64,000 nucleotides of DNA, taken from contig NZ_WHVL01000003.1 of the NCBI RefSeq assembly GCF_020622355.1, positions 124,001-188,000 on the forward strand, written 5' to 3'. The position numbers and the translations under genes are program-made. Shown in pieces: positions 1 through 64,000 of this stretch. Origin of the DNA: Vreelandella malpeensis (lineage in GTDB: Bacteria; Pseudomonadota; Gammaproteobacteria; Pseudomonadales; Halomonadaceae). A model generated the notes under the pieces. It was not told the origin of the DNA, did not search any database, and saw only the letters and a program-made list of their open reading frames with translations. Numbering within the stretch: the first letter of the stretch is position 1; every line of letters begins with the position of its first letter.

Positions 1-1219
1 TAAGAGGATGCCTTGAGGCAATGACATTAGCAATAGGCGAAATCGGCACTCCACCAGACATATAGACTTCTTCATTCTGGGTCTCATAAGCACCTAAATC
101 ATATGAAATATCTGAAATTATATTCTCTTCGAAAAATCTTTGTGATTGAATAGCATTAAAAAACTGAAACGAAAAAACAATAAAGCAGTAAATAGGCAAT
201 AGCATGATATAGAAAGAAAACTTACCGGGAATCCTCTTTAAAACGGCAACTGCTAAAAAGAAAATAACAGATGAAAATCCAACTAAGACTCTAATATCAG
301 TTACCCCTTCCGCCAATATAAAAGATGGGCCGGTAGATGCAAAAAAAAACAAAAATGGGATTGATATAAAAACACACAAAGAAAATAAATTTTCTTTTTT
401 TAATATCTTTTTAAAAAAAGATATTTTTATAAAAGAAATCGAACACAAGGCTGAAACGAAAACAAAAAATGACAGCAAGTAAAAAGCATATCCAACAAAC
501 AAGCTACTTACTGCATGATAAAGATATTTCAGAACATATAAGCTAGACAAGTGAAGCTCTAAAAGCCCGACGGTTTCACTTCTAGGAATATTCCCAATAA
601 CAACCTTTTGAAAAAAGAGATATGTAACATATCCTACCAGAAATACAATGAGCTCAGATATTATCAACTTGTTCTTGCTTGAACGATATTCTTTAATATC
701 GAAGCAGTAATTTACAGCCATAAGCCCTAAGAAAATATTTACGCATGGCTGATAAATAATTAAGGACAGAAAAACCAAGCCAATAGAAGCTATTTTTCGA
801 GACAACCTACCATCGACTATATAGTAAGCAAGAATGGCCAACGCTAGAGATATTATCATCTGAGGCGCATCAAATCTATAAGCCAAGTTTTGAACAAAAA
901 AAGGATTTATAAATAAAAGCGGCAAGGCCAATTTAGCGTAATTAGACTGCTTTGAAAGCTTGCTGGCAATAAAATATAAAACACCAACCATTGTTACAAC
1001 GGCGATTAGCAACCCAAAAGGATAGGAGTCAACATGGAAACGGTTTAATGAAAAAAAGTGTGCTAATTGATCAGCTCCTTGTCTCCCAGCCCATCCCCAA
1101 AAATTTTCTCCTGTAACTACTCTCCAGTAATCGTCCCTGTAATAAATGCCAAGCGTCAAAGCAGGCATGGAAAATAGGAAGCATGCAAGCAAAAAATAAT
1201 ATTCCAACTTAATCTTCAA
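1..1219 (-). CDS. GtrII-type O-antigen glucosyltransferase, 3' end beyond the window
   Basis: An open frame of 406 codons reads from a TTG at 1219-1217 leftward off the window edge with no stop. Only one base separates this TTG from the gtrB stop. The product is strongly hydrophobic with many membrane segments. Near its N-terminus (about residues 24-43) it carries a YYRDD...GW...GR arrangement, the conserved opening of the Glucos_trans_II family (Shigella GtrII and relatives). These enzymes act in the inner membrane and move glucose from the undecaprenyl-phosphate carrier, made by GtrB and flipped by GtrA, onto O-antigen. Position as the third gene of a gtrA-gtrB-X set fits. The sugar acceptor cannot be predicted. 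The DNA is much more AT-rich than the rest of the window, suggesting transfer. The start codon is inferred from coupling to gtrB. Confidence 0.75.
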   Translation of the reverse strand, partial: MKIKLEYYFLLACFLFSMPALTLGIYYRDDYWRVVTGENFWGWAGRQGADQLAHFFSLNRFHVDSYPFGLLIAVVTMVGVLYFIASKLSKQSNYAKLALPLLFINPFFVQNLAYRFDAPQMIISLALAILAYYIVDGRLSRKIASIGLVFLSLIIYQPCVNIFLGLMAVNYCFDIKEYRSSKNKLIISELIVFLVGYVTYLFFQKVVIGNIPRSETVGLLELHLSSLYVLKYLYHAVSSLFVGYAFYLLSFFVFVSALCSISFIKISFFKKILKKENLFSLCVFISIPFLFFFASTGPSFILAEGVTDIRVLVGFSSVIFFLAVAVLKRIPGKFSFYIMLLPIYCFIVFSFQFFNAIQSQRFFEENIISDISYDLGAYETQNEEVYMSGGVPISPIANVIASRHPL

Positions 1220-1220
1220 T

Positions 1221-2177
1221 TTAAACACCTTTTTTAGATGTACTTTTTTCAACAATATAAACAGGCCTTTTTTTCGATTCTATATACAGCCTCCCGATAT
1301 ACTCTCCCAATACACCAATGGAAATAAGCTGTATAGAACCAAAAAACAGAACTGCTGACATCAAAGAAGCGTAACCCGGCCAGTCCACACCTAAAACAAG
1401 AGTTCTTAAAATGATAAAAACCATATAGATCAAGCTTAGCAGTGCAATAACGCCGCCTACATATGACCAAACCCTAAGTGGCCATGTAGAAAAACTTGTC
1501 AGTCCATCCAGCGCAAAATTCCATAACTTCCAGTAATTCCACTTTGTTTCACCTGCATGCCGCGCAGGTCGATCATACTCAACGCCAATAGACGAGAAAC
1601 CAGGCCATGCAAATATACCTTTCATGAAGCGATTGCGCTCAGGCATATTTTTAATAATGTCAATAACACGTCGGCTTATGAGTCGATAGTCACCTGCATT
1701 AGGCGGTATGGTAGTATGAGACAGTCTGTTAAAAACACGGTAGAACATGCCTGCCGAGGCTCTTTTTCTACGTCCATCCTCTTTACGGCTGGCGCGCATA
1801 CCGTAAACGGTATCGTAACCTTCACGCCAGTAACGAACGAACTCATGGATCAAGGCCGGAGGGTCTTGTAAATCAACATCCATGGGAACGACAGCATCTC
1901 CGCATGCATGATCAATTCCTGCCGTCATAGCCGCTTCTTTACCAAAATTACGCGACAATTTCAGGTATTTCACTCGTTGATCTTTTTCAGCGGCCAGGAC
2001 TATTTTTTCGAAAGTCCTGTCCGTAGAACCATCATCGACAAAAAGTACTTCCAACTCCAGATCGAGTGTCGATAATTCTTTATCTATGATTTCAAGGAAA
2101 GGCGCTATTGACTCCTCTTCATTGAATACTGGAACTATCAGAGAAAGCAAACTTCTTTGATTATCATCCATTAGCAC
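1221..2177 (-). CDS. gtrB: GtrB-type bactoprenol glucosyltransferase
   Basis: This 318-residue family 2 glycosyltransferase should transfer glucose from UDP-glucose to undecaprenyl phosphate on the cytoplasmic face of the inner membrane. The N-terminal GT-A domain (about 10-230) shows the nucleotide-binding start LIVPVFNEE, the VDDGSTD motif and a DVDLQDPP metal/acceptor motif. Two membrane segments follow at about 235-260 and 270-295, as in GtrB/DPM1-like enzymes. The length is normal for the family. It overlaps the end of gtrA by 14 bases and is followed after one base by the GtrII-like gene, so the three are translationally coupled. Base composition is AT-rich like its neighbours. Function is secure at family level. 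The exact sugar is inferred from gtr operon precedent. Confidence 0.88.
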   Translation of the reverse strand: MLMDDNQRSLLSLIVPVFNEEESIAPFLEIIDKELSTLDLELEVLFVDDGSTDRTFEKIVLAAEKDQRVKYLKLSRNFGKEAAMTAGIDHACGDAVVPMDVDLQDPPALIHEFVRYWREGYDTVYGMRASRKEDGRRKRASAGMFYRVFNRLSHTTIPPNAGDYRLISRRVIDIIKNMPERNRFMKGIFAWPGFSSIGVEYDRPARHAGETKWNYWKLWNFALDGLTSFSTWPLRVWSYVGGVIALLSLIYMVFIILRTLVLGVDWPGYASLMSAVLFFGSIQLISIGVLGEYIGRLYIESKKRPVYIVEKSTSKKGV

Positions 2178-2565
2178 TACCCTTGAAAATCAAGTTTTTT
2201 GAGACTACATAAGTAAGTAAAGGCACACACATAGTGGCGATTACGAGAGCGTAAAAATCCGGCAATGAAAAAAGCAAGCCGAGCGTCAAGATGATGTTAT
2301 TCAACAGGAACCCTAACAAAGACATTCCCAAGAACTTGACGATGGATCCTTCCTTTTGAAAAGTAATATACTGATGGCCCAGAAAAGAAAACATAAAAGC
2401 AAACAAGAATGCTGTTATATTAATCAGGTATACATGTAACAAAGGGAAGGAGAAGATCAATATTGCTGCAACTAAGATATGGACCAGTGTCGCTAAACCA
2501 CCAATAAAAACAAACCGTAACGGCTGAAATTTTTCATGCTTCATTAATTTTCTAAACACGCTCAT
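2164..2565 (-). CDS. gtrA: GtrA-like flippase
   Basis: This is a small membrane protein with four predicted hydrophobic segments. It matches the GtrA family, which is thought to flip undecaprenyl-phosphate-glucose across the inner membrane for O-antigen decoration. The motif FVFIGGLATLVHILVA at the first membrane segment is typical, as is the charged C-terminal end. The frame stays open upstream to a TTG at 2643, which would give 159 residues. I chose the ATG at 2565 (133 residues) because GtrA proteins are usually near 120-130 residues and the extra N-terminus has no family similarity. The ATG at 2613 is another possibility. It overlaps gtrB by 14 bases and opens the low-GC gtr operon. Confidence 0.8.
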   Translation of the reverse strand: MSVFRKLMKHEKFQPLRFVFIGGLATLVHILVAAILIFSFPLLHVYLINITAFLFAFMFSFLGHQYITFQKEGSIVKFLGMSLLGFLLNNIILTLGLLFSLPDFYALVIATMCVPLLTYVVSKNLIFKGSANG

Positions 2566-2767
2566 CGCTTTTGTCCAGCAAGCTTTTCCATGGGAGGCTA
2601 TTATCGATGACATACTAACATAAAAATCAACTTTAATTAACAAAAATGAAGCATCATCAATTTATTTAAATCAATGGGTTATATAGCCAATGCTTTAGGA
2701 TATCAGAACTCATGAGCACTCATGCCCGTGGGCCCCATCGTCAAGGTCGAACGTAAGCACTGCTTGA

Positions 2768-2935
2768 GACGGGGAAGCCGTCTCGGCGCTGGATGTCTCG
2801 GTGCAGACCCGGGTACTGGCGCTTTTGGACGACATTCAGGAACGTCTCGGCGTCGCGATGATGCAGCGCGGCCAGTTGATCGAGGTCGCGCCCGGGCGAA
2901 GCTGGAATTTCGCCGCCTTTGCCCCCCGCGTTTGA
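2768..2935 (+). pseudogene. Remnant of a peptide/nickel-type ABC transporter ATPase
   Basis: From 2777 the frame reads AVSALDVSVQTRVLALLDD, the Walker B/D-loop segment diagnostic of DppD/DppF/OppF ATPases. It runs on through an IQERLGVAM stretch and jumps directly to MQRGQLIEV, a piece that normally lies about 25 residues further on. It ends at TGA 2933-2935. A stop codon lies just upstream at 2765-2767 and no Walker A region is visible. The ATPase has therefore lost its N-terminal half and suffered an internal deletion. It sits at the junction between the AT-rich gtr block and the normal high-GC chromosome, directly before the amidase gene. Amidases of this kind are often encoded with peptide ABC transporters, so an ancestral transporter-amidase operon may have been truncated here. 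Confidence 0.65.
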
Positions 2936-2979
2936 GGCGGACCGCCCAGCCGGTTTTTTACTAAAAGGAAGCGATATCG

Positions 2980-4464
2980 ATGACTCCCTGTGACCTGAGC
3001 GCCGTCGAGGCGCGCCGTTTGATGAGTACCAAGAAGCTCTCCGCCGTGGAGCTGACCGAGAGCTGCCTGGCCCGTATCGAGGCGGTCAATCCCGCCGTCA
3101 ACGCCCTGGTGGCCCAGGACGTCGACGCCTGGCGTGAAGGCGCCAGGAACGCCCAGCGCGCCATCGACCAGGGCGAGCGGCTCGGGGCGCTGCATGGCCT
3201 GCCGCTGTGCGTGAAGGATATGGTCGATGTGGTCGGGCTACCTACCACCTTCGGCAGCCAGATCTACGCCGACAACGTCGCCCAGGGCGACGACCCGCTG
3301 GTGGCGCAGCTGCGCGCGGCCGGCGCCTTGATGGTCGGCAAGACGAATAACCCCGAATGGAGCGCTGGCGGCAACACCCGCAACGCCGTCTATGGCGCCA
3401 CTGCCAACCCCTTCGATGTCACGCGCTCTGCGGCGGGCTCCTCCGGCGGCTCCGCCGTGGCCTTGGCCTGCGGCATGGCACCGCTGGCAACGGGCTCCGA
3501 CACCGGCGGCAGCCTGCGTAATCCGGCGGCGTTCTGCGCCGTGGTGGGCTTTCGCCCTACGCCAGGCCTGGTGCCCGGCAACCGCGCCCAGGCCTGGCTT
3601 CCCATGTCGATGAACGGCCCCATGGCGCGCAGCGTGGAGGACGCCGCGCTGATGCTCTCGACGATGATCCGCCCGGACCGCCGCGACCCCTGGACGCCGG
3701 TGGTCGAGAATCGGCCGGTTCACACAGCAGAGGCGTTTCGCCAGCTTCCTCGGGTGGATCTTTGCAGTCAGCGGGTCGCCTTCACCGAAGATTTCGGCTT
3801 CGCCATGACCGAGCGGGTGGTGCGTGAAAGCTTCAGCGACAAGCTATCGCGCTTTGGCCACGTCTTCGCCCGACTCGTCGATACCCATCCCGAATGCCCG
3901 GACGCCGACGACACTTTCGCGGTGATTCGCGCGCTCTGCTTCTCCGGCATGCACCGCGAGCTCTTGCAGCAGTACCCGGACCAGGTCGGTCCCAACGTGC
4001 GCGACAATGTGCGCGAGGGCGAGGGCTACTCGGCACTGGACGTGGTGCGCGCGCTGACCAACCAGCAGCACCTCTACCGCCACTGGCAGACGTTTTTCGA
4101 GCATCACGACTTCGTGTTGGCGCCTACCACCACCATCAGCCCGCGGGACTGGCACGAGCTCTACCCCACCGAGATCGACGGCGAGCCGACCCAGAGCTAC
4201 TACCATTGGCTCTCCATGGCCTACGCCTCCACGCTCGCCGGGCATCCGTCGGTCACGCTGCCTACCGGGCGCGACCACAACGGCCTGCCCTTCGGCCTGC
4301 AGATCATCGGCCGCCGGGGCAGCGATCTGGCCACCCTGGCCTTCGCCCGTGAACTGGAAGCGCTGTTCGAGGGTGACAAGGCGCTTTGCCGCCCGCAGGT
4401 GGATATCGCCGCGCTGAGCCAAGCGCGCCCGCTCAAGGAAGCCGAAGGGTTCATGGGGTTCTGA
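2980..4464 (+). CDS. Amidase-signature family amidase
   Basis: A 494-residue amidase-signature hydrolase, probably cytoplasmic, cleaving an amide bond in an unknown substrate. The catalytic triad Ser-cisSer-Lys is visible: Lys79 in LPLCVKDMVD, Ser154 in the AAGSSGGSA glycine/serine motif and nucleophile Ser178 in DTGGS. The 154-178 spacing equals that of the family model FAAH. Length is usual for the family. The start ATG at 2980 follows AAGGAAG at a good distance. No partner gene survives upstream, where only the ABC-ATPase remnant lies. The next gene downstream runs in the opposite direction, so it is probably transcribed alone. Substrate and pathway cannot be assigned from sequence. Family assignment is firm. 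Confidence 0.9.
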   Translation: MTPCDLSAVEARRLMSTKKLSAVELTESCLARIEAVNPAVNALVAQDVDAWREGARNAQRAIDQGERLGALHGLPLCVKDMVDVVGLPTTFGSQIYADNVAQGDDPLVAQLRAAGALMVGKTNNPEWSAGGNTRNAVYGATANPFDVTRSAAGSSGGSAVALACGMAPLATGSDTGGSLRNPAAFCAVVGFRPTPGLVPGNRAQAWLPMSMNGPMARSVEDAALMLSTMIRPDRRDPWTPVVENRPVHTAEAFRQLPRVDLCSQRVAFTEDFGFAMTERVVRESFSDKLSRFGHVFARLVDTHPECPDADDTFAVIRALCFSGMHRELLQQYPDQVGPNVRDNVREGEGYSALDVVRALTNQQHLYRHWQTFFEHHDFVLAPTTTISPRDWHELYPTEIDGEPTQSYYHWLSMAYASTLAGHPSVTLPTGRDHNGLPFGLQIIGRRGSDLATLAFARELEALFEGDKALCRPQVDIAALSQARPLKEAEGFMGF

Positions 4465-4507
4465 CCCCGATCCAGGCGTTGCTTTTCATGCACTGGAAAG
4501 CCTCACC

Positions 4508-4648
4508 ATGACCACACCTTCGCTGACTGATGGGCCGCCGTCACAAGACCTCATGTATGTCCGCCGACGCCCGCGCCTGAAAGAAAGCGCTACGGCGCGA
4601 GAAGGGTGCGCGCTACTGGCATCGCAGCATCACGCGGACATGCATTAA
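4508..4648 (+). other. Possible 46-codon ORF, doubtful
   Basis: An ATG at 4508 preceded by GGAAAG opens a 46-codon frame ending at TAA 4646-4648, which overlaps the last bases of the convergent ctaG gene. The peptide is Arg/Ala-rich, has no recognisable motif and resembles translated GC-rich intergenic DNA. I list it because it fills the gap between the amidase and ctaG, but nothing beyond the ribosome-binding-like sequence supports it. Confidence 0.15.
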
Positions 4649-5436
4649 TCGACGGCGAAAAACAGACGCTCGCGCCGCCCCACCGGTCGGCGCAGCCACA
4701 GCGTCAACAGCACCACCGCCAATAGCACCTCGGCGAGATCACCGCCGTAGTACATCAGCTGCGCGGCGGCCTGGATCTCGTCGAGACCGTGGCCCGTGCC
4801 GCGGGGAAAGCCTTCTGCATACATCAGTTTGCCGAGCAGGCTGTGGGTGGCAATAGAGGCGAACAGCACGCCCAGGCGAAACCGCAGCGAGAGCCTGTTC
4901 ACAGAGGCGTCGGGCGCGGCGAGAATCGCCCAGCAGAAAAGGTAGCCCGCGAGGAGAAAATGCAGGTGAACGGCGTAGTGAAGCAGCGGGCTTTCAAGCG
5001 AGGCAGCGTAGAGCGGCGTGAGGTAGAGCACGTACATGCCGCCAACATTGAGCAGTAGTGCCGTGATCGGGTGAGCCACAACCCGCATGCAGCGGCTATG
5101 CAGCAGCGCTACTACCCACTTGCCGCCGGTTTGGGGCAGTGTCTTGAGCAGCAGCGTCATCGGCGCGGCTAATACCCAGGCCAGCGGGGCGAGCATGCCG
5201 ATCAGCAAATGCAGCGTCATGTGCCCGACCAGATCGCCATGCGCCCAGTGCATCAGCGGCGGCCAGAACGCAATGGCCAAAAGTATGCTACCTAATAGGA
5301 AAAATCCGCAGCGCCAGAGGCTCCAGCCTGCGCTAGCGGCGCGTTGTAACCAAGCCGCGGCTAAATATTCGAAGGTGACCAGCACCACCAGCAAGAAAGG
5401 CAACCAGTCGAACGGCGCCGTTTGATGGGGGTGCAT
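4645..5436 (-). CDS. ctaG: Cytochrome c oxidase assembly factor CtaG (caa3 type)
   Basis: A 263-residue integral membrane protein of the caa3_CtaG family. It shows about seven hydrophobic segments and conserved histidines, as in HWAHGDLVGHMTLHLLIG and the LHYAVHLHF stretch. Family members assist assembly and copper delivery for caa3/aa3-type oxidases in the inner membrane. It is unrelated to the Cox11 protein that is also called CtaG. The upstream DUF2243 gene ends exactly where this one starts, so the two are a coupled pair. This pair often sits near respiratory oxidase genes, although none lies in this window. The gene converges on the amidase side. Family call is good. Which oxidase it serves is unknown. 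Confidence 0.85.
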   Translation of the reverse strand: MHPHQTAPFDWLPFLLVVLVTFEYLAAAWLQRAASAGWSLWRCGFFLLGSILLAIAFWPPLMHWAHGDLVGHMTLHLLIGMLAPLAWVLAAPMTLLLKTLPQTGGKWVVALLHSRCMRVVAHPITALLLNVGGMYVLYLTPLYAASLESPLLHYAVHLHFLLAGYLFCWAILAAPDASVNRLSLRFRLGVLFASIATHSLLGKLMYAEGFPRGTGHGLDEIQAAAQLMYYGGDLAEVLLAVVLLTLWLRRPVGRRERLFFAVD

Positions 5437-5898
5437 CTAGCGCCTGGAGCCGCTGCGGGCACGGCGTAAGAGCCAAAAGCCGATCAGTAAAAAGCCGATG
5501 GCGAAGGCGTTCCAGGTCAGGTCGTACATCAGCGGATCCACGCCGTAGCGAATCTGATGCAGCCGTAGAATCTTGTGATTGATGATGCCGTCGAAGAGCT
5601 GAAAGCTCCCCATACCCAGAAAGAAACCTGCCTTTGCCCAAGCTACGCACAACCACCCGCGCTGGGAAAGATCGAGCAGCAAGGACACCCCCACCACAAC
5701 GGCCAGCAGCTCGAAAGCGTGCAATAGGCCATCGGAGAGAATGCCAAAGGCGGGCGTGGAGAAGTCGAAAAAGTGGTGCCACTGCAACAATTGATGAAAG
5801 ACGATCTCGTCGAGCGCGGCCATCACGCCGACGCCCACCAGCACCGCTGCCCAGAGTGAGCGCCGGGCATTCTGTAGGGTATGAGCGTCATTCTTCAT
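5437..5898 (-). CDS. DUF2243 family membrane protein
   Basis: The likely product is 153 residues with four hydrophobic segments. It carries the conserved DUF2243 features DEIVFHQLLQWHH and FDGIINHKILRLHQIR, where clustered His/Asp residues suggest metal or haem contact, although no function is established. The frame is open further upstream to 6027, but the added 43 residues are basic, unlike the family and overlap the upstream regulatory DNA. The ATG at 5898 has a GGGAGC ribosome-binding sequence and opens directly into the conserved region. It is immediately followed by ctaG, a recurring partner. This pairing suggests a role in terminal oxidase assembly, which is inference only. Confidence 0.75.
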   Translation of the reverse strand: MKNDAHTLQNARRSLWAAVLVGVGVMAALDEIVFHQLLQWHHFFDFSTPAFGILSDGLLHAFELLAVVVGVSLLLDLSQRGWLCVAWAKAGFFLGMGSFQLFDGIINHKILRLHQIRYGVDPLMYDLTWNAFAIGFLLIGFWLLRRARSGSRR

Positions 5899-6104
5899 GC
5901 CGTATTGGCTCCCAAGCACGTACCTAAACCCAAACGTTTGCCTAAAAATAGGCACGCGGCGTTTCACATGCAATTCCTCGAAGCGCTTCTTAACCAACGT
6001 TGCCCGAAAGGCAACAAACTGGCTCATTTTGGCTCTCTTTCTCTTGCGTCGTCTTGGGTAGCGTTAACGTGCAGGCGTTCTCTACCCATCACGAAGGACA
6101 GGAT

Positions 6105-7262
6105 ATGTTTAGCCAACAACAAATAGCCAACGCCAAGGCCGTGCGTCACCAGCTGCACGAGCAACCGGAACTCATGTACGAAGAGAAAGTCACCGCCAAG
6201 CTCGTTGCCGAGAAGCTCGATGCCCTGGGCTATAAGGTGACCGAAGGCATCGCCACCACGGGCGTGCTGGGCGAGCTCGATACCGGCCGCCCCGGCCCCT
6301 GCATTGCGCTGCGCGCCGATATGGATGCGCTGCCCATCGAAGAGGCCAACACCTTCGGCCACCACTCCAAGCGGCCAGGGCGCATGCATGCCTGCGGTCA
6401 CGATGGTCATACCGCGACGCTGCTGCTCGCGGCCGAGACGATCATGGCGCTGCGCGAAGAGCTTTGTGGCTACATCAAACTGATCTTCCAGCCCGCCGAA
6501 GAGGGTGGCAACGGCGCCGATGCGATGGTCAAAGCAGGGGTGCTGGACAACCCGCGGGTCGAGGCCGTGTTCGGTTATCACAACCGACCCGGCTTTCCGG
6601 CGGGGCAACTGTTCGTCAAGCCGGGCTCGGCCATGGGTGGCAACGATACCTTCAAGGTCACCATCGAAGGCGTCTCCGGCCATGCGGCCATGCCTCATCT
6701 GGCCGTCGATGCCATCTACGTCGCCACCTCGGTGGTGCAGCAACTGCAGGGCTTGGTAGCGCGCAACAAGTCGCCGCTGGAGTCGGGCGTGATCACGGTC
6801 TCCTCCTTCCATGCCGGTGACGCCGCCAACGTGATCCCTGGCAAGGCCGAGCTGCTGGTCAATATTCGTAGCGACCGCCCCTCCTCGCGCAACGCCCTGG
6901 CGGGCCAGCTGGAGCGCGTGATCAAGGGCGTCTGCGACGCTCACGGTGCTCACTACACCCTGGAGCACAAGCACCAGATTCCGCCGCTGCTCAACGACGC
7001 TGACTGGTCAGACCGGGTACTTGCCTTAGCCGCCGAGCACGGCGTCAGCGACGACATTCAGAAGCTCGACTACATGCCGACCATGGGCGCGGAGGATTTT
7101 GCCTTCTACCTGCAGGAGGTGCCGGGCTGTTTCTTCTTCGTCGGCAACGGCGATAGCGCCTACCTGCATAACGAGCACTACGACTTCAACGACGACATTC
7201 TGCCGGTAGCGGGCGGCATGTTCGTGGCCTTGGCCAAGGGCGTGCTGGCGCGCAACGCTTAA
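6105..7262 (+). CDS. M20 family amidohydrolase (hippurate hydrolase/AbgB-like)
   Basis: A 385-residue M20D metallopeptidase-like amidohydrolase, expected to release an amino acid from an N-acyl or aminobenzoyl conjugate. Metal-site motifs are present: RADMDALP, GRMHACGHDGH, QPAEEG and a late GAEDFAFY. The lid/dimerisation domain starts near GNDTFKVTIEGVSGHAAMP. Length is typical. I place the start at ATG 6105 behind GAAGGA. The open frame to 6000 adds a non-homologous stretch. The next gene, 105 bases on, encodes an AbgT-type transporter. The pair looks like a small operon for import and hydrolysis of an aminobenzoyl-glutamate-like or acyl-amino-acid compound. Exact substrate is uncertain. 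Confidence 0.87.
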   Translation: MFSQQQIANAKAVRHQLHEQPELMYEEKVTAKLVAEKLDALGYKVTEGIATTGVLGELDTGRPGPCIALRADMDALPIEEANTFGHHSKRPGRMHACGHDGHTATLLLAAETIMALREELCGYIKLIFQPAEEGGNGADAMVKAGVLDNPRVEAVFGYHNRPGFPAGQLFVKPGSAMGGNDTFKVTIEGVSGHAAMPHLAVDAIYVATSVVQQLQGLVARNKSPLESGVITVSSFHAGDAANVIPGKAELLVNIRSDRPSSRNALAGQLERVIKGVCDAHGAHYTLEHKHQIPPLLNDADWSDRVLALAAEHGVSDDIQKLDYMPTMGAEDFAFYLQEVPGCFFFVGNGDSAYLHNEHYDFNDDILPVAGGMFVALAKGVLARNA

Positions 7263-7367
7263 ATGCCCTCGATGGCGGCTCTACGCCGGCAATCACTCGG
7301 CGAAAGGCCAAGGGCCGTCTCTCCCATCGACTGATTCAATAATTAACTAAGAACAAAGGATTTTCTT

Positions 7368-8873
7368 ATGTCATCCATGCTCTCCTCCATCGAGCGCATG
7401 GGGAACAAGCTTCCTCATCCGTTCATTCTCTTCACCGTTCTTGCCGTGGTGGTGATCGTTACCTCCGCCCTGCTCTCACTTCTGGGCATTGCCGCGTCGA
7501 ACCCGCAAAGCGGCGAAGACGTCTACGTCAGAAGCCTGCTTTCGGGGCCCGGGCTTGAGTTCATGTTGACGAGCGTGGTCAGCAACTTCGTCAACTTCCC
7601 GCCGCTGGGTCTCATTTTGGTCGTGATGTTCGGCATCGGCCTGGCCGACAAGGTGGGGCTGATGTCGACGCTGATGCAGGTCAGCGTGGCCAAGGCGCCA
7701 CCGTCGCTGTTGACGTTCTGCGTCTTTCTCGCGGGTATCTGCGGCAGCGTCGCCTCGGATGCCAACTACCTCATCCTGATTCCGCTGGCGGCCATGGTCT
7801 ACCACTCGGTGGGTCGCCATCCGATTGCCGGGGCCGCAGCGGCCTACGCAGCCGCAGGTGCAGGCTTCGATGCCAGTCTCTTCATCACCGTGGGTGATGC
7901 CTTGTTTGCCGGTATCACCACCGAGGCAGCGCGCATCGTCGACCCCGATGCCTACATATCACCGGTGGACAACTACTACTTCGTGGCCTGCTCGGTCTTC
8001 GTGCTGGCCATCGTCGGTACGCTATTGATCGACAAGGTGGTGGAACCCCGGCTGCAACGCACGCTGCCGATGAGCAAGGATTTCAAGAGTGACGAGGTCG
8101 CCCCCGAGCTCAGCAAGGCCGAGAAACGTGGTCTCAAGCTCGTGGGTGTGGCGACCCTGGTCTATCTGGCGCTGGTGCTGCTGGCCGTACTGCCGGAGGC
8201 ATCGCCGCTGCGCAACCCCGAGGGTGGGCTGATTCCCTCGCCGTTTCTGCGCTCGCTGGTGCCGCTGATGTTCGGCTACTTCGTCACCATCGGTCTGACC
8301 TACGGTATCGCTACCGGCAAGATCACCAGCAGCCGCGACGTGCCCCAGCGCATGGCGGAAGCCGCCAGCGACCTTGCGCCGACCCTGGTGCTGTTCTTCG
8401 CCATTTCGCAGTTCATCGCCTACTTCGGCTGGTCGCAGCTGGGGCAGTTCATCGCCATCGAGGGCTCGAACGTGCTGCAAAGCACGGGGTTCACCGGGCT
8501 TCCCCTGGTGGGTGCCTTCATCGTCATGACGGCAGTGCTCAACGTCTTCATGACCAGCGGTTCGGCGCAGTGGGCGCTCATGGCGCCGGTCTTCGTACCC
8601 ATGCTGATGATGATCGATTTCGACCCCGCCTTCGTGCTGGCGATGTACCGCATCGGCGACTCCAGCACCAACATCATCTCGCCCATGAGTCCGTACTTCT
8701 CGGTGGCGCTGGTTTACATGCAGCGCTACAAGCCCGACATGGGCCTGGGCACGCTGATGGCGACCATGCTACCGCTGGCGCTGGGCTTCTTGATTGCCTG
8801 GTCGGCGTTTCTGATGTTCTGGCTCGTGATGGGCTGGCAGATTGGGCCGGGCGTCTACATGATGGCCAACTGA
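7368..8873 (+). CDS. abgT: AbgT family transporter
   Basis: This 501-residue inner-membrane transporter has around a dozen hydrophobic segments and matches the AbgT/MtrF family throughout. Examples are the N-terminal IERMGNKLPHPFILF and the re-entrant-loop regions SVASDANYLILIPL, AAGAGFDASLF and TSGSAQWALMAPVFVPM. Family members import p-aminobenzoyl-glutamate or export sulfonamides. The neighbouring M20 hydrolase favours the import role. A ribosome-binding AAAGGA precedes ATG 7368. The gene ends one base before the convergent LysR gene, leaving no room for a separate terminator between them. Substrate is inferred from the family and neighbour, not shown by residues I can assign. Confidence 0.9.
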   Translation: MSSMLSSIERMGNKLPHPFILFTVLAVVVIVTSALLSLLGIAASNPQSGEDVYVRSLLSGPGLEFMLTSVVSNFVNFPPLGLILVVMFGIGLADKVGLMSTLMQVSVAKAPPSLLTFCVFLAGICGSVASDANYLILIPLAAMVYHSVGRHPIAGAAAAYAAAGAGFDASLFITVGDALFAGITTEAARIVDPDAYISPVDNYYFVACSVFVLAIVGTLLIDKVVEPRLQRTLPMSKDFKSDEVAPELSKAEKRGLKLVGVATLVYLALVLLAVLPEASPLRNPEGGLIPSPFLRSLVPLMFGYFVTIGLTYGIATGKITSSRDVPQRMAEAASDLAPTLVLFFAISQFIAYFGWSQLGQFIAIEGSNVLQSTGFTGLPLVGAFIVMTAVLNVFMTSGSAQWALMAPVFVPMLMMIDFDPAFVLAMYRIGDSSTNIISPMSPYFSVALVYMQRYKPDMGLGTLMATMLPLALGFLIAWSAFLMFWLVMGWQIGPGVYMMAN

Positions 8874-9770
8874 TCAGCGTATCGTCAGCATCAGCTTCCA
8901 CAGATAGTCGGCAGCGGGCGAGAGCCTTCTGCCGACGCGTCGTACCAGATTCCCCTGGCTGCTTTCGGCAAACGGGTGGCGAATGGGAATGGCGCGCAGC
9001 AGCCCCTCCTCGACCTCACCGCGCGCGGCCGCTGCGGTCATGAACGATACGCCGATACCGGCGCAGGCCAAACGGCGCGATATCGAGTGCAGGTTGCAGC
9101 GGTAAGCAGGCGTCGCTGGCAGGCCGCTGGCAGCAAAGAGCGCATTGACGAACTGCTGGGAGCCCGATACGTCGGGCAGAAAGATCAGCTTGTGCGTGAC
9201 CAGCTCATCCGGTGTCACCGAGCGCTTTTCAGCGAGCGGGTGCGAAGGCGCCACCAACGCACACAGCGGGCCGCGCTCGAACGAGTGAACGATCAGCCGT
9301 GGGTCCGAAATCGGGCCGTAGGTGATGGCCATGTCGACCTCGTCGTTGGCGACCATTTCGTGCGGCTCGCGGGGGTAGTAGATCCCCGTCTTGATGTCGA
9401 CGAGAACGTCGGGGTACTGCTCGGCAACGCGCTTCATCACGTAGGTAATGAAGCTATCGACGAAGCCGTCGCCGACCGAGACCACGACCTTTCCCGCCTG
9501 TAGATTGCGCAGTCGCGAGAGCGTATCACCGAGCTCCGCGTTGAGACGCCGCTGGGCCAGAAGCCCCTCGACCACTAGCTGCCCCGCTTCGGTCAAACGT
9601 ACGTGGCGACCGTGGCGTTCGAGCAGTGCCATGTTGAGCTCGCGCTCCAGGCTGCGCACCTGTCGGCTCACCACCGACGGGTTGACATGCAGATGCTCGG
9701 CGGCCGCACGAATGCCTCCGCAGCTGCCGATTTCGAGCAGATAGAGCGCGCGCTTGTCGAGTAGCGTCAT
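8874..9770 (-). CDS. LysR family transcriptional regulator
   Basis: A 298-residue LysR-type regulator. The N-terminal winged helix-turn-helix (about 3-62) includes GGIRAAAEHLHVNPSVVSRQ, and an effector-binding domain spans roughly 90-295. It faces away from larE across 137 bases and converges tail-to-tail with abgT. LysR proteins typically control the divergently transcribed neighbour, so the nickel-pincer cofactor operon larEBC is the first candidate target. The amidohydrolase-AbgT pair is second. Effector is unknown. The shared larE intergenic region contains a CATAAT -10-like sequence facing larE. Family certain, target inferred. Confidence 0.9.
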   Translation of the reverse strand: MTLLDKRALYLLEIGSCGGIRAAAEHLHVNPSVVSRQVRSLERELNMALLERHGRHVRLTEAGQLVVEGLLAQRRLNAELGDTLSRLRNLQAGKVVVSVGDGFVDSFITYVMKRVAEQYPDVLVDIKTGIYYPREPHEMVANDEVDMAITYGPISDPRLIVHSFERGPLCALVAPSHPLAEKRSVTPDELVTHKLIFLPDVSGSQQFVNALFAASGLPATPAYRCNLHSISRRLACAGIGVSFMTAAAARGEVEEGLLRAIPIRHPFAESSQGNLVRRVGRRLSPAADYLWKLMLTIR

Positions 9771-9907
9771 GGTCGTCGATCACCAGTAGGCAGTAGCATT
9801 CACAAAATGGCGGACGATCATAACGCTACCCGCTTCGCGCCGGGACGACTTTCTATTCCAATCGCAGTGCTGGCATAATCGCTGCCCCTTTGCCGAGGAG
9901 CGCGCCA

Positions 9908-10846
9908 ATGAACCGGGACACCGATGTCGAGCGAATAGCTGCCATTGCCATCGACGCCGCCCCGGCGCCGCCCCCTTCGCCAAGCGTGGCGCTCACGGCG
10001 GACGTTGCCGAAGGGCAAGCGCTGGAGCTCAAGCTCGACCATCTGCGCCAGACCCTGCGCGACATGGGCGATGTGGTGGTGGCGTTCTCTGGCGGCGTCG
10101 ATAGCACCTTTCTGCTCGCCGTGGCCCTGGAGACGCTGGGGCGCGAACGCGTGCTGGCCGTCATTGCCGATTCCGAATCCTACCCCTTCGAAGAGCTTGA
10201 TGCAGCGCGGGCGTTGGCCGAGCGTCTGAACGCCAGGCATCGCGTCATCGAAGTTTCCGAATTGGCCATTCCTGGCTACGCCGAGAACGATGCCAATCGC
10301 TGTTTCTACTGCAAATCGGGACTGTTCACGCATTTGGCGCCGGTCATGCGCGAGGCGGGCTTGAACAACATCGTGTTCGGTTTGATTGCCGACGACGATG
10401 GCGAGCACCGCCCTGGCACACTCGCCGCACGCCAGCACGGCGTACGCGGGCCGCTACACGAAGTCGGGCTCTACAAGGCCGAAATTCGAACACTCTCCCA
10501 GGCCATGGGCCTGCCCACCTGGAACAAGCCTTCGCTTGCTTGCCTCTCCTCGCGCATCGCCTACGGCGAAACCATTACGCTCGAAAAACTCGAACGCGTG
10601 GCCGAAGCCGAGCGCCGCGTGCGGGCGCTGGGGGTTGGGCAGGTGCGCGTACGCCACCACGGCGAGCTGGCACGTATCGAGCTCGACCCCGAGGAGATGG
10701 CGGTGGCGTTAGCACACCACCAGCGCCTGGTGGATGAGCTCACCGCCCTCGGCTTCGCCTGGGTGACCCTCGACCTTGCTGGCTATCGCAGCGGCAGTAT
10801 GAACCGCCTTCTCGCCCCCACCACTGGAGACGCGCCCAATGAGTGA
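9908..10846 (+). CDS. larE: ATP-dependent sacrificial sulfur transferase LarE
   Basis: A 312-residue PP-loop enzyme. LarE adenylylates the pyridinium dicarboxylate mononucleotide made by LarB and donates sulfur to form the dithio ligand of the nickel-pincer nucleotide. The PP-loop [11 protein letters not shown] lies at about residues 62-72. Cysteines that could carry sulfur occur in [10 protein letters not shown] and in SLACLSSR, the latter being the position of the sacrificial cysteine in the Lactiplantibacillus enzyme. An Ala/Pro-rich N-terminal extension of about 40 residues precedes the domain. ATG 9908 follows GAGGAG. The gene overlaps larB by 8 bases. It heads the larE-larB-larC operon and is divergent from a LysR gene. 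Confidence 0.92.
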
Positions 10847-11564
10847 ACGTCCACCGCTCGAGCCCATCGGCCATCTTGGGTTTGCCCAGGTCGACCACGC
10901 GCGCGAGGCGCGCAACGGTGTGCCCGAAGTGGTCTATGGCGAAGGCAAGAGCGCCGCTCAGATCGCCGCCATCGTGGCACGGCTGGTGGAACGCCACGCG
11001 CGCGCCCTGGTCACTCGCCTGAATGCCTCCAAGGCCGAAGAGGTCGCCCGCGAACAGCCGGGCGGCCACTACGATCCGCGTTCGCGGCTGATGTGGTGGG
11101 GCCGCGCGCCCGAAACGCTGAGAGGCACCGTGGCCGTGGTCTGTGCAGGCACCTCCGACCTGCCCGTGGCCGAGGAGGCCGCGCAAACGCTCGAATGGCT
11201 CGGCGCGCCTGTCGCCCGCTTGAGCGACGTCGGCGTGGCGGGCATTGATCGCTTGCTGGCACACCGCGAAGCGCTGGCACGCGCCGATGTGGTGATCGTC
11301 GTCGCCGGTATGGAGGGCGCGCTGCCCAGCGTGGTGACGGGCTTGGTGCGCAATCCGGTCATCGCAGTGCCAACGTCGATTGGCTATGGCGCGAGTTTGA
11401 ACGGCATTACCGCGTTACTGGGCATGCTATCGGGCTGCGCGACGGGCATGAGCGTGGTCAATATCGATAATGGTTTCGGTGCAGCGTGGCAGGCGGCGCG
11501 TATTCTAGCGCTGGTCGAGCGCGGCCCGGCCGAGCCCCCGGCCAGTTTCTCCCTCCCCACCTGA
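10839..11564 (+). CDS. larB: Pyridinium-3,5-biscarboxylic acid mononucleotide synthase LarB
   Basis: A 241-residue protein of the LarB/PurE-like family. LarB carboxylates and hydrolyses nicotinic acid adenine dinucleotide, the first step to the nickel-pincer nucleotide. The C-terminal half has the PurE-like core with [35 protein letters not shown] and a serine/glycine-rich [13 protein letters not shown] loop. The N-terminal part, [26 protein letters not shown], is also characteristic. Length matches the family. It overlaps larE by 8 bases and lies 12 bases before larC, so the three are co-transcribed. Assignment is secure. Confidence 0.93.
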
Positions 11565-11576
11565 CTGGATACGCCC

Positions 11577-12875
11577 GTGACGCCGACGCTTCATATCGAC
11601 TGCACCTTTGGCATTGCTGGCGACATGCTGCTCGCCGCGCTGGTAGACCTCGGCGCCGACCTCGACGCCATTGCCGTTGAGCTGCGCAAACTGCCGCTGG
11701 ACGACTTCTCGCTCTCCACTCAGAACGTGATGCGCTGCGCCATTCGCGCGCGGTTGCTCAACATCACGCTAGCACACGCGCTGGAACCCGCTCCCGAGGG
11801 TTTGGCGCAGTACCACACAACGCATGAGCACTCGCACACGCATTCACACAGCCACTCACACGATCATTCACACGGCCATGATCATTGGCACCCGCAGCGC
11901 CCGGCAGGCGAGATACTCGCCATGCTCGCCGCGTCCCATCTCCCCCCCCGTGTGAAGCAGCGCGCCACGGCCATCTTTAGTGCCATCGCCGAGGCCGAAG
12001 GCCGCATCCACGATCTGCCGCCGCAGGCAGTCCATCTGCACGAAGTGGGGGCGATGGACTCGATCATCGATATCATCGGTGTCTGCCTGGCGCTGGAAGC
12101 GTTGGATATCGCTACCATCACGGCAACGCCCGTGCCGGTCGGCCATGGCGTCGTTAGTATGGCCCACGGCAACTTCCCCATCCCCGCGCCGGCCACCCTG
12201 GAGCTGCTCAAGGGCATACCGCTCTCCTCTTTCAGTGCTCAGGGCGAGCTGACGACCCCAACGGGCGCGGCGCTGCTCAAGGTGCTGGTCGAGCGCTTCA
12301 CGCCGGCGCCGCAGGGCACACCGCTGGCCATTGGGTACGGCGCGGGCAACCGTGAGTTCGCCCACCCTAACGTGTTGCGCGCAGTGCGCCTGGCCCCGCC
12401 AGAAGAGGAAGATGCCGCTCGCGAGCACATCGCCATCCTGGAGTGCCAGCTCGACGACACCACCGGCGAGCAGCTCGGCTTTGCGTTAGAAACGCTGTTG
12501 GCGGAAGGTGCGCTGGACGTTTTTCATACGCCGATCAGTATGAAAAAGTCGCGCCCTGGCGTGCTGGTCAGCGTGCTCGCGACTCCCGAACGCGCCGATG
12601 CGCTCGAGCACTGTTTGCTGAAGACGCTGCCTACCTTCGGTGTGCGCCGCTCTGCGGCAAGCCGCCGTATCCTCGTGCGCCACTTCGAAGAGGTGACCAC
12701 CGAGCTTGGCACCGCTAACGTCAAGCTCGGCTATCTGAATGGCCACCTCGTCCGCGTGAGCGCCGAATACGAAGACGTCGCGCGTCTAGCGCGTGCCCAT
12801 GGGCGCAGCATCGACCAGGTGCAACGCCTGGTTCTCAACGCCTGGGAACAGACCCGCTCCACCCGCCAGCCCTGA
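11577..12875 (+). CDS. larC: Nickel insertion protein LarC (single-frame)
   Basis: A 432-residue LarC, the CTP-dependent nickel-inserting cyclometallase that completes the nickel-pincer nucleotide. The N-terminal LarC1-like domain starts HIDCTFGIAGDMLLAALVDLG. A His-rich linker follows at about residues 80-106, with alternating His and Ser/Asp/Gly encoded near 11815-11892, a likely nickel-holding segment. The C-terminal LarC2-like domain contains LECQLDDTTGEQLGF and MKKSRPGVLVSVL. Lactobacilli make LarC2 through a programmed frameshift, but here both parts are one uninterrupted frame. The start is GTG 11577, 12 bases after larB. It is the last gene of the lar operon, followed by 234 bases leading to the acid-sugar operon. 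Confidence 0.93.
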   Translation: MTPTLHIDCTFGIAGDMLLAALVDLGADLDAIAVELRKLPLDDFSLSTQNVMRCAIRARLLNITLAHALEPAPEGLAQYHTTHEHSHTHSHSHSHDHSHGHDHWHPQRPAGEILAMLAASHLPPRVKQRATAIFSAIAEAEGRIHDLPPQAVHLHEVGAMDSIIDIIGVCLALEALDIATITATPVPVGHGVVSMAHGNFPIPAPATLELLKGIPLSSFSAQGELTTPTGAALLKVLVERFTPAPQGTPLAIGYGAGNREFAHPNVLRAVRLAPPEEEDAAREHIAILECQLDDTTGEQLGFALETLLAEGALDVFHTPISMKKSRPGVLVSVLATPERADALEHCLLKTLPTFGVRRSAASRRILVRHFEEVTTELGTANVKLGYLNGHLVRVSAEYEDVARLARAHGRSIDQVQRLVLNAWEQTRSTRQP

Positions 12876-13109
12876 TACATCGCCCTTTCGCACTGCTGGA
12901 TTGATCGCTTTGATCACTTCGGTAGTGCCTTCCCGTGCGCGCTTTTCGCTTTCCACGCTTGGCTTCGCTCATGAGCCGACGGTTAGATGCGGTGAGTCCA
13001 CGTTTTTTGCTCACTAGACGATGGTATAGCTTGCTAAATATGCTCGATTCGATCATTTTAGTGCGCATACTCATCAAACCGATCATTCACCGCCTTTCTG
13101 GAGGCTCGC
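12876..13109. promoter_or_regulatory. Intergenic control region of the acid-sugar operon
   Basis: This 234-base gap separates larC from the DHDPS-like gene. It holds a tandem 9-bp motif, GATCGCTTT (12903-12911) directly followed by GATCACTTC (12912-12920). The same tandem layout occurs before tctB/deoR at 23038-23055. Nearer the gene, CGATCATT occurs twice, at 13050-13057 and 13080-13087, 30 bp apart. TGGAGG just before ATG 13110 is the ribosome-binding site. I infer an operator region for the DeoR-type regulator encoded at 23128. No clear terminator for larC is visible, so read-through from lar is possible. Confidence 0.5.
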
Positions 13110-14003
13110 ATGAGCAATTTCGAATTCCGTGGCATCGTACCCGCACTGATCACCCCCCTGGACGAGCATGAAGAGATCGACGAGCAGGGGCTGCGCGAGC
13201 TCACGGAAACACTGATCAAGAAAGGCGTGCATGGCCTCTTCGCCCTGGGCACCAACGGTGAATTCTTCTCGCTGACCGATGACGAGAAAGTGCGCGTGGC
13301 GACCATCGTCAAGGACCAGGCCGCTGGCCGCGTACCCGTTTATGCCGGTACCGGCGGTTACACCACGCGCGGCGTCATCGAGCTCAACCGTCGCATGGAA
13401 GAAGTGGGCGTCGACGGGCTTTCAATCATCACCCCCTACTTCAACGGCGCCACCCAAGCCGAGCTGATTCTGCACTACCAGCGCATCGCCGAAGCCACGC
13501 CGCTGCCGATTCTGCTCTACACCATCCCGGCCAAGGCCGGCGTGACCCTGACCATCGACAGCGTCGCCAAGCTCTCCGAAATCCCCAACATCCGCGCGAT
13601 CAAGGACAGCGGCGGCGACTTCGACCGTCTGGTCCAGCTGATTCGCCTGCGTCGTGACGACTTCGCCGTGTTCACCGGCACCGACTCGATGATCCTGTGG
13701 ACGCTGATGGCCGGCGGCGACGGCGCCGTTGCGGCGACCACCAACGCCGTACCGGACGTGGTCATGACCATCTGGAACGCCTGGCAGGCCGGTGACATGG
13801 AGACCGCCCGCGAAGCCCAGGAGAAGCTGCGCCCGCTGCGCAACGCCTTCGCCCTCGGCACCATGCCGAGCGTGCTGAAGACCGCTGCCACCCTGCTCGG
13901 CATGCCCGCAGGTCCCGCGCGCTCGCCGGTGCAAGCGCTCACCCCCGAGGCCCTTGAGAAGCTCAAGCAGGTGCTGAAGGTCTACGACCGTGTCGAGCGC
14001 TGA
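13110..14003 (+). CDS. DHDPS/NAL-superfamily lyase of the acid-sugar operon
   Basis: A 297-residue class I aldolase-type enzyme of the dihydrodipicolinate synthase/N-acetylneuraminate lyase superfamily. The Schiff-base lysine is Lys165 in IRAIKDSGG and the proton-relay tyrosine is Tyr137 in LLYTIPAKAG. The ALGTNGEFFSL motif is at 45-55. The strand before Lys165 carries YTIPAKAG rather than the YNVPGRTG of true DapA, so it is probably a catabolic member acting on a 2-keto acid, not lysine biosynthesis. It opens a five-gene operon and overlaps the kinase gene by 14 bases. Its role alongside the kinase/PdxA2 pair is not obvious: it may process a 2-keto-3-deoxy intermediate or a second substrate. 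Confidence 0.85.
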   Translation: MSNFEFRGIVPALITPLDEHEEIDEQGLRELTETLIKKGVHGLFALGTNGEFFSLTDDEKVRVATIVKDQAAGRVPVYAGTGGYTTRGVIELNRRMEEVGVDGLSIITPYFNGATQAELILHYQRIAEATPLPILLYTIPAKAGVTLTIDSVAKLSEIPNIRAIKDSGGDFDRLVQLIRLRRDDFAVFTGTDSMILWTLMAGGDGAVAATTNAVPDVVMTIWNAWQAGDMETAREAQEKLRPLRNAFALGTMPSVLKTAATLLGMPAGPARSPVQALTPEALEKLKQVLKVYDRVER

Positions 14004-15246
14004 GTCGCGCACCGTTCAACTGCTGATCGTCGCCGATGACCTGACCGGCACGGCGGATTCCGCCGTGGGCTGTACCCAGGCGGGTCTTGCGACCGCCGTG
14101 GTGCTCGGCGCCCAGGCCACCGAGTGCGCCGAGGCGGTGGCGCTGGATCTTGATTCGCGCGGCGTCAGCGCCGCCGAGGCCGCCGAGCGACACCGCCAGG
14201 CGCTCGCTGCCTGGCAGGGGCGCTTTCGCTGTCTGTTCAAGAAGGTGGATTCGACCCTGCGTGGCAACGTCGCCGCCGAGATCGCAAGCCTGGTGCCGCT
14301 TGCCGGCATGGCGATCGTCGCCCCGGCCTACCCGGCCACCGGGCGCACCACTCGGGGCGGCCGCCAGTACCTCGACGGCGTGCCCGTCGAGCAGACCGAA
14401 GTGTGGACCAACGAAGGCATCCAAGGCCGAGCGAACCTGGTCGAGATGCTCGAAGGCGCGGAACTCGCCTGCGCCCGGCTCGATCTCGCCATGCTCAGAA
14501 ACGATGCGGACCTGACGGCAACGCTTGCCGGCCATCGCGATCGTGGCATCCAGGCGCTGGTGTGCGACGCCGAAGATGAGGCAGATCTGGCGCGGCTGGC
14601 CGCCCGGAGCGCCGCTCTGTCAGGCGTCTTCTGGGTCGGGTCGGCGGGGCTCGGCAACCACCTGCCAAAAGCGCTCGGCCTCATTGGCCAAGGCGAGCGC
14701 CTGCGGTCTTTGATCGGCACACCCCATACCCTGATCGTCATCGGCAGCATGAGCGGCGTTTCCCACCGTCAGGCCGACCGCCTGCTGGAGAGTCCGCAAG
14801 CGCCGACGCTGATCGAGATCGATGCCAGCGCGCTGCGGGCGAGTGGCGACCTTCGCGAAATCGAGGCGTGCCTCGACGACGCCCTCGCCCGGCGCCAGAA
14901 CGTGATGGTACGCCTTCGCCAGGGCACAGATCGTAATGCCGCCGAGGGACCCTTGCTTGGTCAGGCGCTGGCCGCGCTTCTGGCGCCGCGCCTTGGCCGC
15001 GTCGAGCGGCTGATCGCCACCGGCGGCGCCACCGCCCGGGCGATTCTGGTTGAGGCCGGTATTGCCCGCCTTGCGCTCGTCGACGCCCCGGATACCGGCA
15101 TGGCGCGGCTGCTCGCCGCCACGCCCGCCGGGCCGCTCGAGGTGATCACCAAGGCTGGCGGATTCGGCGACGAGCACGCCTTTCAGCGGGTCTGGCAGGG
15201 CCAGCCCGACCCCAGTGATTCTTCTATCCATAAGGAATGTTCATGA
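13990..15246 (+). CDS. dtnK: DUF1537 four-carbon acid sugar kinase (DtnK-like)
   Basis: A 418-residue member of the four-carbon acid sugar kinase family (formerly DUF1537), which phosphorylates the terminal hydroxyl of threonate-, erythronate- or oxo-tetronate-type acids. The N-terminal substrate domain opens LLIVADDLTGTADSAVG and includes KKVDSTLRGN. The C-terminal ATP domain has ATGGATARAIL and TKAGGFGDEHAF. The start is GTG 13990 inside the end of the preceding gene. The stop overlaps the pdxA2 start in an ATGA junction. Direct coupling to a PdxA2-type dehydrogenase is the known arrangement of D-threonate/D-erythronate catabolism, giving dihydroxyacetone phosphate. The symbol rests on that context, and the true stereochemistry of the substrate is not determined. 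Confidence 0.82.
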   Translation: MSSAESRTVQLLIVADDLTGTADSAVGCTQAGLATAVVLGAQATECAEAVALDLDSRGVSAAEAAERHRQALAAWQGRFRCLFKKVDSTLRGNVAAEIASLVPLAGMAIVAPAYPATGRTTRGGRQYLDGVPVEQTEVWTNEGIQGRANLVEMLEGAELACARLDLAMLRNDADLTATLAGHRDRGIQALVCDAEDEADLARLAARSAALSGVFWVGSAGLGNHLPKALGLIGQGERLRSLIGTPHTLIVIGSMSGVSHRQADRLLESPQAPTLIEIDASALRASGDLREIEACLDDALARRQNVMVRLRQGTDRNAAEGPLLGQALAALLAPRLGRVERLIATGGATARAILVEAGIARLALVDAPDTGMARLLAATPAGPLEVITKAGGFGDEHAFQRVWQGQPDPSDSSIHKECS

Positions 15247-16250
15247 GCGACCGTCCCGTTATCGGTATTACCATGGGCGATGCCGCCGGCATCGGCCCTG
15301 AAGTCATCGTGCGGGCCCTGGCCCACGACGACGTCCACGATGTCTGCCGCCCGCTGGTCATCGGCGATGCGGGGCGCCTCAAGAAGGCCATGGACGTGGT
15401 CGGCTCGACGCTTTCGCTGCATGTGGTCGATACCCCCACCCAGGCACGTTTTCAGCGCGGCGTGATCGAGTGCATCGACCTGGGGCTGATTCCCGACGAC
15501 CTGCCTTGGGGCAAGGTCTCGAGCGTGGCGGGCGATGCCGCCTACCGCTACATCGCCAGGACCGTGGAGCTGATCGAAGCCGGCGAGCTCGACGCCATTT
15601 GCACCGCGCCGTTGAATAAGGAGGCGCTGCATGCCGGCGGTCACGTGTTCCCCGGCCATACGGAGCTTCTGGCGCATCTGACCGGCACCGAGGAAGTCTC
15701 GATGATGCTGGTGACCCCCAAGATGAAGGTCATCCACGTCACTACCCATGTGGGCATCATCGACGCCATCGCGCGGATCAACCCGGGGCTGGTGACGCGC
15801 ACCATCGAGCGCGCCCACGAGACACTGGCCCGGGCCGGCAACCACCACCCGCGCATCGCGGTGTGCGGCATCAACCCCCACGCCGGCGAGAACGGCCTGT
15901 TCGGCTACGGCGAAGAGGAAGAGAAGATCGTTCCCGCCATCGAGGCGCTGCGCGCCCGGGGCTGGGACGTCGAAGGGCCGCTACCGGCGGATACCCTGTT
16001 CTTCCGCGCCGGCCGAGGCGATTTCGACTGCGTCGTCGCCATGTACCACGACCAGGGCCACGGCCCGGTCAAGGTGATGGGCCTGGAAGCCGGCGTCAAC
16101 GTCACCGTGGGACTTCCGGTGGTGCGTACCTCGGTGGATCACGGCACCGCCTTCGACATCGCCGGCAAGGGCATCGCCGACGAGCGCAGCCTGATCGAGG
16201 CGTTGAGCCAAGCGGTTGAACTCGCCAGCCGGCGCACCGAGGCGGCCTGA
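15243..16250 (+). CDS. pdxA2: PdxA2-type 4-phospho-threonate/erythronate dehydrogenase
   Basis: A 335-residue PdxA-family dehydrogenase. PdxA2 paralogues oxidise 4-phospho-D-threonate or erythronate at C3 with NAD, and spontaneous decarboxylation yields dihydroxyacetone phosphate. The N-terminus GITMGDAAGIGPEV and the metal-binding histidines in FPGHTELLAHLTG, GINPHAGENG and YHDQGHGPVK are present. I chose the start ATGAGC at 15243, with AAGGA upstream, because it makes an ATGA overlap with dtnK. An in-frame ATG at 15237 is the alternative. The absence of other pyridoxine genes and the position after a DUF1537 kinase favour acid-sugar catabolism over vitamin B6 synthesis. Confidence 0.87.
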   Translation: MSDRPVIGITMGDAAGIGPEVIVRALAHDDVHDVCRPLVIGDAGRLKKAMDVVGSTLSLHVVDTPTQARFQRGVIECIDLGLIPDDLPWGKVSSVAGDAAYRYIARTVELIEAGELDAICTAPLNKEALHAGGHVFPGHTELLAHLTGTEEVSMMLVTPKMKVIHVTTHVGIIDAIARINPGLVTRTIERAHETLARAGNHHPRIAVCGINPHAGENGLFGYGEEEEKIVPAIEALRARGWDVEGPLPADTLFFRAGRGDFDCVVAMYHDQGHGPVKVMGLEAGVNVTVGLPVVRTSVDHGTAFDIAGKGIADERSLIEALSQAVELASRRTEAA

Positions 16251-16342
16251 GGCCGACCCGTCACGTCGCGACGTTTTTATCTCGTATCGGCGGGCAGGTA
16301 CTGCCAGGCGCCTGTCCGCCGCCGTTACATAAGGAGAGCATC

Positions 16343-17239
16343 ATGGAACGCATCGGTTTTATCGGACTTGGCTTGATGGGCGGCTACATGGCCTCCAACA
16401 TCCTCGCCGCGGGCTACCCGCTCAAGGCCTTCGATCCCAAGGCCGCAGCGGTCGAAGCGCTCATCGCCAAAGGTGCCAAGGGCGGTGAGAACGCCGCGGA
16501 ACTGGGTCGTGACTGCAGCATCGTGTTTCTCTGCGTGCCCACCTCCGAGCACGTCGAGCAGGTGATCGACGGCGACAACGGCCTGCGCGCCGGCGCCAAG
16601 GCGGCAGGCAACGCGCTGATCATCGTCGACTGCTCCACGTCCCAGCCCACCGTGACCCGGCGCCTGGCAGAGTCGCTTGCCGACGATGGCATCACGCTGG
16701 TCGACGCGGCCCTCGGCGGCACCCCGACCCAAGCCGAATCCGGCCAACTGCAGGCCATCGTCGGCAGCAGCGACGAGACGCTCGCGCGCCTGCGCCCGGT
16801 GCTCGAGGCCTGGGCGGGCAAGATTCTGCACTGCGGCGGTGTCGGCACCGGCCACACCATGAAGCTCTTGAACCAGTTTCTGGCCATGAGCTACGGCGCG
16901 GTGTTCTCCGAGGCGCTGACCATTGGTGCCAAGGCCGGCATCTCGCCCCAGGTGTTCGACAGCGTCATTCGCGGCTCGCGCATGGACAGCGGCTTCTACC
17001 AGACTTTCTTCCAGTACGTGCTCGAGCGCGACCGCAACGCCCACCGCTTCACTCTGGCCAACGCCGGCAAGGACATCCGCTACGTGGCGGCGCTGGCCGA
17101 CGCCCTGGACGTGAAGGCCGATGTCGCCCACGCGGTGAGCGATCTTTACGCCAGTGCCCTGGCCCAGGGCGACGGCGACAAGTTCGTGCCGGAGCTTTCC
17201 GATATCGTCGCCAGCCGCCATCAGCTCAGCCTGTTTTAA
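16343..17239 (+). CDS. NAD-binding 3-hydroxyisobutyrate-type dehydrogenase
   Basis: A 298-residue beta-hydroxyacid dehydrogenase. The Rossmann motif GFIGLGLMGG stands at the N-terminus, the substrate motif VDAALGGTPTQAESGQL replaces the usual DAPVSGG form, and the catalytic lysine is in TGHTMKLLNQ. Relatives oxidise L-threonate, 3-hydroxyisobutyrate or tartronate semialdehyde. An AAGGAG precedes the ATG. It lies 92 bases after pdxA2 in the same orientation and 9 bases before the next dehydrogenase. In this operon it may oxidise another stereoisomer of the four-carbon acid, like L-threonate dehydrogenase LtnD, but I see no residue that fixes the substrate. Confidence 0.84.
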   Translation: MERIGFIGLGLMGGYMASNILAAGYPLKAFDPKAAAVEALIAKGAKGGENAAELGRDCSIVFLCVPTSEHVEQVIDGDNGLRAGAKAAGNALIIVDCSTSQPTVTRRLAESLADDGITLVDAALGGTPTQAESGQLQAIVGSSDETLARLRPVLEAWAGKILHCGGVGTGHTMKLLNQFLAMSYGAVFSEALTIGAKAGISPQVFDSVIRGSRMDSGFYQTFFQYVLERDRNAHRFTLANAGKDIRYVAALADALDVKADVAHAVSDLYASALAQGDGDKFVPELSDIVASRHQLSLF

Positions 17240-17248
17240 GGAGTTCGC

Positions 17249-18193
17249 GTGAAGATCGTCTGTACTTCCCCGTCCTTCGCCAAGTACTCCCGCACGCCTT
17301 TCGATCTAATCGAGGCGGCGGGCGCCACCGTCGAGAGCCTGCCGGCGGACATCAGCGAGGCGGACTTCATCGCCCGCGCTGCCGATGCCGACGCCGCCAT
17401 CGTCGCCTTCAACCCCATGACCGAGGCCGTGTTCAGCGCCCTGCCCAACCTCAAGGTGGTGACCAAGCACGGTGTCGGCGTCGACAACATCGATCTTGCT
17501 GCCGCCGAGCGCCACGGCGTTCGCGTGACCAACGTACCGGCCGCCAACCGACACGCCGTTGCCGACTTCACCTTCGCCCTGCTGCTCTCGCTCGCCCGCG
17601 ACCTGCCGCGCGTCGATGCGGCTACCCGCGCCGGTGAGTGGCCGCGCTGCTTCGGTCGCGACGTTCACAGCATGACGCTGGGCATCGTCGGCATCGGCAG
17701 CATCGGCCAGGCAGTCGCCAAGCGCGCTGCGGGCTTCGAGATGCGCGTGATCGCTTATGATCCCTTCGCCAAACCCGAGGCGGTGGCGGCTCTCGGCGTG
17801 GAGCTGGTCGATCTCGAGACCCTGTGCCGGGAAGCGGACTTCGTCACCCTGCACGTTGGGCTCTCCGAGCAGACCCACCACCTGATCAACGCCGAGCGGC
17901 TGGCGATGATGAAACCGACGGCCATGCTGATCAACGCCGCTCGCGGTGGCATCGTCGATGAAAGCGCTCTGTTCGACGCGCTTGACGCCAAACGCCTGGC
18001 CGGTGCGGCCATCGATGCCTTCGAACAGGAGCCGCTGACCGAAAGCCCGCTCTACGCCCTGGACAACGTCATCGTCAGCGCCCATATCGCAGGCTACACC
18101 GAGAACGCGCTTACCACGCTCAGCACCACCTGCGTTGAAGACGTTCTCGCCGTTTTACGCGGCGATACTCCCAAGCATCCGGTCAAGGCCTAG
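17249..18193 (+). CDS. D-2-hydroxyacid dehydrogenase (phosphoglycerate dehydrogenase-like)
   Basis: A 314-residue D-isomer-specific 2-hydroxyacid dehydrogenase. It shows KHGVGVDNIDL, the NAD-binding GIVGIGSIGQAVAK, and the catalytic Arg in NAARGGIVDE, Glu in DAFEQEPL and His in SAHIAGYT. A GTG start at 17249 follows AAGGAG, nine bases after the preceding dehydrogenase. Members interconvert 2-keto and 2-hydroxy acids with NAD(P)H in the cytoplasm. As last gene of the operon it could reduce or oxidise a C2 position of the same acid that the LarA homologue is predicted to epimerise. The stop codon TAG is itself part of a GGCCTA tandem repeat. Confidence 0.87.
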   Translation: MKIVCTSPSFAKYSRTPFDLIEAAGATVESLPADISEADFIARAADADAAIVAFNPMTEAVFSALPNLKVVTKHGVGVDNIDLAAAERHGVRVTNVPAANRHAVADFTFALLLSLARDLPRVDAATRAGEWPRCFGRDVHSMTLGIVGIGSIGQAVAKRAAGFEMRVIAYDPFAKPEAVAALGVELVDLETLCREADFVTLHVGLSEQTHHLINAERLAMMKPTAMLINAARGGIVDESALFDALDAKRLAGAAIDAFEQEPLTESPLYALDNVIVSAHIAGYTENALTTLSTTCVEDVLAVLRGDTPKHPVKA

Positions 18194-18215
18194 GCCTAGG
18201 CCTAGGCCTAGGCCT
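18187..18215. repeat. Tandem GGCCTA hexamer repeat over a stop codon
   Basis: Four perfect GGCCTA units (18187-18210) plus a fifth partial GGCCT begin inside the last sense codons of the 2-hydroxyacid dehydrogenase gene. The first unit supplies its TAG stop. The units create overlapping CCTAGG palindromes, although CTAG is usually scarce in such genomes. Gain or loss of whole hexamers would not change the protein. The array looks like a slippage product. Confidence 0.9.
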
Positions 18216-18257
18216 GAACGATACTCGCCCTGTTCGCGGTGAGTAGTGCTTGAAACG

Positions 18258-18300
18258 ATACCGCCCCCGCCAGAGGCTCTGGCGGGGGCGGTATTTTATT
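18258..18300. terminator. Bidirectional rho-independent terminator
   Basis: A perfect 18-bp inverted repeat (18258-18275 with 18277-18294) centred on one G, extremely GC-rich inside, followed by TTTATT on the plus side. It lies between the convergent acid-sugar operon and larA-homologue operon and should terminate the plus operon strongly. The minus side has a shorter T-rich end. Confidence 0.9.
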
Positions 18301-18329
18301 CTCGAACGATAGCGTATTGCTCTTCCGCC

Positions 18330-19649
18330 CTAGTGCTCCGGCCAGTGATCGAGCAGCTGGCCCTCAGCGTCGAAGCGCATGGGGCGCGGCTCGTGGATCA
18401 CCTCGATACCAGGACGCTTACGCACCTCGGGTAAAAGCGCTTCGGAGACGTAGAGGTACTCCAGGTGCAGCGTATTGGGGATACGCATGATGCCGATGGC
18501 GTCAGGCGTATGGGACCCGCAGGTCTTCACGGCTGCCTGAAGGGTCGTGCGCTCGTCGGGCATCGCCAGCGGGATCGAGGCGGCGATCAGCACGCCCGAC
18601 GTGAGCGAGTTGGTATAGACCTTCTCGCGGTCGAAACGCTGGAAGAGGCGCTCGGTGATCACATCGGCACGCGCGACGCCGTTGGCGTTGCCCTCGCTCT
18701 TGTCGGTGACGTCGAGCACGGCGATGCGCGCGACGTCCGGGCCGCCGCTGATCGCGGTGGACGAGGGTCGGCCGGTGATGTTGGGGTCCATGCCGCTGCC
18801 CGAAAACTCCTTGCCTACGTAGTCGACGATCAGTACGTCCAAGGGCCCCGAGGCCAGCGGCGCATCAAGTGGGCCAAGCGGCAGGCGCGGCATGTTGCGC
18901 ATCGCCTGGCCTAAATAGACGCGCTCCTCCTCGACCATGGTTTCCGGGGGCAGGATCACCACCCGGGCCAGTTCGTCGTAGGCGTTCTCCAGGGTACCCA
19001 CGCCAAACAGCACGCGGCACTTTTTGAGCTTCATGCGCCCCATCTCGACGATGAAACGGCCAACGTAGTGGAAGCCCCAGGCGTGGCAGTTGTCTGCCCC
19101 TGACTGCTTGCCAAGCCCGATGGAGAGCATCTTGATCAGACCGCTTTCGTTGTCCGAGCGAAAGGCGCTGTGCGGCTTGATGCGGTTGAACAGCACGATG
19201 CCATCGGCTTCGAAGGCGAGCTTGTCGATCTGCACCGACATGCCGTTTTCGAGCACGCCGATCTCGACGGTTTCCATGCTCGAGCGAATCTCGCAGTCAA
19301 CGCTCTCTTCGGTGATGCCAAGGTGCGCCAACACGCTGATCTGCCCCTCGGCCGTCGCACCACCGTGGCTGCCCATGGAGGGGACGATGAAGGGCTTGGC
19401 GCCGCGTGCCTTGAGCTCGATGACGATGGCGCGCACCAGCTCCGGCAAGCTGGCGAGCCCGCGGCTGCCGACCGTAAGCGCCACCGACATGCCCGGCTCG
19501 ATACGCTCGCTCACGACCTTGGCCTGAGCAAAGGCTTTCTCTATCGCCGCGGCAGGATCAGTGGCCGGCTCGGTGTCGAAGTGCTGGCGTACGAGCGCCA
19601 TCGGTGGCAGCGCCACGCCCTCGACGAGCTTCGCGTAACTAGGTCTCAT
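18330..19649 (-). CDS. LarA-family nickel-pincer racemase/epimerase homologue
   Basis: A 439-residue LarA-superfamily (DUF2088-type) protein. LarA enzymes use the nickel-pincer nucleotide to racemise or epimerise 2-hydroxyacids. Likely cofactor residues are His95 in MGSHGGAT, His160 in IKPHSAF, Lys173 in SGLIKML (the covalent lysine) and His189 in NCHAWGF. The Lys-to-His gap is 16 residues, as for Lys184 and His200 of lactate racemase. The N-terminal DxTRP-type motif is instead GSRG with Arg63, and the His160-Lys173 distance is three residues longer than in LarA, so the substrate is probably not lactate. It lies 27 bases after tctA in one operon with the TTT transporter, near larEBC. C2 epimerisation of a tetronate is my inference. 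Confidence 0.8.
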   Translation of the reverse strand: MRPSYAKLVEGVALPPMALVRQHFDTEPATDPAAAIEKAFAQAKVVSERIEPGMSVALTVGSRGLASLPELVRAIVIELKARGAKPFIVPSMGSHGGATAEGQISVLAHLGITEESVDCEIRSSMETVEIGVLENGMSVQIDKLAFEADGIVLFNRIKPHSAFRSDNESGLIKMLSIGLGKQSGADNCHAWGFHYVGRFIVEMGRMKLKKCRVLFGVGTLENAYDELARVVILPPETMVEEERVYLGQAMRNMPRLPLGPLDAPLASGPLDVLIVDYVGKEFSGSGMDPNITGRPSSTAISGGPDVARIAVLDVTDKSEGNANGVARADVITERLFQRFDREKVYTNSLTSGVLIAASIPLAMPDERTTLQAAVKTCGSHTPDAIGIMRIPNTLHLEYLYVSEALLPEVRKRPGIEVIHEPRPMRFDAEGQLLDHWPEH

Positions 19650-19676
19650 AGCGTCACCTCGATAGCGGGCGAAGGA

Positions 19677-21188
19677 TCATACCTTCGCCGCTTGGCGCTG
19701 TTGTTTCCAGCTGCGCAGTGCAGGCAGCAGCAGAGAGAGCACCGCCAACCCCAGGAAGAATAGCGTGATGGGGCCAGAAAGGAATACACCGAGATCGTCG
19801 CGTGCGCTCATCAAGCCAAGACGCAGGTTGGACTCGGCCATCGGCCCGAGAATCAGCGCGATACACAGCGCCGCCTGGGAGAAACCGTACTTCTGCATGA
19901 AGTAGCCCAGCACGCCGAAGCCCACCATGGTGTAGAGATCGACCACGTTGAGGTTGATCGCCCAGGAGCCGACGAAGCAGAACACCACAATGGCCATGGT
20001 CAGCAGGCGCCGCGGCACCCGCAAAATCTGGGTGAAGAAGCGAATGCCCAAAAGGCCGAACACCAGCATGAAGATGGTGGCGACGAACACCCCCGTGAAG
20101 ATGCCGGTTACCACCTCCGGGTTCTGCTGGAACAGCATCGGACCCGGGGCCAGACCCTGAATCATCAGCCCGCCCATCAACACGGCGGTCACCACGTCCC
20201 CCGGAATGCCCAGGGCCAGCAGCGGAATCAGCGCCGCCGCGCACACGGCATTGTTGGCGCTTTCCGTGGCGGCAACCCCGGGCATGTGGCCGGTACCGAA
20301 TTTCTCGGGGGTTTTCGAGGTACGCCGTGCTTCGTTGTAGCTGATCCAGGCAGCGGTGCCCGAGCCCGTCCCCGGCACGATACCGATGAAGGTGCCGATC
20401 AAAGAGCCGCGCAGCATGGGCATGCCGCTCTCTTTCATCTCTTGGCGATTGGGCCAGATGCCGCCCACTTTCATACGCTCGACGCGGTCACTGAGGATCT
20501 TTTCGATCTGAACGAAGACTTCCGACAGCGCGAACAGACCGATCAGCGCAGGGGTAAAGGCAAATCCCGAGGCAAAGCCCGAAACGCCAAAGGTGTAGCG
20601 AGAAATACCGCTAATGGGATCGGCGCCAACGCAACCGATCAACACGCCGGCAAGCCCGGCGATGGCCCCTTTCAGAATGTCGCCGGAGAGGCTGGCGATG
20701 ATGGTCAGGCCGAAGACGGCCAGCGCAAAATACTCGGCCGGACCGAACTTGAGCGCCAGCGTCGCCAGCTGGGGCGCCAGCGCCGCCAGTACGATGGCCG
20801 CGAAGATCCCGCCCACGAAGGAGGCGATGGTCGCCATGCCCAGCGCCTTGCCCGCTTCGCCCCTCTGGGCCAGCGGATAGCCATCGAGCACCGTGGCCGC
20901 CGAGGAGGGCGTGCCGGGTGTACGCAGCAAGATAGCCGAGATACAGCCACCGTAAATGCCGCCGATATAGATGCCGATGAGCATGTTCAAGCCCATGACC
21001 GGCGCCATACCGAAGGTCAGGGGAATCAGCAGCGCCACCCCCATGGTGGCCGTCAGCCCCGGCAGGGCACCGATGATCATGCCCCCCAGCGTGCCTAGTG
21101 CGATGATCCAGAGAACACTGGGATCAAAGACTGCCAACACATACGATGAAATTTCCATAGCGACCTGCTCAATCAGATAAACAGCCAA
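19677..21188 (-). CDS. tctA: TctA large membrane subunit, tripartite tricarboxylate transporter
   Basis: A 503-residue inner-membrane protein with about 12 hydrophobic segments and TctA signatures: GALPGLTATMGVALLIPLTFG near the N-terminus, LLRTPGTPSSAATVLDGYPLA, and the second-half PGTGSGTAAWISYNEA plus ALGIPGDVVTAVLMGG. It forms the channel of a TTT-type secondary transporter that takes a carboxylate from the periplasmic binding protein TctC. It follows tctC on the minus strand, with a strong hairpin between them, and precedes the LarA homologue. Length is normal. The substrate is probably the hydroxy acid degraded by the adjacent operon. Confidence 0.93.
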   Translation of the reverse strand: MAVYLIEQVAMEISSYVLAVFDPSVLWIIALGTLGGMIIGALPGLTATMGVALLIPLTFGMAPVMGLNMLIGIYIGGIYGGCISAILLRTPGTPSSAATVLDGYPLAQRGEAGKALGMATIASFVGGIFAAIVLAALAPQLATLALKFGPAEYFALAVFGLTIIASLSGDILKGAIAGLAGVLIGCVGADPISGISRYTFGVSGFASGFAFTPALIGLFALSEVFVQIEKILSDRVERMKVGGIWPNRQEMKESGMPMLRGSLIGTFIGIVPGTGSGTAAWISYNEARRTSKTPEKFGTGHMPGVAATESANNAVCAAALIPLLALGIPGDVVTAVLMGGLMIQGLAPGPMLFQQNPEVVTGIFTGVFVATIFMLVFGLLGIRFFTQILRVPRRLLTMAIVVFCFVGSWAINLNVVDLYTMVGFGVLGYFMQKYGFSQAALCIALILGPMAESNLRLGLMSARDDLGVFLSGPITLFFLGLAVLSLLLPALRSWKQQRQAAKV

Positions 21189-21194
21189 AAACTA

Positions 21195-21222
21195 CTTGCC
21201 CCCCGACAAGGCGGGGGGCAAG
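21195..21222 (-). terminator. Intercistronic hairpin between tctC and tctA
   Basis: An 11-bp perfect stem, CTTGCCCCCCG at 21195-21205 with CGGGGGGCAAG at 21212-21222 and a 6-base loop. On the minus strand it follows the tctC stop and is trailed by TAGTTTTTGG. It may partially terminate or stabilise the upstream tctC message, raising binding protein over membrane subunit. Confidence 0.75.
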
Positions 21223-21234
21223 CCTGCTTCGGTC

Positions 21235-22206
21235 TTACTGGTTTACGCCGTACATACCCAGCTGACGAATGATCTCTTCAGCGGTGGCAGAGTCGCGCTC
21301 GGCCAGCTCGCGGAAGTCATCGGCCGAGCGGTAGTCGACGAACTCACCCATTTCTTCCATGCGGGCCAGGAACTCTTCGTCTTCGAAGGTTTGGCGCAGC
21401 GCTTCAGAGAGCGTCTCCTTGACGTCGTCCGGCAGGCCGACAGGCGCAATCACGCCCTTCCAGGAGGACCAAGTGAAGTCGATACCGAGCTCTTCCGGCA
21501 CCGGCGTATCGGGCAGCACGTCGATACGCTCGTCTTCCATCACCAGCAGCGCATTGATGCTGCCGGACTGGATCTGCGGCAGCACTTCGGCCGGAGAAGC
21601 AACGACGGCGTCGATGTGACCACCAACGCAGGCGGTTACCGCTGCCGATGCACCGCCGAAAGGCATGCTGTTGAAGTCGAGGTCAGCGGCGTTGCCGAAA
21701 CCTTCGATGGCGATGTGGTTGGCACCACCGGCACCGGAGTTACCGACACGGACTTCGCCCGGATGCTCACGGGTGTACTCGACGAAACCTTCGGCATCGT
21801 CGAAGGGTGCGCCCTGGCAGCCTGCAACGACCATCAGGTTACGCCCCATCAGCGCAATGAATTCGACGTCGTCGAGGCTATAGTCGACACCGCCGTAGTG
21901 AGGCAGCATGGCCAGCGGGCCCTGGGCACCCATGCCCAGGGTGTAACCATCGGCACGCGCATGCACCGCCGCGCTGGTACCGATCGAGCCGCCGCCGCCG
22001 GGCTGATTACGTACCACGAGCGATTTGCCCAGGTACTTCTTCAGCGTATCGGCCATGATGCGAGCCGATAGATCGGTGCCCCCACCGGCTGAGTAGGGCA
22101 CGACGATCTGTACCGGACGTACCGGGTAGTCGGCAGCAGCAGCGGTCGCAGCAGTGAACAGAACACCGCAACCAAGGGTGGCGAGAGTCGGGAGCAATTT
22201 TTGCAT
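21235..22206 (-). CDS. tctC: TctC-type periplasmic binding protein
   Basis: A 323-residue Bug/TctC receptor with an N-terminal signal peptide ending near residue 24 (ATAAAADYP). The mature part has the family motifs YPVRPVQIVVPYSAGGGTD, VVRNQPGGGGSIGT and GGHIDAVVASPAEVLP. It binds a carboxylate in the periplasm and delivers it to TctAB. It is placed between tctB and tctA with 88 bases to tctB. The two loops that contact carboxylates (around GGGTD and GGAS) are intact. Ligand is unknown. Context suggests a four-carbon or similar hydroxy acid. Confidence 0.92.
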   Translation of the reverse strand: MQKLLPTLATLGCGVLFTAATAAAADYPVRPVQIVVPYSAGGGTDLSARIMADTLKKYLGKSLVVRNQPGGGGSIGTSAAVHARADGYTLGMGAQGPLAMLPHYGGVDYSLDDVEFIALMGRNLMVVAGCQGAPFDDAEGFVEYTREHPGEVRVGNSGAGGANHIAIEGFGNAADLDFNSMPFGGASAAVTACVGGHIDAVVASPAEVLPQIQSGSINALLVMEDERIDVLPDTPVPEELGIDFTWSSWKGVIAPVGLPDDVKETLSEALRQTFEDEEFLARMEEMGEFVDYRSADDFRELAERDSATAEEIIRQLGMYGVNQ

Positions 22207-22294
22207 CAGCGTTCTCCAATAGGTTTTTAATGGTTATTGTCTATATGGACGGGCAGTCGCCCTTAATGAAGGGTGGCAAACGGCCCCACCCCGG

Positions 22295-22771
22295 TTACGG
22301 TAGATAGACGTCGAGCAGATACGTGAACCCGTAGTAGACGCAGGCCACGACCACAGCGGGAACGACTAGAACCTGCAGCACACGGCGCTCGCGCAGCAGC
22401 AGCATACCGATGACGAAGGTGGCAATCGTACTGGGCAGGTAACCAACACGCTCGAACGCAATGGCGTAGGCAATCATCAATACCACGAAGAGCACCAGCA
22501 CCACGGTGGCGTAGCGCACGCCCGAGCGTTGGGGAGCACGCTCCTCGTTGGCGGCGCTCACCTCGCTTACTGTGACTTCCGTACGCAAGCCGCGAATGAA
22601 CAGCGCCACGGAGAGCAGAGCAATGCCCACCACGGTGATCCACGGCAAGAAAGCCGGCCCTGCCTGGCTACCGGCGCCCGAGGAAGGCACCATGGTCGTG
22701 CGCCAGGCAGCGAAGGCGCAAAACGCCAGAAGTAAAAGGGCCAACCCACAATCGGTTCGTTTGAGTAACAT
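22295..22771 (-). CDS. tctB: TctB small membrane subunit
   Basis: A 158-residue membrane protein with four hydrophobic segments of the TctB family. The N-terminal half contains GSQAGPAFLPWITVVGIALLS, the usual PxxFP-like family feature, and the C-terminal half contains ERVGYLPSTIATFVIGMLLL. It is the poorly conserved small subunit of the TTT transporter. It heads the minus-strand operon tctB-tctC-tctA-larA homologue and is divergent from deoR. Family call rests on size, topology and position as well as these motifs. Confidence 0.85.
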   Translation of the reverse strand: MLLKRTDCGLALLLLAFCAFAAWRTTMVPSSGAGSQAGPAFLPWITVVGIALLSVALFIRGLRTEVTVSEVSAANEERAPQRSGVRYATVVLVLFVVLMIAYAIAFERVGYLPSTIATFVIGMLLLRERRVLQVLVVPAVVVACVYYGFTYLLDVYLP

Positions 22772-23127
22772 GTTGCTCTACCCTGTTGTCTAACTCGGTT
22801 ATCTAGCTGATCGGTACATGTTTGCGCGTGTCTGGCAGTCAGCCACCAGGCAACGACCAAACCAATCAAAAGCCTAAATCTTGAGTGACAAAATGATCTG
22901 TTCAATCCTTTTTGGCAATACGGCCTTGATCGAGCAGTGTCATACTGACAAAGCATGATTATTATAAATAACTGATATAAATGGACAATAATAGAAAAAA
23001 TATCGAAAGGGACTATACTAATGTCTAACACAAACATGATCACTTCGATCACAATTTGGGACTTTAGTGATGCATATAGCCTTTGCGGCTGCCATACTCA
23101 CCGCCAACGCCATCAGCCGAGTTCGCC
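22772..23127. promoter_or_regulatory. Divergent control region between tctB and deoR
   Basis: About 356 AT-rich bases without a convincing gene. At 23038-23046 and 23047-23055 lie GATCACTTC and GATCACAAT in tandem, matching the layout at 12903-12920. A TGATC core recurs near 22890. I infer that the DeoR protein binds here and controls both its own gene and the transporter operon. Confidence 0.5.
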
Positions 23128-23883
23128 ATGAAAGTCGTCAAACGCCGCAAGGCCATGCTTGAAGCCGTCCGTTCCGGAGTGTGCAGTATCGAAGCGCTGT
23201 GCCATCACTTCGGTATCTCTGAGGCGACCGTCAGGCGTGATCTTGGCGCACTGTCACGCGAGGGTGTTCTCGTGCGCACCTACGGCGGCGCCACCACCTC
23301 GATCGGCCAGCGCGAACCCGAGCTCAACCTCGAACAGCGCCGCGCCCGCCAAGGCGATATCAAAATTCGCCTGGCCGAGTGCGCGCTCGACTGCATCAAA
23401 GATGGCGATACCCTTTTATTGGATGGCGGCACCACTACCGCCGCCCTTGCCGCACGTTTGAACGAGCGCAAGGGACTACACGTCATTACCAACAACATGG
23501 CCGCGCTGCCGCTGCTCACTCAGCTTCCCGAAGGACGCACCACGGTACTCGGCGGCGACTTGCGCACGCCGAGCATGACGGTCTACGGCCCACTGGCCTA
23601 TGAAACGCTGTCGCGACTCACCGTCGACCGCGTCTTCGTCAGCGCCGACGGCGTCACCGAGCAGGGTCTGTGCGAGGCCAGCCCAGATCAGGCTTGGCTG
23701 AAGGAGGCGATGATCGCCCGGGGTGCCGAAGTCTACGTCATGGCCGATGCCACCAAAATCGGCCGCGCCAGCCAGCAGCACTGGACTCCTCTGCCCGCGC
23801 GCTGGACGCTGATCACCGATGCCGATGAAGAGCTCACCGGCATCTTTTCCCCGCGCAAGACGACGATTCTGCGTCCGCAGTAA
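23128..23883 (+). CDS. DeoR family transcriptional regulator
   Basis: A 251-residue DeoR-type regulator. The N-terminal winged helix has CSIEALCHHFGISEATVRRDLGAL and the following VRTYGGA turn. The C-terminal sugar-phosphate-sensing domain (DeoRC) has LLDGGTTTAALA, VITNNMAALPLL and DRVFVSADGV. Such proteins sense phosphorylated sugar intermediates, which fits control by the product of the acid-sugar kinase. I prefer ATG 23128. An upstream in-frame TTG at 23083 exists but lacks support. It is divergent from the tct operon. The tandem motif at 23038-23055 lies about 75 bases before its start and recurs before the kinase operon. Confidence 0.87.
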   Translation: MKVVKRRKAMLEAVRSGVCSIEALCHHFGISEATVRRDLGALSREGVLVRTYGGATTSIGQREPELNLEQRRARQGDIKIRLAECALDCIKDGDTLLLDGGTTTAALAARLNERKGLHVITNNMAALPLLTQLPEGRTTVLGGDLRTPSMTVYGPLAYETLSRLTVDRVFVSADGVTEQGLCEASPDQAWLKEAMIARGAEVYVMADATKIGRASQQHWTPLPARWTLITDADEELTGIFSPRKTTILRPQ

Positions 23884-23908
23884 ATCAACGAGGCTAGATG
23901 CCCGTACT

Positions 23909-23933
23909 GCAGGCGCCCCTATGGGGCGCCTGC
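23909..23933. terminator. Hairpin between convergent deoR and SSS transporter genes
   Basis: A perfect 11-bp stem (23909-23919 with 23923-23933) around TAT, 26 bases after the deoR stop. No clear T-run follows on either strand, so its termination strength is uncertain. Confidence 0.6.
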
Positions 23934-23960
23934 ACGGCTTATCGGGGGCCTATCCAAGGC

Positions 23961-25349
23961 TTAGCGTGACACGTTGCCAGGCAAGGGACGGCGCTGCATC
24001 AGACTCAACCCGACCAGCGTCAGCGTGGCCAACGGCATGGCGACGAGCACGCTATTCCAGCCCATGGGCTTACCCAGCAGGATTTCCCATATCAGCGTGA
24101 CCAAGCCCCCGACGATCATGGCCGCCAATGCTGCCCGCGGAGTCGCCCGTGACCACAGCAGGGCAGCCAGGAAAATCGGCGTAATAGCGGCGCCATACAT
24201 ACCATAGGAGTACATCTGCATCGCCAGTACGCTGGGGAAGAAGGCGCCCAAGACCCATGCCAGCACTCCGAGCCCGACCACGCTCAGGCGGTTGACGAGC
24301 AGTGCCCGATGCGGCGAGATATCGAACTTGAGCCAGCCCACCAGGATGTCCTGGGTCAGGCTTGCCGAGGCCGACAGCAGGTAGGAGTTGCCCGTGGTCA
24401 GCAAAAGCGCCACGAGCGACGCAAGCATTAGCCCACCGACGGTGACCGGCAGTCCCTGCTGCGCCAGCGTCATCATCGCCGTGGAGGGCGTGATATCGGG
24501 ATAGAGCACACGTGTGGCGCATACCAGCAGGGTAATCAGCGACGAGCAGACGATCGACGCGATGACCAAGCCCAGTGCCGCCTTCTTGGCCGTGGCCGGA
24601 TCGCGCGCGGCGGCAAACCGCTGGAACAGGTTCTGGTCGCCCAGAATCAACAAGAACAGCGGCAGGAAATACCCAAGCGCCTGCCAAGGCGATAAGCCGC
24701 CCAGCAGCGTTTGATGCGTTGTCGGCAACGCCTCCATCATTCCATCGAGACCACCCAGGCGGCTTAGCACCAAGGGTAGCGCGATCAGCATGCTGCCAAA
24801 GATGATCACGGCACTGAGATAGTCGGTATAGGCCACCGATACCAAGCCCCCCATCGTGGCCAGGCCAATCATCACGGCCGCCGCAATCAGTACGCCCTGC
24901 CATACCGGCAAGTCGAAGGCGAGGTTCAGCGCGTGTCCGGCGCCGGTGAACTGGTAGGAGACGATGCCCACATAGGCAAACAGGATGATCAGCGAGGCAA
25001 TAGAGCGCGCGGCGGGGCCAAAGCGCTCCTCGATCAAGCCAGGAATGGTGGTGGCCCGCGAAAGACGCATCTTGCGCGCCAAAAAGAAGTAGACCACCAG
25101 CGCGGCAATCGGCGTACCGGCGAAGAAAAAGATCGCCGCTCCCGGGCCATGCTGAAAGACGAAGCTGGCGCCACCCACGATCGACCCTGAGCCAACGAAG
25201 GTGGCCAATAAGGTTGCGGTCAACACGATCGTGGAGAGCGAGCGTCCGGCGACGATGAAGTCGGTATCGTCGTGCACCTTACGCCGAGAAAAGTAGAGGC
25301 CGATCACGACCATGAGCAGAATATAGGCAACCACGAAGAATGCGTGCAT
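23961..25349 (-). CDS. Sodium:solute symporter family transporter
   Basis: A 462-residue inner-membrane SSS-family symporter with about 13 hydrophobic segments. Family features include DFIVAGRSLS with TLLATFVGSGSIVGGASF, the MGGLVSVAYTDYLSAVIIFG region and LLLTTGNSYLLSASASLTQDI. It should couple sodium influx to uptake of an organic solute. It follows, on the same strand, a metal-dependent amidohydrolase whose substrate it may import, with an 82-base gap that contains a perfect hairpin. No residue signature tells proline, acetate or other substrates apart with confidence. Confidence 0.9.
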   Translation of the reverse strand: MHAFFVVAYILLMVVIGLYFSRRKVHDDTDFIVAGRSLSTIVLTATLLATFVGSGSIVGGASFVFQHGPGAAIFFFAGTPIAALVVYFFLARKMRLSRATTIPGLIEERFGPAARSIASLIILFAYVGIVSYQFTGAGHALNLAFDLPVWQGVLIAAAVMIGLATMGGLVSVAYTDYLSAVIIFGSMLIALPLVLSRLGGLDGMMEALPTTHQTLLGGLSPWQALGYFLPLFLLILGDQNLFQRFAAARDPATAKKAALGLVIASIVCSSLITLLVCATRVLYPDITPSTAMMTLAQQGLPVTVGGLMLASLVALLLTTGNSYLLSASASLTQDILVGWLKFDISPHRALLVNRLSVVGLGVLAWVLGAFFPSVLAMQMYSYGMYGAAITPIFLAALLWSRATPRAALAAMIVGGLVTLIWEILLGKPMGWNSVLVAMPLATLTLVGLSLMQRRPLPGNVSR

Positions 25350-25397
25350 GAATGCAGGCCTCCGGTTTTAGTTATCGTTTGGGAGTATTTTCCAGCA

Positions 25398-25425
25398 GGC
25401 GCCGGATCAAGAGTGATCCGGCGCC
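25398..25425 (-). repeat. Perfect inverted repeat between amidohydrolase and SSS genes
   Basis: A 12-bp perfect stem (25398-25409 with 25414-25425) and 4-base loop, GC-rich, lying just after the amidohydrolase stop on the minus strand. No T-run follows, so it may act as an mRNA-stability hairpin or weak attenuator rather than a full terminator. Confidence 0.6.
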
Positions 25426-25431
25426 GTGTTC

Positions 25432-26685
25432 TTACGCATCCAGTCGGTTCTTGACCTCGCGCCCGCCCTGCAGGATCAGCGACAGGTGTTCGCCCTGGCC
25501 GGTCAGCAGGCGCATGTCTTCCAGGGGGTTGCCGTCAACAACGATCAGGTCGGCAAAGGCGCCCGGCGCCACGCAGCCAACCTCGCCCTCCATGCGCAGA
25601 AGCTTGGCGGCGGTGACCGTGGCACTGCGAATCACCTCATGCGCCGGCAGGACCTGAGAGCGAATCACGAACTCCTCGGACTGGTGCGGATGCATTTCGC
25701 CCAGAAGGTCCGTGCCGTAGGCCATCTCGAGGCCGGCCTCGCGCATGGTGATCAGGCTCTCGAGCCCGGCCAGGCGCACATCGTCAATCTTGGCGACGGA
25801 CTCGGGCTTCAGCCCGTAGTCGGCCCCCTCGATCTTGAGCCGTTCGTAGGTGACCAGCGTCGGGCAGGCGATCGCGCCGCGCTCGGCGGCAAGCCGAGCG
25901 GTGTCCGGCTCGATCAGGTTGCAGTGCTCCAGTGAGCGTACGCCTGCCTCGACCGCCCGGCGAATCGCCTCGTCGGTATAGAGGTGGGCACTGACATAGG
26001 TCTGAGCGTTGGAGGCCTCCTCGACGATGGTCTTGAGTTCGTCGACGGAAAAGCTCAAGAACTCGATCGGGTCGCTCGGGGAGGAGACGCCGCCATTGGC
26101 CATCACCTTGATGAACTGCGCGCCGGCCTTGATCTCTTGGCGCACGGCACGGCGCACGGACTCCACGCCGTCGCAGATGCGCCCCATCGATCCCAGGCGG
26201 CGGGTCTGGTACTGATCATCGCGCTCGTCGTAGAAACCGCGGTAGTCGTTATGTCCGCCGGTCTGGGAAAGCGCCTTGCCGCAGATGACCAGGCGCGGGC
26301 CAACGAAGTGTCCTTCGGCAACGGCCTGCTGAATACCCCGGTCGGCACCGCCGACATCGCGCACGGTGGTGAAGCCGCGCATCAACATGCCCTTCATGAT
26401 TGGCGTTGCCCGGGCGGCGACGAGCGCATCCGGCAACAACGCGTTGGCGCCTAGATCGGCGGTCGTCGCGATGACGTGTACATGGCAGTCGATCAACCCT
26501 GGCATCAGCGTGCGGCCGGTCAGATCGAACTCGCGAGCGTGGGGTGCGGAAATGGGCGCCGATGACACCTGCGTGATCCGGTCATTCTCGATCAGCACGT
26601 GGACACCACACTGCGGGTCAGGCGATGTACCATCCACCAGCGTAGCATTGGTCAACAGCAAAGCAGAGGAAGCGGAGTCGGTCAT
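25432..26685 (-). CDS. Amidohydrolase-superfamily metal-dependent hydrolase
   Basis: A 417-residue amidohydrolase of the imidazolonepropionase/prolidase-like type. The N-terminal beta-strand shell leads to the metal motif MPGLIDCHVHV. Later ligands appear in VSAHLYTDEAIRRAVEAG, SLEHCNLIE and a terminal AYGTDLLGEMHPHQ. The end has the usual GCVAPGAFADLIVVDGNPL. ATG 26685 with AAGAG upstream is chosen over the TTG at 26730. It lies between a LysR gene and an SSS transporter on the same strand, which suggests hydrolysis of an imported amide or dipeptide-like compound. Substrate unassigned. Confidence 0.87.
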   Translation of the reverse strand: MTDSASSALLLTNATLVDGTSPDPQCGVHVLIENDRITQVSSAPISAPHAREFDLTGRTLMPGLIDCHVHVIATTADLGANALLPDALVAARATPIMKGMLMRGFTTVRDVGGADRGIQQAVAEGHFVGPRLVICGKALSQTGGHNDYRGFYDERDDQYQTRRLGSMGRICDGVESVRRAVRQEIKAGAQFIKVMANGGVSSPSDPIEFLSFSVDELKTIVEEASNAQTYVSAHLYTDEAIRRAVEAGVRSLEHCNLIEPDTARLAAERGAIACPTLVTYERLKIEGADYGLKPESVAKIDDVRLAGLESLITMREAGLEMAYGTDLLGEMHPHQSEEFVIRSQVLPAHEVIRSATVTAAKLLRMEGEVGCVAPGAFADLIVVDGNPLEDMRLLTGQGEHLSLILQGGREVKNRLDA

Positions 26686-26806
26686 GGGATAGGCTCTTAT
26701 GTCTTGTGGATATATCGCATGTTCATCCAAGCCTAACCAGCGCTGCGCACAGGTGAAAAACGATAAAAACGCATGCCAACATGCGCATGGCGCATTGTAA
26801 AAAACG

Positions 26807-27739
26807 CTACTCGGCGATGGCCTCGTGCTGGCGCAGCCATGCCTTGAAACGCCGCGTGGCAGCCGTTTCGCGACGCTCCTCGGGGGTGATCAGGTAGTAA
26901 CCGCCCCCGTGGCCGGCCCAGCTGGACGACGCCCAGACCAGGCGCCCGCTGTCGATCTGACTGTCGATGACATGGCGCCAGCCAAGCACGACCCCCTGCT
27001 CTTGAATCGCCATTTCCACCAGTGCAGGGTAGTTGTTGAACACCACCGGGCTCGCGTGAGTGGGCATGACCAGATGGTGATAGCGAAACCAGTCGCGCCA
27101 GGAGATCCACAAGCTTTGCGCATCCTCCAGCGCCAGCAAGCTCTCGTCGAGCAGCTGGTGTGGCGCCAGCAAGTCCCCGACCGCCAGACCATGACGCGCT
27201 CGACAGGCGTCGAGATAACCGGGCGCGCATACTGGCCCGACCTGCTCGCTTAGCAGCAGTGACGTGTCGAAGCCCGCCAGTGTCGGTACCTTGAGATAAT
27301 AGAGCGCCAGATCAAACTCGAAAGGAGACAGCAGTGAGACGCCATCTCGCACGATCAGACGCAGATTGATGGAGGGGTGCTCGCGCCGGAACCGGCTCAA
27401 GCGTGGCGCCATCCAGAACAGGGCGACGCCCGCCGTGCAGGCAATCGTCAGCTCGTTCTCGCCAGTGCTCTTCATCACCTCGGCTGTCGCCTGTGCGCAA
27501 TCATCGAGCAACGAACGAACCCGCAGTGCATAGGTCTCGCCGGCGCGCGTCAGGGCCAGTTGACGCTGCTGGCGCACGAACAGCTTGCGCCCCAGAAACT
27601 GCTCGAGGTGAACGACTTGACGACTGACGGCACTTTGGGAAAGGTGCAGTTCCACTGCGGCCCGGGTAAAGCTCATGTGCCGAACCGCCGCCTCGAACGC
27701 GATCAGAGAGTTGAGCGGCGGCATGGGAGACATACGCAT
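26807..27739 (-). CDS. LysR family regulator (GcvA-like)
   Basis: A 310-residue LysR regulator. Its opening PPLNSLIAFEAAVRHMSFTRA followed by LHLSQSAVSRQVVHLE is typical of the GcvA/AmpR subgroup, and an effector domain occupies about 95-300. It lies upstream of, and on the same strand as, the amidohydrolase and SSS transporter (121 bases), the likely targets. Starts at residues 1, 4 or 6 are all possible because several ATGs are clustered. Effector unknown. Confidence 0.9.
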   Translation of the reverse strand: MRMSPMPPLNSLIAFEAAVRHMSFTRAAVELHLSQSAVSRQVVHLEQFLGRKLFVRQQRQLALTRAGETYALRVRSLLDDCAQATAEVMKSTGENELTIACTAGVALFWMAPRLSRFRREHPSINLRLIVRDGVSLLSPFEFDLALYYLKVPTLAGFDTSLLLSEQVGPVCAPGYLDACRARHGLAVGDLLAPHQLLDESLLALEDAQSLWISWRDWFRYHHLVMPTHASPVVFNNYPALVEMAIQEQGVVLGWRHVIDSQIDSGRLVWASSSWAGHGGGYYLITPEERRETAATRRFKAWLRQHEAIAE

Positions 27740-27878
27740 GGGGAATCGACCCGAAGGCTAGAAAAGACGGGACTGACAGCTCGAAAGAGTAGGCCCCGCT
27801 GACGGCGCGATCATAGCATGCCCCCTGCCCGAGCAGACGAACGAGCATTGCCCCGACGGTGATTGACGCCGACCACTT

Positions 27879-28736
27879 TCACACACTGCCCGAGCGGACG
27901 TCTGCGTTCGGAGCTTGACGTGAGGTGCCGTCGGCGAGCCAGGCGTGGATCTCGCTCACGACGCTCTCCGGGTGGGTCATGTGGATGCAGTGGCCGACGC
28001 ATGGCAGCTCCTTGAGCGTGGCGCGCGCCATGCGCGCGTGCATGTAGCGGCCGACGTTCGGGTTCGCCAGCGTATCGACCTGACTTTGCAGCAAGAGCGT
28101 CGGATGGGCGGCCTGGGGCAGCACGTGACGGTAGTCGGCGAAGAAGGTGGCCCGGGCGAACACCTTGGCGACGATCGGGTCGGTGGAGCAGAAGCTCTCC
28201 GACAGCTTGCCGATCAGGTAGTCGGCACTTTCCGGCCCCATTACCAGCGGCGCCAGGTAGTTGGCCCAGCCGATGTAGTTGCGATCCATCAGCTCGAGAA
28301 GCTCCTCGAGATCGGCGCGCTCGAAGCCGCCGTGATAGTCCGGTGCCACGTTCAGAAAGCAGGGTGACGGACAGATCATCACCTGGCTCGCGATGCGCTC
28401 GGGAATCTCGAGCGCCGCCAGTTGGCCGATGGTGGCGCTGACCGAATGGCCGACGACATGCACATCGCGAAGATCGAGCGCCTGGCAGACCTCCATCACG
28501 TCCCGGGCGTAGCCTTCAAGGGTCGCGTAGCGCGTGGCGTCGAAGGCCGAGAGCTGCGAGCGCCCGGAGCCCACGTAGTCGAACAGCACCAGCGTGTAGC
28601 GCTCGGCGAGTGCCGGCACGATGTACTGCCACACCCTCTGGTCGCAGCCGAAGCCATGGGCCAGCACCAGCGTTTCGGCGCCCTCGCCCAGCACCGTGAC
28701 ATTGTTGCGTTTTCTGATTTCCGAGGGGGTCAACAA
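27879..28736 (-). CDS. RsbQ-like alpha/beta hydrolase
   Basis: A 285-residue alpha/beta hydrolase closely resembling Bacillus RsbQ, with HGFGCDQRVW, VLFDYVGSGRS, EGYARDVMEVCQALDL and the nucleophile Ser98 in VVGHSVSA. The acid is probably the Asp in QSQVDTLANP and the base the His in CVGHCIHMTHPE. RsbQ is needed by the PAS-containing phosphatase RsbP in energy-stress signalling, probably by providing or hydrolysing a small ligand. The plant KAI2/D14 receptors belong to the same family. Here the gene starts 6 bases after a PAS-GGDEF-EAL gene, which takes the place of rsbP. The role in ligand-dependent c-di-GMP control is inferred. Confidence 0.85.
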   Translation of the reverse strand: MLTPSEIRKRNNVTVLGEGAETLVLAHGFGCDQRVWQYIVPALAERYTLVLFDYVGSGRSQLSAFDATRYATLEGYARDVMEVCQALDLRDVHVVGHSVSATIGQLAALEIPERIASQVMICPSPCFLNVAPDYHGGFERADLEELLELMDRNYIGWANYLAPLVMGPESADYLIGKLSESFCSTDPIVAKVFARATFFADYRHVLPQAAHPTLLLQSQVDTLANPNVGRYMHARMARATLKELPCVGHCIHMTHPESVVSEIHAWLADGTSRQAPNADVRSGSV

Positions 28737-28742
28737 ACCGCG

Positions 28743-30494
28743 TTACTCCTTGCCTGTGTCATCGGGGTGATACTTCGCCTTGAATTCGCCCTGGTGCCAG
28801 GCCTGCACCCAGTCGGGCAGCGCGTCGGCGGGCATGGGTCTTGCGATGTAGTAGCCCTGGCCCTGCTCGCAGCCCAGTGCCAGAAGCTCCCGGCCATGCT
28901 GCAGGGATTCCACGCCTTCGGCGATCACCTCGCACTCGAATGCCATCGCGAAGCCGATCACGCCTTTGAGAATGGCCAGGTCTCCGCGGCTCGTCAGCAT
29001 GTTCTGCACGAAGCTGCGGTCGATCTTGAGCGTGTCTACCGGCAAGTCGCGCAGCTGGCTAAGCGACGAGTAGCCGGTGCCGAAATCATCCAGCGACACC
29101 CGGAGCCCCAGCGTGCGGCAGGCGTTGATGATCATGGCGGCCTGAGCTATGTCTTCGATCGCGCTGGTTTCGAGCACCTCCAGCTCGAGGCTGCCACGCG
29201 GCAGATCGGGAAACTCGTCGAGCAGCGTTCCCAGGTCCTGAAGGAATCGCGGGTGCAGCAGGTGGTAGCCGTCGATGTTCACGCTGACGCCAAGCGTCAG
29301 GCCCTGATGGTGCCACGTGGCGAGCTGGTCGAGCGCGGTGGCGAGAACCCAGCGCCCCAGGCGCACGCCGCACAGCGTCTTGCCCAGTGCCGGCAGAAAG
29401 GCGTGGGGGCCGAGCAGCCCGCGTTCGGGGTGGTTCCAGCGGATCAACGCCTCGGCACCGAGCACCTCGCCGGTACGCATGTTGACCTTGGGCTGGTAGT
29501 AAAGCTCGAACGCCCCGGCGACCAGCGCCTCGTTGACCGCGACCAGCGCCGAGTGGCGCTCCTTCTGCACGTCCTCGTCGTCGCTATCGAAAAAGCGCAC
29601 CTGATTCTTGCCGGAAAGCTTGGCCTGGTACATGGCGTTGTCCGCCTGGCGCACGAGTTGATCCGGCTCAAGCGCCCGGGCCTGGGGGTAAAGCGTCACA
29701 CCGATGCTGGCCGAGAGCGTCAGCTGAATGTCGTCGATCACGAAGGGCTCCGAAAGCCGGCTCCCCAACCGCGCCAGCAGCGTCCGTTCGATCGCCTGGG
29801 AGGCGCAGCCCTCCACCACCACCACGAACTCATCCCCTCCGAAGCGCGCGACCAGGTCGTTCTGGCGCAGCGTCGACGTCAGCCGCTCGGCCACCTGCTG
29901 CAGCACCCGGTCGCCGATCGCGTGACCGTGACGGTCGTTGACCTCCTTGAAGCCGTCCAGATCGATGAACGCCAGCGCGAACCCGCGACCGCCGGGGGTG
30001 TGATCGACGATCCGGCGATCCAGGTCTCGACTCAGGGCGGCGCGGTTGGGCAACCCGGTAAGAGGATCGGAGTGCGACAGCGAACGCAAAAGCGCCACCT
30101 TGTGCTCCAGCAGTTGCTGGGTCTTCTTCAGCTCGACGTACAGCTGCTCGGAGCGCTGGGCGTTGGCGATGCTCCAGAAACAACGCTCGCAGACATCATC
30201 ATACACTGCGCTCACCACGACCGGCACGGGGCGTTGCTTTGCCGAGAGCAGCGTCAGGCGGACCTCCTCGCACTGCCCGTCGCGGGCAAGCGCCGGCACG
30301 ACGAACGACTCGAAGACGATGCGCGACGCCTTGCTGAACAGATGAAACAGATCGCACCCCGCCAACGCCTCGGGCGCATGCCCGTACTGGCGCGCGATGT
30401 AGCGATTGCTGTAGAGAACGCGTCGCCGGGCGTTTGTGACCACACACCCCATCGGAAACTCGTCGAGTGACAACACGCTGGGCGTGTACATCAT
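28743..30494 (-). CDS. PAS-GGDEF-EAL c-di-GMP signalling protein, RsbQ partner
   Basis: A 583-residue soluble protein. An N-terminal PAS-like domain (about 5-120) is joined by a short coiled coil (LYVELKKTQQLLEHKVALL) to a GGDEF domain (about 140-300) with intact RFGGDEFV. An EAL domain (about 325-565) follows with intact EALIRWNHPERG and DDFGTGYSSL. Both synthesis and breakdown of cyclic di-GMP are therefore possible. No membrane segment is present. The PAS domain contains a CERCFW pair of cysteines. The downstream RsbQ-like gene, 6 bases away, suggests that the PAS domain senses a ligand handled by that hydrolase, by analogy with RsbP-RsbQ. Confidence 0.92.
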   Translation of the reverse strand: MMYTPSVLSLDEFPMGCVVTNARRRVLYSNRYIARQYGHAPEALAGCDLFHLFSKASRIVFESFVVPALARDGQCEEVRLTLLSAKQRPVPVVVSAVYDDVCERCFWSIANAQRSEQLYVELKKTQQLLEHKVALLRSLSHSDPLTGLPNRAALSRDLDRRIVDHTPGGRGFALAFIDLDGFKEVNDRHGHAIGDRVLQQVAERLTSTLRQNDLVARFGGDEFVVVVEGCASQAIERTLLARLGSRLSEPFVIDDIQLTLSASIGVTLYPQARALEPDQLVRQADNAMYQAKLSGKNQVRFFDSDDEDVQKERHSALVAVNEALVAGAFELYYQPKVNMRTGEVLGAEALIRWNHPERGLLGPHAFLPALGKTLCGVRLGRWVLATALDQLATWHHQGLTLGVSVNIDGYHLLHPRFLQDLGTLLDEFPDLPRGSLELEVLETSAIEDIAQAAMIINACRTLGLRVSLDDFGTGYSSLSQLRDLPVDTLKIDRSFVQNMLTSRGDLAILKGVIGFAMAFECEVIAEGVESLQHGRELLALGCEQGQGYYIARPMPADALPDWVQAWHQGEFKAKYHPDDTGKE

Positions 30495-30691
30495 GACCTG
30501 CGCCTTCTATCAGGTGGCAAACTGGAATTAGCCAATGATGACCAATGAGAGATCGTATTGCCATCAATGAAATACAACGCTCTTGCAACGTTGACGATGT
30601 TTATTTGTACTGCACAGGGTACGGTTTATCGTGCGACGATCCCAGTTCCCGAGCGACACCGGTCGCTGCCTTACTCAACCAGGAGCCTTGC

Positions 30692-30991
30692 ATGCAGTAT
30701 GTCGTGACCGCTTATGACTTCACCGACGACGACGCCCTGTCGCGTCGACTGGCCAACCGCGAGGCCCACCTGGAAGGGGTCCAGCGCATGATCGAGGAAG
30801 GCCGCTTTCTCAGCGGCGGCGCGATCCTGAATGACGCCGGTCGCATGATCGGCTCCACCGTCCACGTGGCCTTCGACACCCGCGCCGCGCTCGACGCCTG
30901 GCTCGTGCAGGACCCCTACACCACCGGCCGCGTCTGGGAAACGCTGGATATTCGCGAGGTGCGGCTGGTGCCGGTAACTCAAGACGCTTGA
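30692..30991 (+). CDS. YciI-like family protein
   Basis: A 99-residue protein of the YciI/DGPF superfamily (dimeric alpha-beta barrel). It begins MQYVVTAYDFTDDDALSRRL, with the conserved acidic/His region REAHLEGVQRMIEEGRFLSGG and the C-terminal DPYTTGRVWETLDIREV, where the Asp-Pro-Tyr motif is typical. Function in the family is mostly unknown, possibly small-molecule binding or dehydrohalogenation. ATG 30692 is fixed by AGGAG just upstream. The open frame to 30545 adds unrelated sequence. It stands alone between divergent and convergent neighbours. Confidence 0.85.
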   Translation: MQYVVTAYDFTDDDALSRRLANREAHLEGVQRMIEEGRFLSGGAILNDAGRMIGSTVHVAFDTRAALDAWLVQDPYTTGRVWETLDIREVRLVPVTQDA

Positions 30992-31081
30992 ACGTCAATT
31001 ACTTCCACCGCCAGCCGCCTCTCTTGATGACATTGCATGCATACGAGCAGCGGTTAGTGCTGGCCCGCTGAGCGTTTCGTG

Positions 31082-32719
31082 TTAAAACGCCTCCCATTCG
31101 GGTTCACCGATGGCACGGCTGGCGGGCTTATGCAGCGGTGCCGCTTTCTGGCGCGGCAGGGTACGCTCGATGGTCTGGTTGAGTTTGAAAGTGCCGACCA
31201 GCTCCGCCAGACGGCTCGCCTCGTCCTCGAGGGCGGCGGAGGCGGTGCTGGTTTCCTCCACCAGCGACACGTTCTCCTGGGTGGCGCTGTCCATCTGGGC
31301 CACTGCGGTGCTCACCTGGCTGATGCCGGCGTCCTGCTCCTTCGCCGCCATGGCCAGCGACTGCATCATGTCGTTGACCTTCATGATCGCACCGTTGATC
31401 TCCTCCATGTCGTGCCGGCTGTGGGCGGACTGCTCGGCGCCCTGGGCGATGCGCTGGGCAATGTCCTCGATCATGGCGCGGATCTCCTTGGACGACGAGG
31501 AGGTCTTGGTGGCCAGCGAACGAACCTCGCTTGCCACCACGGCGAAGCCACGGCCATGTTCGCCGGCCCGCGCCGCCTCGACGGAGGCGTTGAGTGCCAG
31601 GATGTTGGTCTGGAAAGCGATGGAGTCGATGACCTGAACGATATCGTGAACTCGGTGGGAGGTCGCCTCGAGCTCGCGCATGAGCTGCGTGGTGCGCTCC
31701 GAGGTCTGCTGTCCTCGCGCCACCTTGCCGGCGGCGTCCTGGGTCAGGCGTTCCGCTTCCGAGGCGGTTTCGGCGTTCTGGCGCACCAGCGACGAGATCT
31801 CGTCCATGCTGGCAGCCGTCTGCTGCAGCGCCGCCGCCTGCTGCTCGGTGCGCGAGGCCAGATCCTGGCTGCCGCCGGCGATCTGCTTGGAGCTGCTGGC
31901 CACGGCCTCGCCGCTCTGGCTCAAGGTGCCGATGATACCCTCCAGACGCGACTGCATGTCCGCCAGGGCGTTATAGAAGCGGCCGACCTCGTTGCGCCCA
32001 CCAGGCTCGAGCCGATGGGTAAGATCGCCCTGGGCGATGCCTTCGCACACGCCGGCGGCATGCTGGAGCGGCGCGACGATCAGGCGGTTGACGAGCAATT
32101 GCATGGCAATGAACAGCGCCACGCCCACCGCCAGCAGCGTACCGACGACCAGCATGGAGACCTTGCTGTCCTGGCGCTCGTCTTCGATGAGCGTTTCGCC
32201 GTACTGGAGTGCATGCACGCTGAAGCGATCCACCGCGTCGCTGAAGGCCGGAAAGCTTTCGTTAATGCCGTCGCGCAGCCGATCGAGCTCGGCGTAGTCG
32301 CCGGCGGCCATGGCCTGGCGCAGCGGCGGCGTCATGACACTGTCAAAGGCCGTAGTGATGGCGTGCAGCAGATCACGGTGCTCGCCGGCGGGCGCATCAT
32401 CGGCAAGCCTCAGGTACTCGACGAGCGTGTCACTCTCGACGAGGTTATCGCGTGCCTGGTCGAGGGCGTTGGCGGCACGGTCGGCGTTACCGCCCATATT
32501 GTGCAGTACCATGCGGGCCAGACGCAGGCGCACTTCCATGAGGTGGGCCTTCAAGCGATTGGCGTCGTTGGCCTGAACGGCACTGATCTGGTTGATTTCC
32601 GACAGCTTGTCGATGGATTCGAGCTCGCTGCGAATGGCCAGCGTGCCAGTGATGATGATCATGCCCAGCAGCAGTATCAGCGCTGTTGAAATGAGCGTCT
32701 TGACGGAAAGGTTTTTCAT
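31082..32719 (-). CDS. Methyl-accepting chemotaxis protein
   Basis: A 545-residue chemoreceptor. It has a membrane segment near residues 9-30 and a periplasmic four-helix-type ligand domain to about 190 with a VRLRLARMVLHNMGG stretch. A second membrane segment (VSMLVVGTLLAVGVALFIAM) is followed by HAMP and a long signalling coiled coil. The conserved tip EVRSLATKTSSSSKEIRAMI and IDSIAFQTNILALNASVEAA region is intact. The protein ends EWEAF, matching the xWxxF tether for CheR/CheB. ATG 32719 is chosen because residues before it are not family-like. No che genes lie in the window. Ligand unknown. Confidence 0.93.
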   Translation of the reverse strand: MKNLSVKTLISTALILLLGMIIITGTLAIRSELESIDKLSEINQISAVQANDANRLKAHLMEVRLRLARMVLHNMGGNADRAANALDQARDNLVESDTLVEYLRLADDAPAGEHRDLLHAITTAFDSVMTPPLRQAMAAGDYAELDRLRDGINESFPAFSDAVDRFSVHALQYGETLIEDERQDSKVSMLVVGTLLAVGVALFIAMQLLVNRLIVAPLQHAAGVCEGIAQGDLTHRLEPGGRNEVGRFYNALADMQSRLEGIIGTLSQSGEAVASSSKQIAGGSQDLASRTEQQAAALQQTAASMDEISSLVRQNAETASEAERLTQDAAGKVARGQQTSERTTQLMRELEATSHRVHDIVQVIDSIAFQTNILALNASVEAARAGEHGRGFAVVASEVRSLATKTSSSSKEIRAMIEDIAQRIAQGAEQSAHSRHDMEEINGAIMKVNDMMQSLAMAAKEQDAGISQVSTAVAQMDSATQENVSLVEETSTASAALEDEASRLAELVGTFKLNQTIERTLPRQKAAPLHKPASRAIGEPEWEAF

Positions 32720-32965
32720 CCGGGGTCTCGTGAGAACTACCTGTGCCTGAAGTGGCAAGTCAGGCATTAAATTATAATTATTATCATTTATTATGATTGT
32801 CGGAATTACCTATTGTTTTCAATGGCAGTTAAAGGCTTCCACCTGACGTCAAATCGGTTAGATTTTAAAGTTTTGTTCAACATCTGGGCAGCTTTCGTAT
32901 GCAATCACTCACTCTGGAGCAATGAATTCACTCCCCGACCATCGTGTTGGCCGATCAGAAAACGA

Positions 32966-32996
32966 CAGCGCCCCGCGAGCTGATCGCAGGGCGCTG
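32966..32996 (-). terminator. Terminator of the PepSY-like gene
   Basis: Read on the minus strand, CAGCGCCC pairs with GGGCGCTG and an inner GCGA/TCGC extends the stem around a TCAGC loop. TCGTTTTCT follows. It lies 20 bases after the stop of the secreted PepSY-like protein. Confidence 0.75.
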
Positions 32997-33016
32997 AATG
33001 AGGGAACCTGGCGGAA

Positions 33017-33502
33017 TTACTGGCCGCCGTTGAACTCGTCGATGCCGTAGCTGCGCTCCATTTCGCGCTGGTCGGCGTCGAAACCACTGATCTCGACCGA
33101 ACCATCCTCGTCGAGGTCGATATCCTCGAAGCGGTCGAAGCCGTCCTGGCTTGCGCGATCCAGAAGACTCGCGAGCTGCTCGGCGTCGAGTCCCCAAGGT
33201 GCGACCTGAGTGGCGTGAGCCGACTGGCGAAGCACTTCGCCACTTTCACCGTTTAGCGTCATTTCGATCTGCTGGCCTTCGGCGTCCCACCCCTCGACCT
33301 CGAACTCCAGCGTGCCGCGCTCCTCATCGACCTGAAGCTCACGGAACGAAGCCACGCCTGCGCTCGCGGATTGCTCGATCAGGTTGGCGAACGCCGTCTG
33401 GTCGAGCGCTTCCTGGTAGTCGTTGCGGTCGGCCATGGCGCCTTGGCTGAGACCCAGTGCGGCGGCGGCGGTGATAGCGAGTGCGATTGATGTCTTTTTC
33501 AT
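33017..33502 (-). CDS. Secreted PepSY-like protein
   Basis: A 161-residue exported protein. Its signal peptide (MKKTSIALAITAAAALGLSQ with cleavage after GAMA) is followed by two PepSY-like units. The first is about 50-95 (FRELQVDEERGTLEFEVEGWD) and the second about 105-155 (FEDIDLDEDGSVEISGFD), a very acidic protein as expected in a halophile. PepSY proteins often act as inhibitors or chaperones in the periplasm or as part of stress responses. ATG 33502 follows AAGGATG. Two upstream in-frame starts would add six residues. No operon partner. Confidence 0.75.
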   Translation of the reverse strand: MKKTSIALAITAAAALGLSQGAMADRNDYQEALDQTAFANLIEQSASAGVASFRELQVDEERGTLEFEVEGWDAEGQQIEMTLNGESGEVLRQSAHATQVAPWGLDAEQLASLLDRASQDGFDRFEDIDLDEDGSVEISGFDADQREMERSYGIDEFNGGQ

Positions 33503-33777
33503 GGTGATCATCCTTTTCAATGAGTGACTCCGCAGGTGGAGCGCCGCTGTACCGGGCGACTTCCTCCATCGAGGATCACTCTATCCGGCGCCACCTTTCA
33601 CCAGCGTGATGGCGGCGTTCATGTTGCGTTCACCTTGGGCGCGACGCTGTGACTGTGCGATGCCGGCGGCAAGCTTCGCCTATCCTGGCTTCAAGGCCTA
33701 TCCTGAATTCAAGAACGCGCCTCACCGGTCGATATGGCGCGACGAGCCCTTCCCCTTGCCAGGTGAGTCACTGCTCT

Positions 33778-36327
33778 ATGGCCGACCCCACCTCGACAAC
33801 ATCCGGTGACGTCCGTCAGTACGCCATGACGGCACGCGGAGCGTCGCGCATTTTCATTGCGGTCATTTGCGCCTTGTTTCTGGTGGCGGGAGGCACGCTG
33901 GTTCACTTGAGCCTGACGATGGACGCGCACCAGGTACGCCAAAGCGAGGCTTACGCGGCCCAGGCGCTGGAGAGCCGGGAGGACAAGACCGGCACGGCGC
34001 TGACGGACTACGCGTTCTGGCTCGAAGCCTATCGCGCCACGCTCGGCGTTATCGATCACATCTGGGCCTTCGAGCGCGACAACCTCGGCCCCTCCCTGTA
34101 CGCGACCTATGGTCTGGAGGGCGTCTTCGTCCTGGGCCCCACGGGCGCGACCCGCTATACCCTGATCGACGGCGCCCTGGACGACGTGAGGGCGAGCGAC
34201 TGGCTGCAGGGCTATATTCCCACCCTGCTCGCCCGCGCCCGCGAGGCCTCGGTGAAGGATGACATCGCTTCCGGCTACTTTTCCGTCGACGGCGCCGCCG
34301 CCATCACCTACGCCGCCGTCATCCGCGAGCAGAGCACGGACCAGCAGTTCGACCAGCTCTCTTACCTGCTGTTCGTCGACGTGTTGACCCCGGCCGAGCT
34401 TGCCCGTATCGCCACGGACTTCAACCTGCCGGGATTGACCGCCCGACCCGGGGTCGCGCTCGACGTCGCCTCGCCGGCGCTTACGCTCAGCAAGAGCATT
34501 GGCGACGGCATCACCTTGCAGTGGCAAAGCGAAGCGCTGGGGCGCGCGATTTTGATCAAGTTCCTGCCGATGCTGGCAGTGCTGGGGGCGCTGGTCGCCG
34601 TACTGGTCCTGATCCTGCGTCGCCGCGTCCAGCGCGCCGGCGAGACCACCGAGCGGGCGCAGCAGGCGCTGCGCATCAGCGAGCAGCGGTTCAAGAACAT
34701 CTCGGAGGCCACCTCGGACTGGATCTGGGAAACCGATGCGCGACAAACGCTGACCTTTCTCTCCGAACGATTCACCATCCTCACCGGCCTTTCGCGCAGC
34801 GACTGGATCGGCCGCCCCTTGAGCGAGCTGCTCGATCACGACGCCGCCAGACTCACGGCCACGGCCAGCGATGACGACGTTCCGGGACGCAAGCCGGTCG
34901 ACTGCCGCATGCGCGACCACCACGGACATCTTCGCCACTGCCAGCTCTTTGCCTGCGAGGTGCGCGAGGGCGGCCGCCTGCAAGGCTACCAGGGCACCGT
35001 TTGCGACATCACCCCGGAGATCGAGGCTCGCGCACACATCGAGCACATCAGCCACCACGACGCCCTGACCGGGCTTGCGAACCGCCACCATCTCCACCAT
35101 TACCTCGGCCATCGCCTGGACGAGTACGTCAGCGCCGAGCAGCCGCTCTTTCTGCTCGCCCTCGATCTCGACCGTTTCAAGCCGATCAATGATACCTTCG
35201 GGCACCTGGCCGGCGACACCGTCCTCAAGGAGGTGGCCAACGCCATCAGCCGCTGTACCCGAGAGAGCGATTTCATCGCCCGGCCGGGCGGCGACGAATT
35301 CGTCATCGTGACCACCGGCTGTCGTACCGTAAAGAGCGCCGAGCGCTTCTGCCAACGCCTGATCGAGCAGATCAATCGCCCGATTCGCGTCGGTGACATC
35401 GACGTCAACGTCGGTGCCAGCATCGGCGTCGCCATCGCTCCCGAGCATGGTCGAGTCGCCGGGGAGCTGCTGCGCTACGCGGATATCGCGCTTCATGAAG
35501 CCAAGGCCGGCGAACGCAATCGGTTCAACCTCTACGAACCGACCATGAACGAGCGCATCATGACCCGGCGCCAGCTCGAGATGGACCTGCGCCAGGCGCT
35601 ACACCAGGATGAGTTCCGCGTCTTCTTCCAGCCCCGCTTCGATGCACGGTCCAGGAAAGTGCTGGGCGCCGAAGCGCTGGTGCGCTGGGCGCATCCGAGC
35701 CGCGACCTGCTGAGCCCGGCCAGCTTCATCGTGCTGGCCGAGGATACCGGCCTCATTTTCGAGCTCAGCGACTGGGTACTGCGCGCGGCGTGCCGCCACG
35801 CCCTCGCCTGGGACGACGCGCTGATCGTCTCGGTGAACCTGTCCGCCGTGGAGTTCCAGCGCGCCGACCTGGTCGAGCGTGTCCAGAACGCGCTGAAGGA
35901 GACTGGCCTGGCGGCGCACCGGCTGGAACTCGAGATTACCGAGAACGTCATGCTCGAGGATGCGGTGTCGGCGCTGAGAATGATGCACCGGCTCAAGGCC
36001 TTGGGCGTGCGCCTGTCGATGGACGATTTTGGCACCGGCTACTCGTCGCTCGGTTACCTGCGCCGCTATCCTTTCGACGGGCTCAAGATCGATCGCAGCT
36101 TCATCATGGAGATGGAACAGTCGCAAAGCAGCCAGGCCATCGTGGATGCCATCATCAGCATGGGCCACGCGCTCTCCCTGACGGTCACGGCGGAAGGGAT
36201 CGAGACCGCCGAACAGCTCGACCGGCTGATCGAGCTGACCTGCGATCAGGCGCAGGGGTTTTATCTGGCGCGTCCGATGTCGCCGGCGCACTTCACCAGG
36301 CTGCTCGAGGACCCATTCCCTGGCTGA
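33778..36327 (+). CDS. Membrane CHASE4-PAS-GGDEF-EAL protein
   Basis: An 849-residue membrane-bound c-di-GMP enzyme. After a membrane segment (about 22-46) comes a periplasmic sensor of about 200 residues with DYAFWLEAYRATL, typical of CHASE4, then a second membrane segment (about 248-275). PAS (about 295-420), GGDEF with PGGDEFVIV and EAL with EALVRWAHPS and DDFGTGYSSL follow. Both catalytic motifs look intact. I place the start at ATG 33778 after AGGTGAG. ATG 33826 is nearly as good, and the frame open to 33649 is implausible. It is single, between a secreted protein gene and yihY. Confidence 0.87.
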   Translation: MADPTSTTSGDVRQYAMTARGASRIFIAVICALFLVAGGTLVHLSLTMDAHQVRQSEAYAAQALESREDKTGTALTDYAFWLEAYRATLGVIDHIWAFERDNLGPSLYATYGLEGVFVLGPTGATRYTLIDGALDDVRASDWLQGYIPTLLARAREASVKDDIASGYFSVDGAAAITYAAVIREQSTDQQFDQLSYLLFVDVLTPAELARIATDFNLPGLTARPGVALDVASPALTLSKSIGDGITLQWQSEALGRAILIKFLPMLAVLGALVAVLVLILRRRVQRAGETTERAQQALRISEQRFKNISEATSDWIWETDARQTLTFLSERFTILTGLSRSDWIGRPLSELLDHDAARLTATASDDDVPGRKPVDCRMRDHHGHLRHCQLFACEVREGGRLQGYQGTVCDITPEIEARAHIEHISHHDALTGLANRHHLHHYLGHRLDEYVSAEQPLFLLALDLDRFKPINDTFGHLAGDTVLKEVANAISRCTRESDFIARPGGDEFVIVTTGCRTVKSAERFCQRLIEQINRPIRVGDIDVNVGASIGVAIAPEHGRVAGELLRYADIALHEAKAGERNRFNLYEPTMNERIMTRRQLEMDLRQALHQDEFRVFFQPRFDARSRKVLGAEALVRWAHPSRDLLSPASFIVLAEDTGLIFELSDWVLRAACRHALAWDDALIVSVNLSAVEFQRADLVERVQNALKETGLAAHRLELEITENVMLEDAVSALRMMHRLKALGVRLSMDDFGTGYSSLGYLRRYPFDGLKIDRSFIMEMEQSQSSQAIVDAIISMGHALSLTVTAEGIETAEQLDRLIELTCDQAQGFYLARPMSPAHFTRLLEDPFPG

Positions 36328-36393
36328 TACGACTCGGCCAGACCATGCGCGTTGCGCCGAACCGGCGCCTTCGGTGGTGAAACAAGGTAAGCT

Positions 36394-37386
36394 GTGATGA
36401 TCGATGCTCGAGAAGCGCGGCGCGGCTCGACACCCTCACCCAGGCGCACAAGGAACGTGGCACCCATGGCTCGCAATCGCACCCTGTTCAGCGCCCTTTT
36501 GCTACTGCTGCCACGGCTGGCCGCCTTTGCCTGGCGAGTGATCAATCACTTTCTGCACAACCGCGGCATCCTGCTGGCCGGCGGGGTGGGCTACAACATC
36601 CTGCTTTCCGTGGTGCCACTGTTCGCCCTGCTGGCGGTGATGCTGACCCGCGTGGTCGACGAGCAGCATCTGCTCGAGGTGCTGGCGGTCCAAGCGCGCC
36701 ATCTCGCCCCGGCGCATGCCGAGGTAGTGATGGACGCAGTGCGCGGACTCCTCGACTCCCGCGACGTGATCGGCATACTTAGCCTGCCCATCCTGCTGCT
36801 GCTGAGCTCCTTCGCCTTTCGCATGCTCGAGGATGCGCTGGCGCTGATCTTCCATACCTCCGAGACGCCAAGGCGGCGGCTGTGGATCTCGATGCTGCTG
36901 CCCTACGCCTTCATGCTGGTGCTGGGCGCCGGGCTCACCGCCCTCACCCTCGTGGTCACCCTGGCAAGCTCGCTCAACGCCCTGGCGCTGGCGCTTTTTG
37001 CCCAGGAACTGCCGCTGGCGGGTCTCTCCGGCTCGGTGCTCAACCTGGCGAGCTTTCTCGGCGTGTTCCTGCTGTTCAGCGCCATCTACAAGGTGCTGCC
37101 GGTGGTCCGGATCGCCCTGCACCGGGCCATCGTCGGCGGCTTCGTCGCCGCGCTCTTGTGGGAAGCCGTGCGTCTGCTGCTGGTCTACTACTTCACGCAC
37201 CTTTCTTTCGTCAACGCCATCTACGGCTCGCTCGCCGCCCTCATCATCGTGCTGCTCAGCCTCGAGATCGGCGCGATCATTTTGCTGCTCGGCGCTCAGG
37301 TAATCGCCGAGCTCGAGCGCAACTCGCGGCTGGGGCTCGTCTGGTACGTGGCCCCGGATCGGGCGCCGATCAGTCGGGTGGAGTGA
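36394..37386 (+). CDS. YihY/UPF0761 family inner-membrane protein
   Basis: A 330-residue membrane protein of the YihY (formerly RNase BN-like) family with six hydrophobic segments. It shows GVGYNILLSVVPLFALLAVML, LPILLLLSSFAFRMLEDAL and the late VNAIYGSLAALIIVLLSLEIGA region typical of the family. No biochemical role is firmly established, and the old RNase BN label is wrong. The frame starts at ATG 36394 behind AGGTAAG, with ATG 36469 (MARNRTLFS) an alternative close to the first membrane segment. It is the last normal-GC gene before the HxS block. Confidence 0.88.
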   Translation: MMIDAREARRGSTPSPRRTRNVAPMARNRTLFSALLLLLPRLAAFAWRVINHFLHNRGILLAGGVGYNILLSVVPLFALLAVMLTRVVDEQHLLEVLAVQARHLAPAHAEVVMDAVRGLLDSRDVIGILSLPILLLLSSFAFRMLEDALALIFHTSETPRRRLWISMLLPYAFMLVLGAGLTALTLVVTLASSLNALALALFAQELPLAGLSGSVLNLASFLGVFLLFSAIYKVLPVVRIALHRAIVGGFVAALLWEAVRLLLVYYFTHLSFVNAIYGSLAALIIVLLSLEIGAIILLLGAQVIAELERNSRLGLVWYVAPDRAPISRVE

Positions 37387-37411
37387 AGAGGTGCGTACAC
37401 AAGCTCAAGTC

Positions 37412-38044
37412 TCAGGGAACTACGATACCCAGCGCATTCAGTGTTGGTGTATCCATCCGACCATTAACCTCTATTCCCGAATCAGATTGAAACAATCTCA
37501 GTGCCCCTTGAGTTTGATTGCCCATTATCCCATCCAACACTCCCTTGTAATATCCCTGGATCATTAATGCCGTTTGCACACGCATAATGAGCTGAGCAAG
37601 ATCATCACTATTAGGCGCCCTTCGAGGCGCTACATTAGAAGAGCTTAAAGAAGGTGAGGAACCATCATTTAGATTAGAACCTTCACTAGTGCTTCGATTT
37701 GAGTCAATACTGTTATTAGTTGTATTTGGTATAGACCGGGTAGCTGGAGGTGTATAAGTAGATCTAGGTGCGCTATAACCACTCGATCCACTGTAATGGG
37801 AACGGTGAGAACTGTGTGATCGGTGCGAGCTATGGGAGCGGTGCGAACGATGCGCTGCATACATATTCACCGCATCCTCAGCGTTGAGCGTATTTCTGAA
37901 TACGGGAGGCTCATCTCCCGCCTCTTCCGCCCAGTCAAATCCCTCTAGCGCCTCTATCCCAGCATAGGCAAATGGCGCCCCGGTCATAGGAATAAGCGCC
38001 ATGGTCTGGCCCAGCAATAGCTTCCAACGAGTCAACAATTTCAC
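37412..38044 (-). CDS. hxsA: His-Xaa-Ser repeat protein HxsA
   Basis: A 210-residue protein whose middle carries seven consecutive His-Xaa-Ser triplets (residues 65-85, DNA 37790-37852) followed by degenerate GSS-GYS units. It is the namesake substrate type of the His-Xaa-Ser radical-SAM system. The N-terminus looks like a signal peptide ending FAYA near residue 28. After the repeats comes a Ser/Thr/Asn-rich linker (about 92-143), then a peptidoglycan-binding-like domain (about 145-208) with MIQGYYKGVLDGIMGNQTQG and ALRLFQSDSG. The start overlaps hxsC in an ATGA junction. Modification of the repeats by HxsB/HxsC is inferred; no chemistry is established to my knowledge. Base composition is lower in GC than outside. 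Confidence 0.88.
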   Translation of the reverse strand: MKLLTRWKLLLGQTMALIPMTGAPFAYAGIEALEGFDWAEEAGDEPPVFRNTLNAEDAVNMYAAHRSHRSHSSHRSHSSHRSHYSGSSGYSAPRSTYTPPATRSIPNTTNNSIDSNRSTSEGSNLNDGSSPSLSSSNVAPRRAPNSDDLAQLIMRVQTALMIQGYYKGVLDGIMGNQTQGALRLFQSDSGIEVNGRMDTPTLNALGIVVP

Positions 38045-39267
38045 GAGGCTCTCCTTGTGTATTCAGCAAGCTCTTCTGTCGTTATTGAACGTATCCCACG
38101 ACTCTGCCAACGAACCGTATGAGACTTGAAGAAGCCAGCACAGCGCTCCACGCCCGCACAGCTTTGACATGTGTCGATAAACAGATTCTTCCAATCAGAA
38201 ATGCTTTGACGGTAAAAGGACAAAAGCGACGGCTTTAAAACACAAAGCGGCAGATTATATACAGACACATTCATACCTCTTGCGTTCAGAAAGTGTGCCG
38301 CCTGGCCCAGCTCCTCTTGGTAATCCATAGGATCAATCCAAAGTTCTTCGTAGTGCTTCTTTGCCAACCCCATATTTTCTATTCCCATAAGCGCGACATG
38401 CTCGACAAAAGGCATATTTCTAAAGATGAAATGAGCAAGTTCAGGCAATCGGCGGGTCGTCAGGCGGCTCAACACCACACGAATCTCGATTCGCTGATTC
38501 GCTCTGGCAAGGTTGTAAATACCTTGTATCGTCTCGCTGAAGGCGCCAGGCGCTTGCACGACATGATCATGGTCATAGGCATTATCGGCATACAATGGTA
38601 CGCCCCAGGTCAGTTGCGGATGATCAACCCTTCTTAAATCCTCAATCCATGTTGAATCATTTAATAGCCTGCCATTACTGAGAAGATGCAGAGATTTTTC
38701 TGGCAATTGTTTTTTGGCTTTTCGTAGAATTTCCAGTAGCCCTTCACGATAAAGCGTTGGCTCCCCACCACTAATACCCAACTGCTCTTCGCCCGGGTCA
38801 ATTAGATCCATTACACGAAGGTTCTCTTCTACATGCCAAGCATCATCAATGTTCTTCGGCGGTTGCGAGCACATCAAGCAAAGACTGTTACAACGGTCAG
38901 TCATGAACAAGAGGTTACTGTTGGATCCTCGGCGATACAGTACTCGCACGACTGGCGACCCAGTCGATACGACAATGACGTCTCCTGGCTGAACTACACG
39001 AGGGTCCTTGGGACTGAAAAGCTGAGTACCCGAGAATGCATTCATTGGTGATAAGCTTGTGGCAAAAAGTAAGCCTCCCACCGGTAAAGACAGCAGTTGA
39101 TGAATGGCGTCTGAAACGTTATCTACCCAAAGCATCAAGTCATCAAAATGTGCCACTCCCGCGCAGGTAGCCATTCCTTTCTCTATGAACTCGGAAAGCG
39201 TGACTACCTTAAATAATTTAGTGTTACGTAGATTATGAACCTCAAACTGAGTATCAAGTCTTAGCAT
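38041..39267 (-). CDS. hxsC: His-Xaa-Ser system radical SAM protein HxsC
   Basis: A 408-residue radical-SAM enzyme. The iron-sulfur motif CxxxCxxC is Cys126, Cys130, Cys133 (RCNSLCLMCSQPP) and the SAM-binding GGEP occurs in LGISGGEPTLY. An N-terminal region of about 115 residues precedes the barrel. The C-terminal end has a cysteine cluster, DTCQSCAGVERCAG, like an auxiliary cluster site. It belongs to the HxsC family, found only beside HxsB, HxsD and HxsA. It starts 3 bases after hxsB and ends overlapping hxsA by 4, so synthesis is coupled. Expected action is on the HxS repeats before export. Confidence 0.9.
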   Translation of the reverse strand: MLRLDTQFEVHNLRNTKLFKVVTLSEFIEKGMATCAGVAHFDDLMLWVDNVSDAIHQLLSLPVGGLLFATSLSPMNAFSGTQLFSPKDPRVVQPGDVIVVSTGSPVVRVLYRRGSNSNLLFMTDRCNSLCLMCSQPPKNIDDAWHVEENLRVMDLIDPGEEQLGISGGEPTLYREGLLEILRKAKKQLPEKSLHLLSNGRLLNDSTWIEDLRRVDHPQLTWGVPLYADNAYDHDHVVQAPGAFSETIQGIYNLARANQRIEIRVVLSRLTTRRLPELAHFIFRNMPFVEHVALMGIENMGLAKKHYEELWIDPMDYQEELGQAAHFLNARGMNVSVYNLPLCVLKPSLLSFYRQSISDWKNLFIDTCQSCAGVERCAGFFKSHTVRWQSRGIRSITTEELAEYTRRAS

Positions 39268-39270
39268 ACC

Positions 39271-40767
39271 TCACCCTCGATATCCGGCAGACGGGAGATC
39301 AGCTAAAGAGCGGCGCGATATCCAAGATAGTAGAACACGCTGAGACTGTTCATTGCTCCCACGCAGCAAACCGAAAAGATGGGTTAGCAGATTCATATTT
39401 CGTTGGCAAAATGCACTCAATGCGCGATGGCCTACGGGATCACCCTGTCGAGCGTAATGCTCTATGGGGTCGGCGCCACAGTAAGGAACCAATGCACAAT
39501 CCGCGCATCCCGGCAGTGCCTCTGCAACACCCGCTGAAAGAATTAAATCCATGACTGAAGAAGCGAGTAGCTCGTTAAGCGGCTGACTGACATCACCTAG
39601 ACGAAGTCCATCTTCTCCCATTTCCAGCAGCATCCGCGCTTCGTCCGAGGGATAGACGCTACCATCGTAATTGTACACCAGTACGCCTACTCCAGCACCA
39701 GCGGGAGAGCGAAGGTCTACATAACCTGTTGAAAAGGGGGTCAGCATATTCGTCAGTAGTAGCGAAGCATAACCTTCTGAAAGATAAGCTCCCTGAGCAT
39801 TTACGTCGATAAGGTAGGTGAGTGCTTTTTTATAGAACTCGATGTAGTCGTTTACCGAATAGTCTAACCGCAACGCTGACTTTTTAGCGAAACCATAGGG
39901 ACTCAATGGGCGTAGCGATATGCTGTTAAAGCCTTGAGCCACATACTCATCAATAATCGCTTCAGGATGTTGTAGGCTTTTCGCAGTCAGCGTAGTAAGT
40001 GCTGAGACTTTATCATCGCCAAGCCTTTCCCTCACTCTGCGGATACCTTCAAGAGTACGCTCGTAAGAGTCTCTAGTGGGTGTTGGTCGGTTAGTATTAT
40101 GCAAAAAAGCCGGGCCATCCAAGGATGTCGAAAAATGCACATCATGCTCCTCAGCGAAGTCGAGCATTTCCTCGTTCAACGGGTGCAGAGTACTACTGAT
40201 GACAAACTGGATATTGCGCTGCTCGGTTTCATTGCGTTGTCGAACAGCCTCAATCACCTGCCGAATGCGATCAAAAGCCAGAAGTGGCTCACCGCCCTGA
40301 AACTCTACCGTCAATACCGGTGACGGCGATTCAAATAAACGTTCCACAGCCAAGGCAGCATGCTCGGCGGACATATCGTGGCGAGCGTCACCTAGGGGGG
40401 CGCGTGAGACTTGGCAATACTGGCAGGTATGATTACAACGTAGCGTGACAACAAAAATATGTAGTGCGGGGCCACCAAATAAAAAGCCCTTGCGGCTACG
40501 ATATTGCGCAGCCATTTCTGGTAACGGATCATGTACGCCAGGCTCATAGATAAAGTGACGCGCAAGTAAGTTACGGTACAAATCTCCATGACGATCAATC
40601 TGCTTATAGACAAGCTGATTTAACTGAGCTTCAGTTAAAAAAAAGTATTCACCTGTCTCGGCGGTAATCAAAATGTTGTCATGCTGATTACTATCTAAGC
40701 GCATGAAGCGGAAAGGTAAAAGTTGATAGCCTGATTCCTTGGTAATCAACTGACGTGCGGCGCTCAA
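39271..40767 (-). CDS. hxsB: His-Xaa-Ser system radical SAM/SPASM protein HxsB
   Basis: A 498-residue radical-SAM protein with Cys111, Cys115 and Cys118 (TLRCNHTCQYCQ) and EFQGGEPLLAF. The first 90 residues resemble the small winged precursor-recognition domains of peptide-modifying enzymes, which is inference. The C-terminal part carries GCADCALVPYCG and a later FCQRN, consistent with a SPASM-type auxiliary cluster region. This layout resembles radical-SAM peptide maturases. The start overlaps hxsD in ATGA and the stop lies 3 bases from hxsC. Assignment to HxsB rests on this architecture and the complete hxs context. Confidence 0.9.
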   Translation of the reverse strand: MSAARQLITKESGYQLLPFRFMRLDSNQHDNILITAETGEYFFLTEAQLNQLVYKQIDRHGDLYRNLLARHFIYEPGVHDPLPEMAAQYRSRKGFLFGGPALHIFVVTLRCNHTCQYCQVSRAPLGDARHDMSAEHAALAVERLFESPSPVLTVEFQGGEPLLAFDRIRQVIEAVRQRNETEQRNIQFVISSTLHPLNEEMLDFAEEHDVHFSTSLDGPAFLHNTNRPTPTRDSYERTLEGIRRVRERLGDDKVSALTTLTAKSLQHPEAIIDEYVAQGFNSISLRPLSPYGFAKKSALRLDYSVNDYIEFYKKALTYLIDVNAQGAYLSEGYASLLLTNMLTPFSTGYVDLRSPAGAGVGVLVYNYDGSVYPSDEARMLLEMGEDGLRLGDVSQPLNELLASSVMDLILSAGVAEALPGCADCALVPYCGADPIEHYARQGDPVGHRALSAFCQRNMNLLTHLFGLLRGSNEQSQRVLLSWISRRSLADLPSAGYRG

Positions 40768-41057
40768 GCAAGTGATTCCTTAAGCGCGGTACGAGCCAGT
40801 AATTCACGAATGCCGGATGTTTCTTTGTGCACCTGCTCACGCAAGGCAAAATCATTGAGCGTTCTGATCACCAAGGTGCGCGCTGCGGCTTCTGAAGGTG
40901 CAGCGGCGGGATCCGCTGGAGTCACTAAAAGATTTAAACCTGTATCGTTCGTTTGAATAAGAATCGATAGCGTATTTGCTAAAGCATAGGAAGCCTTTTG
41001 AGCCACCTGTAAGGGGTAGATCGTTGTATCAATAGCCACTGTTGATGACCAAAGCAT
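40764..41057 (-). CDS. hxsD: His-Xaa-Ser system protein HxsD
   Basis: A small protein (97 residues from ATG 41057) containing TLNDFALREQV, the LLNDYxLRE-type motif that defines HxsD, and an upstream IYPLQVAQKASYALA helix that matches the family. HxsD has no known activity and is presumed an accessory or scaffold for the two radical-SAM enzymes. A GTG start at 41102 would add 15 residues. I prefer the ATG because the extra residues are not family-like, though neither start has a strong ribosome-binding site. It is first in the hxsDBCA operon and shares ATGA with hxsB. About 280 AT-rich bases upstream should hold the promoter. Confidence 0.83.
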   Translation of the reverse strand: MLWSSTVAIDTTIYPLQVAQKASYALANTLSILIQTNDTGLNLLVTPADPAAAPSEAAARTLVIRTLNDFALREQVHKETSGIRELLARTALKESLA

Positions 41058-41343
41058 TTGCCAATTCCGTCCATTGACTGCTAATAAGCTCGAATATTGC
41101 ACTGGGCAGGCATTTTTCGCTACCTATATCTTACTTTGAGATAGCATACTTTATGCTTATTTCACAGTATGGGCCTGACACCATTTGGCATACCTATTGA
41201 TTGACAGACTCTAACATAAGATGTATGCATTTACGTCTGTCACGAGCAAGCTGCTAATTGGCAAAGATGTTGCCAGGAACCCAAATATTAATAATAATTA
41301 AATTAGACTGGCTGGTTAATAAATCAATCTATTGAAATTACAA
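41058..41343. promoter_or_regulatory. AT-rich upstream region of the hxs operon
   Basis: Roughly 285 bases between hxsD and the tRNA terminator, markedly AT-rich. I see no gene and no repeat of the tRNA 3' end that would mark an integration boundary. Promoter-like AT stretches are present but none is clear enough to name. Confidence 0.3.
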
Positions 41344-41375
41344 GAAAGGGCCTGCGATTTCTCGCAGGCCCTTTC
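41344..41375 (-). terminator. Terminator of the tRNA-Arg gene
   Basis: A perfect 14-bp stem (41344-41357 with 41362-41375) with a TTTC loop, starting 9 bases beyond the CCA end of the tRNA on the minus strand and followed by a T-rich stretch. Confidence 0.85.
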
Positions 41376-41384
41376 CATATATTC

Positions 41385-41461
41385 TGGCGCGCCCAGCAGG
41401 ATTCGAACCTGCGACCCCTGCCTTCGGAGGGCAGTACTCTATCCAGCTGAGCTATGGGCGC
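41385..41461 (-). tRNA. tRNA-Arg (anticodon CCG)
   Basis: On the minus strand a 77-base cloverleaf can be folded. The acceptor GCGCCCA pairs with TGGGCGC followed by G and an encoded CCA. The D-arm is GCTCAGCTGGATAGAGC-like. The anticodon stem CTGCC/GGCAG has loop CTCCGAA, giving anticodon CCG. The T-arm contains GGTTCGAATCC. It decodes CGG. Such genes are common integration sites, and the low-GC hxs block lies beyond its 3' end. Confidence 0.95.
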
Positions 41462-41601
41462 GTAGGGGGCGTATCGTACCTGTGTGGGCGAGCGCTGTCC
41501 AGCCGTGCACGCGCCGTGACGTGAGCGATTGACCGGCTTCCCCGGGCTGGGGCATGCTCGACGGGCACTGTCGCATTTCTGTTTTCGGAACCTCATAAAA
41601 A

Positions 41602-42597
41602 ATGAAAATCTTCACGCTGAGCACACTGACCCTGGCGGTTTCACTGGCGGCGAGCACCGCCAACGCCAACGATTTCGACGACATGGACCCGATCACGCTG
41701 CGCCTGGCCCACGTGGTCAACGAGCAGGACGGTTTCCACATGGCCGCCACCAAGTTCGAGGAGCTGGTAGAGGAGCGCACGGGCGGCAAGGTCGCGATTG
41801 AGATCTACCCCAACGCGAGCCTGGGTGACGAGCGTACGCTGCTCGAGGGCATGCAGATCGGCACCGTGGACATGGGCGTGATCACCAACGGCCCGGTGGC
41901 CAACTTCGTCGAGGAGATGGCGGTGTTCGAGCTGCCGTTTCTCTTCCCCTCCCCCGAGGCCGCCTACCGCGTGCTGGACGGCGAGATCGGCCAGGAGCTT
42001 CTGGACAAACTGGGCGATGTGAACCTGAAGGGCCTGGCCTATGCCGAGCGCGGCTTTCGCAACCTGACCAACAGCGAACGCGCGGTGAACACGCCCGAGG
42101 ACATGGACGGGCTTCGCATTCGCGTGATGGAGAACCCGGTCTACACCGATACCTTCCGGGCGCTGGGCGCCAACGCGGTGCCGATGGCCTGGACCGAGGC
42201 GCTCACCGCCATGCAGCAGGGCACCATCGACGGTCAGGAGAACCCGGTGAACGTGGTCTACTCCTTCAACCTGGAGGAGACGCAGAACTACATGACGCTG
42301 TCGCGCCATACCTACGCGCCGGCGCTCTTCGTGATGGGCCTGCCCGCCTGGAGCCAGCTGCCGGAAGCCGCTCAAACGGTACTGGAAGAGGCCGCCCAGG
42401 AAGCCGCGGAGTACGAGCGAGCGCTCAACGCCGACATGGAAGCCGAGCAGCTCGCCTCCCTCGAGGAGTCAGGCATGCAGATCAACGCATCACCGGACCT
42501 CGAGGCCTTCCAGGCCGCCGTCGAGCCGATCTACGAGCAGTACGGCGAGCGCTTCGGCGACTACCTGCCGCGCATTCGCGAGGCGATCGGCCAGTAA
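41602..42597 (+). CDS. dctP: TRAP transporter substrate-binding protein (first copy)
   Basis: A 331-residue DctP-type periplasmic receptor with a signal peptide ending near ANAN (about residue 23). Motifs include LRLAHVVNE, YPNASLGDERTLLEGMQIG, the ligand-contacting Arg in GLRIRVMENPVY and GTIDGQENP. It aligns almost without gaps to the receptor encoded at 45255, including long identical stretches, so the two are recent paralogues. No DctQ/DctM follows here. A strong terminator at 42694 ends the transcript. It may share the DctQM encoded at 46281-48073. Substrate is probably an organic acid. Confidence 0.92.
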   Translation: MKIFTLSTLTLAVSLAASTANANDFDDMDPITLRLAHVVNEQDGFHMAATKFEELVEERTGGKVAIEIYPNASLGDERTLLEGMQIGTVDMGVITNGPVANFVEEMAVFELPFLFPSPEAAYRVLDGEIGQELLDKLGDVNLKGLAYAERGFRNLTNSERAVNTPEDMDGLRIRVMENPVYTDTFRALGANAVPMAWTEALTAMQQGTIDGQENPVNVVYSFNLEETQNYMTLSRHTYAPALFVMGLPAWSQLPEAAQTVLEEAAQEAAEYERALNADMEAEQLASLEESGMQINASPDLEAFQAAVEPIYEQYGERFGDYLPRIREAIGQ

Positions 42598-42693
42598 GGT
42601 TGCGTTGCCCATTGACGCCGTGTCTCGTATAGGCAAGAATGGCTCTACGACTCAACCCTGTACGCAGCGATTCAATTCGCTGGCAGTCAGGGT

Positions 42694-42723
42694 GAAAAAA
42701 CCGGCCGATGCGCCGGTTTTTTC
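42694..42723 (+). terminator. Rho-independent terminator after dctP
   Basis: GAAAAAACCGGC (42694-42705) pairs perfectly with GCCGGTTTTTTC (42712-42723) across a CGATGC loop, ending in a T-run. It lies about 100 bases after the first dctP and just before the NYN gene start. Confidence 0.9.
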
Positions 42724-42742
42724 GTTTCAAAGGATTCAGCTT

Positions 42743-43435
42743 GTGCGAACCGCCTTTTTCATCGATGGGTACAACCTCTTTTACGGCTTGTTGGCCGGCA
42801 CACCCTACAAGTGGCTTGACTTGCCGGGACTACTTGAAGCGATCACGCACGAAAACGATCCTGCTAGCCACCTAGTTGAGGTACATTACTTCACCTCTCC
42901 CGTTCAGCCGACCCTGGCCACAAGAGGGCTACTTTCAAAGCAGGCTCAGGATGTATACATCCGTGCGCTGAAAGCACGCGATGTCATCGTGCACTGGGGT
43001 CGTCACCGGCTAGACCATCGAAAGGCGCCTCGCTTTGTCTCTCGGGGGACTCCTGCCTCACGCCAGGATCAAGTCGACATATGGCATCTGGAAGAAAAAG
43101 AAACCGATGTGCGTATCGGCATTGCCATGTATCGTCTGGCGGCAAAGCAGTATTGGAGAACCACCTCGGAACCCCCGATTGAACAACTGGTGCTTGTATC
43201 CGGTGATACAGATATGGCGCCAGCACTGGAGGCTATTCGGGATGACTTTCCCCAATTACGTATTGGCATCATCTTGCCCCACCGCCAGGGCATTGAGCGA
43301 ACGCCACCGGGGTCCCTTAGAAACAACGCCGACTGGGTTCGTCGCTATATTTCAAACAATGAGTTGATGTCAAACCAGTTCCCCAACCGAGTCCATACTC
43401 GAAAGAAACCTGCCGACAAACCCGATTACTGGTAA
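42743..43435 (+). CDS. NYN domain (PIN-like nuclease) protein
   Basis: A 230-residue protein of the NYN/DUF88 PIN-like superfamily, putative ribonucleases. The first acidic motif is AFFIDGYNLFYG at the N-terminus, with the second DVRIGIAMYRLA and third LVLVSGDTDMAPALE. These supply the Asp residues of the metal site. The GTG start at 42743 behind AAGGATT begins the domain. The frame is open to 42605 but would read through a terminator hairpin, so I reject the longer form. GC content is lower than the flanking transporter genes, and it lies isolated between them, suggesting insertion. RNA target unknown. Confidence 0.82.
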   Translation: MRTAFFIDGYNLFYGLLAGTPYKWLDLPGLLEAITHENDPASHLVEVHYFTSPVQPTLATRGLLSKQAQDVYIRALKARDVIVHWGRHRLDHRKAPRFVSRGTPASRQDQVDIWHLEEKETDVRIGIAMYRLAAKQYWRTTSEPPIEQLVLVSGDTDMAPALEAIRDDFPQLRIGIILPHRQGIERTPPGSLRNNADWVRRYISNNELMSNQFPNRVHTRKKPADKPDYW

Positions 43436-43499
43436 TTGTTTCAACATCTGCCATGCAACCGTTTGGTCTGGATATACGAGTTTCTTATTGATGGGTCAA

Positions 43500-43535
43500 A
43501 AACGACGAGACCACCTCTCGGTGGCCTCGTCGTTT
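43500..43535. terminator. Bidirectional terminator
   Basis: AAACGACGAG (43500-43509) pairs with CTCGTCGTTT (43526-43535) and an inner CCACC/GGTGG extends the stem. It has A/T-rich ends on both sides and lies between the convergent NYN and FAD-oxidase genes. Confidence 0.9.
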
Positions 43536-43553
43536 CTACGTTTCGAAGATCGC

Positions 43554-44939
43554 TCAGCTTAACACCTTGCCCGGGTTCAAGAGCCCCTTGGGGTCCAGCG
43601 CCAGCTTCATGCGCTTCATCAGCGCGATCTCTTCCGGGCTGCGCGACAGGCTCAGGTAGTCGCGCTTTTCAAGGCCCACGCCGTGCTCGGCGGAGATCGA
43701 GCCGCGGTAGGTCGAAAGCGTACCGTACACCTGCTCCTCGACCTCGTGACGGCTGTGCGGGCTCGGGTCGCGCACGGTGATCATGATGTGCAGGTTACCG
43801 TCGCCCAGGTGGCCGAACACCACCATCTGACCGGTCTCTGGCCACTTCGCCTTGAGCTTCTCCTCGAGGGTGGTGACGTATTCGTCCATGTGGACGATCG
43901 GCAGGCTGATGTCGAAGGAGAACATCGGGTTCAGCGCGTAGACCAGCGTCTCGATATCCTCGCGAATGTCCCAGATGCCCTGGCGCTGGGTACTGGAGTT
44001 CGCCAGTACCGCGTCGGTGATCAGCTCCTCTTCCAGCGCCTTCTCGAGCATCGCGGCGAAGGCCTCGGCGTCCTGCGCCTCGTTGGCGCCCAGGGTCTCG
44101 ATGATGGCGTAGAAGGGCGAGTCGCCGGCGAGTATCTCGGCGTGCTTGGTGGCGGCACTGGTCATCAGCGCGTAGTGGTTGTTCCACAGCGCCTCGAAGG
44201 CGCTCAAGCTATTGGCGAGCTCCTTGGAGGCGAGCTGCAAGAGCCTCGTCAGGGCATCGAAGGAGGGAACCGCGACCAGCGCGGTCTGCTCGCTGGGCAT
44301 CTTGGGCGCCAGACGCAGCACCGCGCGGGTGACGATACCGAGCGTGCCTTCGCTGCCGATGAAGAGCTGCTTGAGATCGAAGCCGGCGTTGTTCTTGAGC
44401 ATGGTGTTCATCGAGCTGACCACGGTGCCGTCGCTCAAGACCGCCTCGAGCCCCAGCACCTGCTGGCGCATCATGCCGTAGCGAATCACGCGGATGCCGC
44501 CGGCGTTGGTGGCGATGTTGCCGCCGATGGTGCAGGAGCCGCGCGCGCCGAGATCGAGCGGGAACTGCAGATCGATCTCCTCGGCGGCTTCCTGGACCCG
44601 CTGCAGGGTCACGCCTGCCTGCACCTGCATGGTCGAGCCCGTCGCGTCGACCTCCTCGATGCGGTTCATCAGCTCCAGCGAGACCACGAGTTCGTTGGGG
44701 CTGGCGACCGCGCCGTGTACCACGCCGGTCAGGCCCCCGTGGGTCACCACCGGCTGCTTGGCGGCGTGGCAGGCGGCCATCACCTGGCTGAGCTGCTCGG
44801 TGCTTTGCGGACGAATGATCGCCATGGCCTCGCAGGGGGCCTTGGTAAACCAGTCGACGCTTCTTTGAGCGACGTCCTCACCCAGCAAAACGCCGTTCTT
44901 GCCGACGATGTTTTCAAGCTCGTCCATCAACGTGTTCAT
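43554..44939 (-). CDS. FAD-linked D-2-hydroxyacid dehydrogenase (GlcD/Dld-like)
   Basis: A 461-residue FAD-binding oxidase of the GlcD/D-lactate dehydrogenase/D-2-hydroxyglutarate dehydrogenase group. The PCMH FAD domain includes PVVTHGGLTGVVHGA, GARGSCTIGGNIATNAGG and GSEGTLGIVT. The C-terminal cap carries GHLGDGNLHI and the terminal SAEHGVGLEKRDYL with LALDPKGLLNPGKVL. It oxidises a D-2-hydroxyacid to the 2-keto acid and passes electrons to a quinone or flavoprotein. It lies between the two paralogous dctP genes, facing away from the second, so the TRAP system probably imports its substrate. Confidence 0.9.
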   Translation of the reverse strand: MNTLMDELENIVGKNGVLLGEDVAQRSVDWFTKAPCEAMAIIRPQSTEQLSQVMAACHAAKQPVVTHGGLTGVVHGAVASPNELVVSLELMNRIEEVDATGSTMQVQAGVTLQRVQEAAEEIDLQFPLDLGARGSCTIGGNIATNAGGIRVIRYGMMRQQVLGLEAVLSDGTVVSSMNTMLKNNAGFDLKQLFIGSEGTLGIVTRAVLRLAPKMPSEQTALVAVPSFDALTRLLQLASKELANSLSAFEALWNNHYALMTSAATKHAEILAGDSPFYAIIETLGANEAQDAEAFAAMLEKALEEELITDAVLANSSTQRQGIWDIREDIETLVYALNPMFSFDISLPIVHMDEYVTTLEEKLKAKWPETGQMVVFGHLGDGNLHIMITVRDPSPHSRHEVEEQVYGTLSTYRGSISAEHGVGLEKRDYLSLSRSPEEIALMKRMKLALDPKGLLNPGKVLS

Positions 44940-45254
44940 GATCGCTACCTGTCTCTTTACCTGTCGAGCGGGCCCTGCGCGGTGGCCCGCCCAATTTTTA
45001 ATTTAGTCGTTTCGAATATAAAGTGATGCGACGATCGGCGCCACCCCGAACGCGGTGCCTGGCGGCCATGCAGGCTACCGCCTACGCCGGTCGCGCTCAA
45101 GCGCCATCATTCTTTCGGCTAAGGACGTCCTGGCCCACGAGGCATCGGTAGATAAAACCGATAGAGTGAAGCTCACGCGCCGATATCTATATAATGCAGC
45201 CACTCTTATAAAACAGCACCACTCTGACAACGCCTGCACACCCAAGGAGATCAC
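44940..45254. promoter_or_regulatory. Divergent promoter region of the FAD oxidase and TRAP operon
   Basis: A 315-base gap without a gene. It holds a GC hairpin (cgggcc...ggcccg) near 44967-44992 close to the oxidase start and a TATAAT -10-like sequence near 45193 facing dctP. AAGGAG precedes the GTG start of dctP at 45255. No operator could be named. Confidence 0.45.
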
Positions 45255-46274
45255 GTGAATTCTCGCCTTTCGCTGCTCGAGCCCCGTTCTCGCGCCCGAC
45301 ATCTTGCGCTCGCCTTCGCCACCGCCGGCCTTCTCGGCCTGGGCACCGCCGCCAGTGCCGACACGCCCCAGACTTCGCTGCGCCTGGCCCACGTGGTCAA
45401 CAGCGACGATACCTACCACATCGCCGCCACGCGCTTTCAGGAGATCCTCGCCGAGCGCAGCGACGGCGCGGTGAGCGTCGAGATCTTCCCCAACGCGAGC
45501 CTGGGTGACGAGCGCACCCTGCTCGAGGGCATGCAGATCGGCACCGTCGACATGGGCGTGATCACCAACGGGCCGGTGGCCAACTTCGTCGACGAGTTCT
45601 CGGTGTTCGAACTGCCGTTCCTGTTCCCCGACGCCGAGTCCGCGTACCAGGTGCTCGACGGCGAGATCGGCCAGGAGATACTCGACAAGCTCGAAGGGGT
45701 CAACCTCAAGGGTCTGGCCTTCGCCGAGCGCGGCTTTCGCAACATCACCAACAGCCGCAACCCGATCAGCGAGCCGTCGGATCTCGACGGGCTGCGCCTG
45801 CGCGTGATCGAGAACGAGGTCTACGTGGATACCTTCCGCACCCTGGGCGCCAACGCCGTGCCCATGGCCTGGACGGAAACGCTGACGGCGCTCCAGCAAG
45901 GCACCATCGACGGCCAGGAGAACCCGATCAACGCCATCTACGCCTTCAATCTGGCCGAGACGCAGGACTACCTCACCATGACGCGCCACATCTACGCGCC
46001 GGCGCTGTTCGTGATGAGCCTGCCCAAGTGGAACGCGCTGCCCGACGAGGTCCAGGCACTGGTGCAGGAGGCCGCCGTCGAGGCGTCCGCCTACGCCCGC
46101 GAGCAGAACGCCGCCACCGAAGCCGAGCAGCTCCAAGCACTGGCCGATGCCGGCATGCAGATCGTCGATTCGCCGGACCTCGACGCCTTCCGCTCTGCCG
46201 TCGCGCCGGTGTATGAGCGCTACGGCGATCAGTTCGGCGACTACCTGCCGCGTATCCAGCAGGCGCTCGAGTAG
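45255..46274 (+). CDS. dctP: TRAP transporter substrate-binding protein (second copy)
   Basis: A 339-residue DctP receptor with a long signal peptide (through about residue 36, TAASADTP). It has the same core as the copy at 41602: LRLAHVVNS, FPNASLGDERTLLEGMQIG, LRLRVIENEVY and GTIDGQENP. It lies six bases before dctQ and heads the complete TRAP operon dctP-dctQ-dctM. GTG 45255 follows AAGGAG. It captures an organic acid, plausibly the 2-hydroxyacid used by the divergent FAD oxidase, for sodium-driven import by DctQM. Confidence 0.92.
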   Translation: MNSRLSLLEPRSRARHLALAFATAGLLGLGTAASADTPQTSLRLAHVVNSDDTYHIAATRFQEILAERSDGAVSVEIFPNASLGDERTLLEGMQIGTVDMGVITNGPVANFVDEFSVFELPFLFPDAESAYQVLDGEIGQEILDKLEGVNLKGLAFAERGFRNITNSRNPISEPSDLDGLRLRVIENEVYVDTFRTLGANAVPMAWTETLTALQQGTIDGQENPINAIYAFNLAETQDYLTMTRHIYAPALFVMSLPKWNALPDEVQALVQEAAVEASAYAREQNAATEAEQLQALADAGMQIVDSPDLDAFRSAVAPVYERYGDQFGDYLPRIQQALE

Positions 46275-46280
46275 GCCGTC

Positions 46281-46814
46281 ATGTCGATGAACTCGTCACT
46301 CGCCCCTGTCGTCTCCCTGCTGCGCGGCGTCGAGCGAGGCCTGGACGCCGTGCTCAAACCCGTGGTGTTTCTCGGTATGGCCGCGCTGATCGCGGTGATC
46401 ACGCTGCAGATCGTTTCCAGAGTGTTCTTCACCGCCGCGGGCTGGACCGAGGAGCTCGCTCGTTTCCTGCTGATCTGGATCACCTTTCTGGCCGGCACGC
46501 TGGCGTTTCAGCGTGGCCACCACATCGCCGTCACCTTCGCCGTCGATGCCCTGCCGGCACGCGTCCGGCGCCTTGCCCGGGCGCTCGCCGTGCTGGCGGT
46601 GATTGCCTTTCTGATCACGCTGATCGTGATCGGCTACCGCTACATGCAGGTGCAGAGCTTCCAGAAATCCGCGTCGCTGCGCGTGCCGATGTCCTACGTC
46701 TACGCGGTGATGCCGATCAGCGCGGCGATCATGGCCTGGTACGCGCTGGTGGATCTTTTCGAGATCGTGCTGGAAGGCGAGCCGCGCAAGCCGATGGGGG
46801 AACAGACACCATGA
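46281..46814 (+). CDS. dctQ: TRAP transporter small permease DctQ
   Basis: A 177-residue membrane protein with four hydrophobic segments of the DctQ family, including ITLQIVSRVFF, the conserved GWTEELARFLLIWITFLAG and the later KSASLRVPMSYVYAVMPIS. It is the small subunit joined to DctM. It starts 6 bases after dctP and overlaps dctM in an ATGA junction. Length and topology are as expected. Confidence 0.92.
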   Translation: MSMNSSLAPVVSLLRGVERGLDAVLKPVVFLGMAALIAVITLQIVSRVFFTAAGWTEELARFLLIWITFLAGTLAFQRGHHIAVTFAVDALPARVRRLARALAVLAVIAFLITLIVIGYRYMQVQSFQKSASLRVPMSYVYAVMPISAAIMAWYALVDLFEIVLEGEPRKPMGEQTP

Positions 46815-48073
46815 CGCTTCTTCTCTTCGGGTTGTTCTTCTTGCTCATGCTGTTGGGCGTGCCGATCGCCTTCGCCATCGGCGCAAGCTCGCTCTACGCG
46901 CTGTATCAGGGCGGCGTGCCGCTGATGGTGGTCACCCAGCAGATGTTCCAGGGCATCAACTCCTTTGCGCTGGTAGCGATTCCAATGTTCATCCTGGCCG
47001 GCGACCTGATGGCCCAGGGCCGGGTCAGCGAGCGGCTGGTGAGCTTCGCCGACTCGCTGGTGGGCTTTCTGCGCGGCGGGCTTTCGATCGTCTCGGTCAT
47101 GGCAGGGATGTTCTTCGCCGCGATCTCGGGCTCGGGGGCGGCCACCACCGCCGCAGTGGGGTCGAGTCTCGTGCCGGAGCTCAAGCGCAAGGGCTACGAT
47201 CCCGCTTCGGCGGCGAGCCTGATCGCCGCGAGCGGCACCATCGGCGTGGTCATCCCGCCGTCGGTGCCGATGATCATCTACGCGGTGATCGCCCAGCAGT
47301 CGGTCTCGAAGCTGTTTCTGAACGGCTTTCTGCCCGGGCTCGCCATGGGCCTCGGGCTGATGGCGATCGCTCTCGTGCAGGCCTACAAGCGCCAGTACCC
47401 CAAGGGCACGCCGTTGTCGCCCGCCACCATCTGGCGCACCTTCAAGGCGGCGAGCTGGGGGCTGATGACGCCAATCATCATTCTCGGCGGCATCTTCACC
47501 GGCATTTTCACGCCCTCGGAGGCGGCGGTGGTGGCGGTGAACTACGCGCTATTGGTGTCGCTGTTCGTCTATCGCGACCTGACGCTGCCCCAGGTGTATC
47601 GGCTCTTGCTGCGCTCGGCGATGACCACAGCGGTGATCATGCTGGTGATCGCCATGTCGGCGGTGCTGAGCTGGACGCTGTCGAGCTGGCAGGTGCCCGG
47701 TGCCATCGCGCAATCGGTGCTGTCGCTCTCGACCGACCCGCTGGTGGTGATGCTCCTGGTGGTCGCGGTGATCCTGCTCACCGGTGTATTCATCGAAACC
47801 GCCAGTGCCCTGATCATCCTGACGCCGGTGCTCCTGCCGCTGGTGCTGCAGCTCGGGATCGATCCGATCCACTTCGGCCTGATCATCGTGGTGGGGCTTT
47901 CGATCGGCATGATCACTCCGCCGGTAGCGATCAACCTGTACGTGGCCTCGTCGGTCACCCAGCTGCCGCTGGAGCGCATCACCCGGGCGATCGTGCCGTA
48001 TATGCTGGGGCTGATCGGCGTGCTGCTGCTGGTGGTCTACGTGCCCATCTTCATGGGCTGGTCGGGGCGCTGA
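46811..48073 (+). CDS. dctM: TRAP transporter large permease DctM
   Basis: A 420-residue inner-membrane DctM with about 12 segments. It shows GVPIAFAIGASSL, the IPMFILAGDLMAQG motif, AAISGSGAATTAAVGSSLVPEL, GVVIPPSVPMIIYAVIA and GMITPPVAINLYVASSV. It is the sodium-coupled translocation subunit working with DctP and DctQ. It overlaps dctQ by four bases and is followed by a terminator 15 bases on. Substrate cannot be read from the sequence. Confidence 0.94.
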   Translation: MTLLLFGLFFLLMLLGVPIAFAIGASSLYALYQGGVPLMVVTQQMFQGINSFALVAIPMFILAGDLMAQGRVSERLVSFADSLVGFLRGGLSIVSVMAGMFFAAISGSGAATTAAVGSSLVPELKRKGYDPASAASLIAASGTIGVVIPPSVPMIIYAVIAQQSVSKLFLNGFLPGLAMGLGLMAIALVQAYKRQYPKGTPLSPATIWRTFKAASWGLMTPIIILGGIFTGIFTPSEAAVVAVNYALLVSLFVYRDLTLPQVYRLLLRSAMTTAVIMLVIAMSAVLSWTLSSWQVPGAIAQSVLSLSTDPLVVMLLVVAVILLTGVFIETASALIILTPVLLPLVLQLGIDPIHFGLIIVVGLSIGMITPPVAINLYVASSVTQLPLERITRAIVPYMLGLIGVLLLVVYVPIFMGWSGR

Positions 48074-48087
48074 AGCGCCTGCCACGA

Positions 48088-48111
48088 GGGAGCCCCCAGG
48101 GGCTCCCTTTT
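48088..48111 (+). terminator. Terminator of the TRAP operon
   Basis: GGGAGCCCC (48088-48096) pairs with GGGGCTCCC (48099-48107), followed by TTTTCG. It lies 15 bases after the dctM stop. Confidence 0.85.
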
Positions 48112-48124
48112 CGTTCACGCGACC

Positions 48125-48235
48125 TCAATCGGCGTGACCCTCCTGCTGGTAGGCCTTGCGAAACTGCCTCGGCGTGATGTCGAAGAGCTGGTGAAAACAG
48201 CTGCGAAAGTGCGAGATGCTGACGAAACCGGTTCT
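48125..48235 (-). pseudogene. C-terminal remnant of an AraC-family regulator
   Basis: Read on the minus strand, the frame ending at TGA 48127-48125 encodes GFVSISHFRSCFHQLFDITP followed by RQFRKAYQQ. This is the second helix-turn-helix and end motif of AraC/XylS regulators. It covers about 35 codons, and a stop codon lies directly upstream at 48238-48236, so the rest of the gene is gone. It occupies the short gap between dctM and the fds regulator. Its former target may have been the TRAP operon. Confidence 0.7.
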
Positions 48236-48259
48236 TCAACGTGCTCGAAAATCGCTCTC

Positions 48260-49330
48260 TCATGGTGCCAGCACCTCTTCCACCGTCATCACCTCGCCAC
48301 ACCGGCTCAGCCGATAGCCGGGCAGCGTCTGCACCGCCTGCTGAAAAGCGTCACTCCCCAGAACGTCGAGAAACGCCTGCAGCCGCGACTCCTTCAAGGC
48401 TTGATGGCGGCAGGCAAGCAGGTAGTCCTCGGTGGCAAGCGCAATGAAATCGAGGCCGAACTTCTCGGCGCCGGCCTGCACGCCGAACCCGACATCCGCC
48501 ATGCCGGCGGCCACGTAAGCGGCCACGGCGGAGTGGGTGAACTCCTCGACTTCAAAACCGCGAATGGCGGTGCTCGCCACGCCCGCCTCGTTCAGAAGAC
48601 CATCGAGCAGCGAACGCGTGCCGGACGACGCCTGGCGATTGACGAAGCGCACGCCCTCAAGCGCAAGCGATGCCACGCCCTCGATGCCGAGCGGATTGTT
48701 TGGGGCCACCATCAGCCCCTGAGTGCGGGTGATGAAGCCAATCACCCGATGCTCGCGGGGGTTCAAGCGCTCGTGGTAGCTCGCACGAATGTGCTCGCCC
48801 ACCGCGCCGCGCGGCAGATGAAAGCCCGCCACGTCGCAGCTGCCGCGATCGAGTGCGGCGAGCGACTCGTGAGGACTGCAGTACTGCAGATCCAGCGGCA
48901 GCGCCGTCAGGTGCTTGGGCAGAAGCTCGACGGCGAAGCCGTGGCTTGCGTACAGGCGCAGCACCGACACCGCCCCCTGCTGCTCGCGCGCGATGGCGAG
49001 ATTGAGCTCCGAGCCGAGGCTTTCGAGCTGCGGCCCCAGCCGTGCCACGGCGCGCTGCTCCGCCCATAGAAGCTTGTCACCCAGCGGCGTTAGCTGCGCG
49101 CCGCGACCGCGCTGAAGTTCGACCAGCGCCACGCCGAAAAACGCGTTGCCTTGGCGCAATACGCTCCACGCATGCCGATATGAGATACCCACGTCCTCGG
49201 CGGCCTGGGTCAACTTGCCTCGTCGATGAACCGCGCCCAGCAGGCGAAGGAGCTGTAAATCCAGCTGATTGCCCGCATCGTCGCGAAAGCACCAGGAGGG
49301 AAGCACGGTGATTTTCTTCATTGGCAGCAT
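48260..49330 (-). CDS. ModE-like HTH regulator with periplasmic-binding-protein-like domain
   Basis: A 356-residue protein. The N-terminal helix-turn-helix (about 20-85) resembles the ModE/LysR winged helix: LDLQLLRLLGAVHRRGKLTQ and GISYRHAWSVLR, ending GRGAQLTPLGDKLL. The C-terminal 230 residues resemble a PBP-like domain (VRFVNRQASSGTRSLLDGLL, AYVAAGMADVGFGVQAGAEK), as in regulators that sense molybdate/cofactor or substrate. It lies divergent from fdsGBA-fdhD-fdsD across 130 bases, so it most likely controls this molybdenum-dependent formate dehydrogenase. Activator or repressor role and ligand are unknown. Confidence 0.8.
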   Translation of the reverse strand: MLPMKKITVLPSWCFRDDAGNQLDLQLLRLLGAVHRRGKLTQAAEDVGISYRHAWSVLRQGNAFFGVALVELQRGRGAQLTPLGDKLLWAEQRAVARLGPQLESLGSELNLAIAREQQGAVSVLRLYASHGFAVELLPKHLTALPLDLQYCSPHESLAALDRGSCDVAGFHLPRGAVGEHIRASYHERLNPREHRVIGFITRTQGLMVAPNNPLGIEGVASLALEGVRFVNRQASSGTRSLLDGLLNEAGVASTAIRGFEVEEFTHSAVAAYVAAGMADVGFGVQAGAEKFGLDFIALATEDYLLACRHQALKESRLQAFLDVLGSDAFQQAVQTLPGYRLSRCGEVMTVEEVLAP

Positions 49331-49460
49331 CTTTCATATTTTGTCGTTATAGGCTTGATGCTAGCGTGACATTAACCGTGGTGCACGCCTTTTCAAATCG
49401 ACTTAAAATAAGCATCAGCGTGCATATTTATAACAAACAATCCGCACCGGGAGAGACATC
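49331..49460. promoter_or_regulatory. Divergent control region of the fds operon
   Basis: The gap contains a direct repeat AGCGTGACATTA (about 49363) and AGCGTGCATATT (about 49418), and a GATGCTAGCG / GCATCAGCG imperfect inverted pair around them. These are candidate sites for the neighbouring regulator. GGGAGAG before ATG 49461 is the ribosome-binding site. Confidence 0.4.
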
Positions 49461-49955
49461 ATGAAGCCGTCTCCAGAGTGGTCGTCAGCGTCGATTCAAG
49501 CCGAGATCGATGCGTTCAAGCACAAGCCCGGCGCGCTGCTGCCGATTCTTCACGCCCTGCAGGACCGCTTCGGCTTCATTCCGACCGATGCGATTTCCCT
49601 GATCGCCGCATCGCTTCAGCAGACCCGCGCCGAAATCCACGGCGTGATCAGCTTCTACCACCATTTTCGTACCGCTCCTCCGGGGCGCCACGTGGTGCAG
49701 ATCTGCCGCGCCGAGGCGTGTCAGTCGGTGGGTGGGCGCCAACTCGAAGCCCACGCCAAGGCGCGCCTGGGCGTGGATTACTACCAGACCACGCCGGATC
49801 GCGAGATCACGTTAGAAGCCGTTTATTGTCTGGGCAACTGCGCCTGTGGCCCGTCGATTCGCGTCGACGACCAGGTGCGCGGACGCGTGACCGAGGAAGC
49901 CTTCGATGAACTGCTCGACGAGCTGCAGACCCGGCCGTTGGAGGTGAGCGCATGA
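49461..49955 (+). CDS. fdsG: NAD-dependent formate dehydrogenase gamma subunit FdsG
   Basis: A 164-residue NuoE-like thioredoxin-fold subunit with a 2Fe-2S cluster. Its ligands are visible in QICRAEACQSVGG and VYCLGNCACGPS. In the soluble FdsGBA(D) enzyme it passes electrons from FdsA toward the flavin in FdsB. The N-terminal helical part KPGALLPILHALQDRFGFIP is typical. The stop overlaps the fdsB start by four bases. Confidence 0.94.
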   Translation: MKPSPEWSSASIQAEIDAFKHKPGALLPILHALQDRFGFIPTDAISLIAASLQQTRAEIHGVISFYHHFRTAPPGRHVVQICRAEACQSVGGRQLEAHAKARLGVDYYQTTPDREITLEAVYCLGNCACGPSIRVDDQVRGRVTEEAFDELLDELQTRPLEVSA

Positions 49956-51493
49956 GCATTCGCGTTTTCGTTCCCCGCGACACGACGGCCCTGTCACTGG
50001 GCGCTGACGCCGTGGCGAAGCGCCTAGCGCGCGAGGCCGCCGCTCGCCACGAAGGCATCGACATCGTGCGCAACGGCTCCCGCGGGCTTTTCTGGCTCGA
50101 GCCGCTGGTCGAGGTCGAAACGCCCAAGGGCCGCGTCGCTTATGGCCCGGTCACGCCCTCTGATGTGCCGGCGCTGCTCGACAGTGGCCTGCTCGAAGGC
50201 GGCGTCGGCCATCCGCTGGCGCTCGGCCCGGTGGATGAAATCGACTATCTGGCCCGCCAGCAGCGCCTCACCTTTGCGCGCATCGGCGTGACCGACCCGC
50301 TGTCGCTCGACGAATACCGCGCCCACCGGGGCTTTGCCGGGCTCGAGGCGGCGCTTGCGCTTTCGCCCCAGGCCATCGTCGATGAAGTGAAGGCTTCCGG
50401 GCTTCGTGGGCGCGGCGGCGCGGCGTTTCCTACCGGCATCAAGTGGCAGACCGTGCTTAACGCGCAGGCGGATCGAAAGTACATCGTCTGCAACGCCGAC
50501 GAAGGCGACTCCGGCACCTTCGCCGACCGGCTCGCCATGGAGTGCGACCCGTTCATGCTGATCGAGGGCATGACCATCGCCGGGCTCGCCGTGGGTGCCA
50601 CTCAGGGTTACATCTACCTGCGCTCGGAGTACCCGCTGGCGAAGGAAATACTGGATGAGGCGATCCTGCGCGCCGAGGCAGAGGGTTACCTGGGCGACGA
50701 TATCCGCGACAGCGGCCGCGCCTTCCACCTGGAAGTGCGCCTGGGCGCCGGCGCCTACATCTGTGGCGAAGAGACGTCGCTGCTGGAAAGCCTCGAAGGC
50801 AAGCGGGGGCTGGTGCGCTTCAAACCGCCGCTGCCCGCCATCGAGGGCCTGTTTGGCCAACCCACCGTGGTCAACAACGTACTGTCGCTCGCCGCGGTGC
50901 CGTTCATCCTGGCCGAAGGCGGCCAGGCCTACGCGCAATACGGCATGGGCCGTTCCAAGGGCACGCTGGCGCTACAGCTGGCGGGCAACGTCAAGCGCGG
51001 CGGGCTCGTGGAGCTCGCCTTCGGCACCACCCTGCGCACGCTGATGGAGGAGTTCGGCGGTGGCACCCTGAGCGGGCGGCCGCTGCGCGCGGTGCAGGTG
51101 GGCGGGCCGCTGTGCGCCTATCTGCCGGAAAGCCAGTGGGACATGCCGCTCGATTACGAAACCTTCGCTTCGGTCGGCGCGGGCGTGGTCATGTTCGACG
51201 ACCGCGTCGACATGGCCGAGCAGGCGCGCTTTTCGATGGAGTTCTGCAAGGCGGAATCCTGCGGCAAGTGCACGCCGTGCCGGATCGGCTCGACCCGCGG
51301 CGTCGAGGTGATCGACCGCATCCGCAAAGGCGAGAATCGCGTGGCCAACCTCGCGCTGCTCGCTGATCTTTGCGAGACGATGGTGGACGGTTCGCTGTGC
51401 GCCATGGGCGGCATGACCCCCTTCCCGGTGCAGAGCGCGCTCAGGCACTTTTCCGAGGACTTCCAGCGTCCGGCCAGCGGAGAACACGCATGA
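49952..51493 (+). CDS. fdsB: Formate dehydrogenase beta subunit FdsB
   Basis: A 513-residue NuoF-like subunit that binds FMN, NAD and a 4Fe-4S cluster. The N-terminal thioredoxin-like part (about 1-110) is followed by the flavin/NAD region GLRGRGGAAFPTGIKW, CNADEGDSGTFADR and GAGAYICGEETSLLESLEG. The cluster motif is ESCGKCTPCRIGS. It reduces NAD with electrons from formate in the cytoplasm. It is joined to fdsG and fdsA by four-base ATGA overlaps on both sides. Length is usual. Confidence 0.95.
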   Translation: MSIRVFVPRDTTALSLGADAVAKRLAREAAARHEGIDIVRNGSRGLFWLEPLVEVETPKGRVAYGPVTPSDVPALLDSGLLEGGVGHPLALGPVDEIDYLARQQRLTFARIGVTDPLSLDEYRAHRGFAGLEAALALSPQAIVDEVKASGLRGRGGAAFPTGIKWQTVLNAQADRKYIVCNADEGDSGTFADRLAMECDPFMLIEGMTIAGLAVGATQGYIYLRSEYPLAKEILDEAILRAEAEGYLGDDIRDSGRAFHLEVRLGAGAYICGEETSLLESLEGKRGLVRFKPPLPAIEGLFGQPTVVNNVLSLAAVPFILAEGGQAYAQYGMGRSKGTLALQLAGNVKRGGLVELAFGTTLRTLMEEFGGGTLSGRPLRAVQVGGPLCAYLPESQWDMPLDYETFASVGAGVVMFDDRVDMAEQARFSMEFCKAESCGKCTPCRIGSTRGVEVIDRIRKGENRVANLALLADLCETMVDGSLCAMGGMTPFPVQSALRHFSEDFQRPASGEHA

Positions 51494-54390
51494 TTGAACA
51501 TTTCGACCCCCGTCGTCAGACCAACGGCGTCGATTTCAGCAAGGCCGATTTCAGCAAGGACTATGGCACCCCCGCGGCCCGCCCGGGCGCGGCCTCGGTC
51601 AGCGTCGAAATCGACGGCGTACGCTTGAGCGTGCCGGAAGGCACCTCGGTGCTGCGCGCCGCCGCCCTTGCCGATATCAGCATCCCGAAGCTCTGCGCCA
51701 CCGACAGCCTCGAGGCGTTCGGCTCCTGCCGGCTCTGCGCGGTCGAGATCGAAGGCCGCCGGGGCCTTCCGGCGTCGTGCACCACGCCGGTGGTGGAAGG
51801 CATGAAGGTGACCACCCAAAACGCGCGGCTGGCGAAGCTTCGCCGGGGCGTGATGGAGCTCTACATTTCTGACCACCCGCTGGATTGCCTGACCTGCCCG
51901 GCCAACGGCGACTGCGAGCTTCAGGACATGGCGGGCAGCGTCGGGCTTCGCGAGGTACGCTACGGCTTCGAGGGCGAAAACCACCTCGCCGAGCAGAAAG
52001 ACACCTCCAACCCCTATTTCACCTTCGATCCGAGCAAGTGCATCGTCTGCTCGCGCTGCGTACGCGCCTGCGAGGAGGTGCAGGGCACCTTTGCGCTGAC
52101 CATCGACGGGCGCGGCTTCGACTCGAAAGTGGCCGCCGGTCAGGACGAGGCGTTCATGGACTCGGACTGCGTCTCGTGTGGGGCCTGCGTACAGGCCTGC
52201 CCGACCGCCACACTCATGGACAACAGCGTGATCGACCACGGCGTGCCGGATCGAAGCGTGGTGACCACCTGCGCCTACTGCGGTGTAGGCTGCTCCTTCG
52301 AAGCCCAGATGAAGGGCGACAAGCTCGTGCGCATGGTGCCCTACAAGGGCGGCGACGCCAACCACGGCCACTCCTGCGTGAAGGGGCGCTTCGCCTTCGG
52401 CTACGCCTCGCACCCGGACCGCCTGACCACGCCGATGATTCGCGATTCCATCGACCAGCCCTGGCGCGAAGCGAGCTGGGAAGAGGCGATCGGCTTCGCC
52501 GCCCAGCGCTTGAAGGCGATCCAGGCGGAGCACGGCCGTGAAAGCATCGGCGGCATCACCTCCTCGCGCTGCACCAACGAGGAAACCTATCTGGTGCAGA
52601 AGCTGATCCGCGCGGCCTTCGGCAATAACAACACCGACACCTGCGCCCGGGTGTGTCACTCGCCCACCGGCTACGGCTTGAAGACCACGATGGGCGAATC
52701 CGCCGGCACCCAGACGTTTGATTCGGTGATGAAGGCCGACGCCATCATCGTCATCGGCGCCAATCCCACCGACGCCCACCCGGTGTTCGGCTCGATGATG
52801 CGCAAGCGCCTGCGCCAGGGGGCGAAGCTGATCGTCGCCGACCCACGCCGCATCGATCTTTTGAAAACGCCGCACCTGAATGAGGCCCAGCACCTGCCGC
52901 TGCGCCCGGGCACTAACGTCGCGCTGGTCAACGCCCTGGCTCACGTGGTGATCACCGAAGGCCTAGAGGATACCGGCTTCGTCGCCAGACGCTGCGACAC
53001 GGATGCCTACCAGCGCTGGCGCGCGTTCATCAGTGAGCCGCGCCACAGCCCCGAGGCGTCCGAGATGATTACCGGCGTACCGTCGGAGGCGGTACGTCGC
53101 GCCGCACGCACCTACGCCACCGCTCCCAACGGCGCGATCTACTACGGTCTCGGTGTCACCGAGCACAGCCAGGGCTCGACCATGGTGATGGGCATCGCCA
53201 ACCTCGCCATGGCCACCGGCAACATCGGCCGCGAAGGCGTGGGCGTGAACCCCTTGCGCGGTCAGAACAACGTGCAGGGCTCGTGTGACATGGGCTCCTT
53301 CCCCCACGAGCTTCCGGGCTACCAGCACGTGGCGGACCCCATCGCCCGCGGGCGCTTCGAAGCCAGGTGGGGTGTAGCGCTCGACGACGAGCCGGGACTG
53401 CGCATTCCCAACATGTTCGATGCCGCGATCGAAGGCACCTTCAAGGCGCTCTACGTGCAGGGCGAAGACATTGCCCAGTCCGACCCTAACACCCAGCACG
53501 TCGAGGCGGCGCTGCGCTCGCTGGACTGCCTGATCGTGCAGGATATTTTCCTCAACGAAACCGCCAAGTTCGCCCACGTGCTGCTGCCGGGCTCGAGCTT
53601 TCTGGAAAAGGACGGCACCTTCACCAACGCCGAGCGGCGCATCAACCGCGTGCGCAAGGTGACCCCGCCGGTGGCCGGCAAGCAGGACTGGGAAGTCACT
53701 CAGGATCTCGCCAACGCCTTGGGCTACCCGATGAACTACGCCCACCCGTCCGAGATCATGGACGAGATCGCAGCGCTTGCACCGAGCTTTGCAGGCGTCA
53801 GCTACGAAAAGCTCGAGCAATATGGCAGCCTCCAGTGGCCCTGCAACGATGCGAACCCTCGCGGCATGCCGACCATGCACGCGATCGACTTCCCGATTGG
53901 CCTTGGCCGCTTTGCGATCACCGAGTACGTGGCCACCGAAGAGCGCACCAACCGCCGCTTCCCGCTGCTGCTTACCACCGGGCGGATCTTGAGCCAGTAC
54001 AACGTCGGCGCCCAGACGAGGCGCACCCACAACCAGCACTGGCATGACGAGGACGTGCTGGAGCTGCACCCGTCTGATGCTGAGGTGCGTGGCGTGAGTG
54101 ACGGTGACTGGCTCGGCATCACCAGCCGCTCGGGTCAGACGGTATTGCGTGCTAGGCTTAGCGAACGCATGCAGCCCGGCGTGGTCTACACCACCTTCCA
54201 CCACCCGGGCAGCGGTGCCAACGTGATCACGACCGACAACTCGGACTGGGCCACCAACTGCCCGGAATACAAGGTGACCGCCGTGCAGGTAGAAAAAGTC
54301 AGCCAGCCTTCGGCTTGGCAGCAGCGCTTCAGCGCCTTCGACCAGACCCAGAAGAACCACCTCGAAAGCGCCCGACAGGAGACGCCGTGA
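51490..54390 (+). CDS. fdsA: Formate dehydrogenase alpha (catalytic) subunit FdsA
   Basis: A 966-residue molybdopterin enzyme oxidising formate to CO2. The N-terminus carries a 2Fe-2S domain (about 35-115), a His/Cys site DHPLDCLTCPANGDC, and two 4Fe-4S motifs CIVCSRCVRACEE and CVSCGACVQACP. The catalytic part begins CAYCGVGCSFEAQM and holds the molybdenum ligand cysteine in CARVCHSPTGYG. No selenocysteine codon is used. The C-terminal dinucleotide-binding domain has TTGRILSQYNVG. ATG 51490 overlaps the fdsB stop. The frame is open further upstream inside fdsB but that is not used. The stop overlaps the fdhD GTG start. Confidence 0.96.
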   Translation: MIEHFDPRRQTNGVDFSKADFSKDYGTPAARPGAASVSVEIDGVRLSVPEGTSVLRAAALADISIPKLCATDSLEAFGSCRLCAVEIEGRRGLPASCTTPVVEGMKVTTQNARLAKLRRGVMELYISDHPLDCLTCPANGDCELQDMAGSVGLREVRYGFEGENHLAEQKDTSNPYFTFDPSKCIVCSRCVRACEEVQGTFALTIDGRGFDSKVAAGQDEAFMDSDCVSCGACVQACPTATLMDNSVIDHGVPDRSVVTTCAYCGVGCSFEAQMKGDKLVRMVPYKGGDANHGHSCVKGRFAFGYASHPDRLTTPMIRDSIDQPWREASWEEAIGFAAQRLKAIQAEHGRESIGGITSSRCTNEETYLVQKLIRAAFGNNNTDTCARVCHSPTGYGLKTTMGESAGTQTFDSVMKADAIIVIGANPTDAHPVFGSMMRKRLRQGAKLIVADPRRIDLLKTPHLNEAQHLPLRPGTNVALVNALAHVVITEGLEDTGFVARRCDTDAYQRWRAFISEPRHSPEASEMITGVPSEAVRRAARTYATAPNGAIYYGLGVTEHSQGSTMVMGIANLAMATGNIGREGVGVNPLRGQNNVQGSCDMGSFPHELPGYQHVADPIARGRFEARWGVALDDEPGLRIPNMFDAAIEGTFKALYVQGEDIAQSDPNTQHVEAALRSLDCLIVQDIFLNETAKFAHVLLPGSSFLEKDGTFTNAERRINRVRKVTPPVAGKQDWEVTQDLANALGYPMNYAHPSEIMDEIAALAPSFAGVSYEKLEQYGSLQWPCNDANPRGMPTMHAIDFPIGLGRFAITEYVATEERTNRRFPLLLTTGRILSQYNVGAQTRRTHNQHWHDEDVLELHPSDAEVRGVSDGDWLGITSRSGQTVLRARLSERMQPGVVYTTFHHPGSGANVITTDNSDWATNCPEYKVTAVQVEKVSQPSAWQQRFSAFDQTQKNHLESARQETP

Positions 54391-55241
54391 GCGCGTACGA
54401 AAGCGAGGAAATCGCCCTGGCGCACCTGCTGGTCGAGGTGCGCCGCCAAGCGGGTGAGTGGCAGGGCAATGTCGGTGAGGACGCCCTGGCCGAGGAAGTG
54501 CCGGTGGCGCTGATCTACAACGGCATCTCCCATGCGGTGATGATGGCAAGCCCCAGCGAACTTCTCGATCTGGCGCTGGGGTTCAGCCTGACCGAAGGAA
54601 TCATCGCCCACGTTCACGAGTGCTACGACTGGGAAGTGCGCGAGGAGCCAAACGGCCTGGCGGTTCATCTGACCATCGCCACCCAGCGACTCGCCGCTCT
54701 CAAGGAGCGCCGGCGCAGCACCACCGGGCGCACCGGCTGCGGACTGTGCGGTACCGAGGCGCTCGACCAGGCGATCCGTCCGATTCCCCAGGTTCAGGCG
54801 CCGACGGTCGATGATACCGCCATCGCCCGCGCGCTCGAGGCGTTCGCCGCGCACCAGCCGCTCAAGGCTGCCACCGGCGCGGTGCATGGGGCGGCCTGGT
54901 GCAGCCTGGAAGGCGAGATTCTCTGCGTGCGCGAGGACGTGGGACGCCACAATGCGCTGGACAAGCTGATCGGCGCGCTGGCCTGCAGCGAGACAGCGCT
55001 CGAGCGCGGCTTCGTGCTGGTCTCGAGCCGCGCCAGCTACGAAATGGTGCACAAGTGCGCCAGCGCCAGCATCGGCGCGCTCGTCGCCGTCTCGGCGGCC
55101 ACGGCCCTGGCGGTGTCCCAGGCTCGCTCAGCGAACCTGCTGCTCGTCGGGTTCGCCCGCCCCAACCGGCACGTGATCTACCACCGGCCCGCACTTCACC
55201 AAGGAGAAGCGTCATGTCCGCCCACCCAGACGACAACCTGA
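54387..55241 (+). CDS. fdhD: Sulfur carrier FdhD for formate dehydrogenase
   Basis: A 284-residue FdhD (FdsC-type) protein that transfers sulfur from a cysteine desulfurase to the molybdenum cofactor of FdsA. The persulfide-carrying CxxC is in GRTGCGLCGTEAL. Further motifs are VPVALIYNGISHAVMMASP, TGAVHGAAWCSLEG and REDVGRHNALDKLIGALA. The start is a GTG overlapping the fdsA TGA (GTGA). An earlier ATG in frame lies inside fdsA. It overlaps fdsD by 28 bases. Position within fds is the usual fdsGBACD order. Confidence 0.93.
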   Translation: MSAYESEEIALAHLLVEVRRQAGEWQGNVGEDALAEEVPVALIYNGISHAVMMASPSELLDLALGFSLTEGIIAHVHECYDWEVREEPNGLAVHLTIATQRLAALKERRRSTTGRTGCGLCGTEALDQAIRPIPQVQAPTVDDTAIARALEAFAAHQPLKAATGAVHGAAWCSLEGEILCVREDVGRHNALDKLIGALACSETALERGFVLVSSRASYEMVHKCASASIGALVAVSAATALAVSQARSANLLLVGFARPNRHVIYHRPALHQGEASCPPTQTTT

Positions 55242-55459
55242 TCAGCATGCTCAACCAGATCGCCCTCAACCTGGGCGGTGGCCGCGACGAGGAGAGCGCC
55301 GCGACGGCTACCTGCCGCCATGTCGAGACGTTCTGGGCCCGGCCGATGAAGCAGCGCCTAATGGCAAGCCTCGCCCGGCCGGAAACGGGCCTTTCGGCCA
55401 CGGCCCATCGCGCCGCCACGCTGCTGGCAAAGCGCCAGGAAGAGCGTCGCACCGGCTGA
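55214..55459 (+). CDS. fdsD: Formate dehydrogenase delta subunit FdsD
   Basis: An 81-residue protein of the FdsD family. It opens LISMLNQIALNLGGG, with the conserved HVETFWARPMKQRLMASL core and an Ala-rich tail LSATAHRAATLLAKRQ. FdsD is the small subunit needed for full activity or assembly of FdsGBAD. ATG 55214 follows AAGGAGAAGC and lies inside the end of fdhD. It is the last gene of the operon. Confidence 0.9.
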   Translation: MSAHPDDNLISMLNQIALNLGGGRDEESAATATCRHVETFWARPMKQRLMASLARPETGLSATAHRAATLLAKRQEERRTG

Positions 55460-55702
55460 ATATCGCCCTTTCGTGCGGGCAGATACGCTCAAGATCGCGG
55501 TCACTTGACGGCAATAAGCTTCAAAATCGCAGAATAAATAGTTATTTATAACCCAGATTAAGGTCATTGAGGAGCAGAGGGTCCACTGTACAGAGGTGGC
55601 GGTCAGGGACGACCCGCTCGTACAGGGACGTACCCCACCGTTTTGGCTGCTCTGCCCATTCAACCGCCTGGACAGAGCGGCCGTTTTATTACCTGCCGGC
55701 GC
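55460..55702. repeat. Gap with CGTACAGGGACGTA-containing element
   Basis: A 243-base stretch between convergent fdsD and ureG has no gene. At 55619-55632 it contains CGTACAGGGACGTA, which recurs exactly at 57660-57673 inside the palindromic element of the urease operon. A short inverted arrangement (gctgctctgcc/ggacagagcggc) lies after it. No clear terminator T-run. Confidence 0.5.
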
Positions 55703-56335
55703 TTACTGCGCTGCACGCGTCTCGCGACGCTCCTCCAGCATTCCCTTGTCCAGAATGAAGCGGATGATCTCCTCGAGCCCCACGCCATCGTAGAGATTGG
55801 TGAACACGAAGGGTCGCTCGCCGCGCATCTTTTTCGAGTCCCGCTCCATGACCTCCAGTGAGGCGTGTACCTGCTCGGCGATGTCGATCTTGTTGATGAT
55901 CAGCAGATCGGACTTGGTGATGCCCGGCCCGCCCTTGCGGGGAATCTTGTCGCCGGCGGAAACGTCGATCACGTAGAGGGTGAGATCGGAAAGCTCCGGG
56001 CTGAAGGTGGCGGAGAGGTTATCGCCGCCGGACTCGACCAGCACGAGTTCGAGGCCCGGGTGGCGCCCCTGCAGCTCGTCGATCGCCGCCAGGTTCATCG
56101 AGGCGTCCTCGCGAATGGCAGTGTGCGGGCAGCCACCGGTCTCCACACCCAGAATCCGATCCGAGGCCAGCGCGTCGTGCTTGAGCAGAAAATCCGCATC
56201 CTCGCGGGTGTAGATGTCGTTGGTCACCACGGCGATATCGTAATGGTCACGCAGTGCCAGGCAGAGCTGCTTCAACAGCGCCGTCTTGCCGGAACCGACC
56301 GGGCCACCGACCCCTACGCGTAAACAGTGTGTCAT
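55703..56335 (-). CDS. ureG: Urease accessory GTPase UreG
   Basis: A 210-residue SIMIBI-class GTPase that drives nickel delivery to urease with UreE, UreF and UreD. The P-loop [14 protein letters not shown], the nickel-binding CPH in [13 protein letters not shown], the [13 protein letters not shown] motif and the base-recognition NKID are present. ATG 56335 (MTHCLR) follows AGGAGA and is preferred over an upstream ATG at 56362. It is the last gene of the urease operon, 23 bases after ureF. Confidence 0.95.
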
Positions 56336-56358
56336 GTTGTTCTCCTGTATCGATCGAA

Positions 56359-57042
56359 TCAACTTCTGAACAGTCGGGAATATTGGGTTTCGTGCAGCGC
56401 GCTTGCCAGCGCAACGCCAGGCAGCGCCGGGCCGAGCTCACCGTCATCAAGCGAGAACGCCTCGTCCACCGCGCTGGAGAGCGTTGGGCGTAACCGCTCG
56501 ATGAGGCGCTGGGCGCTGGTGTGACCCAGCGGTAGCGCCTTGCAGGCCACCGCCAACTGGTTTTCGAGCCACGCCCAGCCAAAGCCGAGCATCGCCTGGC
56601 GCGGGCTCACGCCGCGTGTAAAGGCGGTGTAAGCGAAAAGCGTTACGTAACCAGCGGGGCGCGGTAGCCAATGCTCTTGGGGCAACAGCGCAAGGCTTGC
56701 CAGAAGACGCTCGAGGGCGGCCCCGAGCCTTGCGTCCTCGGCGGCGAGCTCGGCGGTTTCGCGGCTGGCGGCAAGCCAGCCGTCCCACTCGGCCACGCTT
56801 TCGCCGTCGAACTTTTCGAAAGCCTCATAAAGGCGCGCGATCACCGGCAGCTCACAGCGGGTCAGGCCGTCGTCGAGCACGCCTGCAAGCCACTCGGCCA
56901 GACTCTTCTCATCACTCACCCAGCCAAGCTCGAAGGCGCTCTCGAGCCCCTGGGAGAAGGCAAAGGCGCCGATCGGCAGCGCCGGACTGACCAGTTGCAA
57001 AAGCCCGAGCAGCGACAGATCGTCTTGAACCTCAGTGGCCAT
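56359..57042 (-). CDS. ureF: Urease accessory protein UreF
   Basis: A 227-residue helical protein. It has [21 protein letters not shown] at the N-terminus, as in all UreF, then [21 protein letters not shown] and the C-terminal [11 protein letters not shown] that contacts UreG/UreD. UreF acts in the nickel-insertion complex as regulator of UreG. The frame extends to 57180, but those 46 residues are merely the ureE His-tail DNA in another frame. ATG 57042 overlaps ureE by 11 bases. Confidence 0.94.
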
Positions 57043-57577
57043 GGGTATGGTCGTGGTCATGATCGTGGTGATGCTCGTGAGCCGCCTCTGGCGCTTCCCG
57101 GTCGTGGTAGACGTGGTCGTGGGCATGGGCGTGGCCGAGCTGCTGGTAGGCGCCGGGCTCCGGGTCGAAGGTGTCGTCATGACGTTCGAGGCGTGCGCCC
57201 AGAAGCCCCGCGAGCTCTTCGAGCACGTGATCCGGCGGGAAGCGCACCCAGCCGCCCTTCTCGTCCTCGCCCAGCGCCAGCTGCACGTGGCGGTTGCCCA
57301 AGTGGTAGGCGAGCCGCGCCAGCGGCAGGCCCGGGGTCACACGGGCGGTGACCACCGGCTCGATGGCGGCGCACACCCGTATTACCGTGCCATCCTCGGC
57401 CTTTAAGCCATCACCGTCGCGCAGCACTGGGCCACGGTCGAGAAACAGCCCCAAGGCTTTTCCGGAATCGCTTTCAGCTTTCAGACGCCCGCGAATACGC
57501 AGCTCGAAGGGCAGCGTCAGAGTATCGTTGGCGGCGCTTTCGTCGATGGGGCCGAGGCGTTCTATCAGTTTCAACAT
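57032..57577 (-). CDS. ureE: Urease nickel chaperone UreE
   Basis: A 181-residue UreE with N-terminal peptide-binding domain (to about 75), nickel-binding domain (about 80-150, with AYHLGNRHVQLALGED) and a C-terminal tail very rich in His and Asp, with more than ten His in the last 30 residues. UreE dimers hand nickel to UreG. It lies after ureC in the operon, but 151 bases away because of a palindromic element, and overlaps ureF by 11 bases. Confidence 0.94.
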   Translation of the reverse strand: MLKLIERLGPIDESAANDTLTLPFELRIRGRLKAESDSGKALGLFLDRGPVLRDGDGLKAEDGTVIRVCAAIEPVVTARVTPGLPLARLAYHLGNRHVQLALGEDEKGGWVRFPPDHVLEELAGLLGARLERHDDTFDPEPGAYQQLGHAHAHDHVYHDREAPEAAHEHHHDHDHDHTHGH

Positions 57578-57608
57578 GTTCTCTTCCTTATGCGATCCGT
57601 GAAGGCTG

Positions 57609-57712
57609 TGCCGGGGGTAGGTCGTAGAGAGGGTCTTTTGCCATGGATGGCAAAAGTAGCGTACAGGGACGTATTCACAGCGCCCTCTCGTAGGCCTACC
57701 CCCGGCGCCCCC
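57609..57712. repeat. Long palindromic intergenic element in the urease operon
   Basis: CCGGGGGTAGG (57611-57621) pairs with CCTACCCCCGG (57695-57705) and GAGAGGG (57627-57633) pairs with CCCTCTC (57683-57689). Inside, CTTTTGCCAT (57635-57644) and ATGGCAAAAG (57647-57656) form a second hairpin. The remainder carries CGTACAGGGACGTA, shared with 55619. The layout is that of a mobile or REP-like intergenic repeat lying between ureC and ureE. Confidence 0.8.
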
Positions 57713-57728
57713 CTGCAGCGAGAACCCG

Positions 57729-59437
<1,709 letters not shown>

Positions 59438-59441
<4 letters not shown>

Positions 59442-59767
59442 TGCGCGTCTCCCCTGGTGTCGTCAAGCGGCCCCATCACGTCGCCGCGAAAACCGTAGAT
59501 TTCGCGCTTGCCGACGAACGGGATCAGCGTGACCTCGCGGGTCTGGCCCGGCTCGAAGCGAATCGCCGTGCCGGCCGCCACGTCGAGGCGAAAGCCGCGG
59601 GTCCTGTCGCGGTCGAACACCAGCGCCGGGTTGGCCTCGGCGAAGTGGTAGTGGGAGCCAAGCTGGATGGGCCGGTCACCGGTGTTGGCGACCTCGACGG
59701 TGATCCGCTCGCGACCGGCGCAGAGCTCGATCTCGCCGTCTTTCAACTGGTACTCGCCGGGAATCAT
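59438..59767 (-). CDS. ureB: Urease beta subunit UreB
   Basis: A 109-residue structural subunit. It starts [20 protein letters not shown], has [21 protein letters not shown] and [19 protein letters not shown], all diagnostic for UreB. It packs with UreA and UreC in the (UreABC)3 complex. It overlaps ureC by four bases and lies 19 bases after ureA. Confidence 0.96.
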
Positions 59768-59786
59768 GGCGCTCTCCTGTCAATGG

Positions 59787-60089
59787 CTAGTTGATGGGCG
59801 TATGAACGGTCACGAGCTTCGTGCCATCGGGAAAGGTCGCCTCGACCTGCACCTCGTCGACCATCTCGGCCACGCCCTCCATCACGTCGTCACGGCCGAG
59901 AATCTCGCGACCGAAGCTCATGAGCTCGGCCACGCTCTTGCCGTCGCGGGCGCCCTCCATGATCTCGAAGCTGATCAGCGCCACCGCTTCCGGATAGTTG
60001 AGCTTCAGCCCGCGCGCCTTTCGGCGCTCGGCGAGCTGCGCGGCGGAGAACAGCAATAGCTTGTCCTTGTCTCTCGGGGTCAGTTCCAT
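59787..60089 (-). CDS. ureA: Urease gamma subunit UreA
   Basis: A 100-residue subunit with [37 protein letters not shown] and the C-terminal [14 protein letters not shown], all typical of UreA. Length is standard. It follows ureD by 30 bases and precedes ureB. Confidence 0.97.
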
Positions 60090-60119
60090 GGGGTCGTCCT
60101 CTTGAAAGTCGATGATGGG

Positions 60120-61004
60120 TCAGGTGAGCCAGATGCGCGGCGTGTGCGCCTCGCGGCCGATCAGGCGCGGACGCAGAAGCCGCCAGGCCTGCTCGCACAG
60201 CGCCCAGGCATCTCTTCGCGAGCCGCCCAGATAGCGCAGCAGCAGCACGCCGTGGCGCGCAGTGACCGCCCAGTGCGGGCAGGCGATAAGCGTCTCGCGC
60301 AGCGCCTCGATGGCGGCGTCGACCTCTTCGAGCCCGACCGCCCAGAGCGTGGCCTGCACCGTGGCCCCGCCCTGGCCCCAACGGCCGGCAAAGCGCGGGT
60401 GCAGCGGGTCGAGCGGCTGGCGCTCGAGCCACAGGGGCTTGTCATCCAGGGTCAGGCGAAAGTGCTGTTCGATGCGCCCCGTGACGAACGGAAGCCGACT
60501 GGCCGGGCGGCCCAGCGCCATCATCTCCCAGCCAAGGCACTTTGCGCTGCCGTGAAGCGCGATATGGGTGCGCTGCTCGCCTTTCGAGCCATCGAAGGCG
60601 ATGGTCTCCTGGGGCAGCCACTCGAGTACTGCGCCGTCCTCCACGGTGAGCGCGGTGCGCTGGCTCCAGGCCACGTCCTGGCTATCCGCCTTGTAGAGCT
60701 TGTTGGCGGCGGGCGTGGTCAGGAGCGCGTGGGCGCCCTTCTCCACGTGGGCGGAGATCTCCAGCGCATCGCCGCTGACCAGGCCCCCGGGCGGGTGCAG
60801 CAGGTAGGTATGGCAGGCATCAAAGCGGCCCTCCGGGTAGAACGGGCGCTGCACGCGAAGCGGGCCCTGGTGGCGGGCCTGCACCATGCGCGTGGTCTGG
60901 TCGCGCCGAGCGAAGCGCAGCGACAGCCGCGCCGCCCAGCGGCGCTGACTATCAAAGCGGTGGCCGGAATCCGTAGGCGAGGCGTCGCAGTGACGTGTCA
61001 TCAT
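60120..61004 (-). CDS. ureD: Urease accessory protein UreD
   Basis: A 294-residue (from ATG 61004) UreD/UreH, the scaffold that binds apo-urease and channels nickel from UreG. Conserved stretches include QARHQGPLRVQRPFYPEG, LLHPPGGLVSGDALEI, LLTTPAANKLYKA and LEWLPQETIAFDG. The start is uncertain. The frame opens at ATG 61073, but conserved sequence begins around residue 45 of that form, and neither start has a clear ribosome-binding site. It is first in ureDABC-EFG. The upstream 320 bases are AT-rich and should carry the operon promoter. Confidence 0.9.
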   Translation of the reverse strand: MMTRHCDASPTDSGHRFDSQRRWAARLSLRFARRDQTTRMVQARHQGPLRVQRPFYPEGRFDACHTYLLHPPGGLVSGDALEISAHVEKGAHALLTTPAANKLYKADSQDVAWSQRTALTVEDGAVLEWLPQETIAFDGSKGEQRTHIALHGSAKCLGWEMMALGRPASRLPFVTGRIEQHFRLTLDDKPLWLERQPLDPLHPRFAGRWGQGGATVQATLWAVGLEEVDAAIEALRETLIACPHWAVTARHGVLLLRYLGGSRRDAWALCEQAWRLLRPRLIGREAHTPRIWLT

Positions 61005-61327
61005 GAAAGAGTCGTTTTGCTTGAAGTATTCATGAGCAGGAAAATGCAATTTATGCGCCAAAATGGTGAACATCAGAGAAGCCGTGCTGTGCTTCCCCTA
61101 TCTCATATAAGCAAGCCGCACCAGTTGCACCAAAATAATTCACTTGTCACTCAAAGGCACCAACGTGGCGCATTCACTCGCCTGGCTTTATAGGACAAAA
61201 CACCACACCTGGAAACGCATGTGCAGCAGGCTTTTACGCTACCATGGCGCCTCCAGTCAGCGGGTTTCTGATCGATCCGAATCCGCTACCCATGATGGGT
61301 CCCGCGACGGCCAACGTTTGATAATGA
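61005..61327. promoter_or_regulatory. Intergenic region between ureD and the copper-related genes
   Basis: About 320 bases, AT-rich near ureD and GC-richer to the right. It should contain divergent promoters for the urease and DUF2946/receptor genes. I see no RNA gene, clear operator or credible ORF. Confidence 0.3.
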
Positions 61328-61777
61328 GTGCTCCTCGTGTCACTTCAGCGCTTTACGCATAGCCATTGTTATCGCCTGGCGCTTCTTGCCGCGCTGACGG
61401 CGATGCTGTTGCTGCTGATTGGCCCGCTGATTTCGCAATCCCAGGCGGGACATCACGATCATCACGCCGGTCACCCTCATGCAGCTCATTCGCATGATGC
61501 TCACTCAGCCCACCCTCACGCTCATCAATCAGCGCACTCTCATTCGAGCCACGCCTCCCCCCAGACGCTAGAGCCGATCTTCACCTGGTTTCACGAGTGC
61601 GGTTACTGCTCGCTCTGGCAGCAGTTTCCCACCGCCCACGCGGTGGTGCCCGGCATCGCCCGGCAGGCGTTCATCGCGCATGCACCACCGAGTCGGCATT
61701 CGCCGCAGGCGCTTCCTCCCTGCGATCACTACCCTAACGCACGACCCCGCGCCCCTCCTCCCTTTCCAGATGTGTAA
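61328..61777 (+). CDS. DUF2946-type His-rich exported protein
   Basis: A 149-residue protein with an N-terminal hydrophobic segment (LALLAALTAMLLLLIGPLIS), then a stretch of about 35 residues rich in His, Ala and Ser (GHHDHHAGHPHAAHSHDAHS) and a CGYCSLW motif. It resembles DUF2946 proteins encoded before copper TonB-dependent receptors. The His-rich part and two cysteines suggest metal binding in the periplasm. A GTG at 61328 opens the frame and other GTG codons follow closely, so the start is approximate. It lies 76 bases before the receptor gene and probably shares its control. Confidence 0.7.
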   Translation: MLLVSLQRFTHSHCYRLALLAALTAMLLLLIGPLISQSQAGHHDHHAGHPHAAHSHDAHSAHPHAHQSAHSHSSHASPQTLEPIFTWFHECGYCSLWQQFPTAHAVVPGIARQAFIAHAPPSRHSPQALPPCDHYPNARPRAPPPFPDV

Positions 61778-61853
61778 GAAATTCCCCCACCGCTGACTGA
61801 CGGGTCTCGTCCCGCTCGGCCAAGTGGTGTGTACATAAAAGAAAGGGATCATT

Positions 61854-63995
61854 ATGCCAATTTTCAACAAGGGGCATGGCGCCATCGCGCCTGCCTGCGC
61901 GTCACTCGAACAACTGGGGCGACGCCCTCTTACTCTGAGCGTGGCGCTGGCCTCGACGCTGCTGGCGCATACGGCAGCCGCACAGTCCGACTTCTCGTCC
62001 ATGCCTCACCGCCATACGCTGGAGACTTTGGTCGTGACCGGCGTTGTCCCCAGCTCGCCTCTGACCGTCGAGACGGACCCGCGCATTCCTCGCCAGCCGG
62101 CGCCCGCCAGCGACGGCGCCGACTACCTGCAAACCATTCCGGGGTTTTCCGCCATTCGTAACGGGGGCACCAACGGTGACCCGGTCTTTCGCGGCATGTT
62201 CGGCTCACGACTTCGTGTCCTGACCAACGGCAGTCAGATGCTGGGCGCCTGCCCGGCCCGAATGGATGCGCCCACGTCCTACATCTCGCCGGAAAATTAC
62301 GACAGCCTCACCGTGACCAAGGGGCCGCAGTCGGTTATCTGGGGCCCGGGAGCCTCGGCCGCCACGGTACGCTTCGACCGCGGCCCGGAAGCGTTCAAGG
62401 AACCAGGCACGCGCATCGATGCCAGCGTCATGACCGGCACCTACGGCCGCTTTGATCGACGTATCGATGCCGCCCTAGGCAATCAGCAGGGGTACCTTCG
62501 CTTGACCGGTAACCAGTCGGAAGCCAACGACTACAAGGATGGCAACGGCAACGTGGTGCCCTCGCAGTGGGACAAGTGGAACGGTGACGTCGCCCTGGGC
62601 TGGACACCGGATGAAGATACTTGGCTCGAGGTGACCGCCGGGCGGGGCGACGGCGAGGCGCGCTATGCCGGCCGCAGCATGGACGGCAGCAAGTTTCTGC
62701 GCGAAACCGTCGGCCTGCGCTTTCGTCGCGAGAACCTGAGTGAGCACTGGAAGCAGCTGGAGATGCAAGCCAACTACGCTTACGCCGACCACATCATGGA
62801 CGACTTTACCCTGCGCGAGCCTGGCCATATGGACATGGGGCACGGGGGTGGCATGGACATGGGCGACAGCATGGACATGGGCGACAGCATGGATATGGGT
62901 GGCGGCATGGACATGAACGAAGGCATGGCCATGCGGGTTGATCGCCGTACCCGCAGCGCGCGCCTCGCCTCCACCTGGGAGTGGGAAAACACGACCTGGA
63001 TCGCCGGCGTGGATGCCGAACGCCAGATTCATCGCAACGAGGAAGGCAGCCATTGGCAGCCGGACTACGCGCTGACCCAGTTCGGCGCTTTTAGTGAAGT
63101 CACCCGCTTTATCGGCGAGCGTGAGCGTGTGATCGGCGGCGCCCGCCTCGACCGCTACCGCGCAAGCGATGAAAGCCTGGCCACCGCCACCGCTGGCCAG
63201 ACCCGTCGCGATACGCTGCCCAGCGCCTTCTTGCGCTACGAGCAGGATCTTGCGAGCACGCCTGCCACGTGGTACGCCGGTGTCGGCTACGTCGAGCGCT
63301 TCCCCGATTACTGGGAAATGAGCGTCTATAATGCCGGGCCGGAGGGCAGCCTGAACGCCTTCGACGGCGTACAGCCTGAAAAGACGACCCAGCTCGATAT
63401 CGGTGCCCAGTACACGACCGAGCGTCTGAACGCCTGGGTCTCGGGCTACGCCGGCGTGGTCAACGACTTCATCTTGTTCGATTACGCCGCCCCCATGGGC
63501 AACGCCCAGATCGGCAACGTCGATGCTCAGATCGCCGGGGCCGAAGTGGGCGCACGCTACCAGTTCAGCGACCACTGGACCGGCAACGCCTCGCTTGCCT
63601 ACGCCTGGGGACGCAACCGCGATGATCACGAAGCGCTGCCGCAGATCCCCCCGCTGGAAGCCAATCTGGGCCTGACCTTCGAGCAGGATGCCTACTCCAT
63701 CGGCGGGCTCTGGCGTGGCGTGGCGGCTCAGAACCGCATCGCTCGCGACAAGGGCAACGTGGTCGGTCAGGATCTGGAATCCACCGCCGGGTTTGGGGTG
63801 TTCTCGCTCAACGGTGCCTACCGGGCAACGAACTACCTCACTTTGAGCCTGGGTGTGGATAACGTCTTCGATACCACCTACACCGAGCACCTGAACCTTG
63901 CAGGCAATGCCGCCTTCGGCTACCCCGCCGATCTGGACACCGGTATCAACGAGCCCGGCCGCATGGTCTGGGCGCGTGCGGACCTGCGTTTCTGA
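61854..63995 (+). CDS. TonB-dependent copper receptor (OprC/NosA-like)
   Basis: A 713-residue outer-membrane receptor. After a signal peptide (about 1-43) and a short linker comes the plug domain with TLETLVVTGV and the CxxxM motif Cys133-Met137 in LGACPARMDAPTSYI, the copper site seen in OprC. The 22-strand barrel ends in the aromatic terminus RADLRF. An external loop has a run of Met/Asp/Gly units (GMDMGDSMDMGDSMDMGGG, encoded near 62824-62934) with HMDM at its start, plausibly binding Cu(I)/Cu(II). The complete gene ends five bases before the window edge. Preceded by the His-rich DUF2946 gene. Confidence 0.9.
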   Translation: MPIFNKGHGAIAPACASLEQLGRRPLTLSVALASTLLAHTAAAQSDFSSMPHRHTLETLVVTGVVPSSPLTVETDPRIPRQPAPASDGADYLQTIPGFSAIRNGGTNGDPVFRGMFGSRLRVLTNGSQMLGACPARMDAPTSYISPENYDSLTVTKGPQSVIWGPGASAATVRFDRGPEAFKEPGTRIDASVMTGTYGRFDRRIDAALGNQQGYLRLTGNQSEANDYKDGNGNVVPSQWDKWNGDVALGWTPDEDTWLEVTAGRGDGEARYAGRSMDGSKFLRETVGLRFRRENLSEHWKQLEMQANYAYADHIMDDFTLREPGHMDMGHGGGMDMGDSMDMGDSMDMGGGMDMNEGMAMRVDRRTRSARLASTWEWENTTWIAGVDAERQIHRNEEGSHWQPDYALTQFGAFSEVTRFIGERERVIGGARLDRYRASDESLATATAGQTRRDTLPSAFLRYEQDLASTPATWYAGVGYVERFPDYWEMSVYNAGPEGSLNAFDGVQPEKTTQLDIGAQYTTERLNAWVSGYAGVVNDFILFDYAAPMGNAQIGNVDAQIAGAEVGARYQFSDHWTGNASLAYAWGRNRDDHEALPQIPPLEANLGLTFEQDAYSIGGLWRGVAAQNRIARDKGNVVGQDLESTAGFGVFSLNGAYRATNYLTLSLGVDNVFDTTYTEHLNLAGNAAFGYPADLDTGINEPGRMVWARADLRF

Positions 63996-64000
63996 TCGAT

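Follow-up and report, generated by a model that had tools for sequence, protein, structure and literature searches.

Which reaction does a LarA homologue carry out when the genes for its nickel-pincer (NPN) cofactor and those of an apparent acid-sugar pathway share one gene cluster? The question is raised by a locus of the window, the whole 64,000-nucleotide stretch of DNA analysed here, in which a first-pass annotation had proposed nickel-dependent degradation of four-carbon acid sugars. Our analysis gives good support to an NPN isomerase that probably feeds an acid-sugar pathway in this organism. That the substrate is a tetronate is possible, with a chance slightly below even.

Organization of the locus

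All genes named in the first-pass annotation are found in the open reading frame list of the window, at about the positions it gave. The sulfur transferase of NPN synthesis is encoded on the plus strand by larE, which starts at 9890 (TTG) or 9908 (ATG), ends at 10846 and scores 339.5 bits with TIGR00268 (cut-off 150). Numbered from the ATG, LarE carries a CxxC motif at residues 132–135 and a third Cys at 212, an arrangement that matches the CXXC-C pattern given for [4Fe-4S] LarE in the available part of the source (PMC9283937). The NPN synthesis gene larB (10839–11564, plus strand; NF033503, 285.5 bits, cut-off 175) is followed by larC (11577–12875, plus strand), predicted to insert nickel into NPN and containing LarC1 and LarC2 in one frame (TIGR00299, 210 bits, cut-off 90; NF052512, 137.4 bits, cut-off 50). 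With all three above the NCBIfam cut-offs, the earlier assignment of larEBC as NPN cofactor genes holds. LarC is found in 15 of 15 close relatives.

The plus-strand run continues with genes for a DapA-like protein, a DUF1537-family acid-sugar kinase, a PdxA2-type dehydrogenase, a HIBADH-like protein and a 2-hydroxyacid dehydrogenase. The first of these, absent from the first-pass annotation, encodes a lyase or dehydratase of the DHDPS/DapA family (13110–14003; PF00701, 268 bits) and overlaps the kinase gene (13990–15246, plus strand; PF07005 and PF17042). The best NCBIfam match of the kinase is D-threonate kinase (174.9 bits, cut-off 450), which leaves it outside the D-threonate-type DUF1537 kinases as defined by that model; 3-oxo-tetronate kinase follows with 91.3 bits (cut-off 350).

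The pdxA2-type gene (15237–16250, plus strand) would encode a decarboxylating 4-phospho-acid-sugar dehydrogenase (PF04166; TIGR00557 pdxA, 366 bits, cut-off 290.35). Its assignment to the PdxA2 type is by likeness: it scores 309.6 and 302.6 bits with chains of solved structure that bear the names PdxA2 ("...dehydrogenase 2") and D-threonate 4-phosphate dehydrogenase, while the remaining solved PdxA chains reach at most 196 bits, save the top match 4jqp (545 bits), named only 4-hydroxythreonine-4-phosphate dehydrogenase. With the D-threonate-4-phosphate dehydrogenase equivalog it scores 348.3 bits (cut-off 583). The genome carries a second PdxA elsewhere.

The DapA-like protein scores above the cut-off of the dapA equivalog TIGR00674 (234 against 206.15), which counts against our view, taken from its setting and held with some doubt, that it is not the enzyme of the lysine pathway. 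Its gene clusters with the kinase and pdxA2 genes in relatives both with and without lar genes. The HIBADH-like 3-hydroxyacid dehydrogenase/reductase (16343–17239, plus strand; PF03446 and PF14833) lies below the cut-off of each NCBIfam model that it matched. The run ends with a PGDH-like D-2-hydroxyacid dehydrogenase (17249–18193, plus strand; PF02826 and PF00389), whose protein cluster is present at the loci of 13 of the 15 close relatives.

Converging on these genes is a single minus-strand run, tctB-tctC-tctA-larAH. It comprises the small membrane subunit (tctB, 22295–22771), the periplasmic binding protein (tctC, 21235–22206) and the large membrane subunit (tctA, 19677–21188; PF01970, 525 bits) of a tripartite tricarboxylate-type (TTT) transporter, where tctB and tctC are labelled from sequence and place, and the LarA homologue (LarAH), whose gene starts 27 bases past the end of tctA and lies 5.5 kb from larC. 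The first-pass annotation had thus correctly described a LarA-family gene about 5 kb from the cofactor genes, together with a TTT transporter, converging on the kinase and PdxA2-type genes. Homologues of tctC occur at 12 of 15 close relatives' loci, and tctB also lies between deoR and tctC in L017, L018, L019 and L037.

Next to this run, at 23083–23883 on the plus strand, we identify a DeoR-family regulator (DeoRC, 128 bits; HTH_DeoR, 56.7 bits), not recognised as such before. In relatives, deoR is found in clusters of both the lar-type and the lar-less kind. Two exact copies of TGATC-N5-GATCA, found post hoc, lie in the intergenic stretches of the cluster, one upstream of dapA (12902–12916) and one between tctB and deoR (23037–23051). 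With up to one mismatch the motif occurs 13 times in the window, against 2.0 expected. As the genome holds 59 exact sites and the motif was discovered post hoc, a shared operator is a candidate only.

The LarA homologue

The product of larAH (18330–19649, minus strand) matches the model for NPN-dependent isomerase group 22 (NF052515, 492.5 bits, cut-off 400) and is a predicted C2-epimerase. It also exceeds the cut-off of Pfam Lar_N (34.6 against 23.3). A profile search of the genome gives no other Lar_N match; LarAH is therefore the only candidate NPN client found, and a second LarA client is ruled out by this search. A classification published in 2020 split the LarA family into 25 groups and showed activity for members of eight, as counted from Table 1 of PMC7583248. 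For group 22, no report of an activity was found in the literature searched, as far as its available text goes.

An alignment of 23 LarAH homologues shows Arg63, His95, His160, Lys173 and His189 to be invariant. From motifs and spacing, Arg63, Lys173 and His189 correspond to the NPN-binding residues R75, K184 and H200 of LarA, and His95 and His160 to the catalytic H108 and H174. The 16-residue spacing between K184 and H200 is likewise kept in 23 of 23 rows. The catalytic D72 of LarA has no Asp counterpart in any of the 23 rows, where residue 60 is Val or Ala and residue 62 is Ser. Lys280 and Arg294 are both invariant, and profile-profile alignment with hhalign favours neither as the counterpart of the catalytic K298; it does not place the C-terminal pocket residues W358 and T359 either.

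The two residues past His160 are small or polar in 23/23 rows (Ser, Thr or Ala, then Ala, Ser, Asp or Thr). In lactate racemases, two Phe residues occupy the positions just past the catalytic His, according to the available part of PMC11770544. LarAH gives no match to the lactate racemase model NF033504 at E ≤ 0.001, and together with the small residues in place of Phe-Phe this rules out a plain lactate racemase.

A structure model (mean pLDDT 68.6) was built from 15 rows; it is good in the N-terminal part only and poor in the C-terminal half. All 18 Foldseek matches in the PDB at E ≤ 0.001 are LarA-family structures, with TM-scores of only 0.38–0.46, and LarAH is 15–19% identical to these solved members.

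Co-conservation of the nickel module and the pathway

We find PdxA within 10 kb of LarAH in 12 of 15 close relatives, nine of which also have the DUF1537 kinase within this distance; in three more of the 15 the kinase lies about 13 kb away on the same contig. Two loci (L012 and L015) have no kinase/PdxA context. These contexts were derived from gene calls and tblastn, the gene caller having missed some genes, chiefly in L037. In three loci (L010, L011 and L013), dapA and hadh2 directly precede LarAH.

LarAH of the window is 75–79% identical to its counterparts at nine alphaproteobacterial-type loci with PdxA, in contrast to the PdxA, DapA-like, 2-hydroxyacid dehydrogenase and kinase proteins of the same loci, which are 29–46% identical to those of the window (the exception being PdxA of L007, 66%). 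This difference in sequence identity suggests that one functional set was put together separately.

Among 201 Halomonadaceae genomes, larB is present in 8/8 genomes with group 22, and LarA homologues and larB are present or absent together. PdxA2 of the window type, defined as at least 78% identity by a line set after the hits were known, occurs in 15 of 19 larB genomes and in 13 of the 182 others (Fisher p = 7e-12, relatedness ignored), and in 13 of the 15 genomes with both genes the two are 3.4–6.2 kb apart. Conversely, 13 of 28 PdxA2 carriers are without larB, and the epimerase is therefore not essential to the pathway. One such genome (G168) retains deoR-tctBCA and hadh2-hibadh-pdxA2-kinase-dapA in synteny with the window; LarAH and larEBC, larB included, were not found there, and a transposase piece occupies the expected place of LarAH.

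In 11 of the 19 larB genomes, group 22 is absent and a canonical LarA of the lactate-racemase type, with pocket residues F, F, W and Q, is present. At five of seven such loci mapped by tblastn (L025, L027, L029, L047 and L048), this LarA forms one run with kinase-pdxA2-HIBADH-deoR; at L026 and L028 it lies outside the kinase-pdxA2 run. In the L025 type, the gene order is kdgT-larA-larEBC-kinase-pdxA2.

The first-pass annotation had named a lack of co-conservation between the two gene sets as a reason to abandon its proposal. The proximity of PdxA in close relatives and the larB–PdxA2 association across Halomonadaceae remove this reason, because the NPN genes, the LarA client, the importer and DUF1537/PdxA2 form a co-conserved unit.

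Gene contexts of LarAH in other clades

In the tree, LarAH of the window belongs to a clade of 15 rows, 13 with kinase/PdxA, and a split supported at 99/96 separates this clade from the rows of Sulfitobacter. In the sister clade of Sulfitobacter and Pseudosulfitobacter (59–62% identity), UxaA-type, L-arabinonate-type dehydratase and DHDPS genes are adjacent to LarAH. At the three loci inspected, no kinase/PdxA is seen, and two have a 2-hydroxyacid dehydrogenase. Four Halomonadaceae homologues, 36–38% identical to LarAH, sit with IlvD- and HpcH-type genes, and a 48% identical homologue in Paenibacillus lies in the run uxaC-larAH-SDR-larE-larB-larC near zwf and gndA, a setting that appears mannonate/gluconate-like. 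None of 11 distant group-22 loci, drawn from 10 evenly sampled alphaproteobacterial genomes, has kinase, PdxA or lar genes within the stretch examined (three of them on short contigs).

At two near-identical plasmid loci of Haladaptatus, PdxA and a "four-carbon acid sugar kinase" accompany a 40% identical LarAH. Five of the seven haloarchaeal loci inspected have no kinase/PdxA, and no annotated lar genes are present in the stretch at any of the seven. Three of the seven adjoin DUF4147 genes, a domain that we take to mark glycerate kinases. Gene contexts thus differ between clades, which rules out that all of group 22 is a tetronate family.

Proposed mechanism and alternative explanations

We propose that TctABC would import an acid sugar, and that LarE, LarB and LarC would produce NPN, bound by the group-22 LarAH via Lys173 and His189. 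LarAH may then take the C2 hydride off one epimer and return it to the opposite face, giving the epimer accepted by the DUF1537 kinase. The kinase would phosphorylate the terminal hydroxyl, and PdxA2 would oxidise C3 and decarboxylate the product to dihydroxyacetone phosphate. Of the conceivable epimer pairs, we favour conversion of D-erythronate to D-threonate, presumably in this direction. The DapA-like and HIBADH-like proteins and the 2-hydroxyacid dehydrogenase may also take part. As a whole, this proposal of a nickel-pincer C2-epimerase as an add-on to acid-sugar catabolism, with a tetronate pair as its likeliest substrates, is a tentative one that falls a little short of an even chance. 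From the earlier interpretation, the co-conserved unit stands. Kinase and PdxA2 point to a tetronate substrate, but the case for it is weakened: both proteins lie far below the D-threonate equivalog cut-offs, LarAH of other clades sits beside pentonate/hexonate genes, and a pure tetronate route does not explain the DapA-like protein.

The contexts of the other clades raise the alternative that LarAH epimerises a larger sugar acid (a pentonate, hexonate or aldarate), with the 2-hydroxyacid dehydrogenase and the DapA-like lyase acting next and the kinase and PdxA2 serving either a fragment of four carbons or some separate substrate. The dehydratase genes of the Sulfitobacter/Pseudosulfitobacter loci, the Paenibacillus run, the IlvD- and HpcH-type neighbours and the dapA-hadh2 pair preceding LarAH are all compatible with this. 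We nevertheless regard it as rather unlikely: no sugar-acid dehydratase gene is seen in the window cluster, where kinase and PdxA2 form the only complete recognisable route, and the clade of the window stands apart from Sulfitobacter. LarAH might instead be a racemase that salvages the wrong enantiomer of a simple hydroxyacid, for instance glycerate or lactate. PdxA chemistry, however, needs a substrate of at least four carbons. The DUF4147 neighbours in haloarchaea fit such a racemase, and glycerate is a good substrate for racemisation by other LarA homologues (PMC11770544, available part), yet the residues past His160 differ from the Phe-Phe of lactate racemases described there, and we consider this explanation improbable.

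The missing Asp and the K298 counterpart left unplaced by hhalign suggest a different possibility, namely that group 22 binds NPN and performs other hydride chemistry, part of the LarA catalytic set being absent. The accessible text of PMC7583248 raises this option for groups without H174 or K298. The invariance of both catalytic His and the three NPN residues makes it very unlikely here. Least probable of all is a chance neighbourhood, with larEBC and LarAH working in some unrelated reaction: the context is missing at L012, L015 and the 11 distant loci, but the association recurs in Halomonadaceae, in Alphaproteobacteria and in Haladaptatus, and another type of LarA shows it as well. Returning to the tetronate proposal, we hold with still more reserve that a dedicated nickel tetronate C2-epimerase exists and that NPN epimerases joined the DUF1537–PdxA2 pathway more than once, as group 22 in Halomonadaceae/Alphaproteobacteria and Haladaptatus and as the lactate-racemase-type LarA in other Halomonadaceae.

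Significance and comparison with known systems

The cluster offers a concrete candidate substrate class for group 22, and natural controls are at hand in relatives that have the pathway without the nickel module. The same operon setting also houses a second type of LarA. If the proposal is true, a nickel-based shortcut is added to four-carbon acid-sugar catabolism, so that one kinase route would use both C2 epimers without an oxidise-isomerise detour, and some halophile proteins labelled "lactate racemase" would be acid-sugar enzymes.

The locus shares the LarEBC genes, the LarA fold, the two catalytic His and the NPN-binding Arg/Lys/His with the characterised LarA superfamily (lactate, malate and 2-hydroxyglutarate racemases and D-gluconate 2-epimerase). 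It differs in that LarAH belongs to group 22, lacks the D72 counterpart, has small loop residues and shows the low identity given above. In the titles and abstracts searched, we found no report of a nickel-dependent enzyme that epimerises threonate or erythronate itself, in line with the earlier claim that such an enzyme was undescribed. That claim has to be narrowed, since other LarA homologues have already been described as slow C2-epimerases of 4-deoxy-threonate/4-deoxy-erythronate (PMC11770544, available part). The published reaction has the bond, chain length and cofactor in common with our proposal, but, as far as that text goes, it belongs to lactate- and hydrophobic-acid-type racemases, concerns a deoxy analogue and has no dedicated pathway.

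The D-threonate pathway DtnK-PdxA2, reportedly described by Zhang et al. in PNAS in 2016, resembles the locus in that a single operon carries a DUF1537 kinase and PdxA2 along with a transporter and a regulator. The window adds the putative nickel epimerase and its cofactor genes, as well as genes for the DapA-like and HIBADH-like proteins and the 2-hydroxyacid dehydrogenase, and its kinase and PdxA2 score below the D-threonate equivalog cut-offs. L-threonate and D-erythronate are degraded by the LtnD/DenD-OtnI-OtnK-OtnC pathway, which likewise converts four-carbon acid sugars to dihydroxyacetone phosphate and includes a HIBADH-family dehydrogenase. No OtnI- or OtnC-like gene is seen in the window run, where D-erythronate would be epimerised instead of passing through an oxidise-isomerise detour.

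Gene organization

The genes for synthesis of the nickel pincer cofactor (NPN), larE-larB-larC, occupy 9890–12875 on the plus strand. Following a gap of 234 bases between larC and a dapA-like gene, the same strand carries dapA-like, DUF1537 kinase, pdxA2, HIBADH-like and 2-hydroxyacid dehydrogenase genes (13110–18193). Neighbouring genes in this run overlap or leave 9 bases between them; the one wider gap, of 92 bases, follows pdxA2. The minus-strand run tctB-tctC-tctA-larAH (22771–18330) converges on the plus-strand genes, with the start of larAH, encoding the LarA homologue (LarAH), 27 bases past the end of tctA. A DeoR-family gene (23083–23883, plus strand) is divergent from tctB. The gene content claimed by the first-pass annotation at 9908–23883 is borne out, and we add to it the DapA-like gene, whose product exceeds the dapA equivalog cut-off (234 vs 206.15). 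The host genome is 3.6 Mb in size and is placed in the Halomonadaceae through Halomonas dongshanensis, the closest relative with a name, whose LarAH is 98% identical.

TGATC-N5-GATCA-like palindromes at 12902–12916, 13041–13055, 13071–13085 and 23037–23051 are grouped in two intergenic stretches and, judged from sequence, are a possible DeoR operator. LarE (9908–10846) contains a CxxC at residues 132–135 and a third Cys at 212, a [4Fe-4S]-type pattern, despite its NCBIfam name of sacrificial sulfur transferase. The cluster is flanked on one side (6000–8873) by an AbgT transporter gene and a gene that, by eye, resembles M20 peptidases, and on the other (23961–26730) by genes for a sodium:solute symporter and an amidohydrolase; these are apparently separate uptake sets.

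Family and fold of LarAH

LarAH (18330–19649, minus strand) scores above cut-off with both the Pfam Lar_N model and NF052515, the NCBIfam model for 'nickel pincer cofactor-dependent isomerase, group 22'. A PDB sequence search at E ≤ 1 gave a sole, weak match, 2yjg (E 0.024; 0.77 with a 23-row profile). For an AlphaFold2 model built from 15 rows (mean pLDDT 68.6, the C-terminal half largely poor), all 18 Foldseek matches with E ≤ 0.001 are LarA-family structures, at 15–19% identity. In an alignment of 23 homologues, R63, H95, H160, K173 and H189 are invariant and read as R75, H108, H174, K184 and H200 of LarA, with the same Lys-to-His spacing of 16 (K173–H189); the alignment holds no Asp equivalent to LarA D72, and K280 and R294, both invariant, are two candidate counterparts of LarA K298.

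Clusters in close relatives

The 15 related loci, with LarAH 73–98% identical, comprise Halomonas, two Salinicola, eleven records that we take to be alphaproteobacterial and one MAG labelled only Proteobacteria. A PdxA gene lies less than 10 kb from LarAH in 12 of the 15, as does a DUF1537 kinase in nine; in three more the kinase shares the contig with LarAH at a distance of about 13 kb. Both are absent from L012 and L015, and L014 is a 5.4-kb contig. LarC was found in all 15 genomes, and LarAH is the sole Lar_N match in eight. Three loci (L010, L011, L013) share the order PdxA, Fe-alcohol dehydrogenase, DapA-like, 2-hydroxyacid dehydrogenase, LarAH, larC, larE, larB; in L006, L008, L009 and L016 the first four point away, with Tct and GntR genes in between. 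Some DUF1537 kinases are short (363–374 aa as called; L006:4593–5684, similar in L005, L008 and L016), and their sugar-binding domain match ends about halfway (model positions 3–132 of 230 at most).

LarAH of the nine alphaproteobacterial-type loci with PdxA is 75–79% identical to that of the window, whereas their PdxA, DapA-like, dehydrogenase and kinase proteins are 29–46% identical, except for the L007 PdxA (66%); TctA (79%) and TctC (68%) of L007 are also closer. This disparity in sequence identity suggests that the cluster was assembled repeatedly around the same enzyme rather than inherited as one block.

Co-occurrence in Halomonadaceae

Group 22 is scarce, being present in 8 of 201 Halomonadaceae genomes and, at phylum level, in 3 of 398. 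larB exceeds its cut-off in 19 of the 201; 149 others have only larB-model matches below the cut-off, which we read as PurE. PdxA2 of the window type (at least 78% identity, a line drawn after the hits were seen, the next hits being at most 49%) occurs in 28. All eight group-22 genomes carry larB, and all 19 larB genomes encode a Lar_N protein: canonical LarA in 13, group 22 in eight, both in two. PdxA2 is found in 15 of the 19 larB genomes vs 13 of the 182 without larB (Fisher p 7e-12, relatedness ignored), at 3.4–6.2 kb from larB in 13 of the 15 and at ~239 and ~253 kb in G015 and G072. The remaining four larB genomes have divergent group-22 proteins (36–38%) adjoining lar, TRAP, IlvD-like and HpcH-like genes. 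The gene cluster is real, and its association is more than chance.

The pathway without the nickel module

Among the thirteen Halomonadaceae genomes with PdxA2 and no larB, dapA-kinase-pdxA2-HIBADH-deoR is kept in all eight loci examined (L037–L041, L044–L046), so the nickel module is optional to the pathway. Locus L037 of genome G168 aligns to window 13013–18185 (dapA to the hadh2 end; 79% DNA identity) and 19684–23878 (tctA to deoR; 76%), and both alignments leave out the stretch holding LarAH. Its place is occupied by transposase pieces (HTH_21, rve; L037:6520–7489), IS3-like by our reading. No trace of LarAH or larE/B/C was found in L037 (best E 0.55), and in the survey of 201 genomes G168 came up neither as a group-22 genome nor as a larB genome. 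The joint absence of LarAH and larEBC is what one would expect if the unit supplied a second epimer to a pathway that already works; the L037 state may reflect loss or later gain of the module, both being compatible with it.

A BNR_2 (sialidase-like) protein is encoded in or near lar-less clusters (L038:7271–8443, L040:11409–12581, L041:17299–17973; Pfam assignment for the copies in L038 and L041), a hint of a larger precursor.

Canonical LarA in the same setting

Nine Halomonadaceae genomes encode canonical LarA, lack group 22 and have PdxA2 close to larB. In the five examined (L025, 3418–13266; L027, L029, L047, L048), kdgT-like, canonical larA, larE, larB, larC, kinase, pdxA2, HIBADH and deoR form one run. 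G072 and G015 have kdgT-larA-larEBC-deoR (L026, L028), with kinase and pdxA2 elsewhere (L042, L043). The Salinicola loci L018 and L019 hold both LarA types in one continuous cluster, and the window cluster equals this one once canonical larA, kdgT and the gene for an Nramp-like transporter are taken away. This last gene, between larC and dapA in Salinicola (L019:5115–6368), also occurs in lar-less clusters (L038:12687–13928) and is therefore probably no nickel importer for NPN.

The L025 LarA, the sole copy so scored, exceeds the NCBIfam lactate-racemase cut-off (531 vs 460). In our reading of the alignment, F, F, W and Q occupy its pocket positions, identically in the three rows aligned; in PMC11770544 (section 6), Gln at the matching position is tied to the glycerate preference of LarAH43. 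We consider the 'lactate racemase' annotation doubtful here.

The wider group-22 family

A plasmid search returned 114 records, 12 of which were examined. Sulfitobacter/Pseudosulfitobacter homologues (59–62%) adjoin a UxaA-type dehydratase, L-arabinonate dehydratase, DHDPS and larC; a Paenibacillus homologue (48%) lies with uxaC, SDR, larE, larB and larC, close to zwf/gndA, and a Marinovum homologue (44%) with a 2-keto-3-deoxy sugar-acid kinase and aldolase. Among seven haloarchaeal loci, whose stretches hold no annotated lar gene, two near-identical Haladaptatus loci combine PdxA with a four-carbon acid sugar kinase, three others contain a DUF4147 gene, which we take to be glycerate-kinase-like, and two a mannonate dehydratase gene. 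In an even sample of 385 genomes from the class to which the Bosea genome G594 (L006) belongs, 11 carry group 22. In the 11 loci of the ten others (36–44% identical; three are contigs of 4.8–11 kb), neither a kinase nor PdxA nor any lar gene was detected by tblastn at ≥55 bits; Tct and DapA-like genes do neighbour the L054 homologue.

In a 37-row LarAH tree, built without L014 and L032, the window belongs to a 15-row clade (support 99/96), 13 rows of which have kinase/PdxA. This clade is sister to the Sulfitobacter rows, Haladaptatus lies elsewhere, and the kinase/PdxA label needs two changes. Given these clade-specific contexts, the members of group 22 look to be acid-sugar isomerases whose substrates differ from clade to clade, the four-carbon reading being limited to the window's clade.

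Proposed reaction and comparison with known enzymes

The first-pass annotation had LarAH invert C2 of a four-carbon aldonate ahead of the kinase and PdxA2. Its general reading, a nickel isomerase with an acid-sugar pathway, is well supported; a tetronate as substrate of the predicted epimerase is likely only. In the 2016 DUF1537 work of Zhang et al., kinase and PdxA2 reportedly require a substrate with a terminal CH2OH, a hydroxyl at C3 and a carboxylate at C1. Conversion of D-erythronate to D-threonate would be the simplest fit here. The DapA-like protein and the two dehydrogenases may serve other isomers or larger precursors, the latter hinted at by the BNR_2 proteins.

Among the matches listed in our paper searches, no title or abstract described a nickel-dependent threonate/erythronate epimerase or linked LarA with DUF1537, and a term search of PMC11796402 gave no match. 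Group 22 is absent from the 13 LarA homologues assayed in Table 1 of PMC7583248; neither 'group 22' nor 'LarAH22' appears in the main text of PMC12611868 or of PMC11770544, but the latter numbers its enzymes differently and may include a member under another name.

According to PMC7583248 and PMC12611868, LarA works by proton-coupled hydride transfer, in which a pair of His residues serve as acid and base. By analogy, hydride would pass from C2 to NPN and return on the other face. PMC11770544 reports slow epimerization of 4-deoxy analogues and, for lactate racemases, Phe-Phe at the two positions matching those after H160. In contrast, LarAH and its homologues have small or polar residues at +1 and +2.
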